NCBI GenBank assembly: GCA_017626135.1
Contig: JAGAJI010000017.1
Location: 1 to 34,666, forward strand
Direction: 5' to 3'
Length of the DNA: 34,666 bases
Source: Clostridia bacterium
Lineage (GTDB): Bacteria > Bacillota > Clostridia > Christensenellales > Borkfalkiaceae
A program made the translations under genes and the position numbers. Shown here in pieces: positions 1 to 34,666 of this stretch. Each line of letters begins with the position of its first letter. Positions within the stretch are counted from its first letter, which is position 1. Below the pieces are notes generated by a model. That model had not been told where the DNA came from. It did not search any database and worked only from the letters and a program-made list of their open reading frames with translations.

Positions 1-1
1 C

Positions 2-265
2 AAGAAGTTATCGGGAAAACAGGTCGAACCCGAACCCGAGCCCACGAAAAACAGAATCACGCTGGATAAATTAGTCGCGCAAGAGCGCGCGCAAAAAGCG
101 GAAGAGCGGACGCGCTCCAAGGCAAAATTCAGCCTGTGGCTGCAAGATAAATTCCCCGTTTTTCATCGTAAAAAGGATATTCCCGTCGAGAAGAATACCG
201 TGCTTGAACAACTACCTGCCCCCCTCGAAGAGGAATCCGACACGGATTTCCTCGACAAAATTTAA
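2..265 (+). CDS. C-terminal end of an unidentified protein (partial)
   Basis: An open frame enters from the left edge and gives 87 residues before a TAA stop. The visible part is highly charged: a Lys/Glu/Arg-rich stretch with likely helical character, a short aromatic patch (FSLWLQDKFPVFH) and an acidic tail ending DFLDKI. No membrane segment or catalytic motif is visible, so I cannot name it. It is the only plus-strand gene in the left 29 kb and converges on the phosphatase gene at 360-818, with a 16-bp hairpin between them. Codon use is like the neighbours. The stretch coding for QLPAPLEE contains one copy (213-222) of the dispersed 10-mer reported in the findings. The frame is well supported by its convergent position and the terminator-like hairpin after it, but the function is unknown. 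Confidence 0.6.
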   Translation, partial: KKLSGKQVEPEPEPTKNRITLDKLVAQERAQKAEERTRSKAKFSLWLQDKFPVFHRKKDIPVEKNTVLEQLPAPLEEESDTDFLDKI

Positions 266-314
266 GAAGAAAAGAATGCGGTCATATAGTCAAACGAGGT
301 CGCTTTTAATCGAA

Positions 315-351
315 CACCGCCCCCGAAAGTCTACGACTTTCGGGGGCGGTG
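315..351. terminator. Bidirectional terminator-like hairpin between convergent genes
   Basis: A perfect 16-bp inverted repeat (315-330 with 336-351) surrounds a 5-nt loop, ctacg. It lies between the stop of the plus-strand partial gene and the stop of the minus-strand phosphatase gene. No clear T-tract follows on either strand, so intrinsic termination would rest on the very stable GC-rich stem. It could instead be a transcript-end or insulating hairpin. Confidence 0.65.
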
Positions 352-359
352 CCTCGCAT

Positions 360-818
360 TTATATAAGTGTTTTCAACAATCCTTCGAGTCCTCTGACAA
401 GGTCTTGATAGGTCGCCGTAAAGTCCCCCGTATACCACGGGTCCGCAACCTCTCCGCCACCTGCGAAGTCCGGCAGTTTTTTGCATTTCTCCGCATTTTT
501 CGCGCCCACGATTTTCCTCGCGCGGCGCACGTTGCTCTCGTCCATGCAAAGGAGCAAATCGTAATACTCCCCGTCCGCTTCGGTCAGCAGTTGCGCCCGT
601 TTCCCCTCGCAGAAAATGCCATGCTTTTGGAGTTCCGTTTTGGCAGGAGGATAGACGGGATTGCCCACGCCGTTCCAAATTTCTTCGGTGGAGACGGCGG
701 AGGACGCAACGTCAAACTCTCCCGCCCTTCCAAGCTTTTTCACCATATCCTTAAAGATAAATTCCGCCATCGGTGAACGGCATATATTGCCGTGGCAAAC
801 GAACATAATCTTATACAT
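360..818 (-). CDS. Low-molecular-weight protein tyrosine phosphatase
   Basis: This 152-residue protein is the usual length for the family. It begins with the P-loop CHGNICRS: catalytic Cys8 and Arg14 form the CX5R phosphate-binding loop, followed by a serine. The general-acid Asp is likely in the C-terminal ADPWY motif. Such cytosolic enzymes dephosphorylate phosphotyrosine or phosphoarginine proteins; the substrate cannot be told here. The start ATG follows AGAGG and overlaps the end of the FeoB-associated gene by 8 nt, so it is the last gene of the feo operon and probably translationally coupled to it. A regulatory role in iron uptake is only suggested by position. A 16-bp hairpin follows the stop. 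Confidence 0.9.
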   Translation of the reverse strand: MYKIMFVCHGNICRSPMAEFIFKDMVKKLGRAGEFDVASSAVSTEEIWNGVGNPVYPPAKTELQKHGIFCEGKRAQLLTEADGEYYDLLLCMDESNVRRARKIVGAKNAEKCKKLPDFAGGGEVADPWYTGDFTATYQDLVRGLEGLLKTLI

Positions 819-999
819 GGGTATCCTCTTCGGGATTTTTATCGTCTTTTCCGACGCCGCAAACGCCTGCGTGCGGACAGCCCTGACAGCCGCAACCGCA
901 GCCCGTTTTTCCTTTCTTTTTTTGTACGATCAGGTAGACGACGATGCCTATCACGAGCACCGCGCTCCCTACGATCAAAGCAATATCAATCGGTTGCAT
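811..999 (-). CDS. FeoB-associated Cys-rich membrane protein
   Basis: This small protein of 62 residues has one N-terminal membrane helix (about residues 6-25). A short Lys-rich cytosolic stretch and a Cys cluster follow (GCGCGCQGCPHAGVC), then an acidic tail. That arrangement is the hallmark of the small FeoB-associated proteins found beside feoB in Firmicutes. A role as a metal-binding partner of FeoB is generally proposed but not proven. The start ATG lies just after the feoB stop and is preceded by GAGG, which itself lies in the feoB 3' end. The gene overlaps the next one, so co-transcription and coupled translation are likely. The gene is too short for similarity alone, but the position and the Cys motif make the call firm. 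Confidence 0.88.
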   Translation of the reverse strand: MQPIDIALIVGSAVLVIGIVVYLIVQKKKGKTGCGCGCQGCPHAGVCGVGKDDKNPEEDTHV

Positions 1000-1001
1000 T
1001 T

Positions 1002-3311
1002 TTACACCTCTTCACGGGATTTGCGTTTCTTCTCCGCGTCCTTTTTATCCATGTATTTGTTGTAGAGCACGATCCCCACGACGGTGAGCGCCGCAACGAC
1101 GATCCAGACGGCTACGGGCCATACGAATTGTCCGACCGTGTACACGATCGTCGATACCAAATACGAGGTGAACACCCAGAACAGCAACGTCCACTTGAAC
1201 TTGCCCTTGCCGATTTCCCCTCTTGCCGCCGCCACCGCCGCAAAGCAGGGAATGGTCAACATATTGAAGGCGATGAAGGAGATGAGCGCAGGCGCACCGA
1301 TACCCGTTTCCTGAATCATGATCATGACTTCCGAGACGCCGTCCTCACTCACGCCGGCAAAGGACGTTGCCAAGCACGCCGCGAAGGTACCGAACGCCGC
1401 GATGACGTCCTCTTTCGCAATCAAGCCGAGGAGCGCCGCTACCGCGAACACCCAGCCGTTGCTATTGAGTTGGCTACCAAAGCCCAAGGGGGTGAACAGG
1501 GGCTGAATGAACTGCCCGAGGGACGCCAAAATGGACAGGTCGGTATGGGCGAATTCCTCGTCGCCGACGGTGATATAGCCCACGTGTTGCCAGTTCCACT
1601 TGAAGTTGGACAGAAACCAAATGACGACGCAGGAAATGAGAATGATGGTAAACGCCTTCTGCAAGAAGTGTTTTGCCTTATCCCAAAGGTGGAGCATCAA
1701 ATTTTTGAACCCGGGCAGGTGGTAGGTGGGGAGCTCCATGATGAAGGGAGACGCCTCACCGCGCTGGGTGGTATTCCGCATCACGAGCAGGGATACGAGC
1801 GCCGTCACGATCCCGAGCAAGTACATCGAGTAGGTGATGACGTCCGCATTCCCTACGCCGAACGCCTGTACGATTGCGCCCGACACCGCCAACAGAATGG
1901 GCATCTTCGCGCCGCAGGAGAAGAAGGGAATGACGCGAACGGTCGCCTCACGCTCCCGCTCGTCCGCCATGGTACGGGTATTGATCATCGCAGGCACCGA
2001 ACACCCAAAGCCCATAATCATGGGCATGAACGCTCTGCCCGACACGCCGAAACGGCGGAAAATCCGATCGAGCATGAACGCCACGCGCGCCATGTAGCCC
2101 GAGTCCTCCAAAATGGAGAAGAACAGGAATAAAACGAGGATCTGCGGCAGGAAGGAGAGCACCGAGGCTACCCCACCCCAAACGCCGTCGCAAATAAATC
2201 CGACGATGACTTTGTTCGCCTGCAAGCCTTCCAACCCGAGGGCAAGCCACTCGCCGATCTGATCGGTGAGCAGCTCCATCGCATTGAACAAAACGATGCC
2301 GGGGGAGTGGATCCCTTTGCTGAAAAAGATGCCGCCGACAACCGATTCGCTGATATTGCCGCACCATTCTCCGAACGCCGGGATCAGACCGAGATACAGG
2401 AAGTTTTCCGAGAAAGTCATGTGGAAAATGGCAAACATGATGACGAGGAAAATGGGAATCCCGAACCACTTATGGGTGAGAATTTTGTCCGCTTTGTCCG
2501 ATTTGGACAGTTCCTCGTAGTCGAGTTTTCTCGCTCTCGTCAGCGTGGACGAGAAGTGCTTGGTGATGTATTTATACCGCGCGTCGGCGATCGCTGCCTC
2601 CGTGTCCCCGTGGAAGGCGTCGTTGACGAGGTTTTCGCGAATGAACGCCTGCGCCGCGCGTGCCTCGGCAGGGTGCGCCGCCACCTCGATTGCATCCTTC
2701 TCCACCAACTTGATCGCATGGAAGAGGGGGGCTTCCACCTCTTTGAGCCGCAGGGCGATCTCCGCGTTGGAAATCGCCGAACCGAGCGCCGATTCTTTGA
2801 GCACGCTCGTGCCCTTGCGGGGCGTTTTCACCGCCTCGACGGCGCGATCCATGAGCTTTTCCACATTGTCGCCTTTGAGCGCGGATACTTCCACCACCGC
2901 AAATCCGATGCGTTTTTCCAACGTCTTGACGTCGATGCGATCGCCCCGCTTATCGAGTACGTCCGTCATGTTGAGCGCCACCACCATGGGCACGTCGAGC
3001 TCCATGAGCTGCGTGGTTAAGTACAGGTTGCGCTCCAGGTTGGTCGCGTCAACGATATTGATGACGCAATCGGGATGTTCTTCGAGAATGAAGTTCCTCG
3101 CCACCACTTCCTCGGGGGTGTAGGGGGACAGGGAATAAATCCCCGGCAAATCGACGATGTCGACGGGGGTATCCCCTTTTTTATAAGTACCTTCACGCTT
3201 GTCGACGGTGACGCCGGGCCAGTTGCCCACGTGGGCGGTACTGCCCGTCAGCGCGTTAAACAGCGTCGTTTTCCCCGAGTTGGGGTTTCCTACTAATGCA
3301 AATTTTAACAT
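1002..3311 (-). CDS. feoB: Ferrous iron transporter FeoB
   Basis: This 769-residue protein is the GTP-dependent inner-membrane Fe(II) transporter. The N-terminal G domain shows G1 GNPNSGKTT (residues 8-16), the G2 region GVTVDK (33-38), G3 DLPG (54-57) and G4 NMTD (about 118). A helical GDI-like linker and a polytopic membrane domain follow, with two gate-type repeats (the first near SFLPQILVLF and MARVAFMLDR, the other near PFFSCGAKMPIL). Both gate regions carry the Cys residues (GFGCSVPA, FFSCGAKMP) typical of FeoB. The start ATG is preceded by AAGGAG. It lies 114 nt downstream of feoA in the same operon; one copy of the intergenic repeat fills part of that gap. It is expected to respond to iron through the palindromes upstream of feoA. 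Confidence 0.98.
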   Translation of the reverse strand: MLKFALVGNPNSGKTTLFNALTGSTAHVGNWPGVTVDKREGTYKKGDTPVDIVDLPGIYSLSPYTPEEVVARNFILEEHPDCVINIVDATNLERNLYLTTQLMELDVPMVVALNMTDVLDKRGDRIDVKTLEKRIGFAVVEVSALKGDNVEKLMDRAVEAVKTPRKGTSVLKESALGSAISNAEIALRLKEVEAPLFHAIKLVEKDAIEVAAHPAEARAAQAFIRENLVNDAFHGDTEAAIADARYKYITKHFSSTLTRARKLDYEELSKSDKADKILTHKWFGIPIFLVIMFAIFHMTFSENFLYLGLIPAFGEWCGNISESVVGGIFFSKGIHSPGIVLFNAMELLTDQIGEWLALGLEGLQANKVIVGFICDGVWGGVASVLSFLPQILVLFLFFSILEDSGYMARVAFMLDRIFRRFGVSGRAFMPMIMGFGCSVPAMINTRTMADEREREATVRVIPFFSCGAKMPILLAVSGAIVQAFGVGNADVITYSMYLLGIVTALVSLLVMRNTTQRGEASPFIMELPTYHLPGFKNLMLHLWDKAKHFLQKAFTIILISCVVIWFLSNFKWNWQHVGYITVGDEEFAHTDLSILASLGQFIQPLFTPLGFGSQLNSNGWVFAVAALLGLIAKEDVIAAFGTFAACLATSFAGVSEDGVSEVMIMIQETGIGAPALISFIAFNMLTIPCFAAVAAARGEIGKGKFKWTLLFWVFTSYLVSTIVYTVGQFVWPVAVWIVVAALTVVGIVLYNKYMDKKDAEKKRKSREEV

Positions 3312-3401
3312 ACTTTCTCCTTACTTTTATTACGTATATGCGATTTTTCAATCGTTTATGACGACGAGTTTTTCCCCTCTGCCAAGCGCCCGTTTTGGAA
3401 C

Positions 3402-3425
3402 TCAACGCAGACATGGGTGCCCCGT
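3402..3425 (-). repeat. Intergenic motif B, copy 1 (after feoA)
   Basis: On the coding strand the TAA of feoA is followed at once by ACGGGGCACCCATGTCTGCG and then TTGA. It is one of six related copies (5730, 7011, 9156, 9961, 27752) that lie in gaps between co-oriented genes and contain an ATG without a Shine-Dalgarno. Confidence 0.75.
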
Positions 3426-3647
3426 TTACTCGATTTCCACGTGCGCCGCCTCCGCTTTTCGAAGCGTAAGCTCATAGCCGCGCAGAGCAATTTCGATGGG
3501 ATCGCCCAAGGGCGCTTTTTTACGCAGATACACTTCCGCGCCCGGCGTGATCCCCATATCGAAGAGCCTCCGACGAATCGCGCCCTCGCCGTTGACTGCC
3601 GTCACCTTTCCTCTTTCTCCGATCGACAATTCTGACAAAAGTTTCAT
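3426..3647 (-). CDS. feoA: Ferrous iron transport accessory protein FeoA
   Basis: The product is a 73-residue SH3-like cytosolic protein that assists FeoB. The characteristic core RRRLFDMGITPGAEV is present at about residues 25-39, followed by the beta-rich PIEIALRGYELTLRKAEA end. I chose the ATG at 3647 because AGGAG sits 7 nt upstream; the longer frame from 3665 would place the RBS inside the gene. It is the first gene of the feo operon and has a strong sigma-A promoter 82 nt upstream of the start. The intergenic repeat begins directly after its TAA stop. Confidence 0.96.
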   Translation of the reverse strand: MKLLSELSIGERGKVTAVNGEGAIRRRLFDMGITPGAEVYLRKKAPLGDPIEIALRGYELTLRKAEAAHVEIE

Positions 3648-3671
3648 TTTGATTCTCCTTCTCAAATTTTC

Positions 3672-3685
3672 TTAACCGTGGTTAA
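3672..3685. promoter_or_regulatory. Palindromic operator in the feo 5' leader
   Basis: The perfect palindrome TTAACCGTGGTTAA lies between the feo transcription start and the feoA RBS. A second, imperfect copy lies at 3765-3778. The palindrome size and the A/T-rich flanks fit a dimeric metalloregulator such as the DtxR/MntR-like protein encoded at 5332-5706. The assignment of the regulator is inference. Confidence 0.7.
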
Positions 3686-3728
3686 TTTTCAATACAAATA
3701 AAAAGCGGAACATCAATTTCCGTATAAC

Positions 3729-3757
3729 ACTATACCACATTTATATGCGTTTGTCAA
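3729..3757 (-). promoter_or_regulatory. Sigma-A promoter of feoA-feoB
   Basis: Read on the minus strand: TTGACA (3757-3752), 17-nt spacer, TATAGT (3734-3729). It is a near-consensus promoter, with palindromes on both sides, consistent with strong expression held down by an iron-dependent repressor. Confidence 0.88.
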
Positions 3758-3764
3758 CTAAAAA

Positions 3765-3778
3765 TTAACCAAAGTTAA
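3765..3778. promoter_or_regulatory. Second feo operator copy upstream of the -35
   Basis: TTAACCAAAGTTAA lies 7 bp upstream of the feo -35 hexamer and is an imperfect copy of the palindrome at 3672-3685. Two like sites bracketing one promoter suggest cooperative repression. The binding protein is inferred, not shown. Confidence 0.62.
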
Positions 3779-3816
3779 GAATTTTTTTGAAAAATTTTTT
3801 GTGTTCATGATTTATG

Positions 3817-3843
3817 AAAAAAAGCAGCCGCGCTTGCGACTGC
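3817..3843 (-). terminator. Rho-independent terminator of the ruvB/regulator unit
   Basis: On the minus strand the stem GCAGTCGC/GCGGCTGC (one G-T pair, loop AAGC) is followed by seven T residues. It lies 13 nt after the stop of the flavodoxin-like gene and separates that unit from the feo promoter. Confidence 0.88.
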
Positions 3844-3855
3844 CTATGTCCCCTA

Positions 3856-4395
3856 TTATACCTTCTTGCCCATTTCGTACGCTTGCGCAAACGCAGGGGT
3901 GTTGCGAATTTCTCCCTTTTCGTATACGCCCGTGCCGTAGATCACGCCCATTTCCTTCCCGCCTTCCACACAATCGGCGTAGCCGCGGAAGCAGGCGAAC
4001 GTCGTTTCACAGGATTCCTTCTCCGTATCCGCGCAAGTGGCTATGTAGTAAAATTCCTTGTTCTTAACTTCCAACCAACGCGCCACCGTTCTGTCAATGA
4101 CGGCTTTGAGCTGTGCGTCGACGGAGTAGAAATACACGGGGCTAGCCAACACGAGCACGTCGGCGTCGATCATCTTTTGCAAGATTTCCCCCATATCGTC
4201 CTTACTCACGCATTGACCGCCGCTTTTTCTGCAATAGTAACAGCCCTTGCAGGGCGCGACGTTCTTCTCCGCCACGCGGATTTTTTCGACCTCGTTGCCG
4301 CTTTCCTGCGCTCCGCGCATAAATTCGTCGCAGAGCAGGTCGGAATTGCCGCCCTTTCTGGGACTTCCCGATAAAATCAAAACTTTTTTACTCAG
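3856..4395 (-). CDS. Flavodoxin-like NAD(P)H-dependent oxidoreductase, probable CTG start
   Basis: This 179-residue protein begins with KKVLILSGSPRKGGNSD, the FMN phosphate-binding loop of the flavodoxin-like (NADPH-dependent FMN reductase) fold. It has the CKGCYYCRKSGGQC Cys cluster that iron-sulfur flavoprotein relatives carry, and the ASPVYFYSVDAQLKAVIDR segment typical of the family. It probably reduces flavin, quinone or another small acceptor in the cytosol; the substrate is unknown. No ATG, GTG or TTG lies near the conserved N-terminus. The only codon correctly spaced from a Shine-Dalgarno (AGAGG, 7-nt spacer) is CTG at 4395, so I place the start there. It lies 20 nt after the EamA gene and ends in a good terminator. 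Sitting with a metalloregulator and next to feo, a role in iron reduction is possible but only inferred. Confidence 0.85.
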   Translation of the reverse strand: MSKKVLILSGSPRKGGNSDLLCDEFMRGAQESGNEVEKIRVAEKNVAPCKGCYYCRKSGGQCVSKDDMGEILQKMIDADVLVLASPVYFYSVDAQLKAVIDRTVARWLEVKNKEFYYIATCADTEKESCETTFACFRGYADCVEGGKEMGVIYGTGVYEKGEIRNTPAFAQAYEMGKKV

Positions 4396-4415
4396 ACGTA
4401 TACCTCTATGATTGA

Positions 4416-5282
4416 TTATGTAAAGATTGCCATACAGAGGGAACCCGTCGCCAAAAGTGCGAGCCCCAACCACGTTTTTGCGGACGGTTTCTCTTTCAAA
4501 AAGAGGACCGAGAATACCACCGTGAGCACGATGCTCAATTTGTCGATGGGTACGACGACGCTTACCTGCCCCTGCTGAATGGCGTAATAGTAGCACAGCC
4601 AGCTCCCGCCCGTGGCAAACCCCGACAGCACGAGGAAAAGCAGTTCTTTGCCCTTGATCTCCTTGACCGATTTGGTCTCCTTGCGAAAGAACACGATCCC
4701 CCACGCCATCACGAGCACGACGCCCGTGCGGATTGCCGTCGCGGCGTTGGAATTGACGTTCTCAATCCCGATTTTGGAGAGAATGGACGTCGCCGCCGCA
4801 AACAGGGCGGACAGGAGCGCAAAGACGAGCCAAGCCCGTTTCGCCTTGTCTTCCGAACGTTTGATTTCCGTCATCAAAAAGGTTCCCGCTGCAACCGCCG
4901 CCAAGCAGAGCAGCTTTACCCACCAGAGCGTCCTCTCTTCGGGGAACACCAAAATGGCGATGAGCACGGAGAACACGACGCTCGATTTGTCCACCGCCGC
5001 CACTTTGGAGACTTCTCCCAAGGACAGGGCTTTGAAATAGCAGATCCAGCTCCCGCCCGTGGCAAGCCCCGATAAAATGAGAAAGACGAGCGACTTGGGG
5101 TCAATCGTCGCAAGCGTCGCATACGCGCCCGTGATCAGCACGATCAGCCAGGCGAACACGAACACCACGCCCGTGCGAATCGCTGTCGCCACGTCTGAAT
5201 TGACGTCTTTCATTCCGCATTTCGAAAGTATTGCCGTGACACCTGCAAAAATTGCGGAAAACACAGCCGCAACAATCCACAT
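4416..5282 (-). CDS. EamA/DMT-family transporter
   Basis: This 288-residue membrane protein has about ten hydrophobic helices arranged as two homologous halves. Residues 1-50 and about 145-195 both read as a SA-F-A--T-ILSK-G---VNS-ATAIRTGVV pattern, the internal duplication of the drug/metabolite transporter superfamily. Each half also has the -ATGGSW-CY--A- helix (ATGGSWICYFKAL and ATGGSWLCYYYAI). The substrate is unknown; metabolites, nucleotide sugars and drugs are all known in the family. The start follows GGAGG with a 6-nt spacer. It lies between the metalloregulator (49-nt gap) and the flavodoxin-like gene. The stretch coding for QQGQVSV carries a copy (4563-4572) of the dispersed 10-mer. 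Confidence 0.92.
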   Translation of the reverse strand: MWIVAAVFSAIFAGVTAILSKCGMKDVNSDVATAIRTGVVFVFAWLIVLITGAYATLATIDPKSLVFLILSGLATGGSWICYFKALSLGEVSKVAAVDKSSVVFSVLIAILVFPEERTLWWVKLLCLAAVAAGTFLMTEIKRSEDKAKRAWLVFALLSALFAAATSILSKIGIENVNSNAATAIRTGVVLVMAWGIVFFRKETKSVKEIKGKELLFLVLSGFATGGSWLCYYYAIQQGQVSVVVPIDKLSIVLTVVFSVLFLKEKPSAKTWLGLALLATGSLCMAIFT

Positions 5283-5331
5283 AACCAGCCTCCAAACGCT
5301 TTATCCCTTGCAGTAAAAAACTTCTTTCGCT

Positions 5332-5706
5332 TTATTTCCCCTTGACTTTTGCCTTCATCATGGAGAAGGTTTCTTCGGAGATATGGTGCTCCATGTGACA
5401 AGCGTCCTTCTCCGCCGTCGGGGCAGACACGCCGCAGGAAATCAGAAAATCCCGAATGATGCAATGCTTTTCATACACCGCCTCGGCGTATTTTTTTCCC
5501 TCTTGCGTGAGGAATAAGTGCTTCCCTTCCTCGTAGAGGTAGCCGTGTTCGACGAGAATTTTCATCGCCTTATTCACCGCCGCTTGCGACACGTTCATGC
5601 GCTTTGCCACGTCCACTCTGTGCACGGCGTCCTGCTCTCCACTGAGCACCAAAATACTCTCTAAGTAGTCCTCACCCGATTGATTATACTTGATAGAACC
5701 GTTCAT
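5332..5706 (-). CDS. DtxR/MntR-family metal-dependent transcriptional regulator
   Basis: This protein of 124 residues has an N-terminal winged helix-turn-helix (VDVAKRMNVSQAAVNKAMKIL, residues about 37-57, wing near YEEGKHLFLT) and a helical metal-binding/dimer domain. Metal-ligand positions known from MntR are present: Asp and Glu in GEDYLESIL, and Glu/His in CHMEHHISEE. The C-terminal SH3-like domain of DtxR/IdeR is missing, so it is the short MntR-like architecture. I chose the ATG at 5706 because AGGGG precedes it; the longer frame lacks an RBS. The feo promoter 2 kb away has two matched palindromes, so iron (or manganese) control of feo is the simplest reading. Which metal it senses cannot be decided here. 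Confidence 0.9.
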   Translation of the reverse strand: MNGSIKYNQSGEDYLESILVLSGEQDAVHRVDVAKRMNVSQAAVNKAMKILVEHGYLYEEGKHLFLTQEGKKYAEAVYEKHCIIRDFLISCGVSAPTAEKDACHMEHHISEETFSMMKAKVKGK

Positions 5707-5729
5707 AATTTCCCCTCTTTTTATCATTC

Positions 5730-5752
5730 GTCAAATACATGGTATGCCCGTA
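5730..5752 (-). repeat. Intergenic motif B, copy 2 (before the metalloregulator)
   Basis: On the minus strand this copy reads ACGGGCATACCATGTATTTG, just upstream of the metalloregulator's RBS. It matches the copies at 9156 and 9961 through GGGCATACCATGT and then diverges. Confidence 0.65.
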
Positions 5753-5757
5753 TTGAA

Positions 5758-5786
5758 ATAATTGCCCTTTTGCTTTTTATTGTCGA
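5758..5786 (-). promoter_or_regulatory. Possible weak promoter for the metalloregulator unit
   Basis: On the minus strand TCGACA (5786-5781), a 17-nt spacer and AATTAT (5763-5758) match the sigma-A pattern at 5 of 6 and 4 of 6 positions. It would allow the regulator, transporter and flavodoxin-like genes to be transcribed apart from ruvB-queA. Confidence 0.35.
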
Positions 5787-5839
5787 GCCGCTTAATGCGC
5801 GCCTCCGATTTGCGGAAGTTGAAATACGAAGGGCTTACA

Positions 5840-5979
5840 AGGCGCAACGAAGAAATGCGCAGGGCTCCCCCTAACTTTGGTTTTAGAACCGAGCAGTTCA
5901 AGGCGCGCCGAGGGAGCGTACCGAGTAGTACGTAACCGAGGCGCAACGAAGAAATGCGACGCGTTATAAAATCAAAGTT
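5840..5979. repeat. Repeat element with 20-bp direct repeats and inverted ends
   Basis: The 20-mer aggcgcaacgaagaaatgcg occurs twice, exactly, at 5840-5859 and 5939-5958. Between them lie a small inverted repeat (cgtac/gtacg at 5917-5932) and a related copy of the opening (aggcgcgccgaggg). A 13-bp inverted pair with one mismatch joins 5873-5885 to 5967-5979; the right arm is the natural 3' end of queA. No protein is plausibly encoded. The make-up suggests a small non-autonomous repeat lodged after queA. I cannot name its family. Confidence 0.6.
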
Positions 5980-7001
5980 CCGTCGCCGAAACTAAAAAAG
6001 CGATACTTATGCTCCACCGCGTACTTGTACACGTCCAAAATTTCTTCCCGACCCGTCATGCACGCAACCAACATGATCAGCGTACTCTCGGGCAGGTGGA
6101 AATTCGTGACGAGCGCGTCGACGCATTTCATTTTGTAGGGCGGGTAGAGGAAAATTTCCGTATCGCCGCTGCAAGCTTTCACCATGCCGTGCTCGTCCGC
6201 GACGCTCTCCAAGGTACGCACGGAAGTCGTGCCCACGGCGATGACTCGCCGTCCCTCGCGTTTCGCGCGATTGATAATCTCCGCCGCCTCGGGTTTGATC
6301 TCGTAGTGTTCCGAGTGCATCTTGTGGTCGGTGATGATCTCCTCGCTGACGGGACGGAAGGTGCCCAGTCCCACGTGGAGGAGTACTTCGGCAATCTCCA
6401 CGCCCTTGGCTTTGATCTTCTCCAAAAGCTCCTGCGTGAAATGCAGTCCTGCCGTCGGCGCCGCCGCCGAGCCGTCCACCTTGCTGTATACCGTGTTATA
6501 GCGGGACTGGTTTTTCAGCTTTTCGTGGATATAGGGGGGCAGAGGCATGGTGCCCACGCGGCTGACGATATCCTCAAACGTGCCCTCGTAGGAAAACTCC
6601 ACGATGCGCTCCCCCGTTTCCGTGATGTCCTTCACCACAAAAGAGAGTTCGTCCCCGATGGTCATCTTCACGCCGATTTTCCCCTTTTTCCCGGGCCGCA
6701 TCAACACTTCCCACGTGTGGAGGTCGTAGCGTTTGAGAAGGAGCACTTCCACCACACCACCGTGGGGCGTGCGCGCGTACATACGCGCGGGAATGACCTT
6801 CGTGTTGTTGACGACGAGCACGTCGCCCGCCTGCAAATAGTCGACGATATCCCTGAAAATCCTGTCCTCGATCTTTTTCGTCTTTCTATCGTACACCAAA
6901 AGCCGCGAGGAATCCCGAGGCTCCGCCGGCGTCTGCGCAATTTGACTTTCGGGCAGATCGTAATAGAAATCACTTTTTTTATACTGTACTTTTTCTTCCA
7001 T
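5964..7001 (-). CDS. queA: S-adenosylmethionine:tRNA ribosyltransferase-isomerase QueA
   Basis: This 345-residue protein is full length. It transfers and isomerises the ribosyl part of SAM onto 7-aminomethyl-7-deazaguanine in tRNA, making epoxyqueuosine at the wobble position. Family motifs are present: DLPESQIAQTPAEPRDSSRLL at the N-terminus, HTWEVLMRPGKKGKIG, SAAAPTAGLHFT, HVGLGTFRPV, TTSVRTLE and the C-terminal FHLPESTLIMLVA and FFSFGD. The start is 36 nt after the ruvB stop. Its Shine-Dalgarno is weak, and an intergenic repeat occupies that gap, so expression may depend on coupling. The 3' end forms one arm of the inverted pair of the repeat element that follows. Confidence 0.97.
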   Translation of the reverse strand: MEEKVQYKKSDFYYDLPESQIAQTPAEPRDSSRLLVYDRKTKKIEDRIFRDIVDYLQAGDVLVVNNTKVIPARMYARTPHGGVVEVLLLKRYDLHTWEVLMRPGKKGKIGVKMTIGDELSFVVKDITETGERIVEFSYEGTFEDIVSRVGTMPLPPYIHEKLKNQSRYNTVYSKVDGSAAAPTAGLHFTQELLEKIKAKGVEIAEVLLHVGLGTFRPVSEEIITDHKMHSEHYEIKPEAAEIINRAKREGRRVIAVGTTSVRTLESVADEHGMVKACSGDTEIFLYPPYKMKCVDALVTNFHLPESTLIMLVACMTGREEILDVYKYAVEHKYRFFSFGDGTLIL

Positions 7002-7010
7002 AATCTTAAC

Positions 7011-7036
7011 TCAACAAATACATGGGTGCCTCGTTT
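7011..7036 (-). repeat. Intergenic motif B, copy 3 (ruvB-queA gap)
   Basis: The minus strand reads ACGAGGCACCCATGTATTTG then TTGAG, 4 nt after the ruvB TGA. It fills most of the 36-nt gap and its ATG opens a five-codon frame that ends at TAA just before the queA start. Confidence 0.7.
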
Positions 7037-7037
7037 C

Positions 7038-8102
7038 TCACCGCTCGTCCTCTTCAAACAGGGACATTTGCCGTTTGGCTTTCACGCCGGGCGTACAGCC
7101 CATATGCTCGTACCCGCCCTTCAAACAGATACGCCCGCGAGGCGTACGGGCGATAAACCCGAGTTGCAACAGATAGGGCTCGTACACGTCCTCAATCGTG
7201 TTGGCGTCCTCGTTGATGGTTGCGGCAAGCGTTTCCAACCCCGTCGGCCCGCCGTTGAATTTCTCGATCAGCGCACGGAGCAGGCTTCTGTCCGTCTCGT
7301 CCAAGCCGAGCTCGTCGATCTCCAAGCGCGCCAACGCAAACCGCGCGTCCTCGCGCGTGACGGTACTGTTCCCCTTCACCACGGAGAAGTCGCGTACGCG
7401 TTTTAAGAGGCGGTTGGCGATACGGGGAGTCCCACGGCTACGCCGCGCAATTTCCGCCGCCCCGTCCTCGTCGATGGAGATATCGAGCGCGCGCGCCGAA
7501 CGGGTGACGATTTCCTGCAACTCCTTCGGCGTGTACATTTCCAGTCGATTGATGATCCCGAATCGATCGCGCAGAGGCGCCGCCAACATACCCACGCGGG
7601 TGGTCGCGCCGATGAGGGTGAATTTTTTGAGCGAGAAACGGATATTCCGCGCGGACGGGCCTTTGCCCACGATAATGTCGAGGGCGTAGTCTTCCATGGC
7701 GGAATACAAAATTTCCTCCACCGAACGGTTGAGTCGGTGAATTTCATCGATGAAGAGCACGTCGCCGTCGTTGAGGTTGGTCAAGATGGCGGCAAGGTCG
7801 CCCGAACGCTCGATGGCGGGGCCGCTCGTGAGCTTGATGGACACCCCCAACTCGTTGGCGATGATGTGGGAGAGGGTGGTTTTTCCGAGCCCCGGGGGCC
7901 CGTACAAAAGCACGTGATCGAGCGCCTCCCCGCGCGCTTTCGCCGCCTGTATATAGACGCTCAAATTCTCCTTGACTTTCTGCTGACCGACGTAATCCCC
8001 CATCGTCTTGGGGCGGAGCACGTTTTCCTCCGCGTCGTATTCCGTTTTCGTGCTGACGACGAGACTTTCGTCACCGCCGTATTCGTCCTCTTCAAAAAAC
8101 AT
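7038..8102 (-). CDS. ruvB: Holliday junction branch-migration ATPase RuvB
   Basis: This AAA+ protein of 354 residues is the motor of the RuvABC complex, which moves Holliday junctions during recombinational repair. The Walker A GPPGLGKT lies at residues 68-75. The Walker B region reads [11 protein letters not shown] (about 114-124), sensor 1 is in TLIGATTR, and the RuvB-specific arginine-finger region follows ([11 protein letters not shown]). The C-terminal winged helix ends [17 protein letters not shown]. The start ATG follows AAGGA. It is first in its unit, behind a good promoter, so ruvA, usually next to it, is not adjacent here. queA follows, as in many bacteria. Confidence 0.98.
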
Positions 8103-8130
8103 AATACATTCCTTTTCAACCCCACAAGCG

Positions 8131-8161
8131 AGGGTATATTATTCTATAATAAGTATACCCT
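8131..8161. promoter_or_regulatory. Near-perfect palindrome over the ruvB -10 region
   Basis: An inverted repeat of 13-14 bp per arm (AGGGTATA + TTATT against AATAA + g + TATACCCT, one bulged base, 4-bp centre) spans the -10 hexamer and the presumed start site. A site centred there would suit a repressor. It does not fit the Firmicutes LexA box. Confidence 0.5.
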
Positions 8162-8181
8162 CTTTGCCCTCCGAAAGTCAA
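8152..8181 (-). promoter_or_regulatory. Sigma-A promoter of ruvB-queA
   Basis: On the minus strand: TTGACT (8181-8176), 18-nt spacer, TATACT (8157-8152). The presumed start site lies about 45 nt upstream of the ruvB ATG. Confidence 0.82.
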
Positions 8182-8226
8182 GCAAAACCCTCCGCTTTTT
8201 CCCGCAAACGCCTATAATTTTACAAG

Positions 8227-8259
8227 AAAAAATCAGACTTCGGAAAGAAAGTCTGATTT
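8227..8259 (-). terminator. Rho-independent terminator after rsmA
   Basis: On the minus strand an 11-bp stem (AAATCAGACTT with its complement, 8-nt loop) runs into a T-tract. It lies 22 nt after the rsmA stop and closes the metG-to-rsmA unit. Confidence 0.92.
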
Positions 8260-8281
8260 CGCTTAGATTTATGCAATTATG

Positions 8282-9115
8282 TTATAATATGCCGTGCTCC
8301 AACAATACGTCGGAGAGTTTGGCGAGCCGCTCGGGCGAAAGCGTTTCCCCTCTCGCCTTGTCCTCTACCCCTGCCTCCTGCAAAATTTCTTTCGCCTGTT
8401 CACGGATCAGCTTGAAACTGTTGACAAGGTTGTTTTCGAGCGTTTTTCTGCGATTGAGAAAGGCGCATCGAACCGTCTGCCGATAGGCGTTTTCGTCCTT
8501 CACCTCGACCCTGCCCCGCTCGAATTCGATTTTCACCACCGCGGAGTCCACGTTGGGACGGGGGTAAAACAGATTTCTCGAAACACGCTTGACAATCGTT
8601 GCGCGCCCTTTCAGAGCAATCGCCGCCGTGATTGCGCCGTACTCGGGGGTGTTCTCCTTCGCGCAAAAGCGCTCCGCCACCTCTTCCTGCACCATGATCG
8701 ACAAGCCCTGCACCTTCTCGCTCTCTTCCAAAAACTTGGTGACGAGGGGAGTCGTGATGTAATAGGGCAGGTTCGCCACGACGACGTACTCGTCGATTTC
8801 CTTTTCGAACTCCTTCAAATCGAGTTTGTTGAAATCGCGGAAAATGACTTCCACGTTTTCAAGCCCCGCCAGCGTATCCGCAAGAACGGGCTGTAAGTCC
8901 TTATCGATGTCGAAGGCGTACACTTGCTTTGCCGCCTCTGCCAAAGCGCGCGTGAGCGTGCCGGCACCGCAACCGATCTCCACCACCGTCGTATCCTTGG
9001 TGATTCCCGACGCCTCGACGATCGAGCGCAATAAATTCCCGTCTGAAATAAAGTTCTGCCCGAACTGTTTTTTGAAATGAAATCCGTGTTTTTCCAGGAT
9101 CGTGCGAAGCTCCAT
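8282..9115 (-). CDS. rsmA: 16S rRNA dimethyladenosine transferase RsmA (KsgA)
   Basis: This protein of 277 residues dimethylates two adjacent adenines in the 3'-terminal helix of 16S rRNA during 30S maturation. The N-terminal KKQFGQNFISD motif is at about 14-24, the SAM site VVEIGCGAGTLTRAL at about 44-58, and the catalytic NLPYYITTPLV motif at about 115-125. A C-terminal helical domain follows, with FLNRRKTLENNL. The start follows GGAGAAGAGT. It is the last gene of the metG-tatD unit. In Bacillus the gene order is metS-tatD-rnmV-ksgA; here the two genes at 9181 and 10000 stand where rnmV would be. Confidence 0.97.
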   Translation of the reverse strand: MELRTILEKHGFHFKKQFGQNFISDGNLLRSIVEASGITKDTTVVEIGCGAGTLTRALAEAAKQVYAFDIDKDLQPVLADTLAGLENVEVIFRDFNKLDLKEFEKEIDEYVVVANLPYYITTPLVTKFLEESEKVQGLSIMVQEEVAERFCAKENTPEYGAITAAIALKGRATIVKRVSRNLFYPRPNVDSAVVKIEFERGRVEVKDENAYRQTVRCAFLNRRKTLENNLVNSFKLIREQAKEILQEAGVEDKARGETLSPERLAKLSDVLLEHGIL

Positions 9116-9128
9116 ACTCTTCTCCTAC

Positions 9129-9144
9129 GAGGGGTTATCCCCTC
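9129..9144. repeat. Small hairpin before rsmA
   Basis: GAGGGG/CCCCTC with a 4-nt loop lies 13 nt upstream of the rsmA start, between motif B copy 4 and the RBS. It could modulate translation of rsmA, or be a by-product of the repeat. Confidence 0.5.
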
Positions 9145-9155
9145 TCTGTTTTTCC

Positions 9156-9180
9156 GTGAACGCAGACATGGTATGCCCGT
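9156..9180 (-). repeat. Intergenic motif B, copy 4 (after the membrane-protein gene)
   Basis: On the minus strand the TAA stop of the gene at 9181 is followed at once by ACGGGCATACCATGTCTGCG and then TTCAC. It is identical to the copy at 9961 through that 25-nt core. Confidence 0.78.
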
Positions 9181-9915
9181 TTACTCGTCGCCGAGGAAAT
9201 TCCCCTGTCCGTCCACAAATAGTTTCCCTGTTTTTTTATTGTACATTTTGACAATGCGGCCCTTTGTGACAAGTTGTTTGAACGCATTTTCGGGGTTATA
9301 CAAAAGGTACGTCCAGTTGCCGTCCATTTTCTTATCCAACCCCGTTTTCTTCATAAACGCAAATACCCTCTCGTCCAAAGGGATAAAAAAGGGAATGAGG
9401 TCGTCGTCCATCGCAAACACCGCGATGGCAAGATATACGCGGCGGTAAACGGACTGCGTAGCAAGCACGAGTTCGGCACGCTCCCACGGTATGTAAAAGA
9501 CGTTTTCTCGCGCTTCGTCAAATACCTGCCCTGCCTCTTCGTCGGGAATTTCCAGTTGTACTCCATCTTTTTCGAGGGTGTAAACGAGGTCTTCGTCCGT
9601 AACCGTCAAACTCTCTTCCTCGCAAGGTTTGGGCTCGTTGAAAAGGTAGGAAAAGCGCTCCATTTCAATCTTGACGTCCACTTTCGTTGCCAACGCAAGC
9701 AAAACGAACGCGGCAACGTTCACCAACACCATCCAAGGCATCCAAGCAATCGCCACGATGATTCCCGCGTCGTTTCTCGCCGCAAGCAGTCCTAAAATAA
9801 TCGGCGCAGGGAAAAGCAAAATCAGGACGTACAAGGGAATCCCTACCGTCAGAATTTTCCAACGGAAGGAAGACATACTCGCTTTTCTCTGTTGTCTTTT
9901 TTCTTTCAACGTCAT
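9181..9915 (-). CDS. Two-helix membrane protein of unknown function
   Basis: This protein of 244 residues was not recognised. After a basic N-terminus (KEKRQQRKAS) come two long hydrophobic segments (about residues 22-46 and 50-76). A cytosolic-looking region of about 165 residues follows, rich in acidic and aromatic residues. It has no Cys pattern or nucleotide-binding motif; its tail is Lys/Gly-rich (KKTGKLFVDGQGNFLG). The two N-terminal helices with a mixed alpha/beta soluble domain resemble YcxB-like proteins in outline only. The start ATG follows GGTG. It is embedded between the radical SAM gene (84-nt gap) and rsmA in a housekeeping operon, suggesting constitutive low expression. Codon use matches the neighbours. 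Confidence 0.85.
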   Translation of the reverse strand: MTLKEKRQQRKASMSSFRWKILTVGIPLYVLILLFPAPIILGLLAARNDAGIIVAIAWMPWMVLVNVAAFVLLALATKVDVKIEMERFSYLFNEPKPCEEESLTVTDEDLVYTLEKDGVQLEIPDEEAGQVFDEARENVFYIPWERAELVLATQSVYRRVYLAIAVFAMDDDLIPFFIPLDERVFAFMKKTGLDKKMDGNWTYLLYNPENAFKQLVTKGRIVKMYNKKTGKLFVDGQGNFLGDE

Positions 9916-9933
9916 TGTTTTTTCACCATTTTT

Positions 9934-9962
9934 ACGTCGTTGCCTTCTTCCGGCAACTACGT
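9934..9962. repeat. Inverted repeat between the radical SAM and membrane-protein genes
   Basis: Arms ACGT-C-GTTGCC and GGCAAC-T-ACGT pair with one mismatch around a 7-nt loop. It abuts motif B copy 5 and lies just upstream of the start region of the membrane-protein gene. Confidence 0.5.
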
Positions 9963-9986
9963 GAACGCAGACATGGTATGCCCGTT
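9961..9986 (-). repeat. Intergenic motif B, copy 5 (after the radical SAM gene)
   Basis: The minus strand reads ACGGGCATACCATGTCTGCG then TTCAC, starting 13 nt after the radical SAM stop. It is identical in core to the copy at 9156, 0.8 kb away. Confidence 0.78.
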
Positions 9987-9999
9987 TTGAATTTATGGA

Positions 10000-10962
10000 T
10001 TAAGAATCGGTAATATATTTGCGCACGTAGAGCGGAATACGCAGGCTATCCGCCAGGCGTTTGCAAGCCTCCACCTCCGCCTCGCCGATGCAATCGACGA
10101 TGGAGAAACGGCAGGGTACGCCATGACGCTTGCAAAGCTTCGCGAACTCGAGCATACCGTCAAATCCGCTCTCGCGGAATTGCGAGCGGCAGATGGGCTG
10201 ATATTTTTCATAGCAGGACGCATTCAGAGAAACGTTGACGAGGTCGATCTTTCCCTTCAGGTCGGGAACGATGTCGCGCTTGTGAATGAGGTTCCCCTGC
10301 CCGTTGGTGTTCAGTCTCGTCTTTAAGCCCTGTTCGTGGAAGAAGTCGCACAGCGCCACCATCTCCGCAAGGCGATAGGTCGGTTCACCGAAACCGCAGA
10401 ACACCACTTCCTGAAAACGGCTCAGATCCCCCATGCCGTGCGCCGCGGCGATGACTTTTTCCGCCGTGGGCTCGCCGTGACGGAGCCACAGATAGTTGCC
10501 GTAGTAGCTTGTACGCTCGTTGCGTACGCAGAAATCGCAGGCGTTGGAGCATTTGTTCGTCAGATTGACGTACAGATTCCCGTCCAGCGTATATAAATAG
10601 GTATCCTTGCGGTTATCGTCCTTGTTGTTTCCCTTACCCTGTTGTTGCTTGGGTTGCTGTTTTTGCCCCTGTTGTTGGGGAGCCTTCTTTTTGTTGGCGT
10701 TATTTTGTTGGGGCTGGGGCTGAGGCTGCTTGCCGCCATTTTGCTGCGCCTTGGCGTTTTGTTGCCCCTTCGATTGATTTTGCGGCTTTTCCTTTTTGGG
10801 TTGACCCTGCTGGGACAGTTGCGGCTGTTGTGCCTGTTGATTGCGTACCTGCCCCTCCTGCGCGTTGTTTTCACCGTTGGGTTTATGATGTTTTTTGCGG
10901 CGTTTTCTGCCGCCGTTTTCCCCTTGCGGGAGTATTTGTTCGTTTACTTTATTTTCTTCCAT
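10000..10962 (-). CDS. TatD-linked radical SAM protein with a long Q/N/K-rich N-terminus
   Basis: This protein has 320 residues. The C-terminal 200 form a radical SAM domain whose [4Fe-4S] ligands are the CX3CX2C motif Cys138, Cys142 and Cys145 (NKCSNACDFCVRN). The SAM-binding GFGEPT motif and the NTNG strand are also present. This matches the family of radical SAM proteins encoded next to tatD; their reaction is not established. Residues 1-117 are a low-complexity tract dominated by Gln, Asn, Lys and Gly, with no order-promoting pattern. Such a tail is not part of the usual family domain and looks intrinsically disordered. The start is 4 nt after the tatD stop, so coupling is likely. The tail codes for one copy (10846-10855) of the dispersed 10-mer. 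Confidence 0.88.
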   Translation of the reverse strand: MEENKVNEQILPQGENGGRKRRKKHHKPNGENNAQEGQVRNQQAQQPQLSQQGQPKKEKPQNQSKGQQNAKAQQNGGKQPQPQPQQNNANKKKAPQQQGQKQQPKQQQGKGNNKDDNRKDTYLYTLDGNLYVNLTNKCSNACDFCVRNERTSYYGNYLWLRHGEPTAEKVIAAAHGMGDLSRFQEVVFCGFGEPTYRLAEMVALCDFFHEQGLKTRLNTNGQGNLIHKRDIVPDLKGKIDLVNVSLNASCYEKYQPICRSQFRESGFDGMLEFAKLCKRHGVPCRFSIVDCIGEAEVEACKRLADSLRIPLYVRKYITDS

Positions 10963-10966
10963 AACT

Positions 10967-11752
10967 TCATTTCAGCTTAAAAAACAAGTCCTTTGCGTTG
11001 GCAAGAATTTGCGTTTTCAGCTCCTCCAAATTTTCATTTCGAAGCTCCGCCATGTAATCGACGACGTGCTTTACGTTTTTAGGTTCGTTGGGAAAGGTAC
11101 CCCGAAAGGGCACAGGCGTGAGGTAGGGACAGTCCGTTTCCGATAAAAGCAGGGGGGCAGGTATTCGTTGAACACATTCTTGCACCTTTTTTGCATTCTT
11201 GAACGTACACGGTCCGCCGAAAGAAAAGCGCAAGCCGAGCCCGATAAAATCGGTCAGCATTTCGGGGGAATAGGAATAACAATGCATGAGCCCGCCCTGG
11301 CTTAAAAGCCCCTTTCGCTCCTTCAAAAATTCGAGCGTTTCCTGCGCCGCGTCGCGGCTGTGAATGACGACGGGGAGCCCGAGCTCGTCCGCGAGCTCCA
11401 ACTGACGATGGAAAAGCTCCCGTTGCAATTCGGGCGAAGGGTTGTCGTCGAAGTGATAATCCAGACCGATCTCCCCGACCGCCACGCACTTTTCGTGGTT
11501 GCACAGCGCGCGGATTTCGTCCAGATCCCCTTCGTTATATTTCTTCAATTCGCTCGGGTGAAAGCCCGCGCAAAAATAGACGTTATCGTAATTTTCGGCG
11601 AGCTCTTTCGCACGCTTGGAAGAGGGGAGGTCGAAACCCGAGCACACGACGAGCCCGACTCCGTTTTCCTCCGCCCTTTTCAGCGTTTCTTGCACGCCGC
11701 CGACTTCCTCAAATTCGTCCCCCGTCAGGTGACAATGTACGTCGATATACAT
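10967..11752 (-). CDS. tatD: TatD-family metal-dependent DNase
   Basis: This protein of 261 residues has an amidohydrolase-type TIM barrel. The first metal ligands are in YIDVHCHL (His6, His8), and further family motifs are VAVGEIGLDYH, PVVIHSRDA, GGLMHCYS and LSETDCPYLTPVPFRG. TatD proteins are 3'-5' DNases linked to DNA repair. I chose the ATG at 11752, preceded by AGGGAG, because it starts the conserved IDVHCH strand; a longer frame would run into the hairpin array upstream. The gene follows metG, as in Bacillus, and a radical SAM gene follows it. Codons for QRIPAPLL contain a plus-oriented copy (11154-11163) of the dispersed 10-mer. Confidence 0.95.
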   Translation of the reverse strand: MYIDVHCHLTGDEFEEVGGVQETLKRAEENGVGLVVCSGFDLPSSKRAKELAENYDNVYFCAGFHPSELKKYNEGDLDEIRALCNHEKCVAVGEIGLDYHFDDNPSPELQRELFHRQLELADELGLPVVIHSRDAAQETLEFLKERKGLLSQGGLMHCYSYSPEMLTDFIGLGLRFSFGGPCTFKNAKKVQECVQRIPAPLLLSETDCPYLTPVPFRGTFPNEPKNVKHVVDYMAELRNENLEELKTQILANAKDLFFKLK

Positions 11753-11773
11753 AGCGTTTCTCCCTATCAAGGT

Positions 11774-11929
11774 CAAGGGAATTATTCCCTTGCGCGGTTG
11801 TAAGGGCGCGGAGCCCTTACCGGGTGTGGGCAGAGCCCACCGCAACGCAGTTGCATAACGGACTCAAAAAAGCAAAACGCAGTTTTGCGTCCTGAACCGC
11901 ATAGCGGTTGTTGGCGTTGCAAAGCAACG
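11774..11929. repeat. Array of seven consecutive micro-hairpins
   Basis: Between the metG stop and the tatD RBS lie seven perfect inverted repeats in 156 bp: 11774-11792, 11800-11820, 11826-11840, 11842-11854, 11872-11888, 11895-11909 and 11915-11929. Stems are 5-9 bp, each of a different sequence. The last six all close with C on the left and G on the right of the loop (gcgga, aga, gca, gca, ata, aaa). The array ends exactly at the metG stop codon. I know no named family with this layout. It may act as a transcript-stability or processing region between metG and tatD. Confidence 0.8.
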
Positions 11930-13933
11930 TCAGCCCAACTGCGTGCCGCTCTCCACGTCCGTTTCGGGAACGATGAGGGAGAAGTTGCCCTTTTCGTCCT
12001 CGGCACCCAAAATCATGCCCTGCGATTCGATGCCGCAAATTTTTCTGGGCGCAAGGTTGGTCACGAATACCACTTTCTTGCCCACCATCTCTTCGGGCTT
12101 GTAATGCTTGGCGATCCCCGATACGATCGTACGGACTTCATCGCCGAACTTCACCGTCTCTTTCAAAAGTTTGCTCGACTTGGGCACCGCCTCACACGCG
12201 ATAATCTCCCCTACGCGGAGCTGTACTTTCATAAAATCATCAAAGCTGATTTCAGGCGTCTTTGCCTCTTCGGGAGTACCCACGTCTGCGTTGACTTCCG
12301 CTTTCGCCCCTTCCTTGGGCGCAAGTTTTTCCATTTCCGCCGCGTACGCCGCCGCCTGTTCGACACGAATCTTTTCAATCTCGGGCACAAGGTTCTTAAA
12401 ATCAAGTCGTGCAAACAAGGGCGGGATCGCCGTTACCGTCACGCTGTCGCGAAGAGCGAACTTGCCGCAATCTTCCAGCGAACGCGTTGCTCCGCCGAAC
12501 GCCGCGAAAATCTTTTCGCAGGTCTCGGGCATGAAACTGTCGAGCAGGCTCGCGCCGATCTGAATCGCCTCGGCAAGATTGTACAGTACGTCGCCCAAAC
12601 GTCCCTTTTTCGCCTCGTCCTTGGCAAGCGCCCAAGGCATGGTCTCGTCGATGTATTTGTTCGCCCTTCTGAACAACGTGAAGATCTCGCTGATCGCATC
12701 CGCGATACGGAGCTCATCCGCCTTCGCTCTCACCTTCGCCACCGTACCCGTCACCGTCGCTTTGAACTCGCCGTCGGGCTCCTCTTCGTTCGCAGGCAGG
12801 GACTTCACCACCGTGCCGCCGAAGTATTTGTCGATCATCGCGATCGTACGGCTGACGAGGTTGCCTAAAACGTTGGCAAGGTCGGTGTTGAACCGCTCGG
12901 TCACGAGCTCCCACGTAATCGACCCGTCGTTATCGAAAGGCATTTCGTGGAGCACGAAGTAACGCACGGCGTCCACGCCGTACAAACGTACCAAATCGTC
13001 CGCGTAAATCACGTTGCCCTTGGATTTGCTCATCTTGCCGTCCCCCTGCAACAGCCAGGGGTGACCGAATACCTGCTTGGGCAGGGGCTCCCCGAGCGCC
13101 ATCAGGAAGATGGGCCAGTAGATGGTGTGGAAACGCAGGATATCCTTGCCGATAAGATGCAAGTCCGCAGGCCAGTATTTTTTGTACTGTTCGCTATGAT
13201 TGCCGTCCACGTCGTAACCGATACCCGTGATATAGTTGCTCAACGCGTCCATCCACACGTAGATGACGTGACGGGGATCGAATTCCACGGGAATCCCCCA
13301 CGTAAAGGACGTACGGGACACGCAGAGGTCCTGCAACCCCTTCAAAAGAAAGTTGTTCATCATCTCGTTCCTTCTCGACGCCGGCTGAATAAACTCGGGG
13401 TGGGTGTTGATGTGTTCGATCAGTCGGTCAGCATACTTGCCCATCTTGAAGAAGTACGCCTCTTCCTTGGCGGGCTTGACCTCTCTGCCGCAATCGGGGC
13501 ATTTGCCGTCCACGAGCTGGCTCTCCGTCCAGAAGGATTCGCAGGGGGTGCAATACATTCCCTCGTAATACCCCTTGTAGATGTCCCCCTGATCGTAGAA
13601 TTTCTTAAACATCTTGCCGACCTGCTTCATATGGTCGGCGTCGGTGGTGCGGATAAATTTATCGTAGGACGTGCCGACGAGGTCCCAAATCCCCTTGATT
13701 TCTCCTGCGATCTTATCCACGTAGGCTTGGGGCGTCACCCCTGCCGCCTCCGCTTTTTCCTGAATTTTCTGACCATGCTCGTCCGTGCCCGTCTGGAAGA
13801 ATACGTCGTAGCCTTCCTTGCGCTTAAAGCGCGCAATCGCATCCGCCAAAATCGCTTCGTACGTGTTGCCGATGTGGGGTTTGCCCGAAGTGTAGGCGAT
13901 CGCCGTCGTGATATAATAAGGTTTCTTTTCCAT
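11930..13933 (-). CDS. metG: Methionyl-tRNA synthetase
   Basis: This class I synthetase of 667 residues charges tRNA-Met in the cytosol. HIGN lies at residues 20-23 (TSGKPHIGNTYEA) and KMSKS near residue 300 (GDGKMSKSKGNVI). A CX2C...CX2C zinc knuckle (CTPCESFW...CPDCGREV) is present in the connective insert. An anticodon-binding helical domain and a C-terminal tRNA-binding OB fold follow (FMKVQLRVGEII, NLAPRKICGIESQGMILG), which mediates dimerisation in bacterial enzymes. A Lys/Glu/Ala-rich linker joins the last two. The start follows GGAGAG. It has a good promoter with a 19-bp palindrome just upstream of the -35, and heads the metG-tatD-rsmA unit. Confidence 0.98.
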   Translation of the reverse strand: MEKKPYYITTAIAYTSGKPHIGNTYEAILADAIARFKRKEGYDVFFQTGTDEHGQKIQEKAEAAGVTPQAYVDKIAGEIKGIWDLVGTSYDKFIRTTDADHMKQVGKMFKKFYDQGDIYKGYYEGMYCTPCESFWTESQLVDGKCPDCGREVKPAKEEAYFFKMGKYADRLIEHINTHPEFIQPASRRNEMMNNFLLKGLQDLCVSRTSFTWGIPVEFDPRHVIYVWMDALSNYITGIGYDVDGNHSEQYKKYWPADLHLIGKDILRFHTIYWPIFLMALGEPLPKQVFGHPWLLQGDGKMSKSKGNVIYADDLVRLYGVDAVRYFVLHEMPFDNDGSITWELVTERFNTDLANVLGNLVSRTIAMIDKYFGGTVVKSLPANEEEPDGEFKATVTGTVAKVRAKADELRIADAISEIFTLFRRANKYIDETMPWALAKDEAKKGRLGDVLYNLAEAIQIGASLLDSFMPETCEKIFAAFGGATRSLEDCGKFALRDSVTVTAIPPLFARLDFKNLVPEIEKIRVEQAAAYAAEMEKLAPKEGAKAEVNADVGTPEEAKTPEISFDDFMKVQLRVGEIIACEAVPKSSKLLKETVKFGDEVRTIVSGIAKHYKPEEMVGKKVVFVTNLAPRKICGIESQGMILGAEDEKGNFSLIVPETDVESGTQLG

Positions 13934-13978
13934 ACTATCGCTCTCCTTTGCTTTGAATCCGATAATCTTTCACTCTTC

Positions 13979-14007
13979 ATTATACAACTTTTTACGGGAA
14001 AAGTAAA
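13979..14007 (-). promoter_or_regulatory. Sigma-A promoter of metG
   Basis: On the minus strand: TTTACT (14007-14002), 17-nt spacer, TATAAT (13984-13979). The presumed leader is about 40 nt, with no room for a T-box or SAM riboswitch. Confidence 0.82.
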
Positions 14008-14008
14008 T

Positions 14009-14027
14009 CATTTTACTATGTAAAATG
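14009..14027. promoter_or_regulatory. 19-bp palindrome upstream of the metG -35
   Basis: CATTTTAC-tat-GTAAAATG is a perfect 8-bp inverted repeat with a 3-bp centre, one base upstream of the -35. The position suits an activator or a roadblock site. No matching regulator is known to me in the window. Confidence 0.5.
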
Positions 14028-14050
14028 AACAAATCAAAACGATCGCGCGG

Positions 14051-14078
14051 AAAAAACCGCCCGTATGCACACGGGCGG
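14051..14078 (-). terminator. Rho-independent terminator after sigG
   Basis: On the minus strand an 8-bp stem CCGCCCGT/ACGGGCGG with a 6-nt loop is followed by six T residues, 16 nt after the sigG stop. Confidence 0.92.
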
Positions 14079-14094
14079 CTGAAATTCCACGTTT

Positions 14095-14862
14095 TCAAGA
14101 AATATTCAATCGAATGTTTTGCAGGGCGTTCTTCTCCAACCTCGACACCTGCGCTTGGGAAATCCCCACCTCTTCGGAAATTTCCGTCTGCGTCTTTCCC
14201 TCGTAGTAACGAAGGTACAAAATCTTCCGTTCCCGTTCGCCGAGCTTCTCCATTGCCTCTCCCAAAGCGACCCGTTCCGTCCAGATCTCGTCGGTGTTCT
14301 TCTCGTCGCAGAGCTGGTCCATAAGGAGCAGCGTATCCCCCGACTTGTTGTACACGGGCTCGTAGATGGAAATGGAATCGGAAATGGCGTCGAGGGCGTA
14401 CACGACTTCCCGTTCGGTGGTTTGGAGCGCCTCGGCAATCTTTTCAATCGTCGCCTCCTCGTCCCGCTCCTCGATCTCTTCGCGCGTCTTCAACACCTTG
14501 TACGCCATGTCCCGAATGGAGCGCGACACGCGCAGAGAGTTCCCGTCCCGAAGGTAACGTTTGATCTCCCCCACGATCATGGGCACGGCGTAGGTGGAGA
14601 ACTTCACGCCCACGGCGATATCGAATCCGTCAATGGCTTTGATCAGCCCCACGCACCCTGCCTGAAAGACGTCGTCCGCGCCGAGGTTGCGAATACGGAA
14701 CCGCTTGACGAGGGAGAGTACCAACCGCATATTGCCGATAATGAACTTATCCCTCGCCTCCTTGTCTCCCTTTTTGAGCCGTATCATCAGCTCCTCGTTT
14801 TCTTTCGCGGTGAGCTTGGGAAGTCCCGAAGTATCTACGCCGCAAATTTCCACTTTCTGCAT
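14095..14862 (-). CDS. sigG: RNA polymerase sporulation sigma factor SigG
   Basis: This late forespore sigma factor has 255 residues. The N-terminal signature KVEICGVDTSGLP (about residues 3-15) is diagnostic for sigma-G. Region 2 contains IGNMRLVLSLVKRFRIRNLGADD and the core-binding DVFQAGCVGLIKAIDGFD; the -10-recognition helix follows (KFSTYAVPMIVGEIKRYLRD). Region 4 ends with a helix-turn-helix (TQTEISEEVGISQAQVSRLEKNAL). The start follows a strong GGAGG site. It is downstream of sigE, 105 nt away, as in Bacillus (spoIIGB-spoIIIG). In that model it has its own sigma-F/G promoter; I could not identify one with confidence in the gap. Confidence 0.97.
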   Translation of the reverse strand: MQKVEICGVDTSGLPKLTAKENEELMIRLKKGDKEARDKFIIGNMRLVLSLVKRFRIRNLGADDVFQAGCVGLIKAIDGFDIAVGVKFSTYAVPMIVGEIKRYLRDGNSLRVSRSIRDMAYKVLKTREEIEERDEEATIEKIAEALQTTEREVVYALDAISDSISIYEPVYNKSGDTLLLMDQLCDEKNTDEIWTERVALGEAMEKLGERERKILYLRYYEGKTQTEISEEVGISQAQVSRLEKNALQNIRLNIS

Positions 14863-14967
14863 ACGCTTTTCCTCCTTTTTCTATGTAAGGGGCGCTGCCC
14901 GTATCTTCCTAAAAATGCAAAACGACGGGGGCAGGTATGCGTTGAGTATGCGCAAAGCGGGGAATTT

Positions 14968-15681
14968 TTATTCCATTTTCGCGATTTCTTTTTTGAGCCG
15001 CAAGATGATTTTCTTCTCCAACCTCGATATGTAGCTTTGCGAAATACCGAGCAAATCGGCGACGTCCTTTTGCGTCATTTCCTCTCCTCCTCCGAGCCCG
15101 AACCGCAAAAACATAATCTTGCGCTCCCGTTCGGAAAGCTTTTTGAGCGCCTCTTTGAGTTGCTCCTTCTCTGCGTTCGCCTCGATATTCCCATAGACGG
15201 AATCCGCAGACGTGCCGAGCACGTCCGAGAGCAACAGCTCGTTCCCCTCGAAGTCGGTGTTGAGAGGCTCGTCGAAGGACACCTCGCTTTTCAGCCTCGT
15301 CGTGCGGCGCAGGTACATCAAAATCTCGTTTTCGATGCACCGCGAGGCGTACGTCGCCAGCTTGATGTTCTTATTCGGATTAAAGGAGTTGATGGCTTTG
15401 ATGAGCCCGATCGTACCGATGGACACCAAATCGTCGTTGTCCACCCCCGTGTTATCGAATTTTTTAGCGATGTACACGACGAGGCGCAGATTGCGCTGAA
15501 TGAGTTCCGTTTTGGCGCGTTCCCGCTCCCCCTCCACCTGCATAAGTTTGAGCATTTCCCCCTCCTCTTCCGCCGAGAGAGGCAGAGGAAGCGCCTCGCC
15601 GTTGCCGCAGACGTAATCCACGGGGAGCTCCCGTTTATAAATATTCTCAAAAAACGCTTTGACGAGTTCAATCAGTTTCAT
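14968..15681 (-). CDS. sigE: RNA polymerase sporulation sigma factor SigE (pro-sigma-E)
   Basis: This mother-cell sigma factor has 237 residues. About 25 N-terminal residues ([20 protein letters not shown]) form an amphipathic pro-sequence. The mature protein aligns from about [15 protein letters not shown], the same place as the pro-sigma-E cleavage site in Bacillus. Region 2 is [12 protein letters not shown]...[18 protein letters not shown]; region 4 is [21 protein letters not shown] start at the ATG at 15681, preceded by GGAG with a 6-nt spacer; a TTG 12 nt earlier is less likely. It overlaps the end of spoIIGA by 14 nt, so the protease and its substrate are translationally coupled. Activation requires SpoIIGA, encoded immediately upstream. 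Confidence 0.97.
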
Positions 15682-16450
15682 ACTCTTCTCCAAAATTCAA
15701 CGATGCTTTGTATTCTCTTCCTATCATATTCCCGGACGGGGAAAAATATACCCCCTTTTTCACCGTCCCGATCTCGATTTCTCCACGGTATAGAGGAATT
15801 GTTTTCTCCCCTGCAAACGTCGTAATCGCCATTTCATCGCATACCTGCCCCCCACCTTTCAAAATTTCTTCCCCGTAGAGCTCGTAGAAAAGCTCGGGGG
15901 AAAGAAAGCACACGGGCAAGCCGTCCTTTTTCGCCAAGTTTCCGCTGTCCAAAAACGCCTGCGTCTCCACGCACTTCTCCCCGTGGAAGATTTTACAGGG
16001 ATAAATCCGCTTATGTACCGCCCTGCGCTCGTAAAATTTCCGCACGAGCCAAACGGAGACGAAGCCAAGTAACGCAAATCCGAGAAAGACGAGCGGGCTT
16101 GCCACCTTCCTTCCGCTCCCGTATACAGCGAGGAGCGTCCCCCCGAAGCCAAAGCTGAAAATATAGAAGAAAATGCAAGTCAACGCATACCTGCCCCACT
16201 CCTTTCGCGTTTTCAGTCTCTCCGCCGTCACGAGACAGAGCAGGGCGCCCACCGTAAGTTTGAGGATAATTTTGAGAAAATCGGGCAGGCGCAAGAGAGG
16301 AAAGAGCAGGGCGAACAGCGCCCCGATCGTTCCCGAAAGACACACTTTCCACCACTTGATTTTGATTTTGGACGCGTACAGAGCCAAACAAAGAAGGGTG
16401 CCGTCGAAGAGGAAATTTTCTAAAAACGCGTATTCGATATAGAGTTCCAT
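15668..16450 (-). CDS. spoIIGA: Sporulation sigma-E processing protease SpoIIGA
   Basis: This membrane-anchored aspartyl protease of 260 residues activates pro-sigma-E at the sporulation septum. About five hydrophobic segments lie in residues 1-137, followed by a cytosolic protease domain. The catalytic Asp is Asp168 in FLDSGN, the family version of the D-[ST]-G motif. The C-terminal strand reads [19 protein letters not shown]. The start ATG is preceded by GGGGAG at short spacing. It is first in the spoIIGA-sigE-sigG cluster and would be under Spo0A control by analogy with Bacillus. Two copies of the dispersed 10-mer lie within it (15842-15851 and 16188-16197), in different reading frames. 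Confidence 0.95.
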
Positions 16451-16485
16451 CGCTCCCCTATTGTAGCAAATCTTTTATCCAAAAG

Positions 16486-16515
16486 AAAAACACCTTTTGT
16501 CGAAAAGGTGTTTTT
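16486..16515 (-). terminator. Rho-independent terminator after yraN
   Basis: Perfect 13-bp arms AAAAACACCTTTT / AAAAGGTGTTTTT surround a gtcg loop, 20 nt after the yraN stop on the minus strand. It closes the asnS-yraN unit. The arms provide T-tracts on both strands. Confidence 0.92.
16498..16504. promoter_or_regulatory. Candidate Spo0A box upstream of spoIIGA
   Basis: TGTCGAA, an exact match to the Spo0A core, lies 48-54 bp upstream of the spoIIGA start, in the loop of the yraN terminator. Spo0A activates the spoIIG operon in Bacillus from sites at a similar distance. A clear -35/-10 pair is not visible, which is usual for Spo0A-activated promoters. Confidence 0.45.
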
Positions 16516-16535
16516 CTTGTTGTATGCCGTTTTGA

Positions 16536-16895
16536 TCAGTACGCGTATTTGTAATATTCGATGCGGCCGTCGGGGAAAACTTCCGCGACGTCAAAGCGCG
16601 CGTTGGGTTCCTCGCGCGTACGCATCCAGTAATACTGCGCGATTTTTCGGTAGCGCTCCTGTTTTTGCGGGGTCACCGCTTCGAGCGGTGTGCCGTAGGA
16701 AAAGGACTCTCGGGTTTTGACTTCCACGAAGGCGATCTCGTCGCCGTCCTCGACGATGAGGTCTGCCTCCCCGAAGGGGGTCCTGTAATTGCGCTTCAAG
16801 ATTTTATAGCCGAGCTTTTTGAGGTACTCCTCGACGAGTTTCTCTCCTCGCTTGCCTAAAGCTTTTTTGTGAACGTCCTGCGGTGAATCGGGCAT
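16536..16895 (-). CDS. YraN family (UPF0102) putative endonuclease
   Basis: This 119-residue protein has a PD-(D/E)XK-like nuclease core: KRGEKLVEEYLKKLGYKIL, then GEADLIVEDGDEIAFVEVKTR (about residues 42-62) with Asp, Glu and Lys at the expected catalytic places. The family is cytosolic and conserved beside rnhB, and its function is unproven. The start ATG follows AAGGAG and overlaps the end of rnhB by 40 nt, which is more than usual but leaves both frames intact. It is the last gene of the long operon and is followed by a strong terminator. Confidence 0.92.
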   Translation of the reverse strand: MPDSPQDVHKKALGKRGEKLVEEYLKKLGYKILKRNYRTPFGEADLIVEDGDEIAFVEVKTRESFSYGTPLEAVTPQKQERYRKIAQYYWMRTREEPNARFDVAEVFPDGRIEYYKYAY

Positions 16896-17491
16896 AAACC
16901 GTACTCCTTGATCGCTTGTATGTGCGCCGCCGTGCCGTACCCCTTGTTCTTCTCGAACGCGTACGCAGGGTACTCCTTGGCGTATTCTTCCATCAGATGG
17001 TCACGATAGACCTTGGCGATGATGCTTGCCGCGCCGATGGAATAGGACAGGGCGTCGCCGTGGATCACGCTCTGCTGCGGGAGCGCAATATCGAGGGTCA
17101 TATTCCCGTCCGTGAGCACCACTTCGGGCGTACTCCCGTCGGGCAATCTAAGGCTTTCAATCGCCCGTTTCATGCCGAGTTTGGTCGCCTCTAAAATGTT
17201 AATTTCGTCGATGGTTTTTTCACTCACCTCGACCATGGTATAGGCGATTGCCTTTTTTCGTATCTCTTCCGCAAGCGTTTCGCGCTTTGTTTCGGAGAGT
17301 TTTTTGCTATCGTCCACGCCCACGACGAGAGAATTTTCTTCCAAGGGCATGACGACCGCCGCGCACACGACGGGGCCCGCCAAAGGACCTCTGCCCACCT
17401 CGTCCACGCCGACGATATAGCGGTAGCCCTTTTGCTGTAAACCGTGCTCAATTTGCAATTTTTCTTCTGCGTTCCAAATTCTTTTCATCAT
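16856..17491 (-). CDS. rnhB: Ribonuclease HII
   Basis: This 211-residue protein removes RNA from RNA-DNA hybrids, including single misincorporated ribonucleotides. Active-site motifs are GVDEVGRGPLAGPV (the Asp-Glu pair), DDSKKLSE and a third acidic site in the VVLTDGNMTLD strand; the GAASIIAKVYRD helix is typical of HII. The start is coupled to rbgA: its ATG shares one base with the rbgA TGA (TGATG). A TTG three bases earlier is also possible. No clear Shine-Dalgarno precedes either, so translation probably depends on reinitiation after rbgA. yraN follows, overlapping by 40 nt. Confidence 0.96.
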   Translation of the reverse strand: MMKRIWNAEEKLQIEHGLQQKGYRYIVGVDEVGRGPLAGPVVCAAVVMPLEENSLVVGVDDSKKLSETKRETLAEEIRKKAIAYTMVEVSEKTIDEINILEATKLGMKRAIESLRLPDGSTPEVVLTDGNMTLDIALPQQSVIHGDALSYSIGAASIIAKVYRDHLMEEYAKEYPAYAFEKNKGYGTAAHIQAIKEYGLCPIHRRTFTKKL

Positions 17492-18351
17492 CAAAAGGTA
17501 AAATCGGGGTAATCGGCGGGGTGTTCGAGGGTAATTTTGCCCGTTCTGCCCTTGCGGAAATCATCCATGATTGCCTTCGCGCCGCGCTCGTAATCAAATT
17601 CGCCGCCACGGAAGAGAAAGCCCCTGCGCTTGCAGACCGTCTCGTACATGGCGAGCTTTTCCGAATAGTCGGTGATGCCGTACCGCTCGGTCAGGTTGCT
17701 TGGATACTTCTCCGCGAGCTCCCCGAGGAGCTCGAGCGCGATATCGTCCAAGTCCAAAATGTCGTCGTTGATACTGCCGATATAGGCGAGGTGACGGGCG
17801 TGATACTGATTCTCGCAGGCAGGAGGCATGGTGCCGGGGGTATCGAGCAAGTCGAATCCGCCGCATTTGAGCCAACGCACGTCGCGCGTCACCCCTGCCT
17901 TGTCCCCCGTCTTGGCTTTTTTCTGACCGCTCAAAAGGTTGACGATGGTGCTCTTGCCCGTGTTGGGAATGCCTGCGACCATGAAACGGAAAGTCCGATT
18001 CAACCCCTTCGCCAACGCGCGTTCCCGTTTCTCTTCGGTGATGGCGTTGAGTTTTTGCAACAGCACACGCTTGGTGGAAGTATTCGTCGAATCGCATTTC
18101 ACCACGTACTTGCCCTTGCCTTCGAAGTATTTGAGGAAGGCGTCCGTCTTGTTGGGATCCGCCAAATCCGCTTTATTGAGCACGTACAAAACGGGTTTCT
18201 CGCCGAATATTTTTTTCAGGTTCTGATTGATCGTCGCGATGGGCGCGCGCGCGTCGAGCACGCAGACGACCCCGTCGCAAAGATCCCGTTTCGCCTCCAT
18301 ATCGCGCATGGCTCGGGTCATGTGCCCGGGGTACCATTGTATTATTTTCAT
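17491..18351 (-). CDS. rbgA: Ribosome biogenesis GTPase RbgA (YlqF)
   Basis: This protein of 286 residues is a circularly permuted GTPase acting in late assembly of the 50S subunit. The motifs come in the permuted order: NKADLAD (G4) near residue 60, then GIPNTGKSTIVNLL (G1), and DTPG (G3). A C-terminal helical domain follows (RGFLFRGGEFDYERGAKAIMDDFRKGRTGKI), which binds rRNA in the family. N-terminal WYPGHMTRAMR is diagnostic. In Bacillus the gene follows rplS, itself after trmD; here trmD lies directly upstream with a 15-nt gap and rplS is absent. It is translationally coupled to rnhB. Confidence 0.96.
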   Translation of the reverse strand: MKIIQWYPGHMTRAMRDMEAKRDLCDGVVCVLDARAPIATINQNLKKIFGEKPVLYVLNKADLADPNKTDAFLKYFEGKGKYVVKCDSTNTSTKRVLLQKLNAITEEKRERALAKGLNRTFRFMVAGIPNTGKSTIVNLLSGQKKAKTGDKAGVTRDVRWLKCGGFDLLDTPGTMPPACENQYHARHLAYIGSINDDILDLDDIALELLGELAEKYPSNLTERYGITDYSEKLAMYETVCKRRGFLFRGGEFDYERGAKAIMDDFRKGRTGKITLEHPADYPDFTF

Positions 18352-18366
18352 GCTGTCACCTCTTGC

Positions 18367-19032
18367 TTATTTCAATAGATCGGGACGGTTTTTCTTGGTG
18401 ATGGCAATCGCCTGCTCCCTGCGCCAAGCGTCGATTTTCGCATGGTCGCCGCTGCGCAGAATTTCGGGCACGGCAAGTCCCCTATACTCTTGCGGACGGG
18501 TGTACTGGGGGTATTCGAGCAAGTTCTCCGAGAAACTCTCGTCCACCAACGACGAATTGCTGATCACCCCGTCCACGTACCGCGAAACGCAATCGGCAAC
18601 GACCATGGCAGGGAGTTCACCCCCCGTCAGCACGTAGTCGCCGATGGAAATTTCCTCGTCGATAAACAAATCCAAAGCCCGTTGATCCACCCCTTCGTAA
18701 TGTCCGCAGAGCAAGATGAGGTGCTCGTAGGCAAGGAGCTCGAACACCTTTTGTTGTTTGAATACCTGCCCCTTGGGGGACATATAGATACGGCGCGCCT
18801 GATGCGCGGGGTCGAGTGCCTCGATTGCGCTCCCGATGGGTTGCACCATCATGACCATGCCCGCGCCGCCACCGAAGGGATAATCGTCGCATTTTAAGTG
18901 TTTATCCTCGGTGTAGTCGCGGATATTGACGATATTGATCTCGATCTTTCCCGCCTTTTGCGCTCTGCCGACGATGCTCTCCCGCATGGCGGAAAACATC
19001 TCGGGAAAGAGGGTTAGAATATCGATTTTCAT
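18367..19032 (-). CDS. trmD: tRNA (guanine-N1)-methyltransferase TrmD
   Basis: This SPOUT methyltransferase of 221 residues makes m1G37 in tRNAs. It starts with MKIDILTLFPEMF, and continues with YPFGGGAGMVMM, the SAM knot CGHYEGVDQR, and SIGDYVLTGGELP. The C-terminal tRNA-binding domain ends GDHAKIDAWRREQAI and is short compared with many homologues but contains the key residues. It lies 25 nt downstream of ftsY and 15 nt upstream of rbgA. The usual partners rpsP, rimM and rplS are missing, so trmD has been separated from its ribosomal operon. One copy of the dispersed 10-mer (18763-18772) is inside it. Confidence 0.97.
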   Translation of the reverse strand: MKIDILTLFPEMFSAMRESIVGRAQKAGKIEINIVNIRDYTEDKHLKCDDYPFGGGAGMVMMVQPIGSAIEALDPAHQARRIYMSPKGQVFKQQKVFELLAYEHLILLCGHYEGVDQRALDLFIDEEISIGDYVLTGGELPAMVVADCVSRYVDGVISNSSLVDESFSENLLEYPQYTRPQEYRGLAVPEILRSGDHAKIDAWRREQAIAITKKNRPDLLK

Positions 19033-19057
19033 ACTTCACCTCGCACCTGGGTACCTC

Positions 19058-19954
19058 TTATAGGATCGCTTCCACGAAAGTTTTGGAATCGAAGGGTTCC
19101 AGATCTTCCATTTTTTCGCCCACGCCTGCGAAGATGACGGGCAAGCCGAGCTCCTGCGCCAAAGAGAACACGAAACCCCCTTTCGCCGTGCCGTCGAGTT
19201 TGGTCAACACGATGCCGTCGAGCTCCACCGCCTCGTCGAAAACGCGCGCCTGATTGAGGGCGTTCTGCCCCGTCGTCGCGTCCAGCACCAACAGTTTCAA
19301 AAAGTCCGCTTCAGGGTACTCGCGCGTCACCACGCGATCCATTTTCCGCAGCTCGTTCATGAGGTTTTCCTTGACGTGGAGCCTTCCCGCCGTGTCCACG
19401 ATGACCACGTCCGTGCCCTTCGCTTTCGCGGAGTTCACCGCGTCGAAGATGACCGCGGCAGGGTCGCTCCCCTCCTCGTGCTTGACGATACGCACCTTGG
19501 CGCGATCCGCCCAAATGGCGAGCTGTTCGCTTGCCGCCGCGCGGAAGGTGTCCGCCGCCGCCACCGTCACCGTCTTCTTTTGGGACAGGAAGTAATGGGC
19601 GAGCTTGCCCACCGTCGTGGTCTTGCCCACGCCGTTCACGCCTACGAGCATGATGACGCAGGGATACTGCGGCGGCTCCACTTCCGATTCTTCCAGAATG
19701 TCCACGAGGGTCTGACGGAGAATTTGCGTGACGTACTCCTGATCTTTGAGCCGTTCGTCGATCGCCTGTTCCTTGACTCTCTCGACGACTTCCGCCGCCG
19801 TCGCCGCGGAGACGTCCGAGGAGATGAGGAGTTCTTCGAGCTCTTCGTAGAATTCGTCCCCCAGCTTGTTTTTAGAAAATAATACGCGGAGCTTTTCCGA
19901 AATATTGTTTTTCGTCTTTTTCAGCGCCCCGAAAAATTTATCAAAAAGTCCCAT
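19058..19954 (-). CDS. ftsY: Signal recognition particle receptor FtsY
   Basis: This 298-residue SRP GTPase is the membrane-associated receptor that docks ribosome-SRP complexes. The NG domain shows G1 GVNGVGKT (105-112), DTFRAAASEQL, DTAGRLHVKENLMNEL and TKLDGTAKGG. The acidic A domain is almost absent; instead a short N-terminus MGLFDKFFGALKK may bind the membrane, as in other Gram-positives. I chose the ATG at 19954, preceded by AAGGTG, over the ATG five codons upstream. It follows smc by 63 nt, as in many Firmicutes (rnc-smc-ftsY). No separate promoter is visible. Confidence 0.97.
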   Translation of the reverse strand: MGLFDKFFGALKKTKNNISEKLRVLFSKNKLGDEFYEELEELLISSDVSAATAAEVVERVKEQAIDERLKDQEYVTQILRQTLVDILEESEVEPPQYPCVIMLVGVNGVGKTTTVGKLAHYFLSQKKTVTVAAADTFRAAASEQLAIWADRAKVRIVKHEEGSDPAAVIFDAVNSAKAKGTDVVIVDTAGRLHVKENLMNELRKMDRVVTREYPEADFLKLLVLDATTGQNALNQARVFDEAVELDGIVLTKLDGTAKGGFVFSLAQELGLPVIFAGVGEKMEDLEPFDSKTFVEAIL

Positions 19955-20017
19955 AATTTCACCTTGCATGAAAAACGGCGTATACGTACTGATACGTCGT
20001 CTTTCGCCTTTTTTATT

Positions 20018-23000
20018 TTATTCCACCGTGCCTGCGCCGAGCTTGCTTTCCACTTCCGAAAGCTTGACGGAGACGATCTTGGAGACGCCCTTTTCCTGCA
20101 TGGTCACGCCGAAGAGCACGTCCGCCTGGTTCATGGTCGGCTTTCTGTGCGTGATAACGATAAACTGCGTATCCTGCGCAAAGTTCTTCAAGTAGGACGC
20201 AAAGCGATCCACGTTCGCGTCGTCGAGCGCCGCTTCGATCTCGTCGAGAATACAGAAGGGCATGGGCTTGGATTTGAGGATCGCGAACAGAATGGCGATT
20301 GCCGTCAGCGCGCGTTCGCCACCCGAGAGCAAGGAAATCTTCGTAAGTTTCTTGCCCGGGGGACAAGCGATGATCTCCACGCCTGCCGCGAGGGGATCTT
20401 CCACGCCCTCGTAGTCGATCTGCAACTCCGCCTTGCCGCCGCCGAAAAGTTCTTTGAAGGTGATCTTGAAATTCTCGTTGAAGTCGTGGAATCCTTCGTT
20501 GAAGATGCGGAGCATTTCCCCGCGAATTTCGTCGAGCGCAGACTGCAAATCGTCGAGCGCTTTCTGCAAGTCGGCTTTCTGCGCCAACATTTCTTCACAG
20601 CGCGCACTCTCTTCCTCGTATTCCTCCACGGCGTGGGGATTGACCGCGCCCAAGATGGTGATCTTTCTCTTCAACGCGGAGATGAGGCTCGCCGCCTCTT
20701 CCACCTTGAATTCTTCCTTTCTGTACTGCAAGCACCCTTCGTAATCGAGCCCGTAGTCCTCTTCCATGTGCTGACGGATATTTTCGAGGTTGGTGTCGAT
20801 TCTGCCCAAGTCCAGCTCCAGACGCATACGCTTTTCGGAATGCTTGGTGAAGGTGTCCTGCAACCCGCTCTTTCCCTCTTCGAGGGCAGCCTGTTCGGCG
20901 TTGATCGTCTCCTTCTCGGCGGTGATTTTGGCAATTTCTTCCATGACTTCCTCGACCGCTTTTCTCTCCGCTTCCGTAAGCTCGTTCTCCGCCGCTTCCG
21001 CTTCGAGAATTTCAAGGCCTGCTTCCGCCTCCGTCTTCTCCGCCTCGACGTCTACAATCTTCTTAACGAGGTCGTCTTTTTCCATCGTCAGACGATCCAC
21101 GGTATCCTTGTGCTGTTCAAGCTGGGTCGCGATTTTGCTGTATTCCGCGCTCATTTCCTGCAAGGTCCTGTTCTTCTCTTCGAGTTCCTTCTTCAAGCCC
21201 TCGTTCTCGACCCGCCGTCTTTCGAGGTCGGCTTCCGCTGTCGCGCGACGCTTCGCGATCTCCTCTTCGCTCATGCTCGAGCTCGCTTCCTCGTCTTCCA
21301 ACTCCTTGATTTTGAGCTTCGCTTCGCTCTGCATCATGGTATAGGATTGCACGTCCGCGTCCGCTTCCGCAATCTGCTGTACGAGCGCCGTTTCCCGTTG
21401 GGTGAGGGCGGCGATTTCGCTCGTGGCGCCCTGATACTTTTCACGCAGGCGTTCCACTTCCGCTTCCGCGGACTTTCTTTCCTCTTCGCTCTGCGCGATT
21501 GCCGCTTTCAGCTTGTCGATGAGTTTCTGCTTGCGCGCAATGTTGTCCTTACATTCCTGAATCTTACGCTCGTTGGACATGAGGGAGCCCACGTTTCTGC
21601 CGCGGCTACCGCCCGTCATGGCGCCGCTCGTCGAGACGGTATCGCCGTCGAGGGTGACGATTTTGAAGAGGTTCCCGTACTTCTTGGCGATCGCCGTTGC
21701 GTTGGCGATGTTGTCGCAAATCAAGGTGTTGCCGAGCAGGTTGCTGATGACGTTATAATAGTAGTCGTCGAATTGTACGAGTTCGGTGGCGAGCCCCATC
21801 GCGCCGCGCTCGTCCAACGCACGCTTGATCTCTCTCGAATCGGGACGGGGACGCATACTCGCCACGGGCAAGAAGGTCACGACGCCGCCGTTCGTGCGTT
21901 TCAAATATTCAATGAGGTATTTCGCGTCGTCCGCCGTGGGCGTGACGACGTTCTGCATCGCGCCGCCGAACGCCGTTTCGATCGCCGTTTCGTATCTTTG
22001 CTCGGTGGAGACGACGTCCGCGAGCGCCCCGCACAAATGCTTTTTTAGATCGGGGTTGGTCTTGGCGGTGGAGAGCAATCTTCTGACCGATTCCTTATAC
22101 CCTTCCAGACGGTTTTTAAGCCCGATGAGCCCTTCCAACTGTTCGCGAAGACCGGCAAGCCGCGCGCTCTCGCTGAACAGCTCCTGGTTGAAGTCGTTGA
22201 CGGTGAGCTGCATTTCGCGCATCTCTTCCTGCTTGTCCTCAAGCTCGCGAATGCCTGCGGCGCTCATGTCTTTGAGGTTTCTCAAATCCTTGCGCACGGA
22301 GGCGAGCTCGTCGCTTAAACGCTCCTTCCGCTCCTCCACCTTCTTCAAGGTTGCCACGATTTCATTGAGCTTGTCCCGCATCGCTTCCATACGCGCCGCA
22401 AGCGAACCGAGGTTCTTCTTCATCTCGGCGATTTCGTCTGCGGTCGAAAGCTGGGATTTACGGCTCATTTCCCACTCTCTGTCAAACAGGGAGATCTTCT
22501 GCCCCAACGACTGCACGTTGGAACGGAGCACTTCAATCTGCGATTCCAGCTCGATGATGCGGCTGCCCCCTTCGGTGTTTCTCTTATTCGCCAACGCGAT
22601 CTCGTCGTCGATTTCCCCCACGCGGAGCTTGCTCGCGGCAAGAAACTCCACCGCCGCCGCGATCTGGTTGCGGTAGGTGCCGATACGCTCTCTCGTGAGT
22701 TTGAGTTCCCCGTCCTTCCGCTCGTTGCCGACGGAAAGTTCCACGCGGCGATCGTTGAGGTTGCTGAGGCGATAATCCGCCTGCGTGATTTTGTCGCGGT
22801 TACTCTCCAACTTGCGGTTGATGCGTTCAAGTTGGGCGTTGAGGGAAACGATCTTGTCGGAAATGACGGCGATGTCCTTTCTGAACTTGTTCTTTTCGTT
22901 TTCCGCGTTCTCGAAGCGATAGATATAGGTATTCGCTTCCTGAATTTTCAAAGATTGCGCGTATTCGTTGTACTCGCGCGCCGCCTCCGCCTGCTTTTTG

Positions 23001-23617
23001 AGGGAGGGCATACGGCGTTCCACTTCGTCGATACGCTGGCTGTATATGTAGAGGTTGTCCTTGGAAGCGTCGATTTTTCTCTCCACTTCCTCCTTTCTCA
23101 GCTTATAGTTCATCAACCCCATCGCCTCTTCGAAGATGAGTCGTCTGTCCTCGGGACGGGCGTTCATAATCTTTTCCACCTGCCCTTGTCCGATGATGGA
23201 ATATCCTTCCTTCCCCAGACCGATGGAGTGGAAGAGGTTGGTGATATCTTTCAAACGGCTGTTTTCGCCGTTGATAAGGTACTTACTGTCCCCGTTTTTA
23301 TAAAGTCTGCGCGTCATGGACACCGTTTCGGTATCGTATTCGGAGAAGATCTTTTTGCCATTGTCGAACACGAGGGTAACCTCGCTGAACGTCTGCGGCT
23401 TTCTCGTGACCGTACCGCCGAAAATGACGTCCTGCATATTCGAACCGCGCAGGGATTTCGCCGACTTCTCACCCAAAACCCAACGCACCGCGTCCGCAAT
23501 GTTGCTCTTGCCGCAACCGTTGGGTCCTACAATACAGGTAACGCCTTCTTCAAATCGGATCACCGTCTTATCTGCGAACGACTTAAATCCGTGGAGTTGT
23601 ATTTCTTTCAGATTCAA
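20018..23617 (-). CDS. smc: Chromosome segregation ATPase SMC, TTG start
   Basis: This protein of 1199 residues is the full-length bacterial SMC. The Walker A GPNGCGKS is at residues 31-38 in the N-terminal head. Two long coiled coils flank a hinge (about residues 510-660, with GALADVVSTEQRYE and GDTVSTSGAMTGGS). The C-terminal head has the LSGGERALTAIAIL signature and the Walker B PFCILDEIEAALDD. With ScpA/ScpB, not seen here, it compacts and aligns chromosome arms. The start is TTG, 6 nt after AAGGAG; no ATG fits. It overlaps the rnc end by 35 bp. Confidence 0.98.
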   Translation of the reverse strand: MNLKEIQLHGFKSFADKTVIRFEEGVTCIVGPNGCGKSNIADAVRWVLGEKSAKSLRGSNMQDVIFGGTVTRKPQTFSEVTLVFDNGKKIFSEYDTETVSMTRRLYKNGDSKYLINGENSRLKDITNLFHSIGLGKEGYSIIGQGQVEKIMNARPEDRRLIFEEAMGLMNYKLRKEEVERKIDASKDNLYIYSQRIDEVERRMPSLKKQAEAAREYNEYAQSLKIQEANTYIYRFENAENEKNKFRKDIAVISDKIVSLNAQLERINRKLESNRDKITQADYRLSNLNDRRVELSVGNERKDGELKLTRERIGTYRNQIAAAVEFLAASKLRVGEIDDEIALANKRNTEGGSRIIELESQIEVLRSNVQSLGQKISLFDREWEMSRKSQLSTADEIAEMKKNLGSLAARMEAMRDKLNEIVATLKKVEERKERLSDELASVRKDLRNLKDMSAAGIRELEDKQEEMREMQLTVNDFNQELFSESARLAGLREQLEGLIGLKNRLEGYKESVRRLLSTAKTNPDLKKHLCGALADVVSTEQRYETAIETAFGGAMQNVVTPTADDAKYLIEYLKRTNGGVVTFLPVASMRPRPDSREIKRALDERGAMGLATELVQFDDYYYNVISNLLGNTLICDNIANATAIAKKYGNLFKIVTLDGDTVSTSGAMTGGSRGRNVGSLMSNERKIQECKDNIARKQKLIDKLKAAIAQSEEERKSAEAEVERLREKYQGATSEIAALTQRETALVQQIAEADADVQSYTMMQSEAKLKIKELEDEEASSSMSEEEIAKRRATAEADLERRRVENEGLKKELEEKNRTLQEMSAEYSKIATQLEQHKDTVDRLTMEKDDLVKKIVDVEAEKTEAEAGLEILEAEAAENELTEAERKAVEEVMEEIAKITAEKETINAEQAALEEGKSGLQDTFTKHSEKRMRLELDLGRIDTNLENIRQHMEEDYGLDYEGCLQYRKEEFKVEEAASLISALKRKITILGAVNPHAVEEYEEESARCEEMLAQKADLQKALDDLQSALDEIRGEMLRIFNEGFHDFNENFKITFKELFGGGKAELQIDYEGVEDPLAAGVEIIACPPGKKLTKISLLSGGERALTAIAILFAILKSKPMPFCILDEIEAALDDANVDRFASYLKNFAQDTQFIVITHRKPTMNQADVLFGVTMQEKGVSKIVSVKLSEVESKLGAGTVE

Positions 23618-24308
23618 AATGTACTCCTTTTGATATTTCTATATCCTTTATTTTTTTCCATTGATCGAGCAACGCCCTCGCGGCGTTCTGCTCTGCCTGC
23701 TTTTTGCTTCCCCCTTCCCCACGGGCGGTAACACCCATGGCGGAAACGGTCGTATAAAAGGTGGGCGCGTTGTCCTTGCCCGTCTTTTCCGTCCGATATA
23801 CGGGCGGTTCTATCCCTCTTTGCTGTAAATATTCCTGCACGGCGCCCTTGTAGTTGGCGGAATGCAACTCCCGTTCCAACCCTCCGAACGCGAGAATGAA
23901 GGTCTTTGCAACCTCGTAGCCCCCGTCGAGATAGAGGGCGGCGACCACCGTTTCAAACAGGCTGGACACCGTCTTTTTGCCGACGTTCGCGCTGCTCCCC
24001 ACGACGAGGAGATACTCTTCGAGCCCCGCCGCGCGCACCGCGTCGTCCAACGCCTCTTCGCATACGTATTTCTGCCGCTCGCGAGTGAGCTGTCCTTCCT
24101 GCGCCTGCATATTCCGTTCATACTGCCATTCGGTCACGACGAGCTGTAACACGGAATCCCCCAAATACTCCATTCTCTCGTTATCCTCGCCGCCGAAGGC
24201 GTGGGCGTAGGTGGAGTGGGTGAACGCCTGTTTCAAAAGCTTTCTGTCCCGAAACCGATAGCCGATTTTTTTCTCTATTTCCGCGTAGGGAAATTCCCGT
24301 TCGTTCAT
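23583..24308 (-). CDS. rnc: Ribonuclease III
   Basis: This protein of 241 residues cleaves double-stranded RNA, including rRNA precursors. The catalytic signature NERMEYLGDSVL lies at residues 43-54; the second acidic site is in FETVVAALYLDGG. A double-stranded-RNA-binding domain follows (YKGAVQEYLQQ to GGSKKQAEQNAARALL). The start ATG overlaps the plsX stop as ATGA. The C-terminus continues 35 bp into smc and includes a tail beyond the dsRBD (IEISKGVHFESE) that carries the smc RBS. acpP, often between plsX and rnc, is absent. Confidence 0.97.
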   Translation of the reverse strand: MNEREFPYAEIEKKIGYRFRDRKLLKQAFTHSTYAHAFGGEDNERMEYLGDSVLQLVVTEWQYERNMQAQEGQLTRERQKYVCEEALDDAVRAAGLEEYLLVVGSSANVGKKTVSSLFETVVAALYLDGGYEVAKTFILAFGGLERELHSANYKGAVQEYLQQRGIEPPVYRTEKTGKDNAPTFYTTVSAMGVTARGEGGSKKQAEQNAARALLDQWKKIKDIEISKGVHFESERNTTPRI

Positions 24309-25357
24309 TCTGCCTGTCCTGCGGCGGCTGCGCTCGCCTCCTGAATGGCGGTCAGATCCACACTGTCGATCATCTCTTTGATCTTCGCCGTCATGTTGCC
24401 GCGTACCGCGCCCGACGCCTGTGCGATCGCCGCCGAGAACGCGCGCGCCTTGGAGTTGCCGTGCCCCTTGACCACCGCTTTGTTGAGCCCCAAGAAGATC
24501 GCGCCGCCGACCCCTTCGTAGTCCATGCTGCTTTTGATTCCCTTGATGACGCCGCCCGACATCAAGCCGCAGAGCATTCTCCAAGGATTGCGCTTAAATT
24601 CCTTTTTCATAATCCCGGAAATCGCCTTCGCACAGCCTTCGATGCCCTTCATGGTCAAATTCCCCGTGAACCCGTCCGCCACCATGACGTCCACGTCACC
24701 GTACATGATATCTCTGCCTTCGCGATTCCCCACGTAGTTGATGCAGTCCACCTGCTTTAAGAGCGCGTTCACTTCCTGATGCAAGGGCAAGCCCTTGTGG
24801 TCTTCCGTCCCGTTGTTGAGAAGTCCGACGCGGGGGGACTCAATCCCGTACACCGTCTGCGCGTACGCCGACGCCATCAGCCCGAAATGAACGAGGTTGA
24901 TAGGCTTACATTCGAGGTTTGCGCCGCAGTCGCAAAGGCAGGTCACCTTGCCTTCGTGGTTGGGGATCATGGAGCAGAGCGCAGGACGGGAAACCCCTTT
25001 GAGTCTGCCCAAAATGAGCACGCTCGCCGCGAGCACCGCTCCCGTCGAACCCGAGGAAACGAGTCCGTCCGCCTTGCCCTCTTTGAGCAGACGGAACGCC
25101 ACGACGGTGGAAGAATCTTTTTTAGTCTTTACCGCGCGGGTGGGTACGTCGTTCATGTCGATAACTTCCGTCGTATGTACGATCTCCAAACGGGTGGGGT
25201 CGTACTTGCAATCGGCAAGCACCGCTTTAATCTGCGGTTCGTCACCGCAGAGAATGAGGTACAAATCCTTCTCCTTATTGAGCGCGTCCACCGCACCGAG
25301 CACTTGCTGTTTGGGTGCGTAATCGCCGCCCATCGCGTCTATGGCAATTTTAATCAT
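24305..25357 (-). CDS. plsX: Phosphate acyltransferase PlsX
   Basis: This protein of 350 residues makes acyl-phosphate from acyl-ACP, the first step of glycerolipid synthesis in most Gram-positives, at the inner face of the membrane. It begins IKIAIDAMGGDYAP, the family signature; SSGSTGAVLAA, GLLNNGTEDHKG, DVMVADGFTGN and the GGAIFLGLNKAVVKGHGNSKARAF segment follow. An alanine-rich tail of about ten residues is extra. The start follows AGGAG. It is 27 nt after asnS and overlaps rnc. The usual partner fapR is absent. Confidence 0.97.
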   Translation of the reverse strand: MIKIAIDAMGGDYAPKQQVLGAVDALNKEKDLYLILCGDEPQIKAVLADCKYDPTRLEIVHTTEVIDMNDVPTRAVKTKKDSSTVVAFRLLKEGKADGLVSSGSTGAVLAASVLILGRLKGVSRPALCSMIPNHEGKVTCLCDCGANLECKPINLVHFGLMASAYAQTVYGIESPRVGLLNNGTEDHKGLPLHQEVNALLKQVDCINYVGNREGRDIMYGDVDVMVADGFTGNLTMKGIEGCAKAISGIMKKEFKRNPWRMLCGLMSGGVIKGIKSSMDYEGVGGAIFLGLNKAVVKGHGNSKARAFSAAIAQASGAVRGNMTAKIKEMIDSVDLTAIQEASAAAAGQAE

Positions 25358-25384
25358 ACTTTCTTTCTCCTAAACCGTCGCCGA

Positions 25385-26779
25385 TTAATATTTCAAATCC
25401 CCGAACGTTCTGGGATAGGGCAATACGTCGCGAATGTTGGAAATGCCCGTCAGGTACATGATCATGCGCTCGAAGCCCATGCCGAAACCCGCGTGCGTCG
25501 TGCCGCCGTAACGGCGCAAATCGAGGTACCAAGAGTAATCCGCAGGATTCATGCCGAGCTCGTGGATGCGGTTGACGAGCTTGTCGTAATCGTCCTCACG
25601 CTGGCTGCCGCCGCACAGCTCCCCGATGCCGGGCACGAGCAGATCCGCCGCCGCCACCGTCTTGCCGTCGGGGTTCTGTTTCATATAGAACGCCTTGATT
25701 TCCTTGGGGTAATCGGTGAGGAAGACGGGCTTTTTGTACACCTGTTCGGTGAGGAATTTCTCGTGTTCGCTCTGCAAATCCTTCCCCCAGAAAATGTTTT
25801 TGTCGTCGAACTTGTCGGCGTTCTGTTTCAAAATTTCAATCGCCTCGGTGTAAGTCAAACGCACGAAAGCGTTTTCGGAAACGTTCTTCAAGCGTTCGAG
25901 CAAGCCCTTGTCCACGAACTGGTTGAGGAAGTTGAGCTCGTCCTTACACGTTTCGGACACGTAGTCGATGATGTACTTGACCATCGCCTCCTGCACGTCC
26001 ATATCCCCTGCCAAATCGCAGAACGCCATTTCGGGTTCGATCATCCAAAACTCCGCCGCATGGCGCGCCGTGTTGGAATGTTCCGCACGGAAGGTGGGGC
26101 CGAAGGTGTACACGTTGCCGAACGCCATCGCGTACGTCTCCGCGCTGAGCTGCCCCGACACCGTCAGCGAGGTCTTGACCCCGAAGAAGTCGTCCTTGTA
26201 ATCGACGGGCTTGCCGCTCTTCGCCACCTCGTCCAAATCCAAGGTCGTCACCTGAAACATCGCGCCCGCGCCTTCGCAATCGCTCCCCGTCAAAATGGGG
26301 GTATGCACGTAGACGAACCCTCTGTCGTTGAAAAATTTATGCACGGCGATCGCCGCTTCGCTGCGGATGCGGAACGCCGCGCCGAAGAGGTTGGTACGGG
26401 GACGCAGGTAGGCAATCTCACGCAAAAATTCCACCGAGTGGCGCTTTTTCTGCAAGGGATAGTCGGGGGTGGATTCCCCCTCGACTGCAATCTCCGTCGC
26501 CTTGATTTCATAGGGCTGTTTGTTTTCGGGGGTCACCACCACCCTGCCCTTCACGATGAGGGCGCAACCCACGTTTTCTTTCGCAATCTCGTCGTAATTG
26601 TCAAGGGTCGCTCTTTCAAACACGATCTGCGTGTTCTTGAAACAGCTCCCGTCGTTGAGCTCGATAAACCCGAACGCCTTGGAATCGCGAATGGTCTTCG
26701 CCCAACCTGCCACCGTCACGCTCTTGCCGTCGTAATCGGCGTAGCTTGCGTTTAATTCTCTCAGATAAGTTCTTTCCAT
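25385..26779 (-). CDS. asnS: Asparaginyl-tRNA synthetase
   Basis: This class II synthetase of 464 residues has an N-terminal OB-fold anticodon-binding domain ([24 protein letters not shown]) and the AsnRS-type insertion. Motif 2 is [24 protein letters not shown]; motif 3 is [15 protein letters not shown], followed by [11 protein letters not shown]. AsnRS rather than AspRS is supported by these motifs and the length. I chose the ATG at 26779, after AAGGCGG; the longer frame would run upstream over the promoter region. It heads the long operon from its own promoter. Confidence 0.97.
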
Positions 26780-26852
26780 AGTAACCGCCTTTTGCCGCAA
26801 ACGAGGAGACTTTCCGCCCCTCGCGCGACCTAATATATACTTATACTCGATT

Positions 26853-26881
26853 ATTATAGCAGATTTTTCAAAAAAAGACAA
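26853..26881 (-). promoter_or_regulatory. Sigma-A promoter of the asnS operon
   Basis: On the minus strand: TTGTCT (26881-26876), 17-nt spacer with TG before the -10, TATAAT (26858-26853). It is almost identical in layout to the recF promoter. The leader is about 70 nt and no T-box is visible. Confidence 0.82.
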
Positions 26882-26895
26882 GCGTTCAAAGGCGA

Positions 26896-27696
26896 TTAAT
26901 TCGTCGATTTGTCAACTTTTTTCAGGATAATCCCCTGAATCGGTCGATATTCGTCCGTTCGGATCCTCTTTCGGGAGAGCAGGGCGTTCCCCTTGTATCG
27001 TTCGAGGTACGCCTCGCTCCTGATCCCCCGTTTCTCCTTGCGCAAAACACCCTCCTCGTCCCCCTCCTTGACGATGGGCGTAGGCGGCGGCACTTCCGCC
27101 ACGATTTTGGAAATAATCTCGTACCTGTACCCCTCGTTTTTGCCGTAGAAGGCGGCGCAGATCCCGTTTTTGAACGCCGTGACGGAGAGGTAGACGGGGT
27201 AAGCGTGGGGATTGAAAAGCCGCAGATCCGAACTCGTGGAGACCATGGCGTCCCGAGAGGGTTCCACGTACCCCACCTGCAGGGAATGGGGATGGTATTC
27301 GAGCACGGTCAAACCACTTTTGAGCGCCGCGTTGTAGAGGGTGGTACTCACCTGACACACACCCCCGCCAACGCCGAGCACGTACTCCCCCTTGACGATG
27401 ATCTTCGCCTCCCGAAAGCCCGACTCCCTCGTACGTTTCCCCACCGTCTGATTGAAGGAAAACTCTCCGTACGGTTGGACGGCGATGCCGTCCACGAGGG
27501 CGGCGGCAATGGCGATGTTCGTGCACCTGCCCTTGTCGTTTTCGCTGAAATAGGTCGTATACGACGCGATTTTTTCCCAACCGTAGGGATTGCTTGCCCA
27601 CGCTTTTACGCAGGGGAGCTTCCCACCCCAAACACAAAGAAAACAGGCGCCCGCAAGCGCGAGCGCCGTTATTTTTTTGAGCAAACAATTCCGCAT
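26896..27696 (-). CDS. VanW-family secreted protein
   Basis: This 266-residue protein carries a VanW domain ([20 protein letters not shown] to about YFS-independent [14 protein letters not shown]) with the characteristic [16 protein letters not shown] and [13 protein letters not shown] motifs. A signal peptide (basic MRNCLLKK, then a hydrophobic core ending near CVWGGK) precedes it. VanW proteins are associated with the cell wall in Gram-positives; the domain's reaction is unsettled. I chose the ATG at 27696, preceded by GGGTGGAG, because it starts the signal peptide. The first ATG of the frame (27765) lies inside motif B copy 6 and lacks an RBS. A Lys/Arg-rich tail ends the protein. Confidence 0.88.
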
Positions 27697-27751
27697 AACT
27701 CCACCCCGCACTATGTACCGCCCCGACGGACGAGGCTCCCCATGTTTTGCG

Positions 27752-27775
27752 CTCAACGCATACATGGTATGCCCT
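27752..27775 (-). repeat. Intergenic motif B, copy 6 (HAD-vanW gap)
   Basis: The minus strand reads AGGGCATACCATGTATGCGT then TGAG. This copy contains a perfect 6-bp inverted repeat GCATAC-atg-GTATGC (27758-27772). Its ATG is in frame with vanW but has no Shine-Dalgarno. Confidence 0.72.
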
Positions 27776-27800
27776 AATAGCGTGTGTGAAAGGATAAAAC

Positions 27801-28658
27801 TTATTCGCGTTTGATATTTTTCGATTCCTTGGCACGCTGTTGTTTTTGCGTGAGTTGGAGCTTATGCGTGATGTACATATTCTGAATGACGAGCTTGACG
27901 ATGCCGTCCAGATCGCTCCCTTCCTGATAGTCGGCGTTGCAGATGTAGTTGACGCGATTGTCCAAAAGCAGGGGCACGACTTTGTCCTTTTTGCCCTTGG
28001 GATAGAGGGCGATGGAAACGCCGCCGTACTTTTTGATCACCGTCATGCAGGGAACGTCGGTGATCCCGTCGCCGATATAGATCATGTTCTGATAGGGCAC
28101 GATGCGCTCGCTCATTTTGTCGTTGATCTTCTTGGTGTCCGTCTCGTCGTATTCCCCCTTGGAAACGCGGAAGATATACTGCGTCTTTTGGGTGTAGTTG
28201 ATGGCGATCTTGGGCCACAGAGCGCGCCCGTTCTCGTCGAAATAATACTGACAGGCGAAGATCTTTTTGAACTCGTCCTTGATGTCCGAGCCGTCGATGA
28301 TGTCCTTCAAACCGCTGGAAATGATGTAGTGCTCGATATTGACGCCGAGGGACTCGCCGTACTGATTGATACGCGAGAACCAGTTTTTCACGCCCTTATA
28401 AAAGACGACGTTCTTCCCCATGGAATGCAGGTACTCCTGCGTGAAGGGAATCCCCTTTTGCTCGCATTTGTACTTCATGTAGTACATATACCCCAAAATG
28501 CCTTCCATGTAATTCTTTTTGGAAAATTGATCGGTCTCCTTCCAGAACTCCTCCTCGGACATATTGAGGTTGGGAATGAAGGTGTAGTTTTGCATATCCT
28601 GATCGCAGAGCGTCTTATCGAAGTCGTACATCAAGGCAATCGTCGGTTTCTTTTTCAT
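27801..28658 (-). CDS. HAD-superfamily haloacid dehalogenase-like phosphatase
   Basis: This protein of 285 residues has the four HAD motifs: motif I YDFDKTLC with nucleophile Asp12 and Asp14, motif II ISSG, motif III Lys near PKIAINYTQKTQ, and motif IV GDGITDVPCM. A helical cap (residues about 30-95) lies between I and II. The DxDxT-type nucleophile suggests a phosphohydrolase or phosphoserine-phosphatase-like enzyme; the substrate is unknown. The start follows AAAGGGG. It sits between recF (80-nt gap, holding a motif A copy) and vanW, without a functional link I can see. Confidence 0.88.
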   Translation of the reverse strand: MKKKPTIALMYDFDKTLCDQDMQNYTFIPNLNMSEEEFWKETDQFSKKNYMEGILGYMYYMKYKCEQKGIPFTQEYLHSMGKNVVFYKGVKNWFSRINQYGESLGVNIEHYIISSGLKDIIDGSDIKDEFKKIFACQYYFDENGRALWPKIAINYTQKTQYIFRVSKGEYDETDTKKINDKMSERIVPYQNMIYIGDGITDVPCMTVIKKYGGVSIALYPKGKKDKVVPLLLDNRVNYICNADYQEGSDLDGIVKLVIQNMYITHKLQLTQKQQRAKESKNIKRE

Positions 28659-28738
28659 AAATATTCCCCTTTGTTATCGTTCTCCCGTTTGGTATCTCGA
28701 AACGAAGTCGGCGTTCAACGCATACCTGCCCCCCTCGT

Positions 28739-29824
28739 TTACCCTTTTATCCGCCCGTTTTCAATGCGAATCTTGTTGCACTCCGTCCCGTATAAAACCC
28801 GTTCGGTGTGCGTGCAGGTCAGCACCGTTTGCAGCTCGGAAATACATTTGAGCAGTTTCTTCCTTCTCGGCAGGTCGAGCTCGCTCATCACGTCGTCCAA
28901 AACGAGAATGGGCGATTCCCCCGACAGGGCTTTGAAAATCTGCACTTCGGAGAGTTTCAACGCAAGCGCCGCCGTACGGGTTTGCCCCTGTGAGGCGTAC
29001 GCCTTAGCGTCGACGCCGCCGATCGTCACTTCCAAATCGTCCCTATGCGGCCCCACCGTGGTAAAGCCCAGACGCAAGTCCTTTTCGTAGTTGTTTTCCA
29101 ACCTCGTCAACAGCTTTTTGGATATCTCGCTCTCCTCTCCCTCATAGACGCGGTCGGGCTTGATGACGAGTTCCTCCCCCCCGTCCGTCAGAAAGGCGTG
29201 ATACTCCTTGGCGTAGGGCGCGAGCTTTTCCACGAACTCCGCCCGTTTCTTGACGATGATCGCCGCGTATTTGCACAGCTGTTCGTCCCACACGGGCAGG
29301 GTATCGAGCACCAGATCCACGTCCCGATTTTTCAGGAGCGTATTGCGCTGATCGAGGATCTTATTGTACCGCAACAGGGCGGTATAGTAGGCGGGCGAGG
29401 TTTGGGAAATGGAAATGTTCATAAACCGCCGCCGCTCGTCGGGCCCGTCCTGAATGAGCCGCAGCTCACCCGGGGAGAAGAATACGCTGTTGATATGTCC
29501 CATCAGGTCGGCGTTTTTATGAATTTTACTGCCGTTGACGCGGATTTCCCGTTTATTTTCGTAAATATCCGCCTCGATCGTCACTCTCCCGTAGCGATTT
29601 TCCGCTTCGGCGACGATATTCGCGCACTCCGCGCCCATGCGAATGAGCTGTTTGTCGTGCCGAATCCGCAGGGACGTACCCGTACAGAGGTAAAAGACAG
29701 CCTCGGCGCAGTTGGTTTTCCCCTGCCCGTTTTTACCGAACAGGATGTTCAATCCGTCCGAAAATTCGAAATTTTCCCGTTCGTAATTTCTGAAATTTTG
29801 AAGAAATAATTTTTTTATTTTCAT
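28739..29824 (-). CDS. recF: DNA replication and repair protein RecF
   Basis: This protein of 361 residues is an SMC-like ATPase that loads RecA at gaps. The Walker A GKNGQGKT is at residues 30-37. The signature region is YASQGQTRTAALALKLSEVQIF, the Walker B PILVLDDVMSELD. I start at the ATG at 29824 because the conserved MKIKKLFLQNFRNY begins there; the nearby GAGG is only 3 nt away, which is short. Unlike the standard dnaA-dnaN-recF-gyrB order, recF here diverges from dnaA; dnaN and gyrB are absent. The TAA stop is followed directly by a copy of motif A. Confidence 0.96.
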   Translation of the reverse strand: MKIKKLFLQNFRNYERENFEFSDGLNILFGKNGQGKTNCAEAVFYLCTGTSLRIRHDKQLIRMGAECANIVAEAENRYGRVTIEADIYENKREIRVNGSKIHKNADLMGHINSVFFSPGELRLIQDGPDERRRFMNISISQTSPAYYTALLRYNKILDQRNTLLKNRDVDLVLDTLPVWDEQLCKYAAIIVKKRAEFVEKLAPYAKEYHAFLTDGGEELVIKPDRVYEGEESEISKKLLTRLENNYEKDLRLGFTTVGPHRDDLEVTIGGVDAKAYASQGQTRTAALALKLSEVQIFKALSGESPILVLDDVMSELDLPRRKKLLKCISELQTVLTCTHTERVLYGTECNKIRIENGRIKG

Positions 29825-29875
29825 AAACCTCAAAAAAACCTGCTGAAATCGCTTTCTTTTCCTCGAAATTTGTAT

Positions 29876-29908
29876 TATAATTATAGCAAATAATTTTCAA
29901 AAAGACAA
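29876..29908. promoter_or_regulatory. Divergent recF/dnaA promoter region with a symmetric -10
   Basis: Minus strand, for recF: TTGTCT (29908-29903), 17-nt spacer, TATAAT (29885-29880). Plus strand, for dnaA: TATAAT (29876-29881), with a poor -35 (TTTCTT, 29853-29858). The two -10 elements overlap as the palindrome TATAATTATA (29876-29885), a layout known for bidirectional promoters. recF transcription is well supported; dnaA from the same element is inference. Confidence 0.65.
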
Positions 29909-29943
29909 GTACTTTTATTGAATTTACTGAAAAGGGAACAAAA

Positions 29944-31278
29944 ATGGCAGAACTTTCTCAACTTCAATTCATCTGGAAGCAGGTCAGCGAGCGTATCCAA
30001 AACCTCGTTTCCCCCATTTCCTACAACACCTATATCAAAACGTTGGAGCCCGTCGACATTATGGGCAGGGTTCTCGTGCTCAAAGCGGAGACCCCCTTGG
30101 GCGCCAACACCATCATGAAAAAGCACGCGGAGAAAATCCGCGACGCGATGGCCAAATGTGATTTGGGCGTAAAGGATTTCCGACTCGTCGTGGACGGCAG
30201 CGAAGAATTTTCCTTGGATCAGGAGGACGACTCCCTCGACGCCTTCCAGTCCGCGCCCATCAACAAGCAGTTCACGTTCGACTCCTTCGTCGCAGGCGCA
30301 GGGAGCAAATTCGTGTACGCGGCGGCGCAGGCGGTTGCAGAAGCCCCGGGCGAAACCTTCAACCCCCTCTTCATCTACGGGGAGTCGGGCTTGGGCAAAA
30401 CCCACCTCATGCACGCCATCGCCAACCAAATCGCACGCACGCACCCCGAAAAGAAAGTGCTCTATACCACTTGCGAGAACTTCCTCAACGAGTTTATCGA
30501 CTCCATCGCGCAAAAGAGCAGCGCGCGGTTCCGTTCCCACTACCGCAACGTGGACGTGCTCATGATCGACGACGTGCAATTCCTCAAAAACAAGACGCAG
30601 GTACAGGAAGAATTCTTCCACACCTTCAACGAGCTGTCGGCGCAGAACAAGCAAATCGTTTTAACGTCCGACCGTCCGCCCAAGGAAATCGCGACGCTCG
30701 AGGAGCGTTTGAGAACGCGTTTCGAAGGGGGCTTGATCGCGGACGTGCAACCCCCCGATCCCGAAACCAAAATCGCCATTCTCAAAAAGAAGGCGAGCGA
30801 TAAGAAATATATCATCGCGGACGACGTGCTTGAATTTTTGGCGCAGGACTCCGGGCACGACGTCAGAACGCTGGAAGGACGGCTCACCAAGGTCATTTTC
30901 GCCAGCAAGCTCCACGAAGAGCCCATCACTTTGGAGCTTGCCAAGAAGGCGCTCAACGAGTCCGTCAACGAGAGCGAGGAACAAGAGGACGTCACGGCGG
31001 AAAGCATTATTTCGGCGGTTTGCAACTACTTCAAGCAGAGCAAAGCCGACCTCATCGGCAAGGGCAAGAAAGCCGACCTCGTCAAGGCACGCCAAATCTG
31101 CGCCTACCTGCTTTGCGAAATGCTCTCCCTCCCCCTCGTCGCCGTCGGGAACGTCTTAGGCGGTCGCGACCACACGACGATTATGTACGCAAGGGACAAG
31201 ATGGAAAAACTCGCCTCCCTCAACGACAAGATCGCCAAGGAGATCGACGATATCAAGAATATCGTTTTGAAACAATAA
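29944..31278 (+). CDS. dnaA: Chromosomal replication initiator DnaA
   Basis: This protein of 444 residues has all four domains. Domain I is short (LSQLQFIWKQVSERI), domain II a variable acidic linker, and domain III an AAA+ core with Walker A GESGLGKT (146-153) and Walker B DVLMIDDVQFL. Domain IV ends with the DNA-binding GGRDHTTIMYARDKM. It opens the origin by binding DnaA boxes. The start follows AAGGGA. Here it diverges from recF, and mnmG, not dnaN, follows 42 nt downstream. I see no cluster of DnaA boxes in the flanking gaps, so the origin is not evident at this gene. Confidence 0.98.
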   Translation: MAELSQLQFIWKQVSERIQNLVSPISYNTYIKTLEPVDIMGRVLVLKAETPLGANTIMKKHAEKIRDAMAKCDLGVKDFRLVVDGSEEFSLDQEDDSLDAFQSAPINKQFTFDSFVAGAGSKFVYAAAQAVAEAPGETFNPLFIYGESGLGKTHLMHAIANQIARTHPEKKVLYTTCENFLNEFIDSIAQKSSARFRSHYRNVDVLMIDDVQFLKNKTQVQEEFFHTFNELSAQNKQIVLTSDRPPKEIATLEERLRTRFEGGLIADVQPPDPETKIAILKKKASDKKYIIADDVLEFLAQDSGHDVRTLEGRLTKVIFASKLHEEPITLELAKKALNESVNESEEQEDVTAESIISAVCNYFKQSKADLIGKGKKADLVKARQICAYLLCEMLSLPLVAVGNVLGGRDHTTIMYARDKMEKLASLNDKIAKEIDDIKNIVLKQ

Positions 31279-31286
31279 CCGTGGAT

Positions 31287-31302
31287 TGCGCCGCTCGGCG
31301 CA
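31287..31302 (+). repeat. Micro-hairpin in the dnaA-mnmG gap
   Basis: TGCGCCG-ct-CGGCGCA is a perfect 7-bp palindrome with a 2-nt centre, 9 nt after the dnaA stop. attcatttt follows, so it might act as a weak attenuator before mnmG. It resembles the tatD-side hairpins in size. Confidence 0.5.
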
Positions 31303-31320
31303 TTCATTTTGTAAGAAATT

Positions 31321-33201
31321 ATGACTATGACGAACAAACGCGAATTTATTGAATACGAGGCAGACGCAGTCGTCGTCGGAGCGGGCCACGCAGGTTGCGA
31401 GGCGGCGCTCGCTTTGGCGCGCACGGGCATCAAGACCGCCCTGCTCACCTTAAACCTCGACAGCATCGCCTTTCTCCCCTGCAACCCCTCCATCGGGGGC
31501 ACCGCGAAGGGGCATCTGGTACGTGAAATCGACGCGCTCGGCGGTGAAATGGGGATCGTGGCGGACGACACCGCCCTGCAAATCCGTATGCTCAACGTCG
31601 GCAAGGGCGCGGCGGTACAGTCCCTGCGCGCGCAGTCGGACAAGAACGCCTACCATCGGGTGATGAAACAAACGCTCGAACGCACCGAAAATCTTCGCAT
31701 CATTCAGGCGGAGGCGACGGAAATCCTCACCGAAAACGGCAAATGCGCGGGGGTGAAGACGCAGTACGGCGGCGTCATTCCCTGCAAGGCGGTCGTGCTC
31801 TGCACGGGGGTATACCTCAACGGCGAAACGATCACGGGGCACGTCGTGCAAAAGTCGGGTCCCAACGGATTTGCGCCCGCCAACCATTTGACGGACAGTC
31901 TTATAAAACTCGGGTTCAACGTCCGTCGGTTCAAGACGGGTACGCCTGCCCGTGTGGATAGGCGCACGGTGGATTTCTCCAAATGCGAAGTGCAAAACGG
32001 GGATACGGATATCTATCCCTTCTCCTTCCTGCACGATACGCCTCCCGAGAACAAGATGCCCTGCTATCTCACCTACACCAACCCCACCACCCACAAAATC
32101 ATCACGGACAACCTCGACCGTTCCCCCCTCTACGACGGAACCATTCTCTCGACGGGGCCGAGGTATTGTCCCTCGATCGAGACCAAAGTCGTCCGTTTCA
32201 AAGACAAGGAACGCCACCAAATTTTCATCGAGCCCGAAGGCGCGGACACCTACGAAATGTACGTACAGGGTATGTCCACGTCCATGCCCCACGACGTGCA
32301 AAAACAAATGTACGCCTCCGTCGCAGGCTTGGAACACGCCGATATCATGCGCTACGGGTACGCCATCGAATACGATTGTATCGACACCCTCGACGTGTTG
32401 CCCACTTTGGAATTTAAGAAGGTGGAAGGGGTGTACACGGCAGGGCAAATCAACGGCACGAGCGGCTACGAGGAAGCGGCGGCACAGGGATTGATGGCGG
32501 GCTTGAACGCCTCCCTCAAACTCCGCGGACTCCCCCCCTTCGTCCTGCGTCGCGACGAGGCGTATATCGGCGTGCTCATCGACGACTTGGTGACCAAGGG
32601 CACGGACGAACCCTACCGCATGATGACTTCGCGCGCCGAACACCGCATTTGCCTCAGACAGGACAACGCCGATTTCCGTCTCACCGAAAAGGGCAGGGAA
32701 GTCGGGCTCGTCAGCGAAGAGCGGTATCAACGATACTTGGCGCGCAAGGAAAAATACGAGACGCTGTTGGCGGCTCTGCAAACGCGAGTCCCCCAAAAGG
32801 AAGCGACGCCGTTCTTGGCAAAATACGGATACAGCGAGCCCACGGGCGGCGTTTCCTACGCCGATATGATCAAGCGCTCGATCCCCTTAAAAGATATTAT
32901 GCGCGAGTACCACGTCTTTGATGAGTACGCAAAAGACGTGTTAGAGACGGCGGAAATCACCGTCAAATACGAAGGGTACTTAAAGCAGGGCGCGGAGCTC
33001 ATTGAAAAGGCGAAACGCCTTGAAGACAAGCTTTTGCCCGAGGACGTGGATTACACGGAAATCAAGGGCTTGCGCCTCGAAGCGCAGGAAAAGCTCAACC
33101 GCATTCGTCCCTTGAACTTGGGACAAGCGGGCAGAATCTCGGGGGTCAACCCCGCCGATATCTCCGTGCTCATGGTGTGGTTGGCAACGCGCAACGGCTA
33201 A
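31321..33201 (+). CDS. mnmG: tRNA uridine 5-carboxymethylaminomethyl modification enzyme MnmG (GidA)
   Basis: This protein of 626 residues is the FAD enzyme that works with MnmE to modify the wobble uridine of tRNAs. The N-terminal FAD fold is [18 protein letters not shown] (about residues 18-35), followed by [22 protein letters not shown]. The family motifs [13 protein letters not shown] and [16 protein letters not shown] are present, with the C-terminal helical domain for MnmE and tRNA ([29 protein letters not shown]-like end [21 protein letters not shown]). The Shine-Dalgarno is weak (TAAGAAATT). The gene is next to dnaA, not near rsmG or mnmE as in many genomes. It ends in a strong bidirectional terminator. 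Confidence 0.97.
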
Positions 33202-33247
33202 CCCTTTTTCGTGGCAATAAAATCAAATAAAATTGCATTCAACGCAT

Positions 33248-33284
33248 ACCTGCCCCGTTGGTTTTCACCAACGGGGCAGGTTTT
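33248..33284. terminator. Bidirectional terminator of mnmG and the GT2 gene, built from motif A
   Basis: Perfect 15-bp arms (33248-33262 and 33267-33281) with a 4-nt loop lie between the convergent genes; TTTTCGTT follows on the plus strand. The left arm includes motif A on the minus strand (33247-33256). The right arm repeats its GGGGCAGG on the plus strand. Confidence 0.9.
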
Positions 33285-33307
33285 CGTTCCTCTAAACTCG
33301 TATAAAA

Positions 33308-34243
33308 TTATTGCTCGTCGAAGTTATACTTGTCCGCAACGATATATTTCGGGCGGTTCTGCACCTCGCGATAGATCATGCTCGTGTGGATATTCGCAAC
33401 GCCCTGACAGAGCAAAATGATCGCCGCAAGCAACCCCACGGTCGGGAACAACCACGCCGTCAATCCGCCGAAATTTATCCCACAGCAAGCCAAAACGATA
33501 AACGTGATCAAGCAAGCCGTGCTCAAAACGCCCAGCCCAAGCCCGAGTTTTATGGGGAAGGTGAGGGTGTAATCGGTGTTCGGGAACACCCCCGATTGCG
33601 CCAACTTCACCATCTTTTTGAGGGTGTAATGGGTCTCCCCCGCCACCCGCTCGGGGCGGTCGAACTCGATGAAGGTCTGCTTGAACCCCACCCACGTCGT
33701 CTGCGCGCGCAGAAGTCTGTCGTGCTCCTTCATGGAGAGAATGGCGTCCACCACTTTCCTGTCGTACAGCTTGAAATCCCCCGTATCGGCAGGCATATCC
33801 AACCCCGTGATTCTACGCATGAGGCGGTAGAATACGAACGCCGTTGCCTTCTTGAACACCGTTTCCCCTTTGCGTTTACGGCGCTTGCCGTGCACCACGT
33901 CGTAGCCTTCCTTCCACTTTTCGATCATTTGGAGCGCCACTTCGGGGGGATCTTGCAAGTCGGCGTCCATGGCGATCATCGCCTCGCCGCTCGCCATTTC
34001 CAGTCCGCAAAGAAGAGCCGCCTGTTGCCCGAAATTGCGGGAAAAATTGCACACTTTTACCCGCTTGTCCAAATCCGCAAGTCCACGCAAAATCTCTCTC
34101 GTCGCATCCCTGCTACCGTCGTTTACAAAGATTATCTCGTATTCTTCCTGCAACCCCTTCATCATGGGCGTCACCGCGTCATAGAAAAGCTTTAAGCTCT
34201 TTTCCTCGTTGTAGGCAGGAACGATTAAGGAATATTTCACCAT
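33308..34243 (-). CDS. GT2-family glycosyltransferase (dolichol-phosphate mannosyltransferase-like)
   Basis: This protein of 311 residues has a GT-A catalytic domain and two C-terminal membrane helices. The N-terminal SLIVPAYNEEKSLKLFYD, FVNDGSRDATREIL and the metal-binding DADLQDPPE are typical, as is SRNFGQQAALLCGL. The helices are near residues 228-250 and 260-285, and a basic cytosolic tail ends the protein. This architecture (as in GtrB and YkoT) transfers sugars from nucleotide donors to polyprenyl-phosphate at the cytosolic face, for wall or surface glycans. The donor is unknown. The start is ATG 34243, GAGG 8 nt upstream; a GTG 3 codons earlier overlaps the RBS. It has its own strong promoter. 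Confidence 0.93.
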   Translation of the reverse strand: MVKYSLIVPAYNEEKSLKLFYDAVTPMMKGLQEEYEIIFVNDGSRDATREILRGLADLDKRVKVCNFSRNFGQQAALLCGLEMASGEAMIAMDADLQDPPEVALQMIEKWKEGYDVVHGKRRKRKGETVFKKATAFVFYRLMRRITGLDMPADTGDFKLYDRKVVDAILSMKEHDRLLRAQTTWVGFKQTFIEFDRPERVAGETHYTLKKMVKLAQSGVFPNTDYTLTFPIKLGLGLGVLSTACLITFIVLACCGINFGGLTAWLFPTVGLLAAIILLCQGVANIHTSMIYREVQNRPKYIVADKYNFDEQ

Positions 34244-34263
34244 AGTTTTCACCTCGCACGTCT

Positions 34264-34292
34264 ATTATACTATATCCCTGCGCGTTTGTCAA
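34264..34292 (-). promoter_or_regulatory. Sigma-A promoter of the GT2 gene
   Basis: On the minus strand: TTGACA (34292-34287), 17-nt spacer, TATAAT (34269-34264). Both hexamers are consensus, so the gene is likely well transcribed. Confidence 0.92.
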
Positions 34293-34313
34293 GACTCTTT
34301 TTCAATTTTCCCC

Positions 34314-34342
34314 TTGACAAAAGCAAAACGGCGTGCTATAAT
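34314..34342 (+). promoter_or_regulatory. Orphan consensus promoter on the plus strand
   Basis: TTGACA (34314-34319), 17-nt spacer, TATAAT (34337-34342): a perfect sigma-A pattern facing right. No plus-strand gene follows; the next element is the terminator hairpin at 34377-34406. A transcript from about 34349 would be roughly 60 nt. Confidence 0.75.
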
Positions 34343-34348
34343 GAAACA

Positions 34349-34412
34349 AAAAAACGCCTGTATATGCAACACGCACAAAAAAGTCCTTGGCGAACCAAGG
34401 ACTTTTCTTATT
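34349..34412 (+). ncRNA. Candidate small RNA of about 60 nt
   Basis: The interval from the expected start of the orphan promoter to the T-rich end of the hairpin at 34379-34406 defines a short RNA. It has an A-rich 5' half and a terminal 12-bp hairpin with a CGAA loop. No plausible RBS or protein frame begins within it. It stops just before the purA 3' end. It is a prediction from signals only. Confidence 0.35.
34377..34406. terminator. Terminator after purA, usable in both directions
   Basis: Perfect 12-bp arms AAAAGTCCTTGG/CCAAGGACTTTT flank the loop cgaa. On the minus strand a T-tract (TTTTTTGTG) follows, 16 nt after the purA stop. On the plus strand ttttcttattt follows, a weaker T-tract for the orphan transcript. 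Confidence 0.88.
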
Positions 34413-34422
34413 TGGTATTGTC

Positions 34423-34666
34423 TCAATACATTTCCACGTACGCGTCGCGCTCTGCACCGACGGAGACGTATTTGATCTTACAGCCGCAAGCCTCTTCTAA
34501 ATAACGCACGTAGTCAAGCGCCTCTTTGGGCAAATCCTCCACCTTGCGGCATTTGGAAATATCCGAGTGCCAGCCCTTGACCGTCTTGAACACGGGTTTG
34601 CAATCGTCCAGCACGTCGATGAAGGGGAACTCGTGAATGATCTCGCCGTGGAGCTCGTACGCCACG
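34423..34666 (-). CDS. purA: Adenylosuccinate synthetase, C-terminal end (partial)
   Basis: This frame runs off the right edge and gives the last 81 residues or so of PurA, which condenses IMP and aspartate with GTP hydrolysis in AMP synthesis. The family tail is clear: CKPVFKTVKGWHSDISKCRKVEDLPKEALDYVRYLEEACG, then IKYVSVGAERDAYVEMY, matching the usual P-Y-GW-DIS--R---DLP--A--Y---IE---G end with the R-D of the SVG-ERD motif. A strong terminator follows the stop. Confidence 0.92.
   Translation of the reverse strand, partial: VAYELHGEIIHEFPFIDVLDDCKPVFKTVKGWHSDISKCRKVEDLPKEALDYVRYLEEACGCKIKYVSVGAERDAYVEMY

Follow-up and report, generated by a model that had tools for sequence, protein, structure and literature searches.

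A putative DNA recognition word with an uptake-signal-like signature, dispersed in a genus of Clostridia

Known genome words and the Clostridia word

In the published accounts consulted, genome-wide sequence-specific tagging of self DNA is documented in two Gram-negative families, the Neisseriaceae and the Pasteurellaceae. The Neisserial DUS is described as occurring in thousands of copies per genome (PMC3630211), and the density of uptake sequences is put at roughly one per kb (PMC5397411). For the Pasteurellaceae USS, the receptor is presented as a predicted minor pilin (PMC1852404, PMC12616744).

The window analysed here is a stretch of 34,666 nucleotides of a contig from uncultured gut Clostridia, in which a 10-mer occurs ten times against a mean expectation of 0.05 in dinucleotide shuffles. 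Every coordinate and strand given for these copies in the initial annotation was exact, and four copies extend, as it had proposed, to the 18-mer GGGGCAGGTATGCGTTGA (the exact copies below). Six of the ten lie within 0-1 mismatch of this 18-mer (A word) and four at 3-5 mismatches. A second (B) word reads TTCAACGCA[GT]ACATGGTATGCCCGTTT; the TTCAACGCA half is common to both words and the other half is changed. The copies in the window are given below, where the names recF, mnmG, trmD, sigE and sigG were assigned by inspection, with no search, and gene borders were drawn with a simple caller, based on codon usage, that was written for this analysis.

213..222, minus strand: 10-mer only, 4 mismatches over 18
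3402..3428, plus strand: B word (TCAACGCAGACATGGGTGCCCCGTTTA)
4563..4572, minus strand: 10-mer only, in a gene, 3 mismatches over 18
5728..5754, plus strand: B word, degenerate left half
7011..7037, plus strand: B word, degenerate left half
9157..9183, plus strand: B word at a gene end
9962..9988, plus strand: B word, intergenic
10846..10855, minus strand: 10-mer only, in a gene, 4 mismatches over 18
11154..11171, plus strand: A word, one mismatch, inside a tatD-type gene
14928..14945, plus strand: A word, exact 18-mer, between two sigma-factor genes, sigE-like and sigG-like
15834..15851, minus strand: A word, one mismatch, inside spoIIGA (second site), frame G-Q-V-C-D-E
16180..16197, minus strand: A word, exact 18-mer, inside spoIIGA (PF03419; first site), frame G-R-Y-A-L
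18763..18772, minus strand: 10-mer only, in a trmD-like gene, 5 mismatches over 18, in a conserved S-P-K-G stretch
27753..27779, plus strand: B word, intergenic
28715..28732, minus strand: A word, exact 18-mer, with its 16-mer core 8 bp past the stop of a recF-like gene
33239..33256, minus strand: A word, exact 18-mer, left arm of a hairpin 3' of mnmG
33273..33281, plus strand: inverted partner GGGGCAGGT, right arm of the hairpin 3' of mnmG

The word is not confined to the window. The genome-wide count that the initial annotation proposed came out far above controls, with 129 copies of the 10-mer in the whole genome (1.47 Mb, 94%-complete) versus 8 for the reversed control, and 37 exact 18-mers versus 0. 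In a 376 kb sample of stretches selected for hits, the 10-mers and 12-mers of the A word rank top, and there are 30 exact copies and 14, 17 and 20 at 1, 2 and 3 mismatches, where 20 shuffled control words average 0, 0, 0 and 0.3 at 0-3 mismatches. The first 20 genome stretches were chosen for hits; the next 20 follow contig number, apart from C57, which was picked for a ParB-like match. The 236 kb of stretches not selected for A hits hold two exact 18-mers and 2, 2 and 7 copies at 1, 2 and 3 mismatches, so the spike of exact copies is weaker there. The consensus is AAAnGAnGGGGGCAGGTATGCGTTGAA, 18 to 27 bp long, where n stands for positions conserved less; beyond about 27 bp no conserved sequence was found around the copies, in an analysis that dropped copies near stretch ends and kept 32 of 33.

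The word is like the Neisserial DUS, as described, in being short and non-palindromic, in the strong over-abundance of exact copies, in occurring in both orientations and at conserved core-gene positions, and in having dyads and related dialects in sister genera (PMC3630211, PMC2397512), and like the Pasteurellaceae USS, as described, in having a core plus an extended motif and in its use in terminators (PMC1852404, PMC12616744). Unlike both in their described form, it belongs to a monoderm Clostridia host, has about 20- to 150-fold fewer copies, and occurs where no pilus machine was found; its density, at 129 10-mers in 1.47 Mb, is not uptake-like. It is also longer than the DUS and than the USS motif. 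Over-representation, both orientations (A word), convergent inverted pairs and fixed core-gene positions are shared with DUS and USS, whereas a density of about one per kb and type IV or competence pilus machinery are not. With the cyanobacterial HIP1 it has in common that it is an over-represented genome word without a proven uptake role, but HIP1 is described as a palindrome of 8 bp with a link to DNA methyltransferases, whereas the Clostridia word is asymmetric and spans 18-27 bp (PMC4390886). Judged by these sequence patterns, the A word is a putative recognition word at the DNA level with an uptake-signal-like signature, and the interpretation in the initial annotation is, overall, partly supported.

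Fixed positions in genes

The initial annotation suggested that selection acts on DNA rather than on protein. In a codon scan of 30 spoIIGA orthologues, which were fetched irrespective of the word, the two most codon-frozen stretches are the two word sites, in a single gene and with statistics that ignore kinship. At the first site 12 orthologues have the exact 18-mer, 10 have 1-3 mismatches and 8 have at least 4; the 16-mer occurs in 13 of the 30, the window's own copy counted. Across homologous genes, in-gene copies stand at the identical residue in 70 of 77 pairs, and word positions are common to proteins that are only 47-60% identical. In three relatives the tatD-type gene carries the 18-mer in exact form at the residues where the window copy has one mismatch, and in-gene copies are spread over several proteins and reading frames. 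The codon freezing at spoIIGA and the agreement among pairs support a constraint on DNA, and not on protein alone. Related words are also located near spoIIGA at a similar distance in several relatives, putatively comparable to the copy at 14928 as judged by that distance, and in the relative L038 an exact copy at similar distance has the opposite orientation.

Dispersed copies, often intergenic and sometimes in inverted pairs, could also be those of a REP/MITE-like mobile element, as debris or as live copies. At the second spoIIGA site two distant homologues have gaps, of 6 residues in G020 (25% identity) and of 2 in G002 (44%), which leaves that site ambiguous, with insertion possible there. 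However, comparison with orthologues that lack the word shows no gap at the first spoIIGA site (30 orthologues) or in TatD, where empty sites would be expected of REP/RAYT elements; no longer consensus exists past about 27 bp; and the positions are shared at the protein identities given above. A cognate Y1 transposase was likewise not found, with no match in the host genome and any match in 11 of 32 genomes, and the RAYT transposase was rejected as a reader for this patchiness. The mobile element is disfavoured and, in our estimate, hardly credible.

Strand bias, hairpins and placement

KOPS/SRS and Chi sites are polar words of 5-8 bp. The Clostridia word is like them in being a putative functional DNA word of the genome, and the initial annotation, having counted eight of ten copies on the G-rich strand, considered an orienting word of the FtsK/SpoIIIE or Chi type and proposed setting strand bias against GC skew. 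The count is correct but is weak evidence: in 612 kb of the genome, with replichores inferred only from the GC skew of each stretch, the 16-mer is found 26:9 on the G-rich strand, within the 1.9 to 3.1:1 given by composition models, and the 10-mer (62:17, or 3.6:1) is slightly above the 2.1 to 3.2:1 predicted. The orienting or Chi reading is unsupported: composition is enough to account for the strand bias of the 16-mer, and the word, at 18-27 bp, is far longer than those classes. A Chi-type recombination or repair signal, with AddAB or another helicase-nuclease as its reader, could be suggested by the fact that several relatives have words at fixed positions in addB and in addA-like (UvrD-helicase) genes; given the length and polarity of the word, and its two orientations in genes, we regard such a signal as improbable.

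The B word behaves differently. In 18 of 26 B words the GGGCATACC side is on the G-rich strand, where composition predicts at most 1:1, and in co-directional gaps 13 are sense and one antisense. The A word inside genes is sense in 6 cases and antisense in 9, and in co-directional gaps the ratio is 6:4. The strand and gene-sense bias of the B word exceeds composition, whereas the strand bias of the main word roughly agrees with it.

One copy had been proposed to form an arm of the mnmG terminator, and as a prediction this was borne out, with an RNA fold of -34.1 kcal/mol (z -9.0). Four inverted pairs were found in all, three of them in convergent intervals, and they form terminator-like hairpins. 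Among intergenic copies, 6 of 16 are in convergent intervals, which make up 12% of positions, and one of 16 is in a divergent interval, with three A16 copies at stretch ends left unclassified. The mnmG hairpin and the bias of the B words would fit an element acting in RNA, such as a 3' UTR, terminator or processing site. Against this, the A word takes both orientations in genes and in co-directional gaps, and its in-gene copies are in several proteins and frames, which makes an RNA-level role quite improbable.

Relatives and candidate readers

The check in close relatives suggested by the initial annotation was positive: the 16-mer is present in 24 of 29 genomes of the host genus versus one of 172 other genomes, and the word is restricted to one genus within the family sample. 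Its presence is patchy, with zero copies in five of the 29. In the sister genus g9 a dialect occurs, in which the right half of the second word is preceded by a different left half; counted with a half-word pattern that was shaped on G009 and the host genome, it reaches 10 to 187 copies in 16 of 28 genomes and 0 to 6 in 12. Other dialects were sought in word-poor relatives and other genera: in samples of 55-100 kb from G002, G007, G013, G020, G080, G150 and G175 no dispersed word of this type was clear, and the sequences that stood out seemed promoter-like, codon-driven, or similar to local or interspersed repeats. In the literature no indication of such a word in Clostridia was found, and a search with four stretches of words gave one match, a paper on a human gene.

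The evolutionary pattern mostly fits the uptake-sequence reading of the initial annotation, which also proposed looking for com genes. ComEC is present in the host, as it is in 187 of 201 family genomes with or without words, and was rejected as a discriminator of word-rich genomes; the host ComEC has no Pfam metallo-beta-lactamase match. In the host genome (94%-complete) no T2SSE ATPase match passed the cut-off, and neither a prepilin peptidase N-domain (the domain is found in one of 29 genus genomes) nor a ComEA-sized HHH_3 protein was found, HHH_3 being confined to long frames plus one weak partial match. A PilB-grade T2SSE ATPase was detected in one of 29 host-genus genomes tested. In g9 it is present in 8 of 28 genomes, whose word counts are 1, 10, 1, 0, 49, 187, 11 and 2; a weaker match (1e-28) belongs to G066 with 71 words and a borderline one to G140 with 44, and genomes without T2SSE over the cut-off have up to 97 and 110 words. 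Across the sister genus, pilus genes and word number show no correspondence. On these grounds, a DNA uptake sequence of the classical kind, with a type IV or competence pilus as its reader, is largely refuted and very improbable.

Since the known uptake machine was not found in word-bearing bacteria, another reader may act. The explanation that we favour, tentatively and as somewhat short of probable, is a self-DNA recognition word that is kept by biased transmission or selection and read by a machine other than Com. The 10-mer would be the core of a putative double-stranded recognition word of 18 to 27 bp, and stretches that bear it would be recognised as self DNA. Between related cells, such stretches may be transmitted in excess or repaired better, which would maintain the copies through the population process that has been put forward for Neisseria and Haemophilus uptake signals; the reader would be something other than the Com pilus. 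It is possible, if rather doubtful, that uptake-signal-like genome tagging had a further, independent origin here: endospore-forming Clostridia would have a word for self-DNA recognition or transfer bias, in dialects that differ by genus, and a reader unrelated to the type IV or competence pilus. An uptake-like signature where no pilus machine was found could point to a new route of DNA transfer or to a new chromosome-reading protein, and the patchy presence within two genera provides a comparative handle for finding the reader gene.

The word could instead be bound by a chromosome-organising or nucleoid protein, with a role like that of Noc, MatP or SlmA, and be under ordinary selection for presence in a neighbourhood. 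On the one hand, copies are found on many contigs and in both orientations (37 exact 18-mers, 129 10-mers), positions are conserved, the relative with the inverted exact copy keeps it at a similar place, and no uptake machine is required. On the other hand, the patchiness in both genera is unexpected for a housekeeping function, the word lacks palindromic symmetry, and ParB does not follow it: ParB_N has a strong match in 14 of 14 g9 genomes tested, word-rich or word-poor, and of 18 host-genus genomes 5 have weak matches and 13 none. The host genome also has a parS-like site. ParB/Noc was rejected as the reader for this lack of correlation, and we consider a chromosome organiser unlikely, although by no means negligible.

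As observations apart from these readings, a divergent ParB was seen in the host genome, and the 16-mer was seen, as a raw count, in three viral stretches.

Copy number, variants and range of the word

The ten copies of GGGGCAGGTA noticed in the initial annotation are present in the window at exactly the places claimed, against 0.05 expected. This 10-mer is the core of the A word, and the genome-wide count that had been proposed for it gives 129 copies in G000, the genome to which the window belongs (1,467,695 bases in 79 contigs, 94% complete), versus 8 for the reversed word (the same word read backwards, counted for chance level); the copies are not confined to the window. The 18-mer form, GGGGCAGGTATGCGTTGA, occurs 37 times in the genome (four of these in the window) and never reversed. 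Six of the ten window copies differ from the 18-mer at no more than one base, and the 10-mer alone is common to the other four; one 10-mer-only copy, in trmD, coincides with a conserved protein stretch. In a first sample of 376 kb (the window and 20 stretches picked for having matches) the highest-ranked over-represented 10- and 12-mers are pieces of the A word and of a second word, B. The 18-mer is found there 30 times exactly and 14, 17 and 20 times with one, two and three mismatches, where 20 shuffled words average 0, 0, 0 and 0.3 at zero to three mismatches. A second sample, 236 kb of further stretches taken by contig number except one, holds two exact copies and 2, 2 and 7 at one, two and three mismatches, and none of the reversed word. 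When 32 16-mer copies are aligned, the consensus is approximately AAAnGAnGGGGGCAGGTATGCGTTGAA, with no clear conservation outside it.

Read as its reverse complement, the A word is approximately TTCAACGCATACCTGCCCCCnTCnTTT. The B word, TTCAACGCA[GT]ACATGGTATGCCCGTTTT, has a left half identical to this and a different right half; mixed A/B forms occur, and in the window B has six clear copies and one weak one. In G009, a genome of the sister genus g9, the right half recurs as ACATGG[TG][AT]..CC..GTTTT, preceded by a different left half, approximately ATCGCGG. This right-half pattern is present in 10 to 187 copies in 16 of 28 g9 genomes and in 0 to 6 copies in the other 12, in 38 copies in G000 (control 1), and in at most 4 copies in 144 genomes of the remaining genera; the reversed control gives 0 to 3 per genome throughout. 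The set of A, B and g9 words resembles the uptake-signal dialects described for Neisseriaceae (PMC3630211). Other repeated words are seen in word-poor relatives, for example ACTCGACCGAGT in G080 (L093-L097) and AGAAATGTGCGA in G175 (L083-L087).

The expectation that close relatives carry the word was borne out, as 24 of the 29 genomes of the genus carry the A 16-mer (maximum 46 copies); outside the genus, a single genome among the 172 in the family sample has it. A scan of 84,980 species, with one genome per species, finds the exact 18-mer in at least 109 stretches. Among the 80 matches listed, all are titled Clostridia or Clostridiales bacterium MAGs, and the hosts, where titles give one, are deer, sheep or goat (gut). 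The 16-mer also occurs in three viral stretches, a raw count from a set in which records near G000 may be absent.

Fixed positions in spoIIGA and other genes

The copy at 16180 falls in spoIIGA (Pfam PF03419), on codons GGC AGG TAT GCG TTG. Thirty orthologous loci, that of G000 included, were gathered by protein similarity with no reference to the word, and 13 of them (G000 among them) carry the 16-mer at the same codons; over 18 bases the site is exact in 12, has 1-3 mismatches in 10 and 4-10 in 8, and its stretch has no gap in any. In a codon scan of these orthologues for choice frozen beyond usage, with kinship ignored, this site is the highest-ranking run of five codons, followed among separate stretches by the second word site of spoIIGA. 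At the first site 23 of 26 arginines are encoded by AGG, which accounts for 20% of the codons used for arginine in these genes, and the modal-codon fraction averages 0.84 over the five site codons versus 0.63 over 118 other conserved columns. The proposal that selection acts on DNA is supported in the one gene scanned, at both word sites. At the second site, where two distant homologues align with gaps of 6 and 2 residues, the word may have been inserted; the most distant homologue (G020, 25% identity) has a further gap just past the first site. A word like that at 14928 lies at a similar distance from spoIIGA in several relatives, and at locus L038 it is exact and inverted relative to the 14928 copy.

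In 130 stretches chosen for carrying the 18-mer, 145 exact copies were found, 82 intergenic and 63 in genes. Of 77 pairs of in-gene copies in homologous genes, 70 coincide to the residue in the alignment; the seven exceptions are five from a single locus, whose word is at the second spoIIGA site, and two with a shift of three residues. Because these loci were picked for the word, their codon identity is non-independent evidence, whereas their common position is independent. The genes include a UvrD-type helicase (addA-like), addB, tatD, and genes for an HhH-GPD/NUDIX (mutY-like) protein, a radical SAM/DUF512 protein, ArsP_2 and ABC transporters. The TatD gene of word-poor G002 keeps the 16-mer at the same residues. 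Two adjacent ABC transporter paralogues with 30% identity (L162:3778 and 5517) each have an exact 18-mer at a residue that coincides in their alignment, which suggests independent gain or very old retention. These results show the A word to be genus-level and dialect-forming, to be constrained as DNA in spoIIGA, the gene tested, and to keep fixed positions that are common across species.

Placement, orientation and strand

In the first sample, 19 copies of the 16-mer are intergenic and 14 lie in genes, in both orientations (n=33). With three intergenic copies at stretch ends left unclassified, there is a preference for convergent intervals, which make up 12% of positions and contain 6 of 16 copies, over divergent ones, with 1 of 16. 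Four inverted pairs comprise three head-to-head dyads and the hairpin after mnmG, of which one copy had been described as an arm; its predicted fold (-34.1 kcal/mol, z -9.0) agrees with that description. In-gene copies show five reading patterns, in accordance with the different frames noted earlier. The strand bias reported is present, but composition accounts for much of it: the ratio of 26:9 on the G-rich strand for the 16-mer is within the 1.9 to 3.1 given by composition models, and that of 62:17 for the 10-mer is only slightly above 2.1 to 3.2. The B word differs in this respect: in co-directional gaps its copies favor one orientation 13 to 1, and 18 of 26 have that same side on the G-rich strand, where composition predicts at most 1:1. 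The one-way B words include window positions 3402-3428, 9157-9183, 9962-9988 and 27753-27779; those in co-directional gaps often lie within about 25 bp past a stop codon.

The main rival explanation is that the word is a chromosome-organising site; its patchy occurrence within both genera makes a housekeeping role less likely. HIP1 of cyanobacteria, discussed as a word that can persist without settled function (PMC4390886), is a cautionary parallel for reading function into the A word.

Candidate readers

We infer that DNA carrying the word would be recognised as self, with biased transmission or repair, by a reader other than the Com pilus machinery. The com genes expected for an uptake sequence were recovered in part: ComEC is near-universal in the family (187 of 201 genomes), and pilus ATPase, prepilin peptidase N-domain and ComEA-sized protein were not found in G000. 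Its ComEC-like protein (554 aa, L006:9233-10897) has no Pfam metallo-beta-lactamase match, and is kept although no pilus ATPase was found. For T2SSE nothing in G000 exceeds the cut-off (best 1.8e-4); of the 29 genomes of the genus that were tested, G222 alone gives a PilB-grade match, and that of G167 is borderline. The bacterial prepilin peptidase N-domain, with no match in G000, is present in 1 of 29 genus genomes and in 29 of 201 in the family. HHH_3, the ComEA domain, has matches in 31 of 32 genomes; they lie in frames of about 400-800 aa, apart from a weak, partial one in a frame of 216 aa. With the size of ComEA as yardstick, no ComEA-sized protein was identified among these matches. In g9, word counts are 1, 10, 1, 0, 49, 187, 11 and 2 in the eight genomes whose ATPase is PilB-grade, 71 (G066) and 44 (G140) in two with weaker matches, and up to 97 and 110 in those with no ATPase over the cut-off. 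Since pilus parts were not found in G000 and word number in g9 does not follow the ATPase, pilus uptake is unlikely as the general reader.

Y1 transposase was rejected as reader for its patchy occurrence, and ParB because it does not track the word. G000 encodes a divergent ParB (L210:2190-3068, contig 57, minus strand) with a clear HTH_ParB (3.8e-30) and a ParB_N half matched under the cut-off; ParB_N gives weak matches in 5 and no match in 13 of 18 genomes of its own genus, and strong matches in 14 of 14 sister-genus genomes. Despite the degenerate N-domain, a parS-like site with one mismatch is present in G000 at L228:16952.

Follow-up and report, generated by a model that had tools for sequence, protein, structure and literature searches.

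Background

The closest described systems are families of small hairpins scattered through genomes. REP, BIME and REPIN are short palindromes of intergenic regions, tagged with GTAG and associated with RAYT, present in many copies, which form tandem and inverted mosaics and are patchily distributed among relatives (PMC3733652, PMC3116915, PMC2817692). The CGTC REPs, such as the neisserial dRS3 and the rickettsial RPE, are tagged dispersed hairpins for which a dedicated transposase is not known (PMC3733652). The BOX element of Streptococcus pneumoniae is composite (boxA-boxB(n)-boxC), with inner modules repeated a variable number of times between end modules, and folds when transcribed (PMC3049150). 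In sponge mitochondria, RHE are small intergenic hairpins, including double and triple ones (PMC2800124). Finally, hairpins maintained by template switching have been described for rRNA and microRNA genes, loop inversion being rare in rRNA (PMC8794818).

We analyzed the region between metG and tatD in a stretch of 34,666 nucleotides from a Clostridia bacterium, hereafter the window. An original prediction had noted there a row of seven perfect inverted repeats and had proposed that they either act at the RNA level or result from some process producing short palindromes.

Results

The metG-tatD region and its seven hairpins

Both genes lie on the minus strand. metG (11930..13933) encodes a methionyl-tRNA synthetase with a C-terminal tRNA-binding domain (Pfam PF09334 and PF01588), and the downstream gene tatD (10967..11752) a TatD-family DNase (PF01026). 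The gap between them measures 177 bp (11753-11929). The seven perfect inverted repeats predicted at 11774-11929 are all present. The element has a conserved 5' end, hairpin A (11774..11792, CAAGGGAA-TTA-TTCCCTTG), which is preceded by the tag AAGGT (11769..11773, plus strand). Hairpin B (11800..11820, GTAAGGGC-GCGGA-GCCCTTAC) is preceded by CGGTT and hairpin C (11826..11840, GTGGGC-AGA-GCCCAC) by CGGGT. Hairpin D (11842..11854, GCAAC-GCA-GTTGC) is the module most often absent from other copies. A conserved linker follows (11855..11871, plus strand; ATAACGGACTCAAAAAA, consensus GTAACGGACCCATAAAA), whose A-run at 11866-11871 reads T6 on the minus strand, and then hairpins E (11872..11888, GCAAAAC-GCA-GTTTTGC), F (11895..11909, AACCGC-ATA-GCGGTT) and G (11915..11929, CGTTGC-AAA-GCAACG). 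G is the final hairpin of this copy. As had been predicted, it directly adjoins the metG stop codon, TGA: G ends at 11929 and metG begins at 11930. A ribosome-binding-like AGGGAG is visible in the sequence between the array and the ATG of tatD.

The shared design that had been proposed is equally apparent: stems of 5-8 bp, loops of 3-5 nt, and a C-G closure of the loop in six of the seven hairpins. The segment holds seven hairpins, compared to a maximum of four in 5,000 dinucleotide shuffles. A search for similar groups, suggested along with the prediction, yielded 18 clusters of at least four hairpins in a 264-kb sample of the genome and none in shuffles; several of the 18 consist of unrelated hairpins.

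A dispersed repeat family

A blastn search with 301 bp around the array identified 11 further places in the same 1.47-Mb genome, which are hairpin arrays too, in the order observed in the window. A covariance model (R1) was then built from the first seven copies of this genome. It delimits the whole element in the window at 11771..11929 on the plus strand with 143.8 bits, the window copy being one of the seven training copies, and has about 50 matches in the genome, these seven included. The window array belongs to a dispersed repeat family, of which it is a single copy, and an inserted one as argued below, a point that the original prediction had not noticed.

The order of the hairpins, A-B-C-D-E-F-G, is fixed across copies. 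In the aligned copies of the genome, a tag (AAGT or GGT) leads to hairpin A (8 bp) and to a linker ending in GGTT or GGT; then come hairpin B, the linker CGGGT, hairpins C and D, the linker ACGGACCCATAAAA, hairpin E, and finally F and G. The element is about 130-160 bp long, its 3' boundary being approximate. Hairpin D is often but not always present, and E, F and G are sometimes repeated within the element. In the whole genus, a screen for 3-nt loops returned 95 perfect A hairpins; TCA, GTG and TTA are among their loops, and their tag is GGAAGT or GGGT.

Other repeats were observed in contact with the arrays. Four loci of the same genome (L120, L127, L130 and L134) have in common about 110 bp of inserted sequence (GCGCATATGCAGAGCGCGAACGGTGACCGA...) at the A/B-C junction, which may constitute a second repeat family. 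L005:1552-1900 contains two instances of another repeat (CATACGGTTTAACTTAAAAA[A]CGAACGGTAAGATAGTAAGA, then AGCGGAGCCACTCCGC), in and beside the array copy. The palindrome AAAACTTAACCATGGTTAAGTTTT brackets arrays, often on both sides, at L227, L231, L148 and L034:5850-6500 (genome G030; a MAG in L034).

Covariation and amplification of the copies

The variation of the stems was analyzed on 150 copies aligned to the model, an alignment which is fitted to the model structure and hence biased towards it: 95.1% of the cells at paired stem positions are paired, and two-sided changes are found at 42 of the 42 base pairs. Two-sided changes concern 1,095 cells (306 in shuffles) and one-sided changes 95. 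Among the first seven copies alone, 12 base pairs had changed on both sides, compared to a shuffled mean of 6.1. The conserved shape with varied sequence noticed in the window is thus seen across copies as strong covariation. Chance had been expected to show as arrays found nowhere else and pairing lost in relatives; what is observed is the reverse, with many arrays elsewhere and pairing maintained. Covariation alone is equally expected under selection on a folded RNA.

The copies amplify within genomes. For 107 of 139 copies the nearest neighbour belongs to the same genome, compared to about 17 when labels are shuffled, and the proportion is 95 of 135 when neighbours at the same locus are excluded. 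Identity among tandem copies is as high as 95-99%.

Insertion at metG-tatD and distribution in other genomes

Ten relatives were found through metG (best-segment protein identity 72-89%), most of them Clostridia MAGs from the ruminant gut. In all ten, metG lies next to tatD. In nine of them the gap ranges from -1 to 20 bp, versus 177 bp in the window, and the window array was found at this gap in none of the ten. The comparison with relatives that had been proposed thus has two outcomes: pairing is kept in copies located elsewhere, and the array is absent from the relatives' metG-tatD gap. Since nine of these gaps are short and all ten are array-free, the array is an insertion between metG and tatD. 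The tenth relative (L033, MAG RGIG3957) has a gap of 369 bp (L033:4001-4369) which contains tandem repeats of another kind, with a unit of about 60 bp; the metG-tatD gap seems to be open to insertions.

The distribution across the genus is patchy. Matches to R1 are found in 24 of 37 genomes, with 1 to 46 matches each, and the remaining genomes have none; the own genome aside, the number of copies varies from 0 to 46 across 36 genus genomes, which are draft assemblies. In the order, 5 of 396 genomes match at E <= 1e-8, two from the genus and one from each of three other families; among 398 genomes sampled in the phylum, the own genome is the sole match. For both searches seven candidates per genome were scored, and absences are to be taken as soft. 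The three matches from other families (G044, G095 and G288) have retained the arrangement GGGT-CAAGGG...CCCTTG, or one close to it, with further hairpins after GGG(G)T. G288 has arrays of several G+C-rich hairpins, most of them after GGGGT or GGGT (L247, L251, L254 and L256); many of its stems differ and their pairing is perfect. A very similar pattern was found in none of the 398 phylum genomes, and this pattern also misses the window copy itself.

The window array has no blastn match in phage and plasmid records, and the exact pattern of hairpin A was not found in viral contigs. A looser hairpin pattern is present in four viral contigs as two- or three-hairpin versions. Two of these contigs, from different metagenomes, carry a nearly identical three-hairpin array with GGGGT/GGGT tags (L261:6236-6312 and L262:4913-4990). 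The other two (L260 and L263) carry two-hairpin versions.

Orientation and loops

The orientation of the copies was compared to that of neighbouring genes, the latter being called by ORF length alone. Among single-orientation clusters of copies between co-directional genes, 27 have the orientation of the genes and 21 the opposite one (p = 0.47).

The loops of the last three hairpins obey a rule. When hairpin E is oriented by the A-run and not by its loop, the loops are distributed as follows: NNA in 86 cases, TNN in 35, TNA in none and neither form in 10. The NNA loops start with a purine and the TNN loops are of the reverse-complement form TNY, with one exception. Hairpins F and G behave as E, i.e. 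their loops are purine-N-A or its reverse complement, which indicates that either orientation of hairpins E, F and G is tolerated. Among control hairpins with a C-G closure elsewhere in the genome, 51 of 97 loops belong to neither form. When reverse-complement partners among the loops were tested within stems, the outcome was suggestive (p = 0.056); both loop states are partly sorted by genome and by stem, and independent flips of the loop may be few in number.

Taken together, the lack of orientation bias, the amplification within genomes and the loop rule favour a DNA-level, non-autonomous mosaic of the REP/BIME/BOX kind rather than a strand-specific RNA. Of the two explanations originally offered, a mechanism generating palindromes fits better than a function in RNA, given the orientation of the copies, the two-sided changes and the loops read both ways.

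Discussion

Origin and maintenance of the arrays

In our view the array is likely to be an inserted copy of a mosaic of palindromes, dispersed and non-autonomous, of the kind represented by REP/BIME and BOX. Such an element would be copied and kept as DNA. Single-stranded DNA, for instance the lagging-strand template, is probably where the hairpins form, and template switching between the two arms at replication probably preserves their complementarity while the stems drift; on occasion it would also flip the loop. Template switching is proposed because homogenisation of the arms together with inversion of the loop is its published signature (PMC8794818, PMC8604942). An effect on metG-tatD would probably be secondary, as some attenuation of the transcript or protection of its 3' end.

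The same step could be given the leading part. The arrays might be modular hairpin DNA independent of any transposase, in which template switching on single-stranded DNA keeps rewriting the perfect palindromes: stems would drift, arms would stay complementary and loops would flip between purine-N-A and the reverse complement, the spread being a by-product of replication or the work of a host enzyme so far unconnected with repeats. We hold this as a tentative possibility, rather improbable as a full account.

A structured RNA or UTR element, whose folded transcript would regulate or stabilise the metG-tatD mRNA, the dispersed copies acting likewise, is unlikely. The strong covariation agrees with it, and so does the predominance of single-orientation clusters between co-directional genes (48 of 62 classified clusters, along with 10 convergent and 4 divergent pairs). 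RNA of the minus strand also folds better than its shuffles (z = -4.0), but the plus strand folds equally well or better, as RNA (z = -4.8) or as DNA (z = -6.0). Orientation relative to genes is random, and the relatives' metG-tatD gap lacks the array. One-sided changes of the G.U type are rare (the 95 cells set against 1,095). Rfam was searched with 8 loci of the own genome and 8 from relatives and a viral contig, and no array matched a family at the gathering score. A strand-specific wobble was set aside overall: distinct stems with a single mismatch comprise 37 with G.T and 28 with A.C, a strand bias that is not clear. For hairpin A alone G.T exceeds A.C, with 10 versus 5 distinct stems, and 30 versus 5 when copies are counted; a separate count for A, 31 versus 6, was raised by the copies of a few subfamilies. 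This excess could hint at one favoured strand.

It is very unlikely that the array is a cluster of terminators or attenuators, in which E and its T-run would end transcripts and the other hairpins would trap RNA 3' ends. The absence of a T-tract that had been noted in the window holds on the plus strand only: on the minus strand hairpin E, which there reads GCAAAAC-TGC-GTTTTGC and whose stem has 3 GC among 7 pairs, is directly followed by TTTTTT (11871-11866) and is scored as terminator-like, and many copies have kept the A-rich linker that precedes E. Against this, a T-run accompanies one of the seven hairpins and in one direction only, the copies face either way relative to neighbouring genes, nothing comparable occurs in the relatives' gap, and a strong terminator here would separate tatD from metG.

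Two families of possible movers were searched, the Y1 (RAYT/TnpA) transposases (PF01797) and the reverse transcriptases (PF00078). That the arrays are REP-type or IS200/IS605-derived elements, once moved by a Y1 transposase since lost from the lineage, is very unlikely. A 5' end made of a tag and a hairpin, intergenic sites, inverted pairs and tandem copies do recall REP/BIME, and some members of the genus have Y1 genes. PF01797 has no match, however, in the own genome (94% complete), nor in most of the copy-rich genomes (G004, G005, G006, G014, G018, G022 and G023), whereas several genomes without copies possess Y1 genes, and the tag differs from GTAG. Y1/RAYT was rejected as the present mover, being absent here and its presence not tracking copy number. 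A reverse transcriptase or group II intron was also rejected, PF00078 having no match in the own genome; it is present in 8 of 57 genus genomes. No recurrent mobile gene (REPtron) was found beside the copies, whose neighbours are ordinary housekeeping genes.

Chance clustering of unrelated short palindromes, or an assembly artefact, is of negligible probability: 5-bp hairpins are indeed common (1,134 in 264 kb, compared to 810 in shuffles), but seven in one segment exceed what shuffles reach, and an identical array order recurs across many contigs, as well as in many genomes that were assembled independently, which refutes it.

Significance of the family

This repeat lies outside all Rfam families, and yet it reaches tens of copies in small genomes, of 1.5-2 Mb, which belong to uncultured Clostridia of the gut. 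More than 100 versions of one seven-hairpin plan with changing stems represent a natural experiment. They allow one to ask how perfect palindromes persist, by selection on RNA or by template switching on DNA, and what machinery moves REP-like DNA without RAYT. They also call for caution: strong covariation, usually taken as proof of a functional RNA, is possible as well in a repeat for which neither strand is preferred with respect to the neighbouring genes.

Comparison with known systems

By analogy, the element would work like a REP, BIME or BOX repeat, and we assign it to none of these families. With the GTAG REP, BIME and REPIN it shares dispersed, intergenic, tagged palindromes in multiple copies, tandem and inverted groups, and a patchy distribution. 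It differs by its tag, GGAAGT or GGGT instead of GTAG, by the set order of its hairpins, of which there are up to seven different ones, and by the lack of RAYT in the own genome. The tetramers most commonly found before hairpins with an 8-bp stem and a 3-nt loop are AAGT (59), GATT (27) and GGGT (25), and GTAG is outside the top 25. The resemblance to CGTC REPs concerns the 8-bp leading stem, the dispersion and the lack of a known dedicated transposase; the tag is, however, not CGTC (TGTC, CCTC), the loops are mostly of 3 nt whereas those of CGTC REPs have 4-5 nt on a stem of 8-9 bp, and the element is a composite of several hairpins rather than single units or dimers.

With BOX, compared by plan and not by the sequence of boxA, boxB or boxC, the element has in common a composite modular organization and a Gram-positive genome. 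Its stems, in contrast, vary with covariation, and its modules are mini-hairpins of 13-21 bp. RHE likewise consist of small hairpins spread through intergenic DNA, but their stems are conserved and their loops vary, whereas here the stems vary and the loops are bound by a rule; RHE are organellar and we claim no homology. In a possible parallel with hairpins maintained by template switching, two-sided changes keep the arms perfect and the loop may be inverted, with the difference that the hairpins described here belong to a dispersed repeat.
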